Assembly (NCBI GenBank): GCA_949130485.1
Contig: OX422183.1
Location: 9,328,636-9,392,635, forward strand
From: Agelas oroides
Lineage: Eukaryota > Porifera > Demospongiae > Agelasida > Agelasidae
DNA: 64,000 bases
Reading direction: 5' to 3'
Shown here piece after piece: positions 1 through 64,000 of this stretch (positions are counted from its first letter, which is position 1; each line of letters opens with the position of its first letter). The translations under genes and the position numbers were made by a program. A model generated the notes under the pieces. It worked only from the letters and a program-made list of their open reading frames with translations, searched no databases and was not told where the DNA came from.

Positions 1-520
1 AAAGCCAAGCAATAGCCGTTACACGTATTTACCCTCACCACCAAAGCTGAGATTATCACCTCTCTCTGTAGATAATACTACGCCGCATAACAATTTTTCA
101 TGGACGTCGAGCTATATAGCTATGAGGTATGGGTGGAGAGGGCGTATTCGCAGAACCCATCCTTCCTTTCAGAACAGCCCCCGGTGTATCCGAGGCACTG
201 CCACTACACTACCTTATGGCAGCTACCATAAAACTGTCTCTCGGAAGCTGCAGTTTTGAGCGTTTTATCATTTATGTCTGCATAAACGTCTGCGCTGCGT
301 CGACGTGCGCTAAGCGCGCGGAAAACCGCCGCGATTTGCATCGGCTCCGACCGGAAGGGGGGGGGGGGGGCATTGAATCCGCCCCTGGCCTATACCATAG
401 TATTCGTATGCATGCACAAGTCAACGCATGCACGCATAGCTGACTGGTCGTGTCATAGATGATATAGTACGACCTATGGTCGTATGATAGTACGGATTTG
501 AAAGCCACTGCACAGCCACA
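1..520. other. Intergenic start of window, G-run
   Basis: I see no supported gene in this stretch. Small open frames exist on both strands but have no recognisable domain, no splice-site support and no paralogue in the window. A run of 14 G lies at 357-370 in a locally GC-rich patch, the first of three long G-runs in the window. A CpG-rich promoter or the edge of an element is possible, but nothing decides between them. Confidence 0.4.
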
Positions 521-923
521 CTTAGCCTCGTACCCAGGCCGTTAATTAGGAAAAACGGCCTGGCAACTTAACCACTGTTGACTTCCGCTGCCCTGGGGTT
601 GGCAGTACCAATCAGATTTCAGAACGCTTCACGTGACAGTTGTAGCATTTCAATTGCGTCATATATACATCACAGTATAGCAATATATATACAGTACACA
701 CTGATGCTGCATGTTACTCTCACCCGGTGTTGGCTTGAGTCCGCTGGGACCCGTGGGAAGGAACCCGTTGAGTGCCCATTCTAACATTTCTTGCTCCAGG
801 GCGGTCAGGAGAATGGTACCCTTCTCTTTGCCACGCCCCTTCCGACCCTTTGCTACTGTGGGCTTGGGGGGTGCGTCTGGGAGAAGGAGTGAGATGATGT
901 ACGCAATTGTTGTGGGCATGTGT

Positions 924-946
924 GTGGTGTGTGTGTGTGTGCATGT
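924..946. repeat. GT-rich simple repeat
   Basis: A short run of GT dinucleotides abuts the left end of the long foldback element. It is simple-sequence DNA with no other signal. Confidence 0.7.
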
Positions 947-3716
947 GTGGTACCGTCACGTGCGTATTTTTCTTTTGGACGTACTTTCGACTTAGTCTCT
1001 GGACGGCAATGTAACTGCGCCTGCGCCGTACCACACCCTCTGTGTACTTTGACCTTTGTGAAGGGTGTGTTGAACATGATCGAGCAAAACGACTACCAAG
1101 AACACTGCAGTTGGAAAGATAGCGATTCCTCAGGTGATTTTTAACAACAAAGAACTTTCAAACTATAACTACAATGTGCTTCCAGTGAACTGTGAACAAG
1201 ACTGGAAAGTATTTGGGCACTGTTCAATTTCTGTTGTCTCCTTTAGAAATAATTTGCCAATAACAATCATGATAGTGCGTCGATAGTCTATTCTAGCCAG
1301 CATGACATTGCTGCAACCCCTATATAAACTCTCAGAGAATGTTGTCCCAGGAATGGGCAGCAATTAGAACTATCTTGCGTTCAAGTTACCTGATGGGCAA
1401 CAGAAAGACCCAGAGATTCACACTGATTGAGATTTCATTCTCTGGAGAGTTGAAGTAGTAGTTTTAGAGGGTCTGGAAACAAGACTATCGAAGCAGTGAG
1501 ACCGAATGTTTTGCCTGGTTGATGAATGTAGGGAATAACTGATATATAATTTGGAACTTGGAAAGTGAAAACATTATAACCTTGATTTATGGACAAGTTT
1601 TGACACTTTCACTGGATAAATTTGAATCTTGCGATGTTTTGACTGCTTATTTGCAGTCTTCAGCATTTTTTATTCTACCTGATGATCTTGATATAGCAGT
1701 TGAAACATTGCAATAATAAACAAAGTCTGTCAAACATTGTCCATTGATCATGCACAATGCCAGAACAATAGCCCCGTTTACACTAGCACTTTAAACCCGT
1801 TTCAAATCAGTTTCAAAATTGGGTTTAGGCCGCTGTGTAAACACCCCCAGTGCACTATGGAAACCGCTTTTTTGTGGTTTGGCCAAACCAGTTCAAGTGC
1901 CAAGTTTAAACGGGGCTAATGATCTTCTCAAACAGTCTTGATTTTACAGGATGATAAAAACAAGAACAACTTCCAAGGATGTCAGTGATGATTGTTACAT
2001 TTGTAGGTGTATCTGAGTGTGGGGACCCTGGGAACAAGGCTAGGTGTACCTAATGATTAAGGCCATTACCATTTATGTTGCTCAGACCTGACCAACCCAA
2101 ATACTGGCAGATGCTACTCAAAAATGATTGTGTACAGCGTGTGTATGAATCTGCAACTAACTTTGTTAGAGTTGCGTCATCTTTTGCATGGACAATGCAA
2201 GCATACTCACCAAAATAGGGCCTGAAAATCAAACAAAAGGCCAAGATTGTCAACTGTAGATGGACAGACTCTATGGAGAGCTGTTAGTGTATGTTTTGCA
2301 GCAAAAGTGTCGCCAATATCATGATCACGTAACTGTTATCATTTTTAAGCCTACCTATACTGACTCTCTTTGAAAGTCATTTGGCCTGAGCAACAAAAAC
2401 TAGATTGGTATGGCCTAAGACAACTTTCTTCAAGGTTACTCTAGTCTTGTTCCCAAGCTGCCGTTCCATGCATGGTCTATAAAGCTGGACAGTGGGAAGG
2501 CCTGCATGTGAACAAGGATTTTATATAACACACAATTATAGCTGGAACACCACACTTTACTAAATTAATGAAAATAGTAACAACATGAAAGTAACCATAT
2601 AACAAAGTTGTCATTTACACTGGAATTTTTATAATGATGTCTTGTGCCACAGTTGGAGCATATAGTTCAAGTGTACTAACTGGTTCAGTTTCTTCATCAT
2701 CTAGTTTAGTGCCTCCACAATGGCTCGTAGCCACGAATTACTCATTAGTCCATGATGTCATGAGTTAAAGTTCCATGTCATTGAAGAATATGGTATTTCG
2801 ATTGTTGCTTAGAGTCATTTTAGCTTTGATTCCAACTGTTTCAATGTCTGCCACCAGGCAAGTCTTACTGCTGCATATCAAACTTGAGCTCAATAGACAG
2901 TTAAGTATGGATCTCTGAATCTTTCCCTGAGAGTTTCCAAGTAGCTGGAATGTCGTTCCTCACTATATGGTGCACCATCATTGTCCGTGGCAAATTATGA
3001 CTTATATGCCGATAACAGAAATTGAACGGTGGTAGATACTTTCCAGTCTTGTTCACAATTCACTGATAGTGCATTGTAGTTATATTTTGAAGTTTTTGAT
3101 GTTAAAGGTCATCAGAAGGATAGATAGCATCCTTTCCAATTATTGCCATCTTCTTGACTCGATCACTGCTCGATCATGTGCACTCGACATAATGACAGAC
3201 TCTCACACCATTCCCAGCCACAACACAGTACAGAATAGCTGTTCAGTAGATGGCTCATTGTGAATCTCTAGGTCTTTGCTGTTACCCATCAGGTAAATGC
3301 AAGATAGTGCTAATTGCTGCCCATTCAACAACATTCCCTGAGAGTTTATATGCAGGTTGCAGGAATGTTTTACTGGCTAGAATAGACTATATGACGCACT
3401 ATCATGATTGCCTTTGGCAAATTATTTCTAGAGGAGACAACAGAAATTGAACAGTGGCCAAATACTTTCCAGTCTTGTTCACAATTCACTGGAAGCACAT
3501 TGCATGCGCAGTTAGTTCTTTGTTGTTAAAAATCACCTGAGGAATCGCTATCTTTCCAACTGCAGTCTTCTTGGCAGTCGTTTTGCTCGATCATGTTCAA
3601 CACGCCCTTCACAAACATACACAGAGGGTGTGGCACGGCGCATGCGCAGATGCATTGCCGTCCAGAGACTAAGTCGAAAGTACGTCCAAAAAAAAATACG
3701 CCCGTCCCGTGGTACA
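947..3716. mobile_element. Foldback DNA element with about 470-bp inverted arms
   Basis: The left arm (947 to about 1420) is the imperfect reverse complement of the right arm (about 3258-3716). Matching landmarks are the outer block around the word TTTTGGACGTACTTTCGAC, the CTCAGGTGATTTTTAACAAC block, and a block near GAGATTCACA at the inner end. A more diverged copy of the right-arm sequence lies at about 2915-3200, so the right side carries the arm twice. I found no transposase in the 1.5-kb middle, so this looks like a non-autonomous foldback transposon. A short relative of the arm also sits at 25528-25660, upstream of R2. The superfamily is not determined because no clear target duplication is visible. 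Confidence 0.75.
1770..1917. mobile_element. 148-bp palindromic MITE, 3-bp target duplication
   Basis: The ends are AGCCCCGTTTA and its reverse complement TAAACGGGGCT, with further imperfect pairing inside. The trinucleotide AAT flanks both sides (1767-1769 and 1918-1920). A 3-bp duplication fits PIF/Harbinger-type elements, but the terminal sequence alone does not prove the family. The element sits inside the middle part of the long foldback element, so it inserted later. Confidence 0.7.
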
Positions 3717-4250
3717 CTAGCGCTTGGAACGACGGTTTTGTTCGAACTCCTACTGACTTGTTTGCAACTAGGATGGAGGATGGATGACACTGCAATAAGA
3801 TATACATCAACAGCCGATTGCTATTGTTATTATTTAGCGTGTGCATACTACAGTACCTGCGGACAACACGGTTTCTTTACAAGCAAGGACCTGTTCGAGA
3901 GTAGCAGTATGATACTAGTTGGTACTTACTGTTAGTCGGGCAGATCGACATCAGTGAGCGAGAGCGAGTCTACTCCAAGCGGTGCATCTACAGATGACAA
4001 GTAAGATAGCAACCATCCAATATAAAGCCTGTAACGAGTCTTGCTGGCAACAACAACACGCTTGCACATTACCAACAGTCACGTGGCTTGTTCGATCAAA
4101 TATCACATGCATTATCCAATATTCATGGCTTGTACGGGTGCAGCTGTAATCTTTTAGACGCCATATCCGTATACAGTTTGAATCCGCGTAAGTTGCCAGG
4201 CCGTTTCTCCTACGAACGGCCTGTGTACGAGGCTAAGTCACACTAGGCTC

Positions 4251-4376
4251 CAGCTAGCTTAGACCCAATCAACCACAGCGCGGATCGCTTTGAACCTTAC
4301 TTTCAGTATAGCGCACGGGGCACATATACTCGAAGCGATCCGCATTGAAGTTGGTAGGTCTGGCTTGCGAGACTAG
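4251..4376. repeat. Imperfect hairpin repeat
   Basis: GCGGATCGCTT near 4280 pairs with AAGCGATCCGC near 4340, and the segment ends in a GGTCTGGCTTGCGAGACTAG-like word. That word resembles the ends of the MITEs at 38997-39325 and 56387-56647. This is probably a degraded member of the same loose family. Confidence 0.4.
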
Positions 4377-4639
4377 CAAACAGTAAAACAGCCACCGGTA
4401 AGCACGGTCAGTAAGTGCGGAATTAATTAACTCAAGTTCCCTGCCCCTATGCTAGGTACGGCACTGCCAAAATAACGTGTTTACTAGCATTTGTGGACGT
4501 CAGAAACACCATTTCACCATAGTTATAGATTGATTTTCGTGTTGCCTTCGCGGCTGGTAGATTGAGGTCACGATGCCACCGTATCACGTGAGAAATTCTT
4601 CCAGGCTTTCCCTCCGATTTTTCTCCAAAGCTGCGAGAC

Positions 4640-4699
4640 TAGCCTCGTACCCAGGCTCCTTCCCACTTCGGCATGGGGAGGAGCCTGGGTACGAGGCTA
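4640..4699. repeat. 60-bp near-perfect hairpin
   Basis: TAGCCTCGTACCCAGGCTCC at the left pairs with its reverse complement at the right, leaving a loop of about 20 bases. Related hairpins or half-hairpins occur at 521, 4192, 32913-33160, 38484-38632 and 62822-62864. This is a recurrent palindromic family in this genome. Confidence 0.75.
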
Positions 4700-4752
4700 C
4701 TGTGAGACCTGGCTACGTGCGAGCCTTCACAATGATGTAATTCCAAAATGAT

Positions 4753-4928
4753 TACCGTAGATCGGGAAATTTTCGCGGTAAAAATAATTCGCGTTTTCGC
4801 CTCTCGACGATTCCGCAATGTAGCGCGTATAGGCCTACGTAAATTTTATTTTTGCGCGCGTTTAATTTTCGCCGCTCCCGCGCACCGGCGAAAATATTTT
4901 AACGGCGTAAATTTCCCGATCTACGGTA
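4753..4928. mobile_element. 176-bp MITE just upstream of R1
   Basis: The ends TACCGTAGATCGGGAAATTT and (reverse complement) AAATTTCCCGATCTACGGTA are perfect inverted repeats. The interior is CpG-rich and also partly self-complementary. The element ends 124 bases before the R1 start codon, so it lies in the R1 promoter or 5' UTR region. Confidence 0.8.
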
Positions 4929-4996
4929 TTATTACTTATTTTACGTCATCAACATGGATCGCGGTGAACTTAGCCTCTGCTCTCCCTACCAGCATT

Positions 4997-5055
4997 GTAC
5001 TAGCTGATTGGCAATGCATAAATGCATACTTGGTGGTACTAGCTGATTGGCAATG
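4997..5055 (+). promoter_or_regulatory. Duplicated 20-bp motif with inverted CCAAT boxes at R1 start
   Basis: The word GTACTAGCTGATTGGCAATG occurs twice, once just upstream and once directly at the R1 start codon. Each copy contains GATTGGC, a CCAAT box on the reverse strand. The first copy also has an ATG, which makes a short upstream reading frame. The duplication is plain in the sequence. A promoter or translational role is inference. Confidence 0.4.
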
Positions 5056-8000
5056 AATGAGTTACTTAAAATCGTGAAGATGGCTGCAGCGTCTGTTGTA
5101 AGCTTGAGATTCATCCTCGCAATACTAGCTATAGGTAAGTCATATATGTATACGTATAATTTGATTACGAGTTGATTGCAATCCGCCTCCACTGTACGTA
5201 GCCTAGACCATAAGTTTATATGTCTCTGTATAGGTAATCCTTTGCTAGTCCCTACTGCTAGGTTTGTCTATTAGTGTTGTTGAGTTGCCAACTTGACTGA
5301 ATCAATTGAGTTGAGGCTCACCAGTGTTCTAATGTATAATTGTCATGTTTGTGAAGAATGTAGAGTGGTTATAAAATTTATCGTGCTGTATCAGCTGTAG
5401 TTGTGATACTGCTTTTTCTCCATAGCAGAAACAACTGCAGCAACCAACATAGCCCGCAATGCAACAGCAAGACTTACATGCCGTGGCAAAGTGCCTTATC
5501 CTCTATGGTACATGAATGGAAGCCTGTCTCAGACTCCTCAGTACACAGCTGAAATTGATCGGAGTACTTTGACATTTTTGGGCATACTTGTAATAGATGG
5601 AAATGAAATTTGCTGTGCCATGGACCTCAGATGCACAGTGCATGACCAAATTATGTACACAACCAGACTTACAATTCAAGGTTTGTGGGTAGCTATTTTC
5701 TGTGAGTAGATCAAGGCACTGTATATTAATTTGTCATTCAATTTCAAATTGAAGTAAGGTAATTACCACTACACTACATGCCAACAACTCTCTGGCTAAC
5801 AAAACTGCATATTTGGGCTACATGTATGTACTCTCTTCACTGCTGCCAGAAATATGTATACGAACTCATGTGAGCAGTATCATTTTTTATTTTATTTTTT
5901 TTTTTATTTATAATAATTTTGCATATATAGAGCATGGATACACAAATAGCATGATGCTAATACAAGTGTGGACCCAATGTTACAATTCATATATTTAAAT
6001 GTAGTGGTGTGCATTAAAGAAGTAATATTATACTAGGTATGATATAGGTAGTTAAAAAATACTATTTTAAGGTAGGAATTAATGCATGTTTCTGAAGTGA
6101 ACAGATAATTTACTCTTGAAGTGTTCGGCATCAGGGGAGTCAATTGATCCATCCATGCGATAAACTCTACATCCCATACTTGAAGAACATTATTGTAACA
6201 TGTCTTGCTTTAAGACAAGACATGCCTATTCACTACTACAGTATAGCAAAGTACATACATAAATTTATATAAACACACTACATGCTGCCTGTCATATTGA
6301 ACTGTCCCACGGTAATGTAGGCATCCAGTTGATATAGCATGAATGGAAGTGCAGCCACAACTATATTCATGGCTATAGCTACATGTACCCTACTTTATAA
6401 GTATAACCACCTATGAATACTTGTGGTCCTCTTTTGTAGGTCAACTACCAAATCCTGAGAATGTGACATTCAGTTCTCAGAATTCTTCCACCCAACTTCA
6501 GTGGAAACCCCCTTACTACACAATGAACCAAGAATCAGATATCATACATGTGGACCCAATGATAACACAGTATACAGTGTACACTATAGATGCTTACACC
6601 AGTAGGATGATTAGGAGCATAAACAAGACAGTGACAAGCTTCACAGTCAACAACATTACCCAAAATGGTCATGTCTGTCCCATGTACCAAGTCTCCGCTT
6701 GGAATGCTGGTGGTGAGGGTGAATTGAGTGAACAGCTACAGGAGAGCACACCTCGAGGTAAACTAGCTGGCAGGCTGAACTAATTAACTATATAGGCTCC
6801 TAGCTTTCTCTTCTACTCTCATATCTGTACCTACAGCTCCTCACAAAATTACAGCCGACAATATTACTGTTGCAGTCATAGCAGAATCTAATGCTGTACA
6901 GATTCATATTGATGTATGTTGACATCATTAGCTGTAATTTGAGCTGAACTGTAATTTGAGCTGCACATCTGATCTCATATGCAGGTGGACACTGTCTGTA
7001 TCAGTAGAGTACCAGAGTTGTTTCTTGTCACTTTGATAGCCCCTACGCGACTAGTCATGAAGGAATTTAACATGACACACCAACCAGGACAAGCAGTCGC
7101 AGACTTCACCGTCAGTCTACCCCAGAGTGTGGATGTGTGTTCCCTTCGTGTGAAGATAAGTGCAGGAAACAGTGCTGGAATGTCGGCACCCACTAAAATT
7201 AAAGTTGGTAAGTTACAATTTGGGTTTCACTAATACTTAGATTAAACTGCTATATTCTCTCTAGTTTGTTTAGGTGTCAATTCAACCCCTACAATCACTA
7301 CTTCTGTTGCCAGTACTGCAGTTACAGATGTTGATGACCTTCAGCAAGAAAGCATTACCACATTAATAGGTACGGTTGGGTGCAAAGTACTAAAATAAAG
7401 TTGTATATGTACGCAGACAAGTGCAATCTTATAAGCTATCAACAGTACTAAGTCTTCATTAATTGCTTGTTAATGACATCATCAGGCTACTCAGTTACTT
7501 TTACACTTTTAAATTGGGGGAAGTTCATCAGGCTGTAGTATTAATATTAATTTAAAATCATAAGTTGTTTTTCACTACAGAAGAAAAGAAAATACTGTAT
7601 ACAATACTGTGACCTCCGGTACTGCTACTTCCCAAAACAGAAAGCATAATGTACAAATTGACATAGCACTCTGTAACCACACAAGCACAATGTCCATGTG
7701 AATGTACACATCCTTCTGAAAAAATATTCCAAACACTGGAATGAGATTGCACTGGCTGCCACCTGTGCGCCAAGAATATGAATTAAGTAACTCAGTTCAT
7801 CAATCTGAGACGTGATGCTAAGTGTACTTTAGCTGATCCAACTTGTGAGGCCTTACTGGCTGCTCTCAACTCTTTGTCTTTGTTTTAGCCATAATCGTTG
7901 GAGTCATTGCAATCATTTTTGGAGTGCTGATTGTAGCAGCAACAGTTGGAATCATATGTTGCAGACAACGTAGAAAAGGTGCACACACATCAGTATAAGC

Positions 8001-8444
8001 AATATAGCACCTATATCTGTGTCTTGACTTATATGTTTAAATGTTACAATGTGCCTGAAGGTGTTGCATGTGTGTCTCTATCAGCAATTGTTAATCTATA
8101 CAACCAAGCACAAGGAGAAAGTGTTTATCAGTATGTTTATGTTTGTGACACTAAGAGTGCACAAGGTTAATTAATAGTCTTGTACAATTTTCATTAAGTG
8201 TACATGTAAATTCCATTCAGTGTTTAGTTCGCTACAAAAAAATATGGTATGACTGAGAAATAGTATATACCTCTTCTGTTCATTTTGGACACATTTCTTA
8301 TCTCTCTGTCCAGACCATCTGAAGAAAACCAAAATTAAGATGAAACCCAACCAGGCATATGAGACTGTCACCAGACCTCAGCCTGCAATGCCAGTTCACA
8401 CTGAGCCATGTCCAGCTTATGAAGTTGTCCAGGCTCATCACTGA
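5053..8444 (+). CDS. R1: Ig-FN3-FN3 single-pass receptor, YETV-type tail
   Basis: Likely exons: 5053-5134, 5426-5680, 6440-6757, 6837-6913, 6985-7207, 7265-7369, 7889-7978, 8085-8165 and 8314-8444, giving 453 codons in frame with GT-AG junctions. Exon 1 is a signal peptide. Exon 2 is an Ig-like domain (Cys in ARLTC, Trp in LWYMNG, second Cys in LRCTV). Exon 3 is FN3 (LQWKPP, YQVSAWNAGGEGE). Exons 4-5 form a second FN3 (ISAGNSAGMSAP). Exon 6 is a Ser/Thr-rich stalk. Exon 7 is the membrane span followed by CCRQRRK. Exon 8 holds SVYQYV, which fits the ITIM consensus. Exon 9 has NQAYETV and PAYEVV. A second in-frame ATG at 5080 would shorten the N-terminus and keep the signal sequence. The role is probably cell-surface recognition; ligand and signalling partners are unknown. 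Exon 8 is present only in R1, so its use is less certain. Confidence 0.8.
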
Positions 8445-8762
8445 GGGTTGGATGTAGCTAGTGGCACCTAGTTGGTGTAGCTAAATGATGTAGCAAGTGT
8501 GTACCTTTATGATTTCATCATACCACATTAATAATTGATATGTATAAGGCTGTGTGCATCCCTACATACTCCCTCTACCAGGAGAAGCAATAGACGTCCA
8601 ATGCTACGTATGGTGCATGAATAAGACATAAAGCTTGCATTTACCAAAAAGACTCCCTGAGACTTCACAGCAACTTCCCCACCTTTCCAACTTATGTCAC
8701 ATCTTTCATCTTTGGAAACATTTCTAAGTTCCGTAGGCATCTTGGAGTGTGGTTTAGACTTG

Positions 8763-9168
8763 TACCATATTTCTTCGAATAGGCGCCGCCCTCGAATAGT
8801 AGCCGCACAATCCGAAGCTCTTGAACGAAATAAACGCCGCCCTCGAATAGTAGCCGCGGCTAGTAAACGCGGCACGCGCACACGTGTGCGAATTTGTGCG
8901 AATGATTTCTGACGACGGTCACCACGCTACCGCTAGGACTGTTGGTGTTGTACGAGTCGTTCCCACGGCTGACAGCAGGACTGAGAGGCTGCGCGTACTA
9001 CTGACAACGTCTAGCAACCGTCACCGTCTCACTCGTTCGTACCCTATCCAGCCGTCGTTGATGTATCCGGGCTTTCCAACGAAATAAACGCCGCCCTCGA
9101 ATAGTAGCCGCACAAAACGAGCAGCGAAATAGATAGTAGCCGCGGCGTCTGATCGAAGAAATATGGTA
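8763..9168. mobile_element. 406-bp MITE with internal 29-bp subrepeats
   Basis: The ends TACCATATTTCTTCGA and TCGAAGAAATATGGTA are perfect inverted repeats. Inside, a block around CGCCGCCCTCGAATAGTAGC is repeated about three times, two on the left and one on the right. The interior is CpG-rich compared with its surroundings. Open frames here are by-products of the repeats. No transposase is present, so it is non-autonomous. Confidence 0.8.
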
Positions 9169-9544
9169 TACAGTAGAACTTCATTAATCTGAAGAGCTGA
9201 CAATGCAGCACAAGTAGCTAGAGCCTAGACGTGCATGTAAGTGGTTGCTACATTGTGGGGAGAGGACAACTATATTAACTATGCATGTGGAACAGCAAGA
9301 AGATGGTTCTACCATTAACCATTCTGGTAAAGAGAGCAAGAACAAAAACTGATTCCAATAACTTTGCAGATGCTCCTTCTTCATGTTGAACATAGTACAC
9401 AGGTTGGGGCAGTTGCAAGTGCCATCATGGGTTACTTGACAATGTTCAGTGAAAGTTTAATGGAACACAATGATAATAAACCTCTGGGAATCCCATTGTA
9501 ATGTCCCAACAATCTTTTCTCAAAGTCTTATCCTTGTAGCTATG
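9169..9544. other. Intergenic, nothing recognised
   Basis: This spacer lies between two TIR elements. I see no coding, structural or repeat signal in it. Confidence 0.4.
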
Positions 9545-10228
9545 GAGTAAACTATCCATAATCGGACACCAACAATAATCGGACGCTCGTATATGGAGAC
9601 TAAGCTACGCAGATACTCGGTTATGCCACGGAAAGGAAGGCGGAGTCCACCGTATCCGGTGACTGAAAAATGGACCTCGAGCGTCAATCCCCGCTTGCGC
9701 TAGCGGCGATTAGCGTAACAGTCCGAAACATTCGATAATCGGCTAAAATAATGTATTTTCGGACGCCGCTTCCTGTTCCCTTTCTGAAGCAACTCTCGGC
9801 AAGATTTCTGCACTGTTGGAAAGCTGCAAGACCCTGCTGCTACACGCCTGATATTCATAACTGTAGCTGCCTTGGACGCTGAGGGGTGTTGCATGATCGG
9901 ACAGTGGATTTACGTATTTTTTCGCCGTGGTCACCCCAAGTAAAGCAATAGGCCAACAATACTAGTATCATTGGAATCTACAGGTCCTTACCAACCTAAC
10001 GGTGTAAGTCTCGTCTTCATGCGTTGTGTAGTTCTCGAAATACGATTGTTCTTGATTCATGTACTTCAGAAATGTAGTTTCCTGTAACTAGGCCTAGCTC
10101 CATTTTTCAGTCACCGGATACGATGGACTCCGCCTTCCTTTCCGTGGCATAACCGAGTATCTGCGTGGCTTAGTCTCCGTGTACGAGCGTCCGATTATTG
10201 CTGGCGCCCGAGTATTGATAGTTTACTC
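9545..10228. mobile_element. 684-bp TIR element, relative of the 14.7-kb foldback
   Basis: The ends GAGTAAACTATC and GATAGTTTACTC are inverted, with ATCGGAC words repeated just inside. About 145 bp at each end pair well, including GGCGGAGTCCACCGTATCC and its complement. The centre resembles the arm of the element at 14715-15846 (shared blocks around AATCTACAGG, GCGTTG...TAGTTCTCGA and the TCTGAAGC...AAGATTT stretch). TA follows the right end, as expected for Tc1/mariner-like elements; the left flank is slightly altered. No transposase is seen. Confidence 0.75.
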
Positions 10229-10481
10229 TAATTATACTCTTCATGTGATTTGTACGGTGGCCTTGTAGATTGCTCTCTATGCATAGGCAATGGAACAGGT
10301 GTGGCCGGACAATTCTTTTGCACGAATTTTCACATTCAACAAGGTTTTGTTTCTTGAGTTAAGACTTAAACAATATCTGGTAGATTTGCAGAGCCTTCAT
10401 CAGTTAAGAAAGAGAACACAGGAAGCATTATGCATATTACAACCTGTTTGAAGCAGATGTGCACTGATAATATATAATTAT

Positions 10482-10860
10482 CATACGTCTAACTCACGCT
10501 AATGTATGGGAGTCAATGGGGAAGCCTTGCAGCTGCACGCAGTTTATAAAAAGCCGTATTTTTTACTACAAGTCACGCGAGAATCCGTATCAGTATTGCA
10601 AGTCACGCGAGAATCCGTATCAGGTACTACAAGTCACGCGAGAATCCGTATCAGGTACTACAAGTCACGTGCGCTGTGTCTGTACGTGCAATGAGGTTCG
10701 TATGATAAAATCATTATCACAATAGTACCAAGCTATACCGGAAAAAACATCACTCGTTTGTTGCCGTTGGCATTGTTACTCTTGCTGCGCACTCGTAACA
10801 ATACAGACGGCAACAAACTCGTGATATTTTCCGGTATAGCTTCGTACTATGGTGATAATT
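10482..10860 (+). repeat. Dispersed repeat, copy 1 (forward), left edge of the nest
   Basis: It begins CATACGTCTAACTCACGC and contains a tandem subrepeat of about 29 bp based on AGTCACGCGAGAATCCGTAT, present about four times (10570-10665). It ends in a 135-bp palindromic block (about 10725-10858) whose ends are AGTACCAAGCTATACCGGAA and its near complement. A full-length relative lies in intron 4 of R3 (41148-41440), and an inverted, interrupted copy lies at 14404-16810. The palindromic block may be a separate MITE carried along with the rest. Confidence 0.75.
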
Positions 10861-10870
10861 AGAAACCCAT

Positions 10871-12085
10871 TTGTGTGGTAATGAGGGTAATATTAACTTA
10901 CCTGGTTACATGTGGTTCGGACATAACAGAAAGAGTGTACACAAAAAGGCCTGGAGAGGTTCTGGGGGAGTAGGGGTTTTAGTAGCAAACTATGTTTTAG
11001 AATCTTTCTCAGTTAATATCCTTAGCAATGATTTTGAGGACATACTGTGCATTAGCCTGGTACACACTGCAACGGCAGAAACATTTGGAGTATGTGTAGC
11101 TTATCTTCCACCTAGCAACTCCTCAAGGGGAGACAAAAGCCTGGAATTTGTCAATATAATGCGAATGTTAGTCCTAAAGCTCCATTCGTTTGATAACTTC
11201 ATGATTTGTGGTGACTTTAATGCTAGATGTTCAGACAAACCAGACACCCAAATGTTAGATCATTGTGACACTGTCATACCCCCAAGGCTATCCATTGACC
11301 ATTCTCCTGTCAACAGTCATGGTAGGACAATTTTAGAGTTTCTGATAGATTGTGATCTTTGCATGCTAAATGGGAGATTTGGTGAAAATTCAAACAAATA
11401 TACTTGTGTTTCAACTAAAGGTGCATCAGTAGTGGACTATGTCTTTGTTTCTACCAAACACTTTAAGATGTTTGAGAACTTTAATATTGATTATGTCTCA
11501 GATCTAATTTCACAGAATCAAATAGATGTAGAAAAATTTCCATCTGACCATTCAGTTTTGAGTGGAAGCTTCTGCCTGCATACATCACATAACACAACCC
11601 CCAATACAAATAAGAGTGTAAATGGTTTACAGACCTATACTGCTATAACTACACAACGATTACCAAAAGTTCAAGTACCAGATGATTTTCTCAGCAATCC
11701 TGCTAGTATAGAAGCTCTTAGTTTGCACTTCCAGAATGGCATAGAAAATATTGATCAGGTATATCAATCTTTCTGTAATATTATACTTAAAGAACTTCCC
11801 ATCAAAAGGAAACATACAAATAGAAATAGAACTAGAAAAAAGTGGTGGGACAAAGAATTATCTGTTTTACGATCAAAAGTAAGAAAGGCCTGTAAAGCCT
11901 GGTTAAGAAACAAATCCAATCTAGTCTTAAAACAAGAGTTTGTAAGGGCACAACACAGTTTTGATAGAGCCGTAAGAAGTAAGAAGCGGAGATACATCAA
12001 ATGGAACAAATTACAATTGCTACTAAAACAAAAGAAAAATGTAAAGCAATTTTGGAGGGATATAAAAAAAATTAGGCATCTCTGA
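10871..12085 (+). pseudogene. LINE endonuclease domain, N-terminally truncated
   Basis: This is the remaining part of an exonuclease-endonuclease-phosphatase (EEP) domain that nicks the target DNA for LINE insertion. Visible motifs are GSGGVGVLV near the start, FMICGDFNAR (catalytic Asp and Asn), GASVVDYVFVS and FPSDHSVLSG (the catalytic Asp-His pair). The first part with the catalytic Asn and Glu is missing. The last 100 residues are basic and helical (RNRTRKKWWDKEL onward) and lead into the RT. The frame closes at 12085, just after an A8 run at about 12063-12070. The downstream frame continues the protein, so this end is a one-base slip and not a natural terminus. Confidence 0.88.
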
Positions 12086-12137
12086 AAATAGTAAGGACTC
12101 TCAAATCCCACTTCAGGTACAATTAGAAGATGGTAAC

Positions 12138-13769
12138 ATGTCCTCTGAAAGGGATGTTGTACTGAGCAAATGGATGGAGTGCTTTAATACATTACTTAAT
12201 AGAGATACCAGTAAATCGAGCTTTCACCCCAATCCTGAAGCTAGGATAGATGTCATACCTGACTCTGATCAACTCAATGAACCTATCACTAGGGACGAAG
12301 TCATCCAAGCACTCAAAACGGCACCAACCAACAAAGCTGTAGGAATTGATAGCATTGATCCAAGTTACTTACAGCATGAATCAGTTATTAACTTCCTTGT
12401 TTGCCTGTTTAACCATTGTTTTGAGAATGGTGTATGTCCCTCAGCATGGAAGAAAGCTGTTATTTTCCCAATACCCAAGTCAGGCATGAGTAATAAACAC
12501 ATCCCAGGCAGCTACAGAGGTATCAGCTTACAAAGTGCTGTATTAAAGCTTTATACCTCCATCCTAAATAGACGCCTAATGTTCCTACTAGAGACCCATG
12601 AGGTTATTTCAGATCTTCGAAATGGCTTTAGACCACATAGAACATGCCAAGACCACATTCTTACTCTTCACAACATTGTACTTAATCGTAAACTGAAGGG
12701 CAATGACACATACGCTTGTTTTGTGGACTTTAAAAAAGCCTTTGACTCTATAAATAGGGATCTATTGTGGAGAAAACTTTCATTATATGGAATAAGAGGA
12801 CTATTTCTAGACACTCTTAAGAGCATGTACCAAGATTTTGAATGCTCAGTGGAAGTTCATAAGGAATATACCCCATGGTTTAATGTAAATTCTGGAGTGA
12901 AGCAAGGTTGCTTACTATCCCCAACATTGTTTAGTTTATTTGTAAATGACTTACTTAAGGACTATGAAGCTTGTGAACTTGGAGTTAGATGTGATGATTT
13001 TTCAGTACCTGCTCTGGCCTATGCAGACGATATTGTACTTCTGGCTTCAGATCCCAAGCACTTACAAAAGCTAATCGACAAAACTACTGCATGGTGCTCG
13101 GAGAATGATGTACTCATTAATGCTGAAAAGACAAAAATAATGCACTTCAGGCATAAAAGACGTAAACAGCATTTGTACCACTTTTATTATAATGACCAAG
13201 TATTGGATTACTGCAGTGAGTATAAATACCTAGGTTATTGGATTAATGAGCATCTTGATCATAAAACAGTAGTAGATAAGGTTGCATTAGCAGCTAGGAG
13301 GTCATTAGGAAGTCTTATAGCCAAGTCAAAGGAAAATGGTGGATTCTCAGCGCAAACATACTCATACCTTTACTCAACACTAGTCACGCCTGTAATAGAC
13401 TACAGCTGGTGTGTATGGGGCTATGAGAAACACAGTCCCTTAGAATCCATGCAAGGAAATGCTATGCGATATTTTCTAGGAGTTGGGAAGAACTTCCCCA
13501 TTGCTGCCCTTTATGGGGACATGGGATGGATCCCTGTTTGGATAACACATGCTTTTACTGTGATAAAATGGTGGTTTAGACTAAGATCTTATAATTCTAA
13601 TAGAATTGCAAATGCAGTTTTCCAATGGTCTATGACTATGGCTGAATCAGGATGTAAGAATTGGTGCTGGCAAGTTAAACAACTACTAGTTAATACTATT
13701 GAAGTTCCTACACTTTTCTCAGTAGACATACCAAATGGGTTTTCTGTAACCACAACTCTATCTTCATAA
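12138..13769 (+). pseudogene. LINE reverse transcriptase domain
   Basis: The reverse transcriptase domain is open for 543 codons. RT blocks appear in order: AVGIDSIDPSYL, WKKAVIFPIPKSG, SYRGISLQSAVLKLY, NGFRPHRTCQDHI, YACFVDFKKAFDSI (first catalytic Asp), GVKQGCLLSPTLFSLFVNDL, AYADDIVLLA (catalytic YADD) and EKTKIMHF, then YKYLGYWI of the thumb. All catalytic residues are present. The frame really begins upstream of the first ATG, fused to the endonuclease. It stops at 13769 beside an A7 run, and the same protein appears to continue in another frame to about 14260. The element is inactive as it stands but not ancient, since the RT frame is uninterrupted. Confidence 0.93.
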
Positions 13770-14714
13770 AAAAATAAACTCATTGATCTAGCAGAAAGAG
13801 TTTGGTTAGACGATCTGCATAGACCAGTTAGAAACTCAGAAAGTGGAGGTAAACTGTATAACTACAAACTAATTAAAAGCTGTGCTGATACTGCCGGTTT
13901 TGTGTTGGCCCCACTCGGCCCTGGCCAGAGATGGGCGATGGCTTCGCTGCGTGCTGGGTGCCTTCCGCTGGCAGTGGAGACTGGTAGATATCGGATTCCT
14001 AAGGTGCCACTAGGGGAAAGGGTGTGTAAATTATGTAATAATTAAAGTTGAGACTGAATTTCATTTTGTGATGGAATGTAGTAAACTACAAAACTTGCGA
14101 AATGAGCTGTTCTTTATTATAACCGAACGAGACCATACTTTTATGCACCTCAATATAACTGACAAGTTTTTATATATTCTTCACTCTGAAATTAATACTT
14201 GTACAATTGCTAAGTTTATTTATAAAATGTATAAATTACGTTGTAGTTTTTTATATCACACTTAACCTCACCTTTTGTCATTTTTTTTTTTTTTCACCAC
14301 ACATTTACAATCACAGTGACTCATAAGTCATAAAACATGGCTGGGCATTTTCAATGCGTGTCACTTAAATAATAAAATTGATTGATTGATTGATTGATAT
14401 ATAGTATCAGCATAGTACAAAGCTATACCGGTGTCTGCGTGAAATGGGGACCCCCGATTTGGGGACCCCGGTCCCCATATCCCTAGTGATATGGGGACGG
14501 GGCCCCCATATCACTAGGGATATGGGGCCCTGGGGTCCCCAGAACTCTGGTGATATGGGGATCGTTCAGTGATTTAGGGACCCTTAAGGTTTGTGTTCTA
14601 TATGCAATTGGAAAAGACATGTAAGAACTAATTAACAAGTTGTGTATATGCGAGAGTAAAATACGCTTACGCAATAGTATGTACAAGTAAAGAACAACAG
14701 TATTATCATTAGTA

Positions 14715-15846
14715 GAGTAAGTTAGCAATTATCGGACGACAGGTATATTTGGACGCTCAAACGCGGAGGGAAAACTGCGTAAACATTCGGCGATACCGCA
14801 AGACTGTAGCGGAGGTACGCGGTACCTGGTGTACCAAAAATGACGCCCGCGCATTGTTTCCTGTTGGCGCTAGAAGCGATAAAATGGCCGTCCGAAAAAC
14901 ATCAATCTTCGGAAAAGTGTATCTATTTTCAGACACTGTTGTTTGTGCCTTCTCTGAAGCTACTTTTGGAGAGATTTTAGCATCGATACGATGCCCCAAG
15001 ACCTCCCCAATTCGCAATATATTTTGGTAGCGGTAGCTGCTTTGAACACTCAGGGGCGCAGCTGAACATGGGCCAGTCCGATTCGATCAATAATCGGACG
15101 GTGAAATTTGTCGTTTCTTGCTGTGTTGTCTCCAAACAAGTTGGAATCTCCACAATATTAGCATCAGTAGAATCTACAGGCTCTTGGCTACATGCTGGTA
15201 CTTGTCCAGTGTTCGTGCGTTGAGTAGTTCTCGAGATATCCATGTTTCTTTCCATAAAGTACGCTGGTTGATTCACTTTAATATGTGCAGTATAATAGGT
15301 GAGTTCGAACGATATCGTGGAATATCTCGAAAACTACTCAACGCACAAACACCGGACAAGTACCAGCATGTAGCCAAGAGCCTGTAGATTCTACTGATGC
15401 TAATATTGTGGAGACTTCAACTTGTTTGGAGACAACACAGCAAGAAACGACAAATTTCACCGTCCGATTATTGATCGAATCGGACTGGCCCATGTTCAGC
15501 TGCGCCCCTGAGTGTTCAAAGCAGCTACCGCTACCAAAATATATTGCGAATTGGGGAGGTCTTGGGGCATCGTATCGATGCTAAAATCTCTCCAAAAGTA
15601 GCTTCAGAGAAGGCACAAACAACAGTGTCTGAAAATAGATACACTTTTCCGAAGATTGATGTTTTTCGGACGGCCATTTTATCGCTTCTAGCGCCAACAG
15701 GAAACAATGCGCGGGCGTCATTTTTGGTACACCAGGTACCGCGTACCTCCGCTACAGTCTTGCGGTATCGCCGAATGTTTACGCAGTTTTCCCTCCGCGT
15801 TTGAGCGTCCGAATATACCTGTCGTCCGATAATTGCTAACTTACTC
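14715..15846. mobile_element. 1.13-kb foldback element with near-identical 525-bp arms
   Basis: The left arm (14715 to about 15240) and right arm (about 15322-15846) are almost perfect reverse complements around a spacer of about 80 bp. The same 86-codon open frame appears in mirror image at 14757-15017 (-) and 15544-15804 (+) with no difference. The ends are GAGTAAGTTAGCAATTATCG and its complement, flanked by TA on both sides, as in Tc1/mariner-type insertion. ATCGGAC words recur inside the ends. No transposase is present. It is inserted in the Ginger1 relic, right at the end of the PHD-finger frame. The mirrored frame is not evidence of a protein. Confidence 0.88.
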
Positions 15847-16245
15847 TAATTACATTTGTTACAAAACCACAGTTCATCTTCTGTATGTGCTTTTGTAAGT
15901 CCCATACACTTCAAGTGAAACCACTCTCCACATTCCTCACATTCTACCATATCATCGTAAGTCTCCGGCATGTGACATGTACAAAAAAGTTCTAATGTCA
16001 CATATGGGAAGAAAGGTGCATTCTCGGTTTGGATAGAAGCGACTTTCTTGTGCGGAAATGGTTCCATCTTCTTTTGGAACTGGAAGCACTTGAGAAGATG
16101 AGATCGATCTCATCTGGGACTGCTCAAAGAGAATGTGCTGAGGATCATCCCCCATGGTCAAATGAAGCATAAACGCTACCGCAAACAGTCCACAGTCACA
16201 GCTTCCAAACTGCTGTTGGACAGTCGGGACATTGATCTCCAGCAT
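15847..16245 (-). pseudogene. Ulp1-type protease C-terminus plus PHD finger, transposon-borne
   Basis: Reading leftwards, the first part has VQQQFGSCDCGLFAVAF, the C48 (Ulp1/SENP) oxyanion-Gln and catalytic-Cys block. The upstream catalytic His and Asp are not present. A frame change near 16050 leads to the second part, ELFCTCHMPETYDDMVECEE onward, a PHD finger with the spacing C-x-C...C-x2-C...H-x2-C...C-x2-C, ending in CNKC. In other early-branching animals this pairing is a familiar C-terminus of transposon-encoded proteins. Here it is the tail of the lost Ginger1 transposase gene. The foldback element begins at the last codon. Confidence 0.8.
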
Positions 16246-16583
16246 TAGATCACCATCTAATCAATGGACGTCAAGGTCCAGCGCCCGATGTTTACGAACA
16301 GGTCCGTGTCTTCCGGAGTCCCCAAAACGCTGAGGGGATCCCTATATCGCTAGCGAAATGGGGCTGGGGGGGTCCCCATATCGCGCTTACACCGGAAAAT
16401 ATCACGAGTTTGTATTGTTACGAGTGCGCAGTACGCGAGTAACAATGCCAACGGCAACAAACGAGTGATATTTTTTCCGGTATAGCTTGGTACTATCAGA
16501 GGGCGATGGTGATAATGATTTTATCAGACGGACCTTCGATTTCATTGCACGTTCAGACGTACGCACGTGACTTGTATACGTAC

Positions 16584-16756
16584 TGTTGATTTCACCTCAC
16601 TTCGAATGAGCGTGGCGTGAGCGTATCAGCGTGCGTATGTTTGTACATGTACAGGCGTGTACTTGTACTAGTACGCTGAGCGGTAACGCTCCACACGCTT
16701 ACGCTTCACGCTCACGCTTCACGCTCACGCTCATTCGAAGTGAGGTGAAATCAACA
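16584..16756. mobile_element. 173-bp MITE inside repeat copy 2
   Basis: TGTTGATTTCACCTCACTTC at the left end pairs with its perfect reverse complement at the right, and the pairing continues through TCGAATGAGCGTG. The interior has repeated CACGCTTACGCTT-like words. It separates GTGACTTGTA from GTACCTGATACGG, which are adjacent in other copies of the host repeat. The flanks share a GTAC/GTA-like word, but the exact duplication is unclear. Confidence 0.75.
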
Positions 16757-16938
16757 GTAGTACCTGATACGGATTCTCGCGTGACTTGTAAAAAATACGG
16801 CTTTTTATAAATGTCTACATTGATGAATCACTAGGTAAGATTAACTTATAACGGCTTGAGGGGTTCCTCCTGTGTTGCATTACGTCGTTACTATTTACTG
16901 TATCCAGAGTATACATGACATTGTTCTTTGTTTGCAGT

Positions 16939-17592
16939 GGAGCAAAGTCTCTTGGCAGTCCTTGGCTATAAGTGCTTGTCTTTTAATCATGGTTGGCCAG
17001 GGTGAAGGAGAACAACTGGAGTTAGAAGCTAGTAAAGTTGTACATGCAGTAAGTGGAGTTTGTGGAGCCTGAATACATCCTTTTTGAGTAGCAAACAAAG
17101 AAATCAAGAAATGAATCACAAAAGGATAAGAACCACTTTACATTTTTAACTAGAATGCACAACTTCTGCTGGCTGGAGCTGTACATTTGAAGGCATGCAT
17201 GACACTTCATGGGGGTTGTTGAGTAAGTTTGTAAGACAATGTAATGTTCTCCAAGAACTGTTTGTCTAATCACCATGGGAGATCAGCTGCAAGATGACCC
17301 ATCAGTCTGGAATGGAGTGGTACAATACAGGGATACATAATTCTCGGTGTATGTTCACTCATTTCAACACATAACACCATGATAAATTGAATTTTGCCAC
17401 CAAAACGATTACTTTGCTCACTTACTCTGACATCGGAAATCCTCATAAAATTAAAAATTGAGATGCATGAGAACCTGGGTCCTTTAAATTCTGGTCAGAT
17501 GTTAACTAACTACTGAGCCACTGAAGCTCTAGACACTGATCAATTCTCAGGCTGGATCGTTGTTGGCAGCAGTTGGCCTTACTCTGCATGCC
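16939..17592 (+). CDS. Possible small exons of an unrecognised gene
   Basis: Three exon-like pieces look coding and phase-compatible. The first is 16939-17049 (37 codons after TTTGCAG, ending at a GTAAGT donor), with the word MVGQGEGEQLELEASK. The second starts at about 17154 after AACTAG and reads NAQLLLAGAVHLKACMTLHG. The third is 17551-17592 after TTCTCAG, reading AGSLLAAVGLTLHA before a GTGAGT donor. They are Leu/Ala-rich and would be helical. No start, stop or known domain was found, and the upstream part could be interrupted by the 10.5-16.8 kb nest. I do not recognise the gene, and chance open frames remain possible. Confidence 0.25.
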
Positions 17593-17599
17593 GTGAGTA

Positions 17600-18653
17600 C
17601 CAGCACATGTATATTTGCCACCAGAATCAGCTGACAGCAGGGCTGTATTTTAGTACCTTCACTGCATGCCCAACTTGTGACCATTGTTAATGGGGATATC
17701 GATATTGGACATCAAGAAGTGCATTTTCAAGTTCATAAACTTCATCTTGTTGTGCAATTTGTCTGATCGACGTTCCTAAACTTCGCAAATGAAAACTCAA
17801 TGTGAGTCATTAATTACACTGTACACAAGAACAGGCATGTCACTGAGCAGGCACATTGGATCGAGTCTTTGCCATTGTATTCTCAGCTCTCTCATGCCCT
17901 TCTACTGTATACAAGGACCAGCCAGCAGAAGGCAGTTCCAACACATCAATTCAAGTTCACTATCAACTATATAGCTAGTGATTAACATGTGCAAACATTA
18001 AATATTCTGCAGTAACCAATATCTTGTTTTTATGCATCAATGCTAATGATAATGTATGGACTTATGCTACACAGTGCATTATTTTATGTGACTAACTTTC
18101 TTGTTGGTGTAGCTTTCATGGATTATGACAAGGAAGAGACGCTTCTAGTATTTTGTTGAATCAGACAAATCCCCACTGTTGAAACCTGTGTGTTAATCGA
18201 TACCACATATTGACTGTATACCATGTACATTGAGATCACAGCTCAAGTTTGATATTATACGAGAAAGTACTGCATAGTGCTTCTTGAAATCTTGTCAAAG
18301 GTACAACACTAGCTACCACTCACACTAGAAAGGCACATCATTGGCTTAGTTACCTCGATCCTATCACAAATTTGATTAATATAGATGTGACAAATGAAAT
18401 CCAATCGTATACCTGTTAATAGTAGCTATTCTTCATCTTGCCTCATGGTACCCACACTTGTGTCTTCCTGAACCGTCTGCACTCTACTTGTTATGTAAAT
18501 CTCAAGCACAACTCACTTGCATTTGATGTAAAATGCAGAAGAATGAGTGGCATGCTAAGCTGACTGAATAATGCTCTGACTTCCTAAATGGCAGATGGCT
18601 AAATGGCTATACAATATGTTGTTTGCGTGGCCTCTTTATGCCACCGACTTGGC
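17600..18653. other. Intergenic, nothing recognised
   Basis: AT-rich DNA with frequent stops in all frames. I see no element ends, no receptor-exon similarity and no RNA-like fold. Confidence 0.4.
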
Positions 18654-19330
18654 ATACCATATACACGGGTTAATAAGCGCAACTTGCTATGTAGCGCATA
18701 TTGTTTATTAAGCGCATGCTTCTTTCCTTGTTTTGCACCGATAATAAGCGCATGCATGCAATTCTAATTAAATGACAGTAGTGTAATTTTTCACTTAACT
18801 TTGTCCTTGATTGGGCAGGCTAGTTTCAGGCAAAGCAAGTTATTGACTATAAAATAGCTGTTCCAAGATGTCAACTTTTCACCCAGTGGCTTCATTGCTA
18901 GCGAATTTCAACGATACAATATCGACGCTCTCTATGACTTGACTCTTCATCTACATCAGCTGTTCTCATCAAGACAAGAACCAACATTTGTCATGGCATC
19001 ACAGCTCACACTCTTTGGGGATTTCACGGTGAACACCAAGTCAACACGGAAACTCTTCTCCTGTTCTTGGCATCCAAACTTCCTTGAAAATGTGATGTCC
19101 ACGGACCACACTCTCAAATAAACACAGAGCCATTCTCAAGTCATGGCGTTTGTCCAGCTTTTGGGTTCTTTTTACCTGCCAAGTACACTACTCGTTTGCT
19201 GTCATGTACATGTGCTACCAAAGAGGCGTCGCAGTTTTGGGGGTGTGGTCAATTTTTGCCTTCATTATTAAGCGCATATTTGCAGTTTTGGAAATAAGCG
19301 TATGCGCTTATTAACCCGTGTATACGGTAT
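18654..19330. mobile_element. 677-bp TIR element
   Basis: The ends read ATACCATATACACGGGTTAA on the left and ATACCGTATACACGGGTTAA when the right end is reversed; pairing continues through TAAGCGCA. The words AATAAGCGCATGC and ATTAAGCGCATA repeat just inside both ends. The centre has a 60-codon open frame with no recognisable domain. No transposase is present, so it is non-autonomous. Confidence 0.8.
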
Positions 19331-19344
19331 GTAATTTTATCGAA

Positions 19345-20060
19345 GACCAGTCTAGATGCTGGCTAGTGTACATACCACAGTTACGTAATGGCAAAACAGT
19401 ATTCATTGTGCACATTCTCAAAATGCATGACATTAATAGGGCATAGGTTCAGTATCTATAACCATAGAGCTATTTGCTGTCCAAAAGTAGTTGTTGTGTG
19501 GTTTTGGTTGCTATGAAACAACGCACCAACACAGTGTATGTTGTATCATATTAGTTTCTTGTAAAGATTTTATGATTATTTGAGTAAGGAATTGATACTA
19601 CTTTTTGTTGGTCTATTGCTTAGCAACTCACATTCACCCATTCTAACTTGTATGTTCAAAGGCTATGAAACAGACCAACAACCTGCTTGCCTAACCTTGA
19701 GTTCCCCCCTGTCATTATAAGTATACTGAAGAGCTAATAATAGGGCTAGCAAGACAAGGTACTGGTACTAACATTAATTATTTATTTTCACTCAGTCCAG
19801 ACCCACGGACTTCCTTGAACAATTATCACACCATGAAATTTCTCCTGAAGCAATCACTTGTTTTTGTTTCCTGAAGTACTCAGCATCATAAAAAATAAAG
19901 ATCACAACAACTGTGCTCCTTGTATAAACTAGACTAGTACTCCGGATGGTTATGCTGGCACATGTAAATAGAGAGAGTGGTTAAGCCTATTCACAAAGAT
20001 GCCATAGCTTGTTCCCAGTCCTCCGCCACAACTCTTGTCACTTGCTGTGCAGGTAGCACT
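19345..20060 (+). repeat. Duplicated block A (partner at 31870-32420)
   Basis: From GATGCTGGCTAGTGTACATA to about TAGCACTACT the sequence matches 31870-32420 in the same orientation, with small insertions and deletions. Shared landmarks are GCCCAAAAGTAGTTG-like, TGTATGTTGTATC and CTAACCTTGAGTTCCCCCCT. This block has no coding potential. The partner lies 3.6 kb downstream of R2, so this copy could be the downstream flank of a lost receptor unit, or the block could be an old dispersed repeat. Confidence 0.6.
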
Positions 20061-20084
20061 ACTGTACAGTACAGTAAACTGATC

Positions 20085-20237
20085 AACTAGTAAACTGATC
20101 AACTAGTAAACTGATCAACTAGTAAACTGATCAACTAGTAAACTGATCAACTAGTAAACTGATCAACTAGTAAACTGATCAACTAGTAAACTGATCAACT
20201 AGTAAACTGATCAACTAGTGAACTGATCAACTAGTAA
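20085..20237. repeat. 16-bp minisatellite, about 10 units
   Basis: The unit is GTAAACTGATCAACTA, repeated almost without change; one late unit has GTGAAC. Each unit contains the palindrome TGATCA, and unit junctions make ACTAGT. The near identity of the units points to recent expansion. Confidence 0.92.
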
Positions 20238-20370
20238 CAAATGATACATGATTAGTTCATTAACTTAGTAATCAACTAATAGCACTATAATTATTTTTAG
20301 AATGTGTATGTGTTGGGGGGGAGGGGGTGGGTGGGAGTCTGGGTTGTACATGTATGTATATTTGTATGTA

Positions 20371-20612
20371 TTAGTTATTACACGGCGGCGTGCGCCATAT
20401 ACCAGATATTGGCACTGTATGATGTCAGAGCTCTCGGGCCGTTAGCGCCATGGCCATATACCAGATATTGGCGCTGTATGATGTCAGAGCTCTCGGGCCG
20501 TTAGCGCCATGGCCATATACCAGATATTGGCACTGTATGACGCCAGAGCTCTGACATCATACAGTGCCAATATCGATCTGGTATATGGCGCGTGCCGTCG
20601 TGTAATAACTAA
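20371..20612. mobile_element. 242-bp palindromic MITE with internal 66-bp tandem copy
   Basis: The ends TTAGTTATTACACGGCGGCG and (reversed right) TTAGTTATTACACGACGGCA form inverted repeats of about 60 bp that reach the word CAGAGCTC. A 66-bp part beginning at CCATATACCAGATATTGGC is repeated in tandem about twice before the right arm. Confidence 0.8.
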
Positions 20613-23600
20613 TTTGTTGCATGAAAAGCCATAGCAACCCATAGCAACCCATGGTAACAGTGACGTCAAATGCAGTTGGTCGAGAGACGTTTGGCTTGCG
20701 TGTTGTCCGAAGGTCTTGGTGTTGTAGAGTTAGAAGCATTTTTAGAGGATGTGAAGGCAGTGTATAGCACCTAGGGTCATGAAGAGAGTCAAGGAAAGGG
20801 CTGCAAAGTTCAAAATTGATGATGCACCGATCGTGATATCCCAAGTCCTTACCTGAGGCAGTGTAGAGAAAGCAAAAGTAAGTCACCATGCATGCTAAAT
20901 ACGTAGCTATTCAGCTTGTACACTTGATCATGTAGCTAGCAAACTGAGCTTCGTCGCCCTTGCACCTCAGAAGAAAGCTAGCCGCCCTCTACAGTAGGTG
21001 CCAGGCTCGCGCTGGAGCTGCCCCTGCTAACCTCAAACAGTCTTCATTCTCCTCAATTGCTGGCGCTGGCTGCACGATTTAAGATGTACCAATGTCCACT
21101 TATACAAATTGGCCACTTGGCAGTTGTGCCATATATGGTCAATTGTGCCAAATCGTGATATAAGATATAGTGGCACGATTCGCCAACACAGAATGCCAAT
21201 ATACAAGATATTAGCACGCCGGTGCCTTTGAACTTGTATGGTATCATGCAACAAGTATGTATATATATGTGCAATGTCTGTAATAGAGATATGGAAATAC
21301 AAATAAGACACCAACATGCCATGGCATTTCTCCCCAAAATTGATCCACATCCACCAAGATTACATTTTGCATTGACAATTTATATAAGAAGTGGCAACAA
21401 TAACAAGCTGCTAATCACCATAAATGTGCTAGCTTCTGTACACTATTAGGTCAGTCGGCTACTCACAAATTACTGCAAAAACTGGAACTTGGCTCAGTTT
21501 CGAATTTTGTGCAACTTGTCGTATACACGTTGCAGTAGGCCTAGCAATTGACCTTTGACCTCTGTTACATCATAGATGTGATATTCATTACCCGTACATG
21601 AACTTGCCTGGCACAGAAGTACTCAAAATGAATTTTGCTATTCTACACTTCTGTTGGACTCTGAATGCATTGCTGTTGCACCTATGTAGGCTCCACAAGA
21701 CTTCACTAAGGCTCCACTTAACTCTATTAGGCTCCACAGGACTGTGCTATGGCTCTACTTAACTCTACTAAGCTCACATGACTATGCTATGGCTCTACAT
21801 AATGAAGCGACTCAAATTGGGTTAAGTTTCTTACAATAGCAGTGGACGTACTGCAAAGAAATATTTTGAGTAAACCAAATATCTTAAGTCCTGCCATACG
21901 GCCACCCACCAAATGAACCATCTTAAGTTCCCCAATTCATGCTAACAGAAACATTGTGAGGAGTTACTTATTCAACTTGACCTTATGCTGATCACTATAC
22001 AAGTAGATTGAATAAGCAGAAGGCTCACTTTTCATGGTTCTTTAATGAAGACTATATTGATTCAAATACAATATTGGGAGTTGCTTCAATGAGAAAGTGT
22101 TACTATCAAATTGGGTTGTTTTTTTTGTGGTCTTGCAATGGCTAGAGACAGCACTTTGTGAACATCCGAAATTCTTTTTGCAGATAGTTAATTTCGCATA
22201 AACAACATGTATATCTCTGAACTGACCATCATGACATTGTCAACTTTTGGTCCGTGATGGGAGTGTACATTTATATATTTTTATCTTGCATGTGTATGCA
22301 CAAAATGGATTACACAATCGTTTCTACGTGTCTGTCTGTCTGCCTGTCTGTCTTCTAGTGAAATTTCTACTCCTACAGGCTTACTGATTTTAATCCAGTA
22401 AATGTAGTAACAATAGTAGCAACAATAAAATTGAAATAAAAAAAGAGTTCTACAACTCAGATATGCCGTAAGCAGGAAGCCTGCCAACTCTGTACATACA
22501 AAGCTTCAAAAAATCCACAAACTGATACTGACCAGGATGAACAGCTTCACAACAATGTATGACTCACTCCCAATAATCATTGTGTGACCTGACCCTATTG
22601 TGTGTTTTTAAAAACAACCTTAGAAATGACGTGTTGACCCTGAACGTTTATCTCACCATATTAGGGATTGTTTCCACAACCAACCCATGCACTATGTACA
22701 AGGCAAAACATTGTGATAGAGTAACATTTTATGCCACACATCATCTCACTAAGCAAATATTTGACCAATAATTAGTAGTTGCTTCAGTCAGCTATAGCCA
22801 GCTGTAGTAACTGGCCTTCATCTATGTATACTGAGTGCCAGTGAATTGTCCCCAGACAGAACAGCATGATTGCTATAGCAACCCCTTGCCACACCTCATT
22901 ATCACCACCCATTGTAACAAATCATGTTCCAAGTTCAGCAATAGACCAACATCTGATGATCTTAATCAGCTGACCTTGAGTGGAACAGATCACTCTTCAG
23001 ACCTCGTACAACTCCATGTCAGTTCTGGTTGTGATCATCCGGGCAGTATGACCTATAGGCAATTAGCAGTAAAACATACATATATTTAGTAAGTCCTTGG
23101 TAGTTCCTAGGCTCCTACCCAGCTTTTTTGTCACTTGCAGTATGGTACTGTAAGTGCATGACAGAAGTATTGAAATGTTGGGAGATGGTCTGTGAATGAG
23201 GCTACTCAAAGGTGCAAATGTACATAAGCTGTGTGAACACGGTAGCAAAAGCATTTCTACAGTGTTTATCATATTCACTGGAATCACTGCTGATTGCCAA
23301 GTCATACTGATATATATGGCAGTACTACATAGAGCCAATACTTTGAAATTAGTGGTAATTATATAGTAATTACTCATTGTGTTTGATTCCATGAGCTAGC
23401 TGACCAGAGCAACCACCATATCATGAATTTGCCTACATGTGAATTGCCATACCAAGTGTTTCCTCTTTCATAAAGGAAGTAACCAAATAAGGTGCATGGT
23501 GTTCCCCAGTAATAGGAAGTCAATATATATGAGTTAGTGAGAGTATTTTCTGGCTGTGCATGTTGTCTGTGTTGTCATCTAATCTTGTGAAGACTCATGT

Positions 23601-23847
23601 TTGAGCCTCAAAAGCCTCATGATAACAGAACTCATGATAACAGAACTCTCTGTCAAGTTTGCAAAAACTAATAGTGGTTATTAAAAGGACTGTGCATGAA
23701 TATTATGGATTAGATCACGTGGGGACACCAGGTGTTGTGAAAGTAATGAATCCCATTTGATTGCGAGGAACGGAGGGAGGGGTGTATGCACTGAATATTC
23801 GAGCAAACACCCCCTCCACATTTTTGGCGCAAAGTAGTGTGCAAAAA
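20613..23847. other. Intergenic with a small tandem array and dispersed-repeat pieces
   Basis: No gene is supported. At 21686-21803 a unit of about 40 bp (GGCTCTACTTAACTCTAC and variants) is repeated three times. Around 23195-23530 about 330 bp resemble 35170-35450, and the words GACCTATAGGCAATTAGCAG near 23050 recur near 30610, 33830 and 35520. These are pieces of a dispersed repeat that often lies near receptor genes or relics. A short GTCT/CTGT-rich stretch lies at about 22330-22350. Confidence 0.5.
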
Positions 23848-23867
23848 GGGGGGGGGGGGGGGGGGGG
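23848..23867. repeat. 20-nt G-run
   Basis: An uninterrupted run of 20 G. Such runs can form G-quadruplexes and their length is often unreliable in assemblies. Confidence 0.9.
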
Positions 23868-23974
23868 CATATCTTTGGTAGCCTACGGTATACAGCATAC
23901 ATCCTTGTAAACAAATGCGCAATCCCTCATCAAATCACCTTTCTTCCATGTAATCAATTTTCTGACTCAGTGTA

Positions 23975-24744
23975 TCCTATAAGGTAGTGGACTGGACTGG
24001 TGGACTGACATTTTTTGTGCTAAAAATCACTTTTGTGCTCTCTTATGAGACCTCACTCTCCTGTAGGTTTAGACATGATGCATTTTAGTCTTTATAAACC
24101 TGGACACACTATTCTCTCTGTTTAAACATGAAGTAAATAACTGTAGTGCTACAACAGTAGTGAAGCCTCGCTTTACTTCGTGCTTAGTGTGAAACATGGT
24201 GTGAGGTAGTTTCAGCCTCACATCCAGGTCCCAGTTTTTTGTCCTTCAATGTTATGGTGTAGACAACTGTCTGAGTACAAGTCTTTAGTGAAGGGTCTAT
24301 TCACTTAGTCTCGCGTAGCCATACTCTCACGACCTTCCGGCGAGTCTGGCTACACGAGACTACTAGTTACTAGCTACATATGACGCTTGCAGTTGGATAA
24401 ATGACTTGTACACTTGCGCTTTGACTACACTACCATAAGTGCCTAATGTGTGTTATCGATCTGCAAGTATAATAAAGTAACCAATCAGAGTCATTCCAAG
24501 CGACATCTGCATTGCCAATGGTAGATGCCTCAAGGCTTGCCAAGTAGGCTTTATAGGGTTGAGTGTACACACTTCATGTCATCTAGTTCTTAAACATTCT
24601 TGCTAGAGTCGGTGAAGGAGTGGCTATGTCTCCAGAATGCAACTCTACAGGTGAGTTTTCATTAGCGAGCATAAAAATGATTTTTAAACCAGTCCACCAG
24701 TCCAGTCCACCAGTCCAGTCCAGTGATTGTAGACTACCATCCTA
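23975..24744. mobile_element. About 770-bp TIR element with GGACTGGACTGGT ends
   Basis: The left part GTAGTGGACTGGACTGGTGG pairs with the right part (CCACCAGTCCAGTCC words at 24690-24725). Outside these, TATCCTAT pairs loosely with ATCCTAC reversed. Just inside, AAAAATCACTTTT-like words also pair. A separate hairpin lies within it at about 24307-24362. A related element with GGACTGGATTGTGGACTGGA words lies in R4 intron 1. Confidence 0.65.
24307..24362. repeat. 56-bp hairpin
   Basis: TAGTCTCGCGTAGCCA pairs with TGGCTACACGAGACTA around a short loop. The CTCGCGTAGCCA and GCTACACGAGAC words resemble the ends of MITEs elsewhere in the window. Confidence 0.7.
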
Positions 24745-24921
24745 CAAGACCCAGTAACTAGCATCAAGTTTCACTTGGCCAAGAACCTTGTTCTATCTGG
24801 AAGTGACTTCTAGTGGAGACAACCGAACGGTGGCAAATCACGGCATGTAAATGGGCTATTCCATTAGGCCACTATTTGTTGCATATTAGTTTCTCATCAG
24901 GAACTTTCTCTAAAGTTCGTG

Positions 24922-24922
<1 letters not shown>

Positions 24923-24954
<32 letters not shown>
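24923..24954. repeat. 32-nt G-run
   Basis: An uninterrupted run of 32 G followed by CGGCC. It is the longest homopolymer in the window. A possible G-quadruplex former or an assembly artefact. Confidence 0.85.
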
Positions 24955-25275
24955 CGGCCATTACCATTATACCGTGCCATTATTCCCCAACCGCATAAAA
25001 AGTTTGGCTCCTGGACACGCGAGGCCACGCTCCCCGTAAAAGAAGTAACGTCTGGGGCTAAGCGCTCCGATATTTTAGGGAGGGAGACATCTTCTAGCTG
25101 TTTTGCAGTACGCTGAGTAGCAAATCAACATGTAAATCGATCAGCAGCATTGACGCGCGTACAGAGCGCGCCAGATCGATAATATACAATAATGGCTAAC
25201 GAAGCGGGTCCCCAAAAAGCATGCGGGCGGGGGATGAGAAACTAATATGCAACACCCCTGTGGAGGAGTAATTTT

Positions 25276-25443
25276 CAGCTCCCCCCTAGGACAGCAAACG
25301 AGTAGCATGACCCCCCTAGGACAGCAAACGAGTAGCATGACCCCCCTAGGACAGCAAATGAGTAGCATGACCCCCCTAGGACAGCAAATGAGTAGCATGA
25401 CCCCCCTAGGACAGCAAATGAGTAGCATGACCCCCCTAGGACA
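25276..25443. repeat. 30-bp minisatellite, about 5.5 units
   Basis: The unit contains GAGTAGCATGACCCCCCTAG followed by GACAGCAAAT. Unit length is a multiple of three, so both strands stay open and give repetitive frames (for example MTPLGQQMSS). Those frames are by-products of the repeat and I do not call them genes. Confidence 0.92.
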
Positions 25444-25527
25444 CAATCCGGCAAAGCAGGCTACTGACAGTACTGATCTCTTGTTCACTTCAGTGGCTGC
25501 GCCTTCATGCCTAGCCAGATAGGGTGA

Positions 25528-25660
25528 AGCTTTTTGCTGTTAAAAATCACCTGAAGGATAGAGACTCTTTCAATCTGCAGTCTTGCTGGCGTCGTTTTGT
25601 TTTCCGCTGTCAACTCAAGGTCTAAGTACACAGAGGGTGTGGCGCCTTTTTAATTATGAC
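25528..25660 (-). repeat. Solo fragment of the 947-3716 foldback arm
   Basis: The block around GTTAAAAATCACCTGA...TCTGCAGTCTTGCTGGC...ACACAGAGGGTGTGGC matches the arm at about 3525-3635 with moderate divergence. It ends about 120 bases before the R2 start codon, in the likely R2 promoter region. Confidence 0.65.
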
Positions 25661-25782
25661 GTGACCGTTTCAGGCGGTGTGCCTACTCAGACATATTTAT
25701 AAAATCTCACTCAACCGCAGAATCATGAGAATTGAACGAAGAAGGTTCGAGGTGCTATTCTTCGACATCGATCAGAGGTAGA

Positions 25783-28241
25783 ATGCAGGCAGCGACCGGC
25801 CTCATCGTCGCAGTGGTTCTCACTGCGTTTCTGCTGGGATGTTAGTTTCTGCATGCAGCTAAGGAATAAATTATTTATTTGTTTAGTTTCTCGTTTTGAG
25901 CTACGGAACTGATACAGTATGTATAGCATTTGTAATGTAACTCAGTAGATGTCACGAAGCCTTGCATGCATTCTTGCAACACTGAGATACTTTAAATCAA
26001 GTACTTTTTGCATGGATTCCCCACAGGTAACGGGCGCACGGTCTTGACTGTAGCCCACAATACGACAATAAACCTGGTATGCACTGATGGTAGTCGCTTT
26101 CCTACTTGGTTTGTGAATGGGATAACAGTAGGAACAGAAGGTCAATGCAGCAGATCTAGCTTCAGTAATGGTGGAATGGTGACTGCCACACTAACTATTG
26201 ATGGAAATTGTATTTGTGGCACCTTGAATATGCACTGTGAAGCTTACATTGCTGAAGAGCGACAACTTGCGTTCCTGCATAACACTACTCTGACAATTCA
26301 AGGTTAGTTGCAGTCTCAACATTAAATTTTTCTTCTTTCAGGGGTTCTTTATTGATACACTGTGAACCACTATAATCTGAAAATTCACATGCAGGTCACC
26401 TTCCTTCACCTGAAAATGTTCACATCAATGAGACAGACAACATTGAATGGAACCCTCCCTACTCTGCAATGAACAATGATGTCGTACATGTGGACCCTCA
26501 CATCACCCAGTACACTGTATACATTACTGACAATTATACTGGAAACATTGCCAAAGTGAATGTATCAGAAATGCAATTCACTTTTAATACCCAAGATGAT
26601 GGTCTGTGTCCCATTTACCAAGTCTCAGCATGGAATGCTGGTGGTGAGGGTGAATTGAGTGAGCCAGTGCAGGAGAGCACGCCAAGAGGTAAGGAATTCC
26701 TAAACAACCTTTCCACCAGCTTTCACGCTTACTCTCTTACAGTCCCTCACAGTATTACAGCTGAGAATATCAGTGTTGCAGTCACAGAAGAGTCTAATGC
26801 TTTACTGAATATTCACATTGATGTGAGTCTCTTAATTTGATAGATATATAGTTAATTTCTTAATTTGATAGATATATAACAAGAGTTTGTAACAGTAAGA
26901 GTGTGAAACTTTCCATATGCATGGATTCTGCTGCCATCATCTGGGATAGGCAATCGGCAGTAGTGAATGCTTAATGTACACAAGGCCAAAATACAAGTGT
27001 ACAACACTGTACACAAACTGTACGTAAGAACACCACTACAGCTTATCATTATAAGTAGCTGTTACAGCTCGAATGTTAAGGTGGATCTCTTCTATAGGTG
27101 GATACGTTATGCCCCATCAGAATGCCAGAGTTCTTTCTCATCACTCTGATGACCCCTGGTGGAAGCGTTGTCAAGGAATCAAGCATGTCACATGACCAAG
27201 GACAAGCAGTTGCAGACTTCACTATCAGTCTACCTCCAAGTGTGGAAGTGTGCACCCTTCATGTGAGGATCAGTGCAGGAAATAGTGCCGGAATGTCTGC
27301 ACCCAGTGAAGCAGTTGAAGTTGGTAAGTTACATTTTACAAATAAACTGCAGGAAAGTCAGAACCAATTATTTGTTTTCTATACATTAGTTTGTTTGGGT
27401 GGCAACACAGAGTCTACTACTACTGATTCCACCAGTGTGACAGTCTCTCCTACCACTGCTAGTACTGGCGAAAGACAGCAAGGAGACAACACCACACTAA
27501 TAGGTGAAGTGTTACTGAACTGAAATAACTGCTGTACCAATCACTGATTTGGAAAATAACTGTTATTGGAATTTCAACTCTTTGTTTTAGTCATCATCAT
27601 TGGAGTCATTGCGGCTGTTGGGGTGACACTAATTGTGGCAGTTGGGATCATATGTTGTCTGAAACATAAGAGCAAGAACAGTAAAGGTACATCTGAATGG
27701 GCATGCAGTAGAAGTTCTACACAGCTTGCTATGATGTGAAGTAAACATGTGTTTATTCTTCCCATTTTATTAGTAGATCCTTCGGACCAGACTGATAACT
27801 ACTATCCAAAAAGGTTGGCAAAGTGTTACTAACCCATGCATTGATAGTAATACTGATTTATAATCAATGTCTCTAACTGTTTATAGCCCTTCACTTGGTG
27901 GACCAGTACCACTTTACGAACCTCAAGTTACCAGTCATCCTGAAAGCAGTAGTATAACTGACAGTGAAGGGTCAAATGACCACTTACTGCAGCCCAGCAC
28001 ACCAGTTGCTAGAAACCCTGAAAACACTGTACCCAGGACCCAGTCATCAGACACTGCCACAACTCCCTCTTCAACAGACAGTGAGGGGTCAAATGACCAC
28101 CTACTGCAGCCCAGCCCTCCGGCTCCAGTGGAGAGTCCACACCTGGTGTATGCACAGCTTGAGGCAGTGAAACAGACTCAAGTCCTGCCACCAGCCAGTG
28201 ATGACCCTGTGCAGTATGCTCAGATAGAGCACCAAGACTAG
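25783..28241 (+). CDS. R2: Ig-FN3-FN3 single-pass receptor with tandem ITIMs
   Basis: Exons: 25783-25840, 26027-26302, 26395-26688, 26743-26822, 27098-27323, 27390-27503, 27591-27686, 27774-27813 and 27887-28241, giving 512 codons, all in frame at GT-AG sites. Order: signal peptide; Ig-like domain (INLVC, PTWFVNG, NMHCEAY); FN3 (IEWNPP, YQVSAWNAGGEGELSE); second FN3 split by a phase-0 intron; Thr/Ser stalk; membrane helix starting VIIIGVIAAVG; long Ser/Pro-rich tail. The tail has two canonical ITIMs, LVYAQL and VQYAQI, 22 residues apart, close to the end. When phosphorylated, paired ITIMs recruit SH2 phosphatases such as SHP-2; that this happens here is inference. The word TDSEGSNDHLLQPS is duplicated in the tail. 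Exon 8 has a TAGTAG acceptor, so one residue may be optional. A short upstream frame (25726-25782) ends at the start codon. Confidence 0.88.
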
Positions 28242-29366
28242 CTGTGGTGACACACTGCATCATCATTTTTTGTTCTTTAATTTTATGTTATCGATGACGT
28301 TATTGTTTCTGCATATCATTTTCCAAACTCTTAAACACACTGCATTGTTACAAAAAGTTTATCTCTTTCTGTGGTCATGTGTTCACCATGTGTGTGTGTG
28401 TGTTATGCATGTGTCTATGAAGTACTTTGCAAGTAATTTTTGAGCAGACAAAAACTGATGTGCTTAAAGCAGAAATGCTCAATATTGTTCTGCATGACTC
28501 CACGCAAAGGGACAAGATTTTCAGCAATAGGTTTAATTTTTGTGAAGATCAATGAAAGTCTTCACAGCAATACAGGATGGTGCTAACTCCTTGGATATAT
28601 ATTATATGCACTGTGAAGGACTCTAGCTAGAGTGCTGTAGTTACCAACTAAACAAAACACCTGTATTCCCAGGACTTCACCACCTCCAGTTTTTTATCAC
28701 TTGCAGTTCTGTATTTGCTGTATTTGCTTACTGCAAGCGATCAAGACTAGAGGCTGCAAATGAGGCTAATACAGGTTAAAATTAGACAACATGGGACTTA
28801 ACTGTCAATTTTATATTATCAAATAATAAAGAGGGAATGCACAGAGCCTGCTAGTATATTGGCCAACTATAAAAAAGGAATAAGTTGTAAAAGTATGGTA
28901 ACAAAAGGTAGGAAAGAAACAATTACAAAATTGTTATAAAACAAGAGAGTTTTGTCCAGATCTTCTAACACATTGTTAGGTCATCAACAGAAAATGAAGC
29001 CCTTATAGGCACAAAGTGTACATAGCTGTGTAAAATCTTGTGCAAGGCTACTACAAACTGTTACCATATTTACCACTGATTGCAACTTCACACAAAATGG
29101 AACTAACTCATCAGATAATGATTTTAGTAATGTTGTAGTGCTATATGACCCAAAACAGGAAATGGAATCCTCAAGAGATCTTGATTGTTCCCACTTCATC
29201 GTGTTATGGCTTAGCAGTGAATTTAGTCTGATGTAGTTTGGTGTTGTTGACTGTTCTGGTCAATTCACTCATACTCTGTACTCATTGTGCAGAAGTGTAC
29301 ACATACATTACAAAGTCAAAAAATGTACACATAATTATGCAGCTGCATAAGAGTGACTGCATTACA
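28242..29366. other. R2 3' flank, nothing else recognised
   Basis: This holds the R2 3' UTR and spacer. A GT repeat lies near 28390, and an AATAAA-type word near 28822 is a possible but distant polyadenylation signal. No further gene is seen. Confidence 0.4.
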
Positions 29367-29440
29367 TTTAACCCTCAGTGGTGAGCCTGATCAACAACTG
29401 CATAAGCTAGCTCAGCTTGGAGTTGTGTCATAGACCTGGA
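29367..29440 (-). pseudogene. Receptor tail-exon scrap, reverse strand
   Basis: Reversed, the stretch reads CAAGCTGAGCTAGCTTATGC...CAGGCTCACCACTGAGGGTT, which matches the end of the R1 and R4 last exon (CCAGCTTATGAAGTTGTCCA, then the stop and GAGGGTTGGATG). No other exon of the unit is recognisable nearby, so it is a short relic of a lost copy that faced the opposite way to R2. Confidence 0.5.
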
Positions 29441-29789
29441 GAGACTTGACAGAGTGACAGTCATGTATGCCGCATAGAATCAAAAAACTGTGATGTTCAC
29501 ACAAGAGAGACTGGGCAAGAGGCTAACCTGATTTACTGCTCCCTCTACCTGATAATGCCAAAAAAAAAAAAACAACTCAATTTTAAGTCCCTCATCTAAT
29601 ATAAAGATTTGGACCCTCTCTAAGGCTCCAACCCCAGTCTGACCACATCATCATGTGCAAGATGCGCTCACACTGATTTAATTAATCAGTATGCCACCAC
29701 ATATTTGGAGCTATATATTTCAATGCAGATCCCTGAAGTATTTCCCCAGGTCACAATCATGTGATTAGATGATTAGTTGTTTACAAGAC

Positions 29790-30640
29790 TCTCAGGCCTA
29801 CAACATTTGAAGATTTCGAGTTGGAATTCTGTTTCCTATTTGAGGTCAACCAGTGCAACTGGCATGAAATCATTGTCCTAGCCTTACAGTAATTTTATTG
29901 TAAACTTTTATTGTAAGCGTGAACTTTTGTTGTCAACTGTTTTGTAAATGAGCTTTCATTGTGTAGTAGACTTTGTAAACATGTTTTCTTTGTGTAGTCT
30001 ACTAAGTTTACACAACAGTAGGGTGTACACCTCTCCCATTCTTATTGTTGGGAAGATTTGAGTATGAAACCTCAAACACTCAGGCCTGCAACATTTGATG
30101 TAATCAAGATTTTTAGTTGGAATTACTTTTTGTTTGAGGTCCACCAGTACAATCATTGTGTAGTAGACTTTGTAAACATGTTTTCTTTGTGTAGTCTACT
30201 AAACAAAGAAAACACGTTTATTACAAAATTTTACACAACAGTAGGGTGTACACCTCCCCATTATGGCCATTATCTGTATGTATAGATTCTTATTGTTGGG
30301 AAGATTAGTAATTTTGAGTATGAAACCCAATCAAACACTCAGGCCTGCAACATTTGATCTGATCAAGATTTTGAGTTGGAATTGTTTTTTGTTTGAGGTC
30401 CACCAGTACAACCAAAATCATAGTCTTAAGCCTCACAAAGAAAACATGTTTACAACAGACTTTAAAGATATTATTCTCTTTCCTATTTGAGGTCAAGCAG
30501 TACAACTTAAATCATTGTTGTAGCTTTACAATCCACTGCACAAAGAAAACATGTCTGGAAATGAGACTACACAACAGTAGGGTGTATACTTCCCATTATC
30601 TGAGCAGTATGACGGTAATTAGTAGTAAACTGTGTTAGTG
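29790..30640. repeat. Imperfect tandem array, unit about 240-250 bp
   Basis: Three to four diverged units share GAGTATGAAACC...CTCAGGCCTGCAACATTTGA, TTTGAGGTCCACCAGTACAA and ACAACAGTAGGGTGTACACC. A further copy lies alone at about 33540-33800. The open frames in it repeat from unit to unit in register with the array and have no domain, so I treat them as repeat by-products. Confidence 0.75.
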
Positions 30641-31240
30641 TGCATATAGTAGTATGTCCATACTCACCACTGATTTAGTATTTATGGCATTGCCAAGATC
30701 AGGGTTGTGGTAAAGTATAGGCAACCACACAAAAGCAGCCAACATTCTAAAACCTCTGACGTGTATTCAGGAAAGTGGCATTGCACATACATTGCAAGGA
30801 TATTCGCAAACAAATAGTGAGAACTATATAACTATATAGTTATGATGAAGTTGTGTGCACTCAAAGACTATTGTTCTGACTATTCATTCACAAATTGGCC
30901 AAGAGATCGGTTGTTAGAAATTTAGACTACCATAAACTAATGAAAGATTGGTAGCCTTGTTGGTTTCCATTGACAATAATAGTTATAGTTATAGCTACAT
31001 AAAGAAGAACAATGCAAACCAAAAAATTAAATTCATGATGAACTTGTTCATGATGAACTTGTATATGAATATTGGAAGAAGTTACATAAGCATGGTCTCT
31101 TGGGATCTGGGTTAAATGTTTCAAGGTTGAGGTCAATTAAGGAAAGCAGTGCCCAAAGTAGGAAAGTTTACATATACCCAGCCTGTGTAGCAGAATGTCA
31201 CTGAAACATCTAGGGGGGGTCTGGTGGTATCCAGCCATAT
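30590..31240 (+). repeat. Duplicated block B (partner at 33790-34430)
   Basis: Matching stretches in order are GTATGTCCATACTCACCACTG, GCAACCACACAAAA-CAGC, TATTCAGG-AAGTG, AAGAAGAA(C/T)GATG(T/C)AAACC, GGTCTCT-TGGGATCTGG and CACTGAAACA-CTAGGGGG. Together with the array copy before each block, about 0.9 kb has been duplicated. No coding signal. Confidence 0.65.
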
Positions 31241-31566
31241 ATACGCCCCCAAAAGTTTTAAGATTTTAGATCATCAATCATAAAATACATATGACAAAAG
31301 TCCACAAGTTCATAATTTATGTATTTTATGATCAATGATCACATTCTTGGGAGTACATACACATTATAAAGTAAATATAATAGACTAAAAGGTGCTAGCT
31401 ACATACTTTATATACTACAAAATTATGTACAACCTAGTGTTGCACTGTGAAACCCGTACAGCTACCTGCACATAGTACACTTCTAGATCATGTGACACAC
31501 AGAATTATTCTTTTACAGTTCTTCACATCATCACCCCTGTTTGTATTTTGCTCCTTATATCTCCAG

Positions 31567-31649
31567 ACAAATATACTGAAAATGAGATGAAACCCAACCA
31601 AGTGTACAAGACTGTCAGGCCAGCAACACAAATTCACGTTGAGCCATGA
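31567..31649 (+). CDS. Orphan receptor tail exon, possible alternative last exon of R2
   Basis: After a CTCCAG acceptor the frame reads through MKPNQVYKTVRP to IHVEP and a stop. It aligns with the last exons of R1 and R4. A phase-1 entry keeps it open, and the R2 membrane exon (27591-27686) ends in phase 1 on the same strand. It therefore could serve R2 as an alternative short tail that removes both ITIMs. It could also be the last trace of a lost receptor copy. The tail is shorter than in R1 because the stop falls before the second tyrosine motif. Confidence 0.5.
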
Positions 31650-31869
31650 GATTTTTGCATAATTATATTTCAACTACATTAATTTTTCATTCCTTGTAAA
31701 TAGTACGAAAATTCAATCTTTCTTACAGTGCATATTGATGGTTCTTGCCTAAATTAGTCACCAGTTAAATCAATTGTACTGCTTAACTCCAGAGCAATCA
31801 AGTACAATGCAATTAATAAACCACATATTCATGAAATAGACAATGTGTTAGGCGAGTCACCCACTGCAC

Positions 31870-32420
31870 AGAAAGCGTGTAGACCAGATGCTGGCTAGTG
31901 TACATACCACAGTTGCGTGTGCAAAACAGTATTCATTATGGTGATGTCATCACATTCTCAAAATTCATGACAATAATAGGGCATAGGTCAGTGTCTATAG
32001 CCATAATTAGTTTGGAACCAATGGCAATATCAATATTATCATTGCTGCCCAAAAGTAGTTGTTGTGTGGTTTTGTTTGCTATGCAAAAAAAAACAACAAC
32101 ACAATGTATGTTGTATCAAATTAGTTTCTTGTAAAATTATACTGCATTTTGTTGCCTTAGCAACCCATTGGCACATTTATTATCACATTCATCCAGTGTT
32201 ATTTATGTTCAAAGGCTCCAAAACAGACCATCAACCTGCCTGCCTAACCTTGAGTTCCCCCCTGCCATTAATACTGAAGTGCTAATATATGTAATTGTTT
32301 CCCTTCCTTGGGGGTATAAGTAAAATTGGAGGCCCTCTTCATGCTGTTTTACATTACATTGCCCTAGCTTTGTTCCCTGCCACAATTTTTGTCACATGCT
32401 ATACAAGTAGCACTACTCAT
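31870..32420 (+). repeat. Duplicated block A, second copy
   Basis: Partner of 19345-20060 (see there). Landmarks are GATGCTGGCTAGTGTACATA at the left and CTAACCTTGAGTTCCCCCCT near 32250. This copy lies downstream of R2 and its orphan tail exon. Confidence 0.6.
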
Positions 32421-32912
32421 GCTGTGGTGGACTGTGAACATTGCCATACTGCAATACAAGTTATCATGTGAAGTTTATAGTAAACACTTGTACATGTACA
32501 GAGATGTGTGTACAATAACAACTCTTTTCTCTAGTTCACCTCTGAGTCAGAAACAATTCTGTAGAACCAGGTGTGCATGGGATACAAGCGGTTCTGTGAC
32601 AATGCTAAGTTCAGGAGGCAAACGTTGAATGCGATTTCCAGTTGAAAGTCCCTATGGGTCACTCCAGCTAATTATGTTACAATCAACTTCCTGTGGCTTA
32701 TAATAACTACGTATATACTAACTCAAAAATGTGCAATATTTAGCCAGAAGCTAACTTGGGCACATACAGGTGCTATCGGTATGGCCAATATATGCTGCAT
32801 GACATTCATGTGGCTTAACCTGTTATCTAACAACATCTGCTCAATGACGTATATCGTGAGTGACATGCATCACATATACTATGAATAATGGTTATAGCTA
32901 CATATACTGTAG
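32421..32912. other. Intergenic, nothing recognised
   Basis: No supported gene or repeat boundary. Confidence 0.4.
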
Positions 32913-33160
32913 CCTCGTTCCCAGGCTCGTGCGTGGGCGGGGAGAAAAGAGCCTGGTACATACTGTTTGCGCATGCGCCAAATTTTCCGCCATACTTTCA
33001 GTAAACTAGGCCAGATATGAAGTCTGACCACATGGTTGTTAAAATTGGTCGAGTTTCACGGAGCGCTTACTACGAAAGAACCGAGATAAGGAGTTATGGC
33101 TTCCCGTAGCCTCGTTCCCAGGCTTGTGCGTGGGCGGGGAGCCTGGGAACGAGGCTACAT
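32913..33160. repeat. Pair of CCTCGTTCCCAGGC hairpin elements
   Basis: The word GTAGCCTCGTTCCCAGGCT occurs at about 32915 and again at 33106. The second copy makes a compact hairpin with AGCCTGGGAACGAGGCTAC (to 33158). The first has only a partial right half (AGAGCCTGG). Between them lies about 150 bp of unrelated sequence. Confidence 0.75.
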
Positions 33161-33539
33161 ACACTGCTGCCTACACACTGTAAATACAATGTAATTCATT
33201 GCTGGTTGTGTGAATGTAACATCAGGTTAAACTCCAGGTGGTATTAGTGTTCACTATCAACTACTCAACTGATAATAAACTTGTGCACATCAACATAAAA
33301 CATGGAGCCATTACATTATTTATGAAGTGAGTTTTCCATTTTTACATAACGTATTAGTTTCAAAACTCAACAATTATAGTGTGGGATGCTAGCTTATGTG
33401 GCCTGTTGTGAAAAGGATCAGATATAAGTAAGCTGCACTAACACTGAATTCAGCATGCCATCACAAATGACTGTGACCTTGGAAAATGCTTCAGGGATCT
33501 GCCTAAAGTGCGCCTTTTTGAATTTAGAGCTTTATAGCT

Positions 33540-34430
33540 CTTATTGTCAAGATGATTAGTTGTTTTGAGTATGAAACGCAATCAACATACAAGACTCTCA
33601 GGCCTGCAACATTAAGATTTTGAGTCGGTATTCTGTTTCCTGTTTGGGGTCAACCAGTACAACTAAGATCATTGTCTTTGGCCTTACAGTCTATTACACA
33701 ATAGAAACATGTTTACTTAAAAATTGTCTTTCATATTTGTGGTCAAGCAATGCATTATCTTAGCCTTACAATCCACTACACAAAGAAAACGTGTGCAACT
33801 CCCATTATGGTGCAGTACGATGTAGGTAATTAGCAGTAAATGTAATAACTGTGTATATAGTAGCATGTCCATGCTCACCACTGATTTATGATGATCTTGT
33901 AATGAATATTGCAAAAAGATCTGGTTGAGGCTATATAACCAACTTAAGATTTAGTTTTACTATATGAGTTATCTTGTATGTTAAAGAAAAATGTTTATGA
34001 GAAATGCTAGGCAACCACACAAAAACAGCTAACAGCCTCTGGCCATGCGTATTCAGGGAAGTGCCATCTGTAATTGCACATTCATGGCAAGAGGGTAACA
34101 CATAATGAAAGATTGTTAGCCTGTATTTTATTCTTTGGTTTGTATTGACAATTGTACACGAAGAAGAATGATGTAAACCAAAGAAGACAGGGTACACCTT
34201 GGAATGACACTTGATAGTGGTGTACAACATGTGCTAGCCAATTTTCTATCATGGTAAACTTGTAAATGAATATTTAGAAGTAGTTACGTAAGCAAGGTCT
34301 CTCTTGGGATCTGGCAAGGTTGGTGTCAAGCCATATAACAAAACAGTGCCTAAAATATTAAAATTTTAAATACATGTTAACATCACTGAAACACCTAGGG
34401 GGTCTAGTGGCATTTGTGTACACCTTGAGA
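33540..34430 (+). repeat. Array unit plus duplicated block B, second copy
   Basis: The first 260 bp match the array at 29790-30640 (GAGTATGAAACGCAATCAAC, CTCAGGCCTGCAACATT, GTCAACCAGTACAAC). The rest matches 30590-31240 in the same order. The order and orientation of both parts are kept, so one event probably duplicated the whole stretch. Confidence 0.65.
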
Positions 34431-35787
34431 GTTTAAATAATTTCACTCTGAGGCCTTTTGAGGCCAACTTGAGTGAAACTCAGAGTTTATCACTGCCTAG
34501 CTAATTTCATCACACAATTGGGCAGTTTACAAAATGATTTGTAGCAGTTGATTCTGACAAAACTAACTACCGTAAATTTCGTGCCAAGCTGACAGTGTGG
34601 GGAACAATTTATATACAGTGGTCCACTGAGATGATTTTAAGGCACCTGTCATCTCCTTGTAGGACATGATATGAGAAAGGGGGATACTTGATTGGGGGAA
34701 TGGTCAAAGTCGGTCCCAAAACATCTACATCAGAAAAATGCTGTGTCATACATTCATCTGATGCTAACCCTTATCAACCCACTGACAATAATGGTGCACT
34801 CAGTAGACAGCTGCAGTATCGTATAGCAGCATGAGGTGTATGGACAAATGCGGCTACTTCTTCTGTACCTCATTATCAGATAAAACCATTCCAATTATTC
34901 ATTTTCAATGTTTTGGTTGCTAAGCAACAGACTAGGTCACTCTTGGATCTCCACACCTGACACATCCTCCACAAAGGAGGCAGGATGGCTAAAACCAAGA
35001 CTAGAGTGAGGCCAGCTACTGCTATTGAAGTTCCTTTTCACTATACTAGTTACTGTAACACATCATGAACATCTTGAATTGGAATATTTTGTAACAGTAC
35101 GTTATCACTCTGTGTATATAAATACCATATGATTCTACTGACATCATCTAGGTGTATGAAGGCGGTGTAGGTGCAAGTGTACATAAACTGTATCAAAATC
35201 CAGCTACAGTGTTTACAAGCTTAGATATTCACTGCTGATTGCCTTTGTTCAATTTTTGTATTACCCAGCTGGTGGCAGTACTACACCATATTGTGGTTAC
35301 ATAAACTTAGTGTTGTATACACATGAGCGAGCGGCTACCACATCACAGAAATCCTGTGAATTGTCATATTTCATGTGTTTGTTTCCTCCTTCATGAAGTA
35401 TACCCAGATCTGGTATATAGTATTCTCCAGTAAGAGAAGATAATATTCATAGCTATTATCAAGAGTTCAGAGTGTGCAACTCCCATATGGTTCTATACCC
35501 CATTTTGGACAGTATGACGTAGACAATTAGCAGTGAATATTGTAAGCTGTGAAAACACAGGCAGGACAGTGTTCACTCAGCTAATTACACCAGCATCTAG
35601 AATGGCTTCACCTGGTAAGCATATTTACTGCTGATTGCTACATCATACTGTCCAGATACATGGTTGGTATAGAAACCATATAGGAGTTGCAAACTCATAT
35701 ATACTGTTATGAACTCTTGCCATCAATCTTGTTAATTACATTTATTAGCAATTACCAATTACCACCAGCCTCAGGCCTTCTCACTAT
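34431..35787. other. Intergenic with dispersed-repeat pieces
   Basis: No gene is supported. Around 35090-35240 the sequence resembles intron 4 of R2 and R3 (TAACAGTA, then an ACATCATCT and AAGTGTACA order). 35170-35450 resembles 23195-23530. These may be intron relics of a lost receptor copy or a common dispersed repeat that also lies in those introns. Confidence 0.4.
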
Positions 35788-36156
35788 TAGTCTCGTCCCC
35801 AGACCTAATTTTTCGCGCGCGCCCTGCGGACTCCTCGAAAAATAGGGTCTGGACACTTTCACTATGAAAACTGGGGCAAGTTTACATACGGCGGTCAGTA
35901 AATTGGTTAATTGTAGGTGTTAATTACATTATCCGCTACCTGCAGCGTTTGCTTTGGCGCCCAAAAATTTGCAAGCTGGCTATTTGTGATGACGCATAAC
36001 GCAATTTACTTTACCTGAGCAATCTGATTGGTGCGACAACATGCCGATACGCTCGTATGATTACGCCCCAGTTTTACCTGTGAACGTGTCCAGACCCTAT
36101 TTTTCGACAAGGCCGCAGGGCGCGCGCGAAAAATTTGGTGTCTGGGGACGAGACTA
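35788..36156. mobile_element. 369-bp palindromic MITE
   Basis: The ends TAGTCTCGTCCCCAGACC and (reversed right) TAGTCTCGTCCCCAGACACC are inverted repeats. Pairing extends through AAATTTTTCGCGCGCG, CTGCGG and AATAGGGTCTGGACAC for about 95 bp. A degraded, inverted relative lies at about 61600-61930 beside the last receptor relic. Confidence 0.85.
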
Positions 36157-36449
36157 TCTCACTATCAGTCTTTGGTCACTCACAGTAAGCAATCAAAATT
36201 GGACAGTGGGAAGGCCTGGGAATGAGGCTGAATCCCCACTAGTTGTCTCCCAAGGCTCTACATTGCAGTGTTAACCTTGTATGCAAGAAGATGGTGGGAG
36301 ATATAGCTACCCAAAGTTCAACATGCTTATCAGGCCATTTGTGAGAAGTTATATAGCAATACACAAACATAAAGAGGAGTCACATCCACTAAAGCACTAA
36401 TTTCTAAATCTGGAATTCAGTGAAACAGTTGTTCTCTTTCTTTGGTTGC

Positions 36450-36990
36450 CATAGAAACTTCTTGTTTGCCTTGTACAGGTCACAAGTCCGGTGTTTATAC
36501 TATTAGGTTGTGTATAGTTCTGGAGATATTGCAAAATATCTTCCAAAGTCACCTATCCAAAATATCCGAACCATTTCCTGAAAGGAAACTAGAAAAGCAG
36601 CTGTATTTTGAAAATTATACAATGTACAAGCACCAGACGTGTACCAGAGTATTGCTAATGACCTGTGGAATCCAACGATACCAATATCACAAGGACTGCA
36701 ACCGTATAGTGACGACACATGGAGGAATACTGATGCATAAATGTCTCCAAAGACATCTTCAGGGAAGGCACAAACATTGCTGTCTGAAATGAAAACTAAT
36801 TTATCTGATTAATCTATTTGGACAGGTAACTTTCATCCTTCTAGCATAAACAGCAAACGATGTGCGCCAGCCATTTTTGATACGCCGAAGTTTGCAACCT
36901 CCTCTACAGTCCAGCGGAATTGCCTCATTTTTTGCGACTGTTCATCTCTGCATAAGAGCATCCGAATTTACTCGGTGTCCAAAGCTCGAG
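36450..36990. mobile_element. Diverged half of the 14.7-kb foldback family
   Basis: The order AGTTCT-GAGATAT, ACAAG-ACCAG, CCTGT-GAATC, TTCAG(G/A)GAAGGCACAAACA, GTGCGCCAGCCATTTTTGAT and CCTC-CTACAGTC matches the right arm at about 15322-15790 with many changes. Only one arm is clear, so this is an old, broken copy. It is the oldest-looking of three family members in the window. Confidence 0.6.
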
Positions 36991-38483
36991 GTACGTGGTA
37001 TATATGGTATGGAATGAACAGACATGCTGACAGTGGTTTTAGGAGTGACCTCCACAGCTGACACATTCTCCACAAGCTTGAGGTAGAGCTAATGCTAAAG
37101 ACTTACTCTAAAACCACTTCCTGTATGAACTACCACTCATTTTAAACTTATATTATCTGAAGTTTGACAAGTGAAAAGTGTAAAACATGGGACAAGGCTG
37201 ATCAATATGAATGGTAATAACTAGTTTAGGTCCAAGTCAGAGCATCAGCTACCAAGCAGCTAGTGCTAGCAAATACCAAATCTGATTATGTGGGTGGTTG
37301 ATTTCATAGGAGTTAATTGATCTTGTGGGAATGAATTGATTTCATAGGAGTTGATCCCACTGGAGGACACCTTTGAAGGCACACATTTACTATTTACAGT
37401 ACATATGTACCCTCCTCATGTTGAATAGAACAACCAAATGTAATTTTAAAGGCACAATCGATTGGGGTTAGAACTTGGTGGAGTGTTTCACAAATTTCGT
37501 GATGGAGATACCATACATAATCATGTAGTTTAATGTGCATACAAAAACCCTATTATCCTACTGCTCATTATCAGTACGTACAAATTGTATAAATCAGCTA
37601 GCTGTCAGAAAAAATAAACAGTGCATGCCATTTATTCAGAAACCCTTCCCAAAGTAATTTGGAAAAAGGTAAACTTTTTGTTTCTTGTCATGACTGCTGG
37701 GGAGCAATAAAATATTGTGTTGTCATTGTAACTCCTAGATCACTTGTTGTGTCATGTAAATATGAATATCTGTACTTTACATGCCCACCACTGTAGTTTC
37801 CAAAACAAACAACCGAAGTACAAATGTCATCCAAGGAAATGTAATATGTGGCAAAGCAAAGAGTTATTCATAGTAAACTAATATTCATGCAGCCAATAGC
37901 CAATGCACGAAGTTAATTGGAATACTGATACAGCTACCAGTAGGTAAAAGTGTTAAAAAGTTGAACACCTGACTCTTGTAGTTGCATGCCTCGTGGGAGA
38001 CAAAGTGACAGGCTGCCATATTGAGTAGTAAATGATACTCTTTCTTTGCAACTTATGAAATCAATTCAAATCCTGTTAGTCTTTCCTCCAAAATAAACTG
38101 TAACACTGAATTTTAGTCAAAGGGTTCAGTACATGAAGTCTGCTCAAGGACACATGGCAAAAACATGTGATCATGACTGCATCCCACCCCTTCTAGTCAC
38201 TCTGTCTGCTCTGTGCTTCCCAACCTCAAGTTTAACTCCAGAATGAAGCATGAGATTTTGTAGTCAATGGTCAACGCTTCACAGCCTGCCATTTTGTCAG
38301 CCACAAAACAGAAAAGCTGCAAGGAAGTGCACAGCAGCCACTAACCTGACCCTGGTGGCTGCGAGCTTTGTGTCTTGTATCATCACTGGGCTGGATCTGA
38401 CTCACAGATCAACCTTTGTATTTATGACTTATTTGGGCCCATTTATAAATTATGCATATTATGGAAGGAGACAAGGGGTGGTG
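36991..38483. other. Intergenic, nothing recognised
   Basis: AT-rich DNA with no supported gene. Open frames near 38250-38700 overlap the hairpin at 38484 and show no domain. Confidence 0.4.
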
Positions 38484-38632
38484 GTAGCCTTGTTCCCAGA
38501 CCTCCCCTGTTTTTTTTTTGTTTTTGGGGTTTGCATTCACTATATTACACGAAAGTGGAAGAGCAGTGCCGCCTTTCCGTTTTCGTGTATTGCAAACCAA
38601 AAAACAAGGGGAGGCCTGGGAACGAGGCAAGG
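38484..38632. repeat. 149-bp hairpin element
   Basis: GCCTTGTTCCCAGACCTCCC pairs with GGGAGGCCTGGGAACGAGGC, and the AACAAAAAAC/GTTTTTTTG and TTTGCA/TGCAAA words inside also pair. The ends belong to the CCTCGTTCCCAGGC hairpin family, here with a longer arm and a loop of about 60 bases. Confidence 0.75.
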
Positions 38633-38996
38633 GTGGTGATATGCTACAGAGGAAAAGTGGTTGATGTCATTGCTGCTACAATACACATTCTGCCATGTGG
38701 GAATGTAAGCGATTGAATACACACAAAATTTGTATGGCAAAGCTACTCTACAGACTTGCTTTGAGGTACGAAATATAACTTTAACTTCAACTTTAGACTA
38801 TGCAAGGCTGTTTTTAACATAGCTGTACAACGCTAGCTACTTGTAGGAGCATCGTTACAGCAGGAAGTTTGATGTGCTAGTACATACGCAAGTCCACTTG
38901 TCTTGCCTTCCAAGATGGTGTGGATGACATATAATGCAAATGCAATTCCTATATGGTTGCATTTGTGACTGAGCTTGGCAACCCCATATATTATAG

Positions 38997-39325
38997 TAGT
39001 CACGCATGGCCACACCCCATTCCGCAAGAGAGGGAAGGGGTCTGGTAACTTCTTTTACAGCAGTTTGTTGCCTCGCACTGTGGAGTGCGGGACCAATCAC
39101 AGCGCAGTATTCTGTCACATGAGTGCTGTTATTACAGGAAATTACAAGGTGTATATCAATTGTGAAACCACAAGCAGCTGCTTCGTCAGTCTTCTCGAGA
39201 TAATTATGCGGCCTTAGCGCTTGCGCAATGTGAGTAAATGAAATTCCTGTGCAACAAGCAGCTGCAGCGAAAGTTACCAGACCCCTTCTCTCTCTTGTGG
39301 AACGGGGTGTGGCCACGCGAGACTA
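38997..39325. mobile_element. 329-bp MITE
   Basis: TAGTCACGCATGGCCACACC at the left pairs with the right end, which reversed reads TAGTCTCGCGTGGCCACACC. Pairing continues through CATTCC-CAAGAGAG and AGGGGTCTGGTAACTT, about 55 bp in all. The centre carries a CAGCTGC repeated word. It is related in its ends to the MITE at 56387-56647. Confidence 0.85.
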
Positions 39326-39982
39326 CCCATATAGATGTACCAATAAAATGTTCAGTGCATTGCTCTGTAAACTACAATATAGTATGCAGTACATTGTTTG
39401 CTATATGCAAATCTCAGTGATTTTTGCCAAAGTTGCTGAGTCACCAGCAGCCTGGCATTGTGGTCAGGGGTTACAGGCAAGTTTATTAAGCAGTCACCAA
39501 AAAAAATTGTGACCCCTGTCACAAACCTAAGTATAGCACTATTCACAGGGAGTGATCACCCCTTGATGAGACATCAAAACGTGTAAATTATTATCACAAG
39601 CTACCAAGGGTGTGGCTTGCACGACTAGACGTGCTGCCATTTTCCTAGCCTCGGTTCATGTGTGCCGTGTGGACTTCAGCACTTCAAGTCCCAGTTACTA
39701 CAACTAACTAAGTCAGTTATCCACTAGGACCACTTACAATTTCATGCTTCCGCCGCAAAGCAGGCGTTCTATGCGTTCAGACGATCTCTCCTCCCCCCGC
39801 TTTTTGAGATAGCCTGGGAACGAGGCTGGCCTTGCAATTAACCTTTGACCTCGTTTCGGTTTTGCCAATATATTAAGCCTCTCAGCTCAGTGCAGATGAT
39901 CTCACTTTACTATCTGTGCTACATAATTGAGCGACGAGACGAATTTTGTCATTAGTATTCAACTTTTGTCAGACGTCCGAGA
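39326..39982. other. R3 upstream region
   Basis: No gene is seen. Short pieces of the CTTGCACGACTAG and CTGGGAACGAGGCTGG repeat families occur near 39618 and 39808. The R3 promoter should lie in the last few hundred bases, but I see no clear core-promoter motif. Confidence 0.4.
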
Positions 39983-42900
39983 ATGTACATGTACGCGGCG
40001 ACTAGTTTCGTTGTCACAGTATCATTTCTGCTGGGATGTAAGTCTGCTAAGAATAAGTACTGTGTAGTTAATCGTATAGTGGACTACCAGTGAATTCTGC
40101 CTTCAACACCAGATGATTATTGCTATACATATTAAACGAAGTCAAAGAATTCATATAGTATGCAGTACATTGTTTGCTATATGCAAAAAAAATAATGAAG
40201 GAATATACAGTAATCACATACATTGGTTATTGTATTTGTACAGAAAGAGAATTTTAAGTCAAATATTTTGATCCATACAGGTTACGGCTGCGATGAAGTG
40301 TTTGTAGCCCACAACACAACAATAAACTTCACATGTACTGATGGCAGACATTATCCTACCTGGTTCGTGAATGAAACAACAGTAGGAACTGAGGGACCTG
40401 GGTACAGAACCACCATCAAGGGAACGGAGGAGGTGGCTGCTACACTAACAGTTAACGGGAATATCATTTGTGATAGTTTGAATATTCATTGTGAAGCTTA
40501 TGTGACTGAAGAGCGGCAATTTTTGTCCATGCACAACACCACTGTGAAAATTCAAGGTTAGTTGCAGTCTTTCTAGAAGCATATCATTTCCCTCCATTGT
40601 TATTTCTTGCTTCTGCACTGATACTCTGTAAACCACTATTGTTCTACAATCTGATCATTTACAGGTCACCTTCCCTCCCCTGAATGTGTTATCATCAGTG
40701 AAGGCATCAACTCCTCAACCATTGAATGGAATCCCCCTTACTCTGCAATGAACATTGAGTCGGACATCATACATGTGGACCCTCACATCACACAGTACAC
40801 TGTGTACATTACTGACAACTATACTGGAAACATTATTGTCAAAGAGAATGTAACAGAGACACAATACACCTTCAATGCTTCAAGGGATGGTTCATGTCTC
40901 ATATACCAAGTCTCAGCTTGGAATGCTGGTGGTGAGGGTGAATTGAGTGAGCCAGTACAGGACAGCACACCTCATGGTAAAAACTTGCTGAACTGATTCA
41001 GGCCTAGACCTTTGACCAGTTTTTAACTGTTGCTCTCTCTTCTTACCTCTATCACAGTTCCTCACAATATTACAATCACAGCAAAACCTGATGATGCTTT
41101 AAATGCTCATATTAACGTGAGTCCACACCTTTAAATACATGTATTTATCATACGTCTAACTCACTCTAATGTATGGGAGTCAATGGGGAGCCCTGCAAAG
41201 CTGCACGCAATTTATAAAATGCCGTATTGTTTACTACAAGTCATGTGAGAATCCGTATCAGTACTGCAAATCACGTGAAAACCCATATCAGTACTACAAG
41301 TCACACAAGAATCTGTATGCATGCTGCATTTAAACGTGCAATGAGGTTTGTATGATAAAATCATTATCACCATAGTACCAAGCTATACCTGAAAAATACC
41401 ATGAGTTTGTTGCCGTTATAGCTTTGTACTGTGGTGATACTTATATAATAGCAAGAGTTTATAACAGTAAGAGTGTACAACTTCAACTCGTGTTCTACTA
41501 CCATTAATATCTGGGATAGGCAATCACCAATGGTAGATAGGCATGTGCAAGTTCAAGTGTACATATTATAAGTTGTGTAAACACTAATAAAATCTTAGAT
41601 GTTTGCATAAAGGTGTGGTTAACTATTAGTAAATGTTGCTATGTTAATCATGCAAGTTTGGTTCTATGGGAGGTCGGTAAAAAGTGGTTAACTACCAATA
41701 GAACTTCGAACTTAACGGTTACGATTGTGACTTTTTTTGCCATAAGATTCAACACTTCCATATTTCAGATTTGGGTTATTTGGGTATCACAACTGTTACA
41801 TGCATCATCATAGAAACATAAACAGCATTAACTAATTGTTTATAGCCTCACCTTTTACAAAAAATGTTCAAACTAACCTTCTATAGGTGGATGTTGTATG
41901 CACCAGCAGAATGCCCGAGTTCTTTCTCATCACTCTGGTGACCTCGGATGGAAGTGTTTTGAATGAAACAACCGTACCACATGAACCAGGACAAGCAGTT
42001 GCAGACTTCACCATCAGTCTACCTCCAAGTGTTGATGTGTGCTCCCTTCATGTGAGGATCAGTGCAGGAAATGGTGCTGGAATGTCGGCACCCAGTGAAG
42101 CAGTTGAAGTTGGTAAGTCCAGTTACTTCAAATAAGTAAATTAGCCTAAGGAGATTTACAACTACGAATTTATGTTCTCTGCAGGTTGTTCAGGTGAGAG
42201 CACAGACTCTGCTGCTACTGCCTCTACTACTATGGCTACTGTTGCTAGTAGTGGGGGTACAAGGCAGCAAGAAGACAGTACCACATTAATAGGTGAAGTG
42301 TTTAGTTACTGAACTTAATTAATGGTTGTGTACATAACCGTTATTGGTTTTCTTATTTGAAAAATTAGTGCCTGCTCTCAATTCTTTTCTTAGTCATCAT
42401 CATCGGTGGAGTCATTGCCGTCATTGTTGTTGGAGTGCTGATCGTGGCAGCAACAATTGGAATCATACTTTATGTCAAACATAATAGAAGAAACAGTAAA
42501 GGTAAATCAAATAATCAGAAATCCTATATAGATTGGTACGAATGTGAACTAGCAAGTATGTGTGTAATGTTTTCTTTTAGTAGATCCCTCAGACCAAACT
42601 GATAACTACTACTCAAAAAGGTATGCAAAATGTTATTACTAAATACAATAGCTTGCTAACCAATCTGCTTTATACCTGGCCACAGCCCGTCACTCGGTGG
42701 ACCAGTACCACTTTACAAACCACCAGTAACTGAGGTGATGTATGTTGCCACTGGGAAACAGAAGATATCAAACTCTGCTAAAACATCACAATCAAGTTTG
42801 CACACAACAGACAGTGAGGGGCCAGATCACTCTGGTGACCTCTTACTACAGTCCAGCCCTCCAGTTCCAGTGGGGAGTCCCCATGTGGTGTATACACAAC

Positions 42901-42986
42901 TTAACGTAAAGTCAACTCGTGTTCAGCCACCAGCAAACAATAACGAAGTGCAGTACATTCAGATAGAACACAATGACAAACTCTGA
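39983..42986 (+). CDS. R3: Ig-FN3-FN3 single-pass receptor with tandem ITIMs
   Basis: Exons: 39983-40037, 40281-40556, 40665-40976, 41058-41116, 41887-42112, 42185-42292, 42394-42501, 42581-42620 and 42686-42986, giving 494 codons in frame. Same plan as R2: signal peptide ending in a Cys codon split by the intron, Ig-like (INFTC, PTWFVNET, NIHCEAY), FN3 (IEWNPP, YQVSAWNAGGEGELSE), split second FN3 (ISAGNGAGMSAP), Ala/Thr/Ser stalk, membrane helix with Gly and Val, tail with VVYTQL and VQYIQI, both canonical ITIMs, 21 residues apart. The Ig exon has exactly the same length as in R2 (276 bp). Intron 4 is enlarged by a dispersed repeat (41148-41440). Exon 8 again has a TAG-TAG acceptor. The gene converges on R4. 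Confidence 0.88.
41148..41440 (+). repeat. Dispersed repeat, copy 3, in R3 intron 4
   Basis: It begins CATACGTCTAACTCACTC and ends near TGTACTGTGGTGATAC, matching 10482-10860 with about three subrepeats and a shortened palindromic end. It is more diverged than the copy at 10482. It lies in the sense direction of R3 and does not touch the splice sites. Confidence 0.8.
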
Positions 42987-43253
42987 TGGTGCATCTTCAT
43001 GTACATAGGAGTACACACTCATGATATCTTTTGCTTTGTGCTTGTTTATCATTATTGTTGCTGCATGTCAACTTATACACTTAAAGTAACATTTTTTTTT
43101 GCTGGTAGCATAAAAGTCCTGGCAGATACCATTGTTACCATTGTACACTGCAAGCATAATTGTTTCATGATTAATTGGTTAAAACAACACAATGTGTTAC
43201 TAATTATTGGGTTAAAGTCCTGCGATCTGACTATGAGAGCAGTAAAGACAGCT

Positions 43254-43580
43254 CAGTGTTGTTTTAGTGAAGAGCTTACACTTTAGTTTAGTTGTAATTA
43301 GTTTTTAGATTCTGAAAGCAATTTGGTTTAGTTTAGTTTGAATCTTAACAGTTAGTTATAGTTCAATTACTAAAACTCCAACACCCTTATTAAAAGGTAT
43401 TTAGTTATAGTTATCAGGGGTAGTTTTCTTTTTGATATAGTTCTGGAGTCTTATTGGATCTTTTAGCTTAGTTTAGTTACAGTCTCCAGTCCTCAGGATA
43501 ATTTTTGTTTGATTAACTAAAAAGTTCCGAGGCCATACTAAAAGAGTATTATACTTTTAGTTAACTAAAACAACACCAAT
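43254..43580. mobile_element. Possible TTTAGTT-rich TIR element
   Basis: AGTGTTGTTTTAGT at the left pairs with ACTAAAACAACACCA at the right. The interior is rich in TTTAGTTTAGTT words on one strand. The ends are short, so confidence is moderate. Confidence 0.5.
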
Positions 43581-43945
43581 ACATTGTCTATTGTGAATAG
43601 AAATCCCCTGCAGACAAGGTTGCAGGACTGGGTTGGATTGGCTGTACAGCCACATTGTCTGAATTGATACTCTCACTATTCACCAATCCAGCCTCTGGAT
43701 AAATTACATCCATTCATTTTTATGCATGTACGTACAACTTCACAGCAATAGCAGAATCTCATCATTAGTAGAGTGTAGGATTGACTTTTCATTTACTCAC
43801 TGTAATGTCACAAACACAATAAGTACTCTGGATAGTATAGTGTCATCATAGTGTAATATATTTACAATAGAGTCAATTGACGAGAAGAGTCAAACAACAG
43901 CAACTTAAATAAATTCACTGCTAAGCCATAAGGATGACTACAGAG

Positions 43946-44392
43946 CAGGGTTGTAGTAATTGAATTCAGACAGGGTTTTATTGATTACAATTACTTGAGC
44001 CTGAATCTTCAATTAATACCCATTACAATTACCAAGTTTGCTTACGAGTAATGATTACAATTACAGAAAAATGACAAATTACAAATTACATTGTTAAATT
44101 ACAGGTCGAAGTAGTATGAGTTGGTTTTAATGTAAATGTGTTGACAAAGCATGTTCTTGCCACATGTCTAGAACAGCACATGGTCAGCTGAGTGTGCTGA
44201 GTTTGCCAGTATTGTAATTGAACTTGTAATTGGTATTTTACTATCCCCTGCAAACAATTACATGACATTTGTTCAGCATTACAAATTACATAAGTTGTTG
44301 TGAAGTGAAATTACAATTACAAATTACTGTGTTTGAAAACCTGTAATGATTACGTAGTCATTACATTTGGTTTTTCAATTACTACAACCCTG
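43946..44392. mobile_element. 447-bp hAT-type MITE with 8-bp target duplication
   Basis: The ends CAGGGTTGTAGTAATTGAA and its perfect reverse complement are flanked by CTACAGAG on both sides (43938-43945 and 44393-44400). An 8-bp duplication and a terminus beginning CAGGG are the hallmarks of hAT elements. The interior consists largely of AATTACAA-like words with no coding potential. It lies in the gap between the convergent R3 and R4. Confidence 0.9.
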
Positions 44393-44496
44393 CTACAGAG
44401 CAATGCAAAGTATAATCATGCAGAGAAATGAATGTATAATACCATAAAGACCAGTGCATCCAAGACCAGTGCATCCAAGACTGGTACATCCAACCC

Positions 44497-47400
44497 TCAG
44501 TGATGAGCATGGACAACAACTCCATAAGCTGGACATGGCTCGGTGTGAACTTGTGTTGCAGGCTGAGCTCTGGTGACAGTCTCATATGCCTGGTTGAAGT
44601 GTATCCCAATTTTAGGTTTCTTCAATTTGTCTACAGACATAAGAGCAAAGTATGATGGTCCCACATGCAGCAACACCTGGGACAAGAGTACAACTTTAAG
44701 TAAGTTAAGTGTAGTTACATGGCTTCCAGTGGAAAGTTTGCATTCCCACTTTTTATTAACTGGACAACTGCTTTTTTAAAAAAGAGTTTTGCTACAAGTG
44801 ACAATATAGCTATGTATCATTTGTAGGGATTACAGCTGCATCCCATGTCTAATGCTACTCAAGCTGTCATATATTCTATTCCCTCTTTCTACCTACACAT
44901 TCATAGCCCTTCAAAGCCAAGAAATGCAGTCAATTGTTACTGAAGCATTGCCCACCAGCTTATGGTGTGGTATATCTCATGGAGATTCTTAAAAACAGAA
45001 GCCCCTGTTTCATCAAATAAAGTGGTTGGCTATTCAAAACTGTTCCCAGCAATTTATTAATTGAAGAATTGCTTCTTGCTTATCAATAACTTGCATCTTA
45101 AAATCTCACGCAGGTGCGTGTGTAGTCTCATGCCAAGACTCAGATTACTCACTCAAAAAAAAAAAGAGAAGATATTACGCATACTTTTTCTGTAGCACAC
45201 AATCACAACCGTTGTTGCCACAATCAGCACTCCACCAGCAGCTGCAATGACTCCAACAATGATGACTAAAAAAGAAGAGTTGAGTTATGAGTACTGTCAG
45301 TTTCTAAATTCACTATAAATTGCAACTTGTTAATTAATTAGGGAAAAGGATTTGCTATTGTCTTGAACAGATGCAGGTAGTGACCAGAAAGTTAGCAGTA
45401 CCCAGTATTGTTGTTAAATAAATCAACTGAGAAATCCTTTCACATAGGTTCATAAGTCAGTTTCAGCCTGTTGATCCTCCAGTTTTGTCATGTTCTACAA
45501 CAGCACTTACAGCAGATTTGTGACCTTCACCACAGTCAAATCATTCAGGGTATACCAACCTTACCCAAGGCTTGTAACAGATAATATTTTAGACTGACAC
45601 CCTGATTTTCAGAAATTCCACACTCAGATGATTGAAAGCAAGACAGAAAGCACGAAAGATATTGTGAGTTAGGACTTTGTCTAAAGTTTTTCATTAATTC
45701 AGTGGTGATCAATAGGAATACTAATTCAACTAGCTACTTGTGTGTAATAATGGTACCTATTAGTGTGGTACTAACTCCTTGTTGAGGTTCATCAACACTT
45801 GCATTGCTTCCACTTTGAGTATTGGTAACAGTAGAAACAGTAGTAGTTGTAGTAGTAGTAGTAAAAGTAGTAGAGTCTGTGATGCCACCTGAACAAACTA
45901 AGATGAAATTGTTATTGACTTTTTTTACTGTTGTTAATTCTTAAGTGAAAGGCTTACCAACTTCAACTGGTTCACTGGGCGCAGACATTCCGGCACTGTT
46001 TCCTGCACTGACCCTCACATGATGAGTGCACACATCCACAATCTGGGGCAGACTGAGGGTGAAATTTGCAACTGCTTGTCCTGGGTCATGTGTCATGTTT
46101 GATTCCTTCAAAACTCTTCCAGCAGAGGTCAACACAGTGGTCTGAAAGAACTCTGGCATTCTGCTGGTGCAGACAACATCCACCTGTGGAGGCAGAGATT
46201 AGGTTGAATTTTGAGGTATAGCTAGGTGGCAGCAGTAAAGCAGTACGGCAGACCTTTAAACTGTTATAAACTCTAGCTATTAAAATAAAGGCTATGAACT
46301 CACATTGTCAATGTGAATGGAAACAACATTAGGTTTCACCGTGACTTTAGCAGTGACACTCCTAGTTGTAACATTGTGAGGAACTGTGATAGAGATACAT
46401 TCAGTAAAATCAATTAGGCCTGGCTATAATCACTTCAGCAAGTCCATAAGTTTGTTTTACCCTGAGGCGTGCTCCCCTGTACTGGCTCGGTCAAATCACC
46501 TTCACCACCAGCATTCCAAGCTGAGACTTGGTACATGGGGCATAGATCATCATCTTGAATATTGAAGGTGTATTGTGTCTCTGTTACATTCTCTTTGACA
46601 ACATCTCCAGTATAATTGTCAGTAATGTACACAGTGTACTGGGTGATGTGAGGGTCTATGTGGATAGTGTCATTGTTCATTTCAGAGTAAGGCGGGGTCC
46701 ATTCAATTGTTGAGGAGTTGATGTGAACATTTTTAGGTGAGGAAAGGTGACCTGTCAATGAAATTTTAGACTGAGATGAGTTTTTACTGTGAATACAAAA
46801 GCCCTGGCAAATAACAAAGGAGGAAAATTCTAATTAGCTAGACTGCAACTAACCTTGGATTGTCAGTGTTGTGTTGTGCATCGGCAGGAATTCTTGCTTT
46901 TCAGTGATGTAAACTTCACAGTGGATATTTAAGGTATCACTTATATAGTTTCCATCGATTGTTAGTGTGGCAGTGAGCTCCCTACCAGTATTGATGATAG
47001 ATCTGTACCTATATCCACTTGTTAATACTGTTCTTCCATTTACAAACCAAGTAGGTAGAATGCGACCATTTGGTGCAGTGCATGTGATGTTTACTGTCAC
47101 ATTGTGGGCAACAATTATGGCATCACCACTGAAACCTGTACAGTTGTGATAGTATAATTCATAACTCTAAAAGTAATCGCATACTGAATGGAGGTATTTG
47201 GATTTGTTATTGATTTTTAATTATGCAAGATGAACCAAGTGAATTAAACCATCCAAATTGTAATTGTAATCGAATACATGCTAATGATATAGACCTTATC
47301 AAGTTTTGAATTCTACTAAAATAAGTAGAGCAAGTATTTGTAGCTAAATGTATATGTGTGCAAATTAATTTTATAGCATACACCATTATTGCTCGTATCT

Positions 47401-48641
47401 AATCACTTGACTGGATTGTGGACTGGATTACTGAACTGGACTGCTGGACTGAATTGCTCACGGGATTTAATTTGTTCATATCACATGACTTCTATCTTAT
47501 CAAATGTGCTGAATTTGGTAACATCTGCCTGATTATAAGCTACACTTCATCATCCCACTGCAGGCTAGTGAATGTATAAAGTGCACAATGCACAAGCCCA
47601 TGGAAGGATGTGTACCATGAGTTCATGGTGTACACACAGTGAGCTCACAGCACCCTCTGGCTATAGCAAATACGCACAAGAGCACCAAAAGTACTGACAA
47701 AGGCCACTTTACCAAACAACTGTGCCATGCAGAATGCTGACGTCATGTGCCATACGGGTTGGTAAAAAGTCCAGACATCCAATCCAGCAGTCCAGTCCAG
47801 TGCATGATCCAGTCCACAATCCAGTCCAGCGATTAGACACAACCAGCATTATTGTTGTTACTTTTGCACATTTGCACAGACAATCAGTGAGCTACTACAC
47901 TTTTTACACTGTTTTTCAACCAATCAGTGAGCTATTATGTTGTTTACTGTTGCTCAGTCAATCAGTGAGCATCACACTTTCACACACGTTCAGCCAATCA
48001 TGTTTTGCTCTGTTACTCAGCCAATCAGTGACAGTTGGCTACACTTTTGCATATTTGTTGAGTGTTTCAGTGAGCTATTTCACTTATTGCATTGTTGACA
48101 GTCTGTTCCAGCCCATCAGTGAACTACTACACTTTTTTCGCACTTGTAGTAAGAAAAACTGTCTTGCCTCATGAAGCCAGACTCTCACACATAAAGCAGG
48201 CGTGTCTAGCTTCGTGAGACTACTAGAGCTAAGGAAAGTTGAGCTTCACATTGTCTCTTTCCATCTTACCTTATAGCTGTAAGAGAAAGTAGAGCATTTT
48301 AAGGTGGAGTGGAGATCAAACAGTTGACTCATATAATATAATTATTCCAGCATGCAATTAGCTAGATACGGTTCACTCCATTACACATTTTGGGAATAGA
48401 CTATATTAGGAATAATAAATAGACATTCTGGGACATCACCACCCCTATCATATCATTGCTGCATTTGTAGGAACTTGGTTTTTTTTACACGTGGGCCATC
48501 TGGACCCCCTGCACGAGTTGTTCTGGATCTTCCTGAGAATAATGCACCTAACAAAAAACTGAGAATGAATACAGACATAATTTACTTACCTACAGCTACT
48601 GCTGTGAGGAAGAAGCCCAATACTATAATTGTTGCAGCCAT
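44497..48641 (-). CDS. R4: Ig-FN3-FN3 single-pass receptor, YETV-type tail
   Basis: Exons in reading order: 48641-48590, 47135-46854, 46751-46461, 46383-46304, 46183-45958, 45897-45757, 45265-45185 and 44630-44497, giving 428 codons in frame. Signal peptide MAATIIVLGFFLTAVAV; Ig-like (VNITC, PTWFVNG, NIHCEVY); FN3 (IEWTPP, YQVSAWNAGGEGD); split second FN3 (VSAGNSAGMSAP); a stalk with eight Thr in a row; membrane helix with VIIVGVIAAAGG; tail with FNQAYETV and PAYGVV. NQAY also fits the NxxY shape of PTB-domain ligands. There are no canonical ITIMs. The donor after the membrane exon (AAAA/GTATGC) is less typical. Intron 1 is about 1.45 kb because a TIR element and a tandem repeat lie in it. 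Confidence 0.82.
47398..47840. mobile_element. About 440-bp TIR element in R4 intron 1
   Basis: CTAATCACTTGACTGGATTG at the left pairs with the right end, which reversed reads CTAATCGCTGGACTGGATTG. Pairing runs on through TGGACTGGAT and GGACTGCTGGA, about 60 bp. The inner sequence is unrelated. It shares the GGACTGGA theme with the element at 23975-24744. Confidence 0.75.
47870..48140. repeat. Imperfect minisatellite, CCAATCAGTGAGC units
   Basis: About six diverged units of 40-50 bp each carry CAGCCAATCAGTGAGC or a close variant followed by TACTACACTTTT-like sequence. It lies in R4 intron 1. The unit core contains CCAAT, but promoter activity is not implied. Confidence 0.75.
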
Positions 48642-49571
48642 GTTTAGTTATCGTCCATTATTATGACGTACAGAATGTGATTCAGGTTCAATTATACATA
48701 GCTAGGCCGCCATAGTTTACACAACCTTGATTGAACTAGTATACAGCCCGGTCCCCTTTCCCAGGCTTCTGCAGTTTCCCATGAACTAGGGCGTAGGCGT
48801 ACCTGAATGGGTGTAACCATAGATACTATATAACCTTCGGACCATAGTATCTGTGGCGTAACCAGTTTCACTGAGTGACTGAAAATACAATTTCAGTGTC
48901 GTGACTGTCGCGTGCGCGCATGCCGCGCGCGCATATACTAGCTCGTCTAGCTTGAGCTACCATTGCTCTACCACCGAGCAACAACAATCGGACAGCCACC
49001 ACCCCCCGTACCTGTTCTCTATAGTGGTGCAATCTCATTTCCGTGTTTGCAATAGTTTTTCAACTGGGGATGTTCATTCACATAAACAATCATACTTGTG
49101 TAGTTACATAGTGCTGTGAAAGTTTGTACATTACGTTCTCTGTTTTGAGAAGTGTTGCTGTTGTTAATGTATGCAGCACTTTTTCCCTATTGGAAAATTT
49201 CTGCATGTACAGTAACAAAGTTCAGCATCACACTTTTGATGTAACCTTTCCTGTCTCAAAACTTTTGAATGTGAAAAATACCTATATGAGTTGCTTGATG
49301 ATGTCAAGAGTAGATAGTAGGAACATAAAATTTATGTATAGCTATAGTTAGCTATGTAAAATTAACTGCATGAGTGACTTAATATTCCTGTTAATGCGGT
49401 AATATATCTTTGCTGATGGTAAAAGCTCCTGCTAATGGTCAGCTACTGGCCACCTGTTCACTATCAACACTCAAATGATATCATCAAGCCACTCACAGTT
49501 ATTTATTGCATTGCAGGCAAAAAAGACAATCTGCATAGTATTGTTTCTGCAGTGATCTTTTCTAAGAAGGG
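48642..49571. other. R4 upstream region, nothing else recognised
   Basis: This should hold the R4 promoter. A CpG-rich stretch with GCGCGCATGCCGCGCGCGCA lies near 48910-48935. No gene or element ends were seen. Confidence 0.4.
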
Positions 49572-49735
49572 TGCTCATTCACATTTTGGAGTATGTTGAT
49601 GATAACATTGGCAACTCCAGGTCCACGCTGTATGGTCAATTCTCTCAAGGCATTTCCAGCAGAGGTCATCAGAGTGATGAGAAAAACTCTGGTATTCTTC
49701 TGGTACTGGATGCACACATGCATCTGTAGGAGTGT
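49572..49735 (-). pseudogene. Relic of a receptor second-FN3 exon
   Basis: The reverse strand reads NTRVFLITLMTSAGNALREL and GVANVIINILQNVNEH, which aligns with exon 5 of R5 (IPEFFLITLMNTAGNVLNET ... VADFTITVPQSMDVC). The last third of the exon is missing and no partner exons lie nearby. It is an isolated fragment of a lost copy. Confidence 0.65.
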
Positions 49736-52094
49736 GGATGCATCAAACATACATTTTGAAAAACACATACACAAGATTCTGCTTTGCACTGCATGAGTGC
49801 AACACTGACATTCTCAGTTATAGGACTGTGAAAAACTGGAAGGAGTGATCAGGTGTCCTGAGTTCAAATCCTGGTGAATACTGGCTTTTCACTTTCCTCT
49901 TTTTTTTTTTTTTGCCTCAGCATTAGAAATGTCTTTATTCACAATTGGAGCCAGTGAACTGACTGCATGGCCATGTGTCCTACCATAATCCGGCAGACGG
50001 TTAACTTCACTTTCAGCCAAATGCAAATACCAAATGTCATGCATTGACAAGTCTTCCCATAATTTAGTTGAGCTGGGTACTGTTTGCAATATTATTGACA
50101 GATGCAAAGTCTTGTGGGAGTCCTTTGCTATGTAAGTGCTTTTCTTCCGTGTTATGATTGAAGGAGCACACATGCAGCTTAGAAACCACATAATGAGGGT
50201 GTACATTGAGTGAACAGAACATAAGAATACATACTACACTACCATTTTGAGTGGAAAAACAAAAAGTCAATTGAAAACAATCAATTTACAAACATAAGAA
50301 CAAGAACCTATAATGTACAACTAGCTACTTCTGCTCTGTTGGCTGTTAATATTATTGATCTGCATATGAGCCTGTACACAACTGTTGCTACAGTCCATTG
50401 AAAATACCTCTGTGCTGCTGCACCTGTAGATAACTCAGATTAGCAATGTTGCACTTTTAGTGTGATAATTATTGCTAGTATTGTGCATGTGAGGTAGAGA
50501 TGGAGTACAGAAAAATATCCTACTCACTTCAACAAGTGACACCTACTTTGCTATGCTCACTTTCTCTGGTATGGAAAGTAACATTGTTTTAGCATATCCC
50601 CCATCATGTTGTGCAATTTTTCCGGCACTCCTGGACTTCACCAATGAAAACTGGTACACTGCATGAAATCTGGTACTGACAAAGATGTCACATTCTATAT
50701 GGTGGTCAAGACCAATGCTGAAGTGACGACCAACAGAACAGCAACGTCACAGTTGGTACCGGGTGGACAACTGGGTTTCAATACTTCAAAGCCAGACATG
50801 AGGCAGCAGTGCACCATGCCGGGTACAAGACTACAATGCACCATAGACCAGCAGAAGTCATACATTTGTTGAAAGTAAGTCCTTACCAACTTACAGTGTA
50901 GCTGCAGCATGGTCATTACTGTACACACCAAAAATGGTTTATCAAAAACAATTTTTGATTGTTGTGTACAGTAATGTACTGTCTCTATTGAATTAGTGTT
51001 CCCACCGCATGTCCAGTTCCATAACTATAGCATCAAAAATTCTGCAAAAGAGAATAAACAATCTAGCAACCTAGAAGCCTTCATGATCACTTCTGTGCAA
51101 AGCTGCGAGATAAAATTGGAAAGCCTGGGTTTGAGGGCATGAAGATCATGCAAATGTACAAATTGTCAACTGTAGATTTTTTTCAGATGTGAACTCTTTT
51201 TCATAGCTGTTAATCATACATTTCATGGTAGTGGCCATTTTACATTTGTGTAAATGGAGAAACCACAGACAGAGTAGCCATTTTGCATTTCCTGTTTATC
51301 CTGCCAACATTTCTACACACTGATTGGACAACCCTCTACCCACTGTTCCTACTGTTTCTGCAGGATATAGAAAGCAAGTGTTGAAATAGGGGCAGTTTGT
51401 GGTGTCTACATTTACACATGACCAGCAGGGACAGGTGTTTGAGAGGCATCCAAAGGACCAGAAAATTGCACCGAAGGAGCTCCAGGAGAGGACAAACCTG
51501 AGGATGATGAATGCAACCGTGGTCCTTTATGTCACTCACATGATAATTTAATGTATTGAGCCTTCCCCCATACATTTACTCCATAAAGCTGTGCAGTTGC
51601 CTTGAAATTAGACTACGTGCTCACTAGATTATCATAACTTTCCATGTGCATGTTGTAATCAATACTGTGAAATGCATGAGGCAGTCCTCCTAGGGGATTA
51701 GAAGTTTGAATTAACACAAAATCTAATAAACACTAATTTCATTCCCAAACCAATTAAGCACACTATTATTCCCCATCCTTTTCATGTTAGCACTCAGTCT
51801 TTTTCCTGTGTTGCAGTCAGAATTCATAGGTGCCTGTCCCTTAGCTTCTCCTCCATCTTGACGTTGTAGTTGTTTTTCCTTAGCATGAATTCGGGAATTC
51901 ACAAATTAGTTACTGTGTCTGGGATTTCTATACTCATTCATGTGGTAGGTGAAGCGTACAGGCACTTCCTCTGCCATTAGTATTACATCATTGGGGCGCG
52001 ATAGTAATTTACAGATATTCATTAGGTCAAGGTTATGTAAACTATGGCCAACAATGATTACGGAAAAGCACCTGAGTACCATCATACTTCAAAG
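49736..52094. other. Intergenic with one small hairpin
   Basis: No gene is supported. CATTACTGTACACA at about 50911 pairs with TGTGTACAGTAATG at about 50976, with further AAAAATGG/TTTTTGATT pairing between, so the stretch is a small hairpin. A 69-codon frame at 50663-50872 (with MVVKTNAEVTTNRTATSQ) has a coding-like look but no start context, domain or splice partner that I can defend. Confidence 0.4.
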
Positions 52095-52740
52095 ATGGCT
52101 ACAACCACTATTGTTTCAGCTTCTTCCTCACAGTAGTAGCTGCAGGTGAGTAAGTTTTGGATATCTGCTGCTCAAAAGAGCTATTTATTATACCGGAGGC
52201 CCATTGGTAAGATGAACAATGAATCAGATGTCATACACGTGAACCCCCACATAACACAGTATACAGTGTACATGTTTTGATGCTTATACCAGGAGAATGA
52301 TGAGAAGTATGAATATGACAGAGACAAGCTTGAAACCCACAAACAATGTACCAGTATGTCCCATGTACCGAATCTCAGCTTGGAATGCTGGTGGTGAGGG
52401 TGAATTGAGTGAGCCAGTACAAGAGATCACACCTCAAGGTAAACAATTAAACCAAGAACTTTCGGAACTGATTAACCAAGTCTTTGCTAACAGTTTCAAT
52501 GACCTTTACCTCTACAAGTGGATGTTGTATGCACCAGCAAAATACCAGAGTTCTTTCTCATCACTCTGATGACCTTGGGTGGAAGAGCTTTGAGGGATTT
52601 AAACATAACACATGACCAACGACAACCAGTTGCAGACTTCACCATCAGTCTACCCCAAAGTGTGGATGTGTGCACTCTTCATGTGAGGATCAGTGCAGGA
52701 AACAGTGCCGGAATGTCTGCACCCAGTGAACCAGTTGGTC
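52095..52740 (+). pseudogene. Receptor pseudogene with deleted Ig domain
   Basis: It starts with a signal-exon copy (ATGGCTACAACC...) similar to that at 62591, but a one-base loss shifts its frame. Intron 1 matches the intron after 62648 (GGATATCTGCTGCTCAA, then TTATTATACCGGAGG) and then runs straight into the middle of an FN3 exon (MNNESDVIHVNPHITQYTVY), so the Ig exon and the start of FN3 are gone. The FN3 part has a frame shift after TVYM. Exon 4 is absent, and the exon-5 copy (52518-52730) has an altered acceptor and donor. No membrane or tail exon follows. A dead gene with several independent lesions. Confidence 0.8.
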
Positions 52741-52949
52741 ACAATTCAATTGGTTACTCAATTTTAAACATTAAAATATCACGAAGATGTGTAGAGATGG
52801 TATGCCAAAAGGTATGTATGCTAAGTACAGATGATAGTATAAAAACAATGGTCAACATATACTAGTATACCATTTAATGTTAAACAGAGTTAACATGTGA
52901 TGAATATAGGAGAGGGACAGGAAGCCCCTCTAATTACCTGGTATTACGC

Positions 52950-53387
52950 ATGCCCAGCTACCCATTGTTGGTGTTGGCGCCTACAGACAGCTGTATCAGA
53001 CACCCAGTCACTGCTCTTCTTGAACCCTCCCTCCCACCCAACATTAACTTAAGCACAGGATATCCTTTCTATGCTCAGGCTAAGGGCTCCAGCCAACTTG
53101 TAAGCATTGACGCCAGCTCCATAATCATTCCATCTTCACCTCTCTGTCAGAATTTATCTGACGTGAAAAGGATCAGGCTGGCAATAGGCAGTTTGGCATG
53201 GCCATGGCCATCCCAAGGGTACCCAAACACCTTATCCTACCCCCCACCATTAAGCTTCAGAGGGAAATATAAGGGGCAGGGACATGACCATGGCATGCCT
53301 GCCAGCCTGACCCTGACACCCAGCATCTCCCTAATATGGGGGGCTGTTGGGTGTGTGGCTGAGATAAATCACCCAGAGCAGTGTTAA
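52950..53387 (+). other. 145-codon open frame without recognised domain
   Basis: An open frame beginning MPSYPLLVLAPTDSC, Pro/Ser/Leu-rich, in a stretch of higher GC than its neighbours. No signal peptide, membrane helix or known motif. The reverse strand also has long open stretches, which suggests composition and not selection. It may be an inserted element of another kind. I do not claim a gene. Confidence 0.2.
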
Positions 53388-53561
53388 ATAGGCTTTCATT
53401 GCTTGCAGTAAAACATCACCACAACAGCATATAGAGAATGTAGCTACCAGAAATTATATGTTCAAACACCAATTCTGTTGTAAGTGATAGTATAGATAAT
53501 AGAGATGGAAGTATCTATTTTGATAGCAATGATTAGCAGGTGAAGATGCAGTGGTTAACTG

Positions 53562-55931
53562 TCACATTTTGTCTTGATGTTTTAACTGAGCATACTGCAC
53601 ATGATCATCATTGGCTGGTGGTGGGACTTGAGCTTGCTGCACGTTAACTTGTGTGTACACCAGGTTTGGACTGCTGGCTGGAACTGGAGGACTGGGTGGC
53701 AGTAAGAGGTCATCTGACCCCCCACTGACTGTTGAAGGTGAACTTGTAGGTGAGTATGATGCCTGGGTCTGTATTTCGGGAGCCATGGTAACTGATGATT
53801 GTAGTGTTGAAGGGGTGGAGTCTAATGTCTGCATCCAGACTGCAGTATGTTCAGGATCTCTGGCTACTGGTATGCTTGTGGTCTGTTCAGTGGTAACATA
53901 AACTGCCTCAGGTACTGGAAGTTTGTAAAGTGGGACTGGTCCACCGAGTGAAGGGCTGCGGCCAGGTATAATAAATGAATGTGTAACACTAATTATGCCT
54001 ATGTCAGTTCAAGAATCAAGAACAATATTTTTTGCATACCTTCCAGTGTAGTTGTTATCAGTATGGTCTGAGTGTTTTACTAAATGGGAAGATTACACAG
54101 GTTAACCCTTTTAGTCATGCTAAAAGTCAGGTAAAACGCAAATTCCGATGTACCTTTACTGTTCTTGCTCTTATGTTTTAGGCAACACATGATCACAACT
54201 GCCACAATCAGCATTACACCAACAGCTGCAATGACTCCAATAGTGATGGTGACTAAAACAGATATCCAACAATATATAAGTTAGTTACATTTATAGCATG
54301 GAGTTAATACCTATATATACTTCACCTATTAATGCGGTACTGTTTCCTTGCTGACTGTTACCCTCACTCTCACTTCCAGTACTATAACAGTAGAAACAGT
54401 AGTAGCAGAGGCAGTGGTAGTAGAGTCTGTGCTGTCACCTGAACAATCTTATAGTGCAGGGGAAATATTGGTTTTGACTTTCCTGCAGTTTTAGTTCTAT
54501 AGTTATTTAAATTGCAACTTACCAACTTCAACTGCTTCACTGGGTACAGACATTCCTCCACTGTTTCCTGCACTGATCCTCACATGAAGGGAGCACACAT
54601 CCATACTCTGGGGTACAGTGATGGTGAAATCTGCAACTGGTTGTCCTGGTTGATGTTGTCTGGTTTCGTTCAAAACATTTCCAGCAGTGTTCATCAGAGT
54701 GATCAGAAAGAACTCTGGTATTCTGCTGGTGCATACAACATCCACCTGTAGAACACAACAGCAATCAGGTTGAGCATTGACGTCGTGTATCAACTACTTG
54801 TGTAAAGGATTCATGAACTCACATTATCGATGCGGATGTGTACAACATTAGGTTCTACTGCACTTCTTCTAACAGTGATACTCTCAACTATAACATTACG
54901 AGGAACTGAAATAGAGATACAGAAGAGCAAGAATGAAATGTGGTGAAGAGCCAATAATCCAGTCAGAAAGTTCTTAGCTTGCGTACCTATAGCAACAGTA
55001 AAAGCTGGGTGGCGGAAGGTCTAGGATATCCTTAGCTTGCTTACCTTGTAGTGTGTTATCCTGTGCTGGCTCACTCATTTCACCCTCACCACCAGAGTTC
55101 CAAGCTGAGACTTGGTACATGGGACACAGATCATCATCATCTCGAATATTGGGGGTGAATTGTGTCTCTGTCACATTTTCTTTGACAATAATGTTTCCAG
55201 TATAATTGTCAGTAATGTACACAGTGTACTGGGTGATGTGAGGGTTCACACTGATGATGTTTGACTCATTGTTCATTGCAGAGAAAGGTGGTTCCCATTC
55301 AATGGTTGAGGAGTTAAAGTGCTCTTTGATATGTACATGTTCAGGTGAGGGAAGGCGACCTGTGAATGTCAAGGTTTTAGAAGTAGTTGGTTTACAATGC
55401 ATTGATGTAAAAGTCCATGCCAAATAACAGAAGAACTTGAAGAATGCAACCAACCTTGAAATCTCAGAGTAGTGTTGTGCATGTGAACAAATTGTCGTTC
55501 AGTGGTGTTATAAACTTCACAGTAGACATTCACAGTTTCACAAGTGAGGTTGCCGTTGATCGTTAGTTCGGCAGTTTTGTCCACACCATTACTGGTGCTC
55601 ACTCTGTATCCGTCTCCCCTCGTTGCTACATACGTTTCATTCAGGAACCAATCTGGCGCATGACGACCACTTGTAGTGCATGTGAGGTTGATTGTTGTAT
55701 TGTGGGTAACAATCACGACATCGCCGCAGACACCTGTACGTATCCAAACATCAATTAACATTAATTTTATTTCTGCACAACACATCATTTCAACTCAGAG
55801 AGACAAATCATGCAGTAAGTCATGCAATTGGATTTGTACACAGCTACGACAGGTACAGTTTTAGCAGCATGCAGAAACTAACAAGAAATTGGGAAGATAA
55901 GGATGAGGATGAGACCGGTCACCGCGGGCAT
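53562..55931 (-). CDS. R5: ITIM receptor with a frame shift in the stalk exon
   Basis: Exons in reading order: 55931-55883, 55733-55455, 55359-55045, 54905-54823, 54745-54523, 54447-54326, 54252-54154, 54079-54040 and 53955-53562. The plan matches R2: signal peptide, Ig-like (INLTC, APDWFLNET, NVYCEVY), FN3 (IEWEPP, YQVSAWNSGGEGEMSE), split second FN3 (ISAGNSGGMSVP), stalk, membrane helix close to that of R2, tail with LVYTQV and VQYAQL, both ITIMs, 21 residues apart. The stalk exon is 122 bp, not a multiple of three, because a base is missing near GTTATAGTACTGG. As written, the protein would end shortly after, before the membrane. Everything downstream is intact, so the lesion is recent, a polymorphism or a sequencing error. 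If real, it predicts a secreted receptor ectodomain. Confidence 0.8.
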
Positions 55932-56386
55932 TCTGACAAAAGTTGAAAAACAGTAGTAGTCTGGTTGCTCTTCGCTCGGTCGTCCGTATCTAGTCAACGC
56001 TGGTATGTCGAGCTTCGATAACTACATTACGTAAAATGACATAATTTTATTTCGGTGCACGCGCACCTCGAGTAGCTGATTCACCAGGACTGTGGGTACA
56101 CTGCGCTGCTGATGGAGCACGTAATAGGTTGTGTGTGCATGACTAAAGTATGTATGATAATCGGATGTGCGTTTGACTCTGATGTCAGTCATTTATACTA
56201 GTATGTAGAACTTGAACTAATCCTTGTAGCTGGACACATCTTTAAAAACCAACCTACTTCCCCAAGACAGCTGTTTGACTAGCTTGTTCCTAGGCGTACC
56301 TTGTTCTTCAGTTTGTAAGTTATTTAGTAGGCAGATGCCTCATCATTGTGGGGTGAGCCTGAGCGAGATGCTTACTGAGTAACTGG
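55932..56386. other. R5 upstream region
   Basis: The likely R5 promoter region. No core motif, gene or element is recognised. Confidence 0.4.
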
Positions 56387-56647
56387 CTAGTCTTGCAAGC
56401 CACACCCTTCGCAGAGAAGAAGGGTCTGGCAACCATCGAGTTATCGCCACGGCAGAAACTTGCTGTGACCAATGAGATCCGTGCTCTTCGTAGCATGAAG
56501 TAACAATTACGTCACAACGTTTTAGCGGATGTCAGCATCTTATTATCTAACCGCTATGTTCGATAATTGCATTCCTCAACAACAACTCGTCAGCTGCAGC
56601 GTGACCAGACCCTTCCTCTCTGCGAAGTGTGTGGCTTGCAAGACTAG
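56387..56647. mobile_element. 261-bp MITE
   Basis: CTAGTCTTGCAAGCCACACC at the left pairs with its right-hand partner, which reversed reads CTAGTCTTGCAAGCCACACA. Pairing continues through CTTCGCAGAGA and AGAAGGGTCTGG, about 45 bp. It is related in its ends to the MITE at 38997-39325. Confidence 0.85.
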
Positions 56648-59288
56648 TAACTAGCGGCATAGCATTAGGCAGACCTATTAACCTTTTAACCCCTTTTGCA
56701 CTCATCATGCAACTTTGGCTGTAAGTTACTAGTTGGCACAATTCATTTTAAAGAGAGGTTCTGTCCTAGCAGAAATGCTGGGACATGGTGGCTGTCTTGG
56801 CTGGTTGTGGAAAGGCCTTGGTTGGCATCAGATGGGCCATTTCTCTCCTCATTTAAACCAACAGCCTAAAAAGCGCTCTTCTAACCTTGTCGGTAGTTTT
56901 CAGTCTGGACAAGTGTTCACTGGTCAGAAAGCCTTGACTGTTGAAAGCTCACTACTGAGTGGGTCTGGTCAGTGTCATGAACCTGCATTAATGGACCTTT
57001 GGGACTTCTAGAGAATGGAATGGGTTAATCTGTTGTAAGTACGTATGCAAGCAAGGCAAGGCAGCCAGTCCATTGTTTTAGCATAGCTCTAGTACATGCC
57101 ATTTTCTGGCTTGTGCAGATATACGTATGTGGCATGCACGACTGTCAACTGTATGTGTAAGGCACACATAATTCCAAAGTGGGAAAATGGGAATGTGACT
57201 CACCTACTCACATGACAACCAGACATGTGTTACAGTACGTAGTAACCTGTCTCCGACTCAATTCAGCTGATGTGCTTCAGTGCATTACTATATTTAGCTT
57301 CACACAGCCCCACACATAAACATGTAATAAATACTTCCTCTTTCCTCCTTCCGTTTGGGGTTCAGGGCTATTGATAAATTGCAGCAAAAAGGAAGCAGGT
57401 ATACAATGAATTCATAACATAATTATTTGAATTTCCTGTTGCTGTGAATACCTTACAAGGTCATCAGGAAATGCAAGGTCAAGATTTCATCATAGGGAAA
57501 GTTTTGATGTCAATAGAGGGGCTTTTCTCTATTTTGTGTGCCAGAGTGAACAATGTTCCCAATGGTAACCATCACCATGGTAGCAGGGTTTCTTCCACTG
57601 TTGTTAAGACACATGGCCAGGGAATGTAGGAGGAGCTCTCTACTTCCCAAGAAGGCTTGAACATATAATTATTCTATAGAATATAGAATATTTCTCTTAC
57701 AGTGGTATTGCCTTGGCAACTGGAGGGTGTTCTTGCTTATTGGTGTCTATACCAATGTGCAACCGACCACATCCCCAGGAGGGATGTTACTAAAACTGAA
57801 CAACCACCATATGGTTTCTACCGCTAGTCAGTATGCCACAGGCAATCAGCTGTATAACACCGCACTTTCTCGCTTTTTGTTACTGTTGTCTTTATTTGAA
57901 GTTGTCAGATTTCAATTTTATAATGTCACTTGGTGCTATTTGCTTATGTGGGTTGTCAGGGAAATGTGGGGAGGTTTAGGCACAGAGGGAAAGCACATGG
58001 TTGTTGTCCTTGGCAGGCTGGGAAGGTCTAAATAGCTTCCTGCATGCTCATCCTGTTAGAGTAAATGTGGTCAGTTGTGTTTGGACATGTTTCTATAGCA
58101 TGTGGGTGGAGATGCACGGTCATGACTGCTGACTGTTGTGGCCCTAATAGGGAAGCCTTGTAGGTGCTACAGGCAAATACCTGTCTTATGCAAGACATTA
58201 TTGTAAGTCAGAAAACAGCTTATCAGAAAACATATCACTCATTAGTGCCTTTGCCATTGTTACTTGTATGTCTGTCACACTGATAACAATTTCAGACAGC
58301 AATAATCTTGTGATATTTTCTGGTCTTGTAACTGTGGTGAGACTTGAGTCACTTGGGGACAGAGGTTAGAATTTTTGTTCAAAAGAGAATTTGTGTGAAG
58401 TCAGGGCTTCATTCCCTAGTCTTGTCCCCCGACCCCACCCTCTCATGATGAAAAGGGTCTGGTGACTACTGAGTGCTTTGTTGTTTGTGCCGAGTCAGCA
58501 GTCATTGATTTTAAATGATTACATTTGCACAATGTAGCCCCAGCTTGCATTCAATATTTGCATGGATATAGCAATATTTCATTGGCTTGTGTAGTCCTGT
58601 TATGTGGTATGTTCAAAATTGAACTGCTGAGTTAACACAACCAAGAAATCACTCAGTTGTCCTCATCAGAGGGTGGAGCCTGGGCACAAGACTATCCATC
58701 CCCAGCCTCCACCCAGCCTTTGGTCTACATTGGGAACCACATAGGCAGTGAAACTGAGGGGGGGGGGGGCACTGGGGTCTTGTGCCCTACAAAGTTTTAT
58801 GCAGGGGGTCAGTGCCCCCACAAAATCTTACAGTGGCAGGCGCATTATTCAGGCATTTGTGGTCGTCCGATCAGTGAAGACGTCACATACGTGGCCTAGT
58901 CAGCTTCTCTGAGCCCACACCGACCACCAAGCAAACTCAAAATGAACAAGTGTCTGTGTCTTTAGACTAGATTCGGACTGTGACAATCTTGGCAAAGTAA
59001 GCAGCGAAGTCCGGGAATGAGGATGATACCTTGACCGAGTCGATGCCCCAAGCTATCAAGCGCGGTATGAACTATAAATGTTCTCATCAGAGTAGTAGCT
59101 AGTTTTGGTCCAAAAATGATCACAGAAGCGATCTTAGAGCATCTAATTCTGTAAAATTTTCTAGGGGGCATGCCCCCAGGTCTCCCCTGTAGACATGTGC
59201 ACTCCCCAATCTCAAGTGCCTTCTGCCAACTATGAACCACCAACTTCTATGCTTGAGCAGATATGTTGGCTGTCATTGTCCTCCTACC
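56648..59288. other. Intergenic with one degraded repeat copy
   Basis: No gene is supported; open frames at 56733-57011 and 57727-58035 have no domain. At about 58220-58335 a degraded copy of the palindromic end of the 10482 repeat is visible (TTGCCATTGTTACT ... GTGATATTTTCTGGTCTTG). A G-run of 10 lies near 58759. Confidence 0.45.
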
Positions 59289-59549
59289 ATTCATCAGGTC
59301 ACACCAAGCATTTTTTCCTGCTGTTGATAACCACTGACTACGCCATGTAGCAACAGTATCCAACAGCATTCAATGAATGACCACCTAGCGTTTTGTTTAA
59401 ATTACAGCTGTGTGCCCACATGTTCTGAATTTTCAGAACAGGTGACATTGTTCAAGTACTTTGTTCTTCTTGGTGATACTGTTGCTACATGGCGTAGTCA
59501 GTGGTTATCAACAGCAGGAAACAATGCTTGGTGTGACCTGATGAAATGT
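59289..59549. repeat. Long hairpin, 75-bp arms
   Basis: The arm at 59289-59364 (CATTCATCAGGTCACACCAA ... GTAGCAACAGTATC) is the near-perfect reverse complement of 59475-59549. The loop is about 110 bp. No flanking duplication is obvious. It looks like a young palindromic element, or a duplication in inverted orientation. Confidence 0.85.
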
Positions 59550-61256
59550 TCTTTATTGAAAGTTAAAGTGGTTCCAGAAAATTTGAACATAAATACTTCT
59601 CAAACAGCAACTGTCAGAGTCACTATCTACAGGCAGCAAATACAACATGCAAACATATGTTTCTCATACTGCAATCAAAGACTGGAGATAGTGTGAACCT
59701 GGAAAAGAAAGTGAAAGACGTTATTAAAGTGAAACAGCTCAAGGTGCAACTAGTGGCAGTATTGTGGAGCTGAGCACCATGCATGGCAACGCAGTTTCTG
59801 GAGTAGTGCAGTGAACCAGTTGATAATGGTGGAAGATGAGCTGGTGTTGGAAAAAAAGACTGATTTACCCTGAAGTAGATCGTAAGGATCAACTGCCACA
59901 TCTCTGCAGGCAGTGAAGCTACTCGTAGGAGCATGTGAATAAATCTTCCAGGCCTTCTCCACTCTCATGGGAACAACCACTGAGTAAATACCGAAAATCC
60001 AATGACAAGTAATTGACACCAGTAAATCTTTATTCTGTGCATTTAACTGCTTTCATGCCTAAGCAAATGTTAGTGAATTTATGTTTGTGAATTTACCAGG
60101 TACATAATAGATAGCATAGCATCCTTAATGAAACAGACATTGCACTTGTAGCATTAGAAAGCTTTTCCTATGCATTCCTGTAATAAATTCTGATTACGTA
60201 GAACACCAAATTGTCAAGTGATGTTGTACACATGACGCAGGTTTGACATAAACAGCAATTTAGGGTACTGAGACAGTAATGTGCCATCTTATTCATGAAA
60301 TGGTTTAGGGTACCTATTAAATACAAATTAATTAGGTTGTGTATTGGTTGCTCCCATACTCGGGCTCTGCGTGGGTACCTTTCTTGTTTAGTACCTGTAG
60401 TGATTGCCTTGATAAATTAGGTGGGTGCACATGGCTCTTTTGTTTTTATGCCATCCTAAATTTGGTTTCTGATGTATTGAAAGTCTGAGCATTATCAATC
60501 TGTACCAGGTGTGTGTGTATCCATGGCAGCCAAGGATATGTGATCACCACAATACTATGTATGGGGGAAATCCATGGATTGTATTCCCAGACACTGAAAT
60601 TCATGACAGCTCAAAGAGATTTAGTACATGGGTCGGTGGATAGTCCCTTGTTGTTTTTATGTAGTTGTTGTTTCCTGGTTGATAGACTTACTCTGTTGTT
60701 TTAATGCACACATCCTTCTAAGATGTTTCTGATCTTTCTACCGCAAAATTTCCATAAATGGCCTCAAGATTATAGCTGGATCTATATTACTATCAGTGTA
60801 TTATTGGAACCAAGATGTGCTGTCAAAGCACTTACTAAGACATTACAATTGTACAGGTCCATGGTATATATCTAGCACTTCACCCAAACATGCAATGATT
60901 CCCTGTGTGCACTATTATAGCATAAAATGATGGCTCCATTCACCAACTGATTATCATCAGATTAACTACTACTAGCACTTGTGTGCGTGGCTGAATATCA
61001 TTTAGGGTCATTGATGATTGACATGGCGATTATTGGATTCTACAATGTTTACATTGGATATTTAATTCTGATGGAATTACCACATAATATTTGTTTCCCG
61101 ATATAGCTACTTCTTTGGGAGATGCTGCTTTGAATCTGCCTTTCACATTTATACATGTAAGTTAGGCAAATACAAAGTGCATGAATGCTACACAAACTTT
61201 GGTTGGATGTCTGTGTGTGTAACTTTATTATGATATGGATTTATACATGCAGGTAT
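59550..61256. other. Intergenic, nothing recognised
   Basis: No supported gene, repeat boundary or receptor-exon similarity. Confidence 0.4.
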
Positions 61257-61582
61257 CAGTGGCGACCTCATGGTTGCAGTAGAGTTACATGAACTGGACC
61301 AGCTGATGCTTTTCTACCTACCTGGTTTGATCAGAACAGTGGCTCTATTGAGGATCTTTTCAGTGTGAATTAACTGGCATTTTATACGCGCTAGCTGTGG
61401 AAGCCATATAACTACCTACATCTTCTGTGCCATCTTCTGTTCTATTTTCAGACAATTTGAAGAAGCATGAAATTGAAATGAATCCCAATGTGTACGAGAC
61501 TGTCACCAGACCTCAGCCTGCAATGCAAGTTCACACTGAGCCATGTCCAGCTTATATGGAGTTGTTCATGCTCATCACTGAG
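61257..61582 (+). pseudogene. Receptor relic: part of Ig exon plus tail exon
   Basis: After a CATGCAG acceptor, GTATCAGTGGCGACCTCATG resembles the start of the R4 Ig exon, and CTTTTCTACCTACCTGGTTT resembles the PTWF stretch of R2 and R3; the frame is broken between them. The last exon follows at 61452 (NLKKHEIEMNPNVYETVTRP), well conserved up to EPCPAY, then shifted in frame by a small insertion so that the normal stop is missed. The FN3, stalk and membrane exons are gone. Confidence 0.7.
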
Positions 61583-61599
61583 GGTTGGATGTACACACA

Positions 61600-61935
61600 T
61601 CCTGTGGTCTTGTTGCAAAATAGGGTCAGGACACCTTCACTGAGGAAACTGGGGTCTAATTATAAAGTGTATCGGCATGTTGTCGCACCAATCAGATTGC
61701 TCAGGGAAGTGAATTACGCTTATATACGTCATCACAGATAGACAACTTGCAGATTTTTGGACACCAAAACTTATGCTACTAGTAACTGATAACACAGTTA
61801 ACACCTACAATTACTGACCACTGTATGTGAACTTACCCCAGTATTTCTAGTGAAAGTGCCTATTTTAAGTATTTTTCAACAAGGCCACAGGGTGCGTCTG
61901 AAAAATTTGGTCTAGGAAGGAGATTATATCACTTC
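61600..61935. mobile_element. Degraded, inverted relative of the 35788 MITE
   Basis: The order AAATAGGGTCAGGACACCTT, ATCGGCATGTTGTCGCACCA, CAATCAGATTGCTCAGG and GGCCACAGGGTGCG...AAAAATTTGGTCT matches the MITE at 35788-36156 in the opposite direction. One terminal repeat is lost and the rest is diverged. Confidence 0.7.
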
Positions 61936-62590
61936 AAGATCATAGCTACCCCAGGGCTGTGAAAGGTAGCTAGCTGCATATATACCCATTCAAGTTCTAG
62001 ATAGCAATCTACAGTGAACTTGTGCACTTTGGTACATACTGTGGTAAATGGAACCTTTCATTTCTTTTCTTTACATATCAACTAGCTAGATGTTGATGGT
62101 GAAATATGTGGACCTATAATACACGGAGCTTTATTACATGTAGCTTGTTTTCTGGCATGACTGATGGGTCTCCCCCTTGACTGGTGGCCCCCTTGCATGA
62201 TTGGCATGGACTTATGGTACACTATAGCTATAACTTTCTTGCATGATCTAATTGTGTCCCTCTCCCTTTAGGTTATACATTTTGAAGCAAACTGCCCTTC
62301 AAGATGTTCACAGAACCTACAGTGACCAGGGCCAATGCTCATCACAAATAGCTCTGCCTAAATATGTAAGATAGTTAAACCCACCACAATAAGTGTCTGC
62401 ATGTATCAACAGGCAAACACATGAGATATCAAGGGTTTTTGCTGTCTAACTATAGCACTATGACATGCTCGTAAATGAAGCAATTTATGACATCATTGTG
62501 GTGCAGTAGAGATATTCATTGGCCAGGGTCAAAGGTATGAACTGTGACCTACAATAGTAGCTACTGGGAAAGAGGACGTCATAATGCAAG

Positions 62591-63174
62591 ATGGATGCAA
62601 CAACAAAGATTGCTTTGGGCTTCTTCCTCACAGCAGTAGTAGCTGCAGGTGAGCAAGTGTTGGGTATCTGCTGCTCAAGAGAGCTGTTTATTATACTGGA
62701 GGTCCAGTCTTGAACAGAGATCTATATGGCCATATGTATACCACATAAGCTAGGAGAGACTTTGCAGTTATATCCTGCAATGCACAGGCATGAAAGGATG
62801 GTAGTCTTATTGTCTCACAAATAGCCTTGTACCCAGGTTCCTCCCCAGCCTGGGTATGAGGCTATTTTCCTGTGTAGGCTATGGTGCTTTTTGGGGCCTG
62901 TTTTGTTTACATCTATTGACTATATTGCTTTAGCATGAACTTTACTTTTGTGAGCTTTGCAGATGTTGTCAGCATTGCAAAGAACAGATTAAACGCATTG
63001 ATTTTTGGGAGTGGTTCTTCAATAATGTCTATTGCATTCACAGACAGTACCAAAGTGCCAGAGCAAGACTACAAATTTAGCAAGAGACTAACACCAAATT
63101 CTGTTTGCATTTGTGTTGATATGTGTTACAAACAGCCTGTTGATAGTAAAAGCTTCAGTGGTCTTAACAGTTGA
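62591..63174 (+). CDS. Possible short secreted protein headed by a receptor-family signal exon
   Basis: Exon 1 (62591-62648) encodes MDATTKIALGFFLTAVVAA, a clear signal peptide like that of R4, and ends in phase 1 at GTGAGC. The next phase-compatible piece is 62963-63174 after a TTTGCAG acceptor. It reads VVSIAKNRLNALIFGSGSS and then NSVCICVDMCYKQPVDSK to a stop, giving 89 codons in total. The opening VVSIAKN is weakly like the VVIVTHN that starts the R5 Ig domain, but no Trp and no second half follow. Either this is a small secreted product, or exon 1 belongs to a receptor that continues past the window. Exon 1 is secure; the join is not. Confidence 0.45.
62822..62864. repeat. 43-bp hairpin in the intron after 62648
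   Basis: TAGCCTTGTACCCAGG pairs with CCTGGGTATGAGGCTA with three mismatches. A member of the CCTCGTACCCAGGC hairpin family, here inside a probable intron. Confidence 0.7.
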
Positions 63175-64000
63175 TGATGTCTGTGCTTTTACTTGGTTAT
63201 ACATATGTTGACCATTAGAATTTAGACACCCATAACTGCCCCTGATGCTTGCCTGTGTAATTTTATTTGCCAGAGCTGCTGGTCAGTTCGAGTCGTTACT
63301 GCCAAGATCCATTCTGGTACAGCATTATTCTTCCAACATGCTCTGTTAATTTTATGTCCATGTAGCTATATGGATTAGTGCACTGTTAATGATTTATTGT
63401 GTTGGTAATTTGTTGGAAGTATAAATGGGGACCAAATAGAGTTGCTGTTGTTTAGCTGTCAGCACGTGTCGGGTCATCAACTGACATGCAGTATCCTAGT
63501 TTACAGTATCTGAGGTACTTGTAAATAGCATGACATACATGTGGCTTGGTACATGGTATCTATATACATCATCTAATGTGTGTAATGGCAGTGGCATATA
63601 ACATGAGTGACGTACACCACAGACTTAAAAGTACCTTCAATATCCTGTTTATGCACTTACCCTATGAATACTTGTATGTCTACATAGGCCTACACACTTC
63701 ATTGCTAGTGGTATGAACGATGACATCACATGCAGCTTCAAAGATGGAATTCATAGCAAGTAGCTAGTAGCTACTACCAAGACTCCATGCTGATCATTGA
63801 GTACATTACATACAAGGTTGCAGCCACAGGGTACCATGTTAGCCCGATAGCTACTGCTGTGTAGCTCATGCATGCAAAAAGAAATCATGCAGATACATGA
63901 CATATGACTTGGTTTCCTTCATGTTTACACTTAAGATTGGGACCGAGTCCACTGCTGGGCAATCTTGCACAATACAGACCCAGTAGAGTGTTTGTAAGTA
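63175..64000. other. End of window, nothing recognised
   Basis: No Ig, FN3 or tail exon is visible to the right edge. If exon 62591-62648 heads a full receptor, its remaining exons lie beyond. Confidence 0.4.

Follow-up and report, generated by a model that had tools for sequence, protein, structure and literature searches.

The genome of a probable sponge contains what seems to be a cluster of paired receptors of the cell surface that evolves by birth and death and in which similar ectodomains are joined to different tails. One tail type (A) ends in two ITIMs, the inhibitory motif of mammalian immune cells, the other (B) carries a YETV-type motif. We consider it reasonably probable that the ITIM tails recruit an SHP-type phosphatase and that the YETV tails lead to another, possibly activating, output. 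The window, i.e., the whole stretch of 64,000 nucleotides that was analyzed, is part of a family extending over 1.46 Mb of the chromosome carrying it (C1), so that the cluster is larger than given in the preliminary description.

Gene Models and Relics

Five genes, R1 to R5, were equated in positional order with the five near-complete paralogues described before. R1 to R4 have GT-AG joins, one common phase plan and open spliced frames, and their domain order is signal peptide, V-like Ig, FN3, weak second FN3, stalk, membrane span and tail. R1 (5080–8444, plus strand) consists of 8 exons with a frame of 417 amino acids and a B tail, based on GT-AG joins, consistent phases and exon HMMs. Its tail exon (8314–8444, plus) encodes NQAYETV (8349–8369) and CPAYEVV (8409–8429) and is without an ITIM. 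R2 (25783–28241, plus) and R3 (39983–42986, plus) have 9 exons each, frames of 512 and 494 amino acids, respectively, and A tails. R4 (44497–48641, minus) is the convergent partner of R3 and comprises 8 exons, a frame of 428 amino acids and a B tail (NQAYETV). Its signal-peptide exon MAATIIVLGFFLTAVAV (48590–48641, minus) was picked among several candidates by hydrophobicity and its GTAAGT donor. The addition of this exon gives the 428-residue frame, and a model in which R4 lacks a start was rejected.

R5 (53562–55931, minus) contains nine exon types and an A tail, but its stalk exon (54326–54447, minus) breaks the frame. This exon has a length of 122 nt (2 mod 3), unlike the stalk exons of R1 to R4, which are of phase 1-1. 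Without it, the remaining eight exons of R5 form an open frame of 493 amino acids. One exon plan with open frames holds for four of the five paralogues, and an intact R5 receptor is not supported. The membrane spans of all five genes comprise 24–28 residues and are uncharged.

Relics beside the near-complete genes, which had been noticed earlier, were found at five places. A short match to the end of the B tail (29375–29408, minus), with 85% identity along 34 nt (E = 1e-5 by blastn), is possibly a relic and is convergent with R2, and a broken gene with disrupted FN3-1 and FN3-2b exons (52143–52742, plus) is convergent with R5. Further relics are a B tail reading NQVYKTV (31569–31646, plus), an FN3-2b exon (49574–49723, minus) and a B-tail exon reading NPNVYETV (61452–61581, plus), the relic itself being placed at 61454–61573. 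A signal exon MDATTKIALGFFLTAVVAA (62591–62648, plus) probably belongs to the next gene, the Ig exon of which starts outside the window at C1:9393710.

The FN3-1 exon was found at 27 loci, on C1 only, between 9.088 and 10.546 Mb; in this count two split genes are merged and 3 of 32 rows are set aside as distant matches. All 10 A tails are located on C1, as are 19 of the 21 B tails, with two elsewhere. Near the B tail at 9268135 an FN3-1 match is missing.

Ectodomains

Used as a profile, 22 Ig exons match Ig domains, with SYG-2 at E = 9e-8, and the V domains of antibodies and TCRs are the structures closest to the AlphaFold2 model of the domain (pLDDT 87.5). In the Ig alignment (A4) W29, L57, N62 and C72 are invariant. 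By sequence and model the domain is predicted to be of the Ig fold, with cysteines in the B and F strands and a tryptophan in the C strand, the first cysteine missing in 4 of the 22 rows. The FN3-1 profile matches the FN3 of LAR (E = 3e-5), scores under the cut-off against Pfam and gives a poor model (pLDDT 52.9). For the FN3-2 profile nothing significant was found in the PDB (best E = 0.14). From the Ig-FN3-FN3 plan proposed before, the Ig domain is thereby retained, the first FN3 domain is a probable one, and the second FN3 stays weak.

Median dN/dS values (Nei-Gojobori, related pairs counted as independent) were 0.80 for Ig (82 pairs, 19 above 1), 0.55 for FN3-2b (160 pairs, 2 above 1) and 0.41 for FN3-1 (144 pairs, none above 1). 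Among the exons compared, constraint is thus weakest in those for Ig. A single homologous protein outside this genome was detected at E ≤ 0.01 among the best 8000 candidates scored from a database of about 5.8 billion, and none in genomic or viral contig collections, from which other records of the same genome were possibly left out.

Tail Types

R2, R3, and R5 had been described as ending in two canonical ITIMs, 21–22 residues apart and near the C-terminus, which the sequences confirm. The tail exon of R2 (27887–28241, plus) encodes LVYAQL (28143–28160) and VQYAQI (28209–28226), 22 residues apart. The spacing is 21 residues both in R3 (exon 42686–42986, plus), with VVYTQL (42885–42902) and VQYIQI (42948–42965), and in R5 (exon 53562–53955, minus), with LVYTQV (53646–53663) and VQYAQL (53583–53600). 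The last ITIM tyrosine is followed by 7–9 residues. With these motifs, of the form [ILVS/T]xYxx[ILV], in a tail behind the membrane span, all three, R5 with its broken stalk exon, are predicted to be ITIM-bearing receptors.

By regular expression alone the tandem ITIMs are within chance expectation, as three matches occur in the six-frame window and 60 first-order Markov shuffles of it gave a mean of 1.0 and a maximum of 4. This count would fit a chance origin of the motifs, which is nevertheless very improbable and was rejected: both ITIM positions are retained in canonical form in 8 of the 10 paralogous A tails of the genome, while the tail middle varies in length and sequence. Seen in this context, as parts of homologous exons that are read in frame and follow a membrane span, the ITIMs go beyond chance. 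In the A tail of locus L033 both ITIM tyrosines are lost (LVF, VQH), in that of L035 the first ITIM is non-canonical, and at L037 another A tail is ended early by a stop.

The second tail type (NQAYETV), carried by R1 and R4, is absent from the preliminary description. Its core NQxYET[VI], which lacks the aliphatic residue at position −2 of an ITIM, is retained in 11 of the 12 B tails read, out of 21. Of the 11 tails listed, 10 have YxxV around the second tyrosine. The spans of R1 and R4 contain no charged residue, so that the vertebrate activating route via an ITAM adaptor does not apply to them.

No tail was found for g10 in the stretch of DNA examined. Another kind of tail, rich in serine and threonine, may be present in g02 and g05, which are on the minus strand.

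Convergent A/B Pairs

For five of the 10 A tails, a convergent (tail-to-tail) B tail is no more than 4.1 kb away, this limit having been chosen after the places were seen; this level was reached by 4 of 20,000 random placements and by 396 of 20,000 label shuffles. The five pairs show Ig identities of 57–98% with different tails, the mean over all pairs being 39% and the range for neighbours with unassigned tail type 29–47%. Near-identical ectodomains on different tails are present at L031 (Ig 98%, FN3-1 95%, FN3-2b 89%) and at L037 (Ig 80%, span exon identical, A tail truncated). Lower Ig identities, of 57–63%, were found for R3/R4, L035, and g06B/g07A, and the FN3-1 exons of g06B/g07A are 62% identical (rank 13 and 12 of 25). 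The main inverted arms are 84–97% identical in three pairs. The likeness to paired receptors, proposed before from the sequence, is strengthened by these neighbours.

Tail type does not follow the ancestry of the ectodomains, with 7 tail-label changes on the ectodomain tree vs. 6.84 in shuffles. In the Ig tree R3 is placed with R2, both having A tails; by identity its nearest relative is R4. About 2% of the label shuffles reach the pairing level, and strand is correlated with tail type, so that duplication of one ancestral pair may have given rise to the pairs. Such convergent pairs represent a natural experiment on the maintenance of receptor pairs.

SHP-Like Phosphatases

At least five SHP-like loci were found. 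Judged by collinear SH2-SH2-PTP-PTP matches at five places, the genome appears to encode a tandem-SH2 phosphatase. Two of the loci are without a catalytic residue. In the copy on C28, the C-terminal SH2 piece matches PTPN11 at 4e-60, and the phosphatase piece matches two-domain receptor PTPs (6.7e-33) ahead of PTPN11 (5e-28).

Proposed Function and Alternative Explanations

Each gene codes for a signal peptide, a V-like Ig domain that has diversified, a first FN3 domain with a profile match, a weak second one, a Thr/Ser stalk, a membrane span without charge and one of two main tails. We infer that tail A, when phosphorylated, would recruit tandem-SH2 phosphatases of the SHP type and thereby damp signalling, and that tail B, with NQxYETV and a second tyrosine usually in YxxV context, would bind other SH2 proteins and give a different, possibly activating, output. 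As A and B genes are often tail-to-tail inverted repeats, gene conversion could even out the ectodomains of a pair, with the tails staying distinct. One ligand specificity may in this way be read by two outputs, in self/non-self recognition or in microbe sensing. A far-reaching version is NK-type logic in sponges, with the 1.46-Mb paired complex as the long-sought receptor side of self/non-self recognition, ectodomains kept alike by conversion, and SHP-like phosphatases expanded in number, of which inactive ones would be decoys competing for the ITIMs; we regard it as speculative and on the whole unlikely.

The receptors could also be homophilic adhesion molecules for sponge cell sorting, with ITIMs that tune adhesion as in CEACAM1 or PECAM1, and the cluster would then not be immune. 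The best profile matches (SYG-2, LAR) and the Ig-FN3 ectodomains are like those of adhesion receptors, and all data are compatible with homophilic binding. However, two tails on similar ectodomains, near-identical in one pair, fast Ig evolution and relics are commoner in recognition receptors than in housekeeping adhesion, and we consider adhesion rather doubtful. A single V-like Ig tip under such weak constraint would suit receptors that sense microbes or symbionts and have an inhibitory arm serving tolerance, instead of a role in allorecognition. Vertebrate paired receptors often face pathogens, and this function is possible but not likely.

For the tails, it is conceivable, though we would not expect it, that both are inhibitory or serve trafficking only and that tandem inverted duplication produced the A/B pairing as a side effect. 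The uncharged spans of R1 and R4, the frequency of label shuffles at the pairing level and the prevalent YxxV context, which SHP SH2 domains may also tolerate, are in line with this. The conserved B core without the −2 aliphatic residue speaks against it.

Comparison With Known Systems

In KIR, LILR/PIR, and SIRP receptors, near-identical ectodomains are combined with inhibitory and non-inhibitory tails, and tandem ITIMs near the C-terminus and SHP phosphatases are present. The present family is similar in having similar ectodomains on two tails, C-terminal tandem ITIMs and SHP-like loci in the genome. It differs in that the activating partners of vertebrates rely on an ITAM adaptor and a charged span, whereas R1 and R4 have uncharged spans and a tyrosine tail of their own, and the likeness of the ectodomains was seen at the level of the Ig fold. 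Sponge aggregation factors are candidate self-recognition molecules, but they are secreted proteoglycan components and not Ig/ITIM receptors as found here.

In a 2025 review, the fester co-receptors (FcoR) of Botryllus schlosseri (fuhc locus) are described as clustered type I Ig receptors with paired genes and birth and death, some having ITIM tails and others a YxxI/L/V core motif (PMC12065747), comparable to the A and B tails. A shp-1 homologue is named there among the expressed genes. FcoR contain a V-type Ig, a sushi and two C2 Ig domains, and a pair consists of FF plus FcoR (PMC12065747). The present receptors have Ig and FN3 matches instead, the second FN3 being weak, and the two members of a pair come from a single family, alike in their ectodomains and unlike in their tails. 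The present cluster is not known to be linked to fusion. For Hydractinia Alr, another early-branching animal system, the same review mentions candidate allorecognition genes with ITIM or ITAM motifs; the present cluster, read from one assembly, has ITIM motifs as well. According to the review, the candidate allorecognition proteins lack conservation among sponges, cnidarians, and ascidians, and how invertebrates achieve allorecognition is a complete mystery (PMC12065747). Among the open-access papers listed, covered mainly by titles and abstract openings, no report of ITIM receptors in sponges was found.

If the paired-receptor explanation is true, clustered and paired Ig receptors that signal through ITIM and SHP go back as far as the sponge lineage or evolved independently there, and the receptor side of sponge recognition is open to direct testing. 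The lineage can be judged from the mitochondrial contig, where COX1 is read with TGA as tryptophan and in two parts, and tRNA-Ser, -Ala, and -Cys precede nad1. These are traits that we take to be those of a sponge, and they support the earlier assignment to an early-branching animal.

Gene Models and Ectodomain

The assembly examined comprises 259 Mb in 141 contigs, and the window corresponds to C1:9328636–9392635. One exon plan (signal, V-like Ig, FN3-1, FN3-2, stalk, membrane span and tail) is common to the five receptor genes of the window. R1 (5080–8444, plus strand, 417 aa), R2 (25783–28241, plus strand, 512 aa), R3 (39983–42986, plus strand, 494 aa) and R4 (44497–48641, minus strand, 428 aa, with a signal exon picked from among several candidates) are open spliced frames with GT-AG introns. 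The introns between their ectodomain exons are in phase 1, except for a phase-0 intron within FN3-2. R5 (53562–55931, minus strand) has every exon type, and its frame is broken in the 122-nt stalk exon. The preliminary description of five nearly complete paralogues applies to R1 to R4 as open genes and to R5 with this break. Since the other exons of R5 join into an open frame of 493 aa, in-frame skipping of the stalk exon could rescue the gene; R5 may also be a young pseudogene or reflect an assembly slip. The several relics described before were recovered as matches to family exons at 29.4, 31.6, 49.6, 52.1–52.7 and 61.5 kb.

A profile built from 22 Ig exons matches Ig domains in the PDB, namely SYG-2 (9e-8), antibody light chains and SIRPA. 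Modelled with AlphaFold2, the Ig exon of R4 (pLDDT 87.5) has antibody and T-cell-receptor V domains as its nearest folds among the 50 matches listed (TM-score up to 0.77). The FN3-1 profile matches FN3 domains of LAR, titin and neogenin, stays under the Pfam cut-off and gives a poor model (pLDDT 52.9), and FN3-2 is a putative assignment from its sequence character.

The median dN/dS (Nei-Gojobori, pairs with dS of 0.02–0.8) is 0.80 for Ig, 0.55 for FN3-2b (one exon of FN3-2) and 0.41 for FN3-1, with values above 1 in 19 of 82, 2 of 160 and 0 of 144 pairs, respectively; as the pairs are interdependent, these figures rank the exons and are not a test. They point to the Ig tip as the putative ligand-facing part of the receptor.

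Two Tail Types

Tail A (R2, R3 and R5) ends in two ITIMs spaced by 21–22 residues, which were read in all three tails as previously described. Tail B (R1 and R4) contains NQAYETV, followed 20 residues on by CPAYEVV or CPAYGVV, and no ITIM.

In single-query searches of the whole genome, which give lower bounds, tail A found at least 10 matches, all 10 on the contig of the window (C1), and tail B at least 21, of which 19 (including the window relic at 61.5 kb) lie on C1 and two on C12. FN3-1 gave 32 rows, corresponding to 27 cluster loci, one of them a window relic, after two split genes were merged and three distant matches at 11.3–11.4 Mb were set aside. FN3-2b and one Ig query gave at least 27 and at least 20 matches.

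Both ITIMs are canonical in eight of the 10 A tails. Locus L035 keeps one canonical ITIM, its first reading GVYAEV, and L033 has lost both ITIM tyrosines; an additional A tail in L037, outside the 10 counted, stops after about 30 residues. Twelve of the 21 B tails were read, and NQxYET[VI] is kept in 11; the twelfth, the relic at 61.5 kb, reads NPNVYETV. The second tyrosine stands in a YxxV context in 10 of 11 listed tails. Two B-tail pieces not counted among the 21 have the sequences NQVYKTV (window, 31.6 kb) and NQAYETV (L035).

The minus-strand family genes g02 and g05 (L014-L015, L020) apparently carry another kind of tail, rich in Ser/Thr. The three distant FN3-1 matches (C1:11.32–11.41 Mb, 37–44%) are possibly an older branch of the family. 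An SH2 match at C12:8958216 lies about 14 kb away from the two B-type tail matches on C12, another chromosome-size contig (8972722–8976004); tail B may also occur in another receptor family.

Tail-to-Tail Pairs

Of the 10 A tails, five lie convergently with a B tail no more than 4.1 kb away, a limit chosen after the places had been seen. The pairs lie on C1 at 9240628/9241590, 9268135/9268637 (the B tail at 9268135 having no FN3-1 match beside it), 9371418/9373135 (R3/R4), 9432138/9436135 and 9506796/9507995. The observed pairing was matched by 4 of 20,000 random placements of the eight A tails that belong to the dense part, and by 396 of 20,000 label shuffles. Furthermore, R2 converges on a short B-tail match, R5 on a relic ectodomain, and in L037 a B gene faces the A gene with the cut-short tail.

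Compared with a mean Ig identity of 39% over all pairs, the partners reach 98% in L031 (FN3-1 95%, FN3-2b 89%), 80% in L037 (with an identical membrane-span exon), 63% in L035 (rank 4 of 22 from both sides), 62% in g06B/g07A and 57% in R3/R4. R3 and R4 are mutually nearest by identity, despite the grouping of R3 with R2 in the Ig tree (support 0.76). FN3-1 and FN3-2b of g06B/g07A, compared across the family, are not close. Three neighbour pairs with a tail not assigned to A or B share only 29–47% in Ig.

The main inverted arms of L031, L035 and L037, introns included, are 84–97% identical, with shorter stretches of 70 to 100%; those of R3/R4 reach 72–76%, plus 79% over 73 nt. Over 20 genes (9 A, the cut-short L037 gene among them, and 11 B) on the Ig+FN3-1+FN3-2b tree, the tail label switches 7 times, versus 6.84 times when shuffled; this count omits three genes with a tail assigned to neither type, and two A genes and the relic that have no Ig exon. 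Ectodomain ancestry therefore does not predict tail type. We infer that sequence was converted or exchanged between the inverted repeats; the layout would be the same had an ancestral B-A pair been duplicated in tandem.

SHP-Like Loci and Possible Signaling

The genome was searched for SH2 exons (97 matches) and protein tyrosine phosphatase exons (at least 180 matches, 150 of 330 candidates being scored). The collinear order SH2-SH2-PTP-PTP occurs once on C28 and, inside a stretch of about 85 kb, four times on C3, several of the matches being partial. The comparison with PTPN11 (SHP2) covers two pieces of the C28 copy, the C-terminal SH2 (3.9e-60) and the phosphatase piece (5e-28, and 6.7e-33 to two-domain receptor PTPs). 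The P-loop reads HCSAGIGRTG on C28 and HCSAGVGRTG, HCGAGIGRTA, HCSAGVGHTG (Arg to His) and HSSEGIGRTG (Cys to Ser) on C3. The two copies that lost a catalytic residue (L029 and L036) belong to the C3 array, and that they serve as decoys is speculation. More SH2 matches are grouped at C3:1378738–1383830. Very many tyrosine-phosphatase exon matches at C1:6.41–6.99 Mb and on C12 suggest a large expansion.

A ligand would be met by the V-like Ig tip; phosphorylated ITIMs of tail A would then engage an SHP-type phosphatase by its tandem SH2 domains, damping the signal; the tyrosines of tail B would recruit another set of SH2 proteins. Paired ectodomains could thereby read one ligand with two outputs. 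Each step beyond the anatomy is drawn from vertebrate and ascidian systems. Vertebrate activating partners have a charged membrane span, whereas the spans of R1 and R4 are without charge, so any activation through tail B would be of another kind.

In Botryllus, FcoRs are paired genes with ITIM, hemITAM or YxxI/L/V core motifs, and ITIM and ITAM motifs are mentioned for Hydractinia candidates (PMC12065747). Sponge Ig proteins are described as adhesion molecules in PMC11999971. No sponge ITIM receptor was reported among the papers listed by a literature search that took in few subscription papers or bioRxiv preprints.

Mitochondrial Contig

COX1 on C141 (L045) must be read with TGA as Trp and lies in two parts about 1.2 kb apart. 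The intervening frame resembles a LAGLIDADG endonuclease by eye, and the split is therefore read as an intron. COX1 is followed by tRNA-Ser(UGA), tRNA-Ala, tRNA-Cys and a frame read by eye as nad1. We take this layout to fit demosponge and not cnidarian mitochondrial DNA; the latter keeps very few tRNAs. C141 presumably belongs to the host. A second COX1 match (C107:16176–16808) has no TGA inside, and DNA of another organism may be present in the assembly.

Other Elements in the Window

A LINE-type element (10859–13769, plus strand) has overlapping endonuclease and reverse transcriptase frames in different reading frames. A foldback element (14713–15848) has 527-nt arms, 99% complementary, with 82 nt between them, and a frame similar to its own recurs at C1:9238.7–9239.7 kb. 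It is adjoined by a minus-strand fragment (15952–16257) with a weak match to Ulp1-type peptidase C48 (E=0.005). Tandem repeats of 16 nt and 30 nt lie at 20041–20280 and, directly upstream of R2, at 25251–25473.
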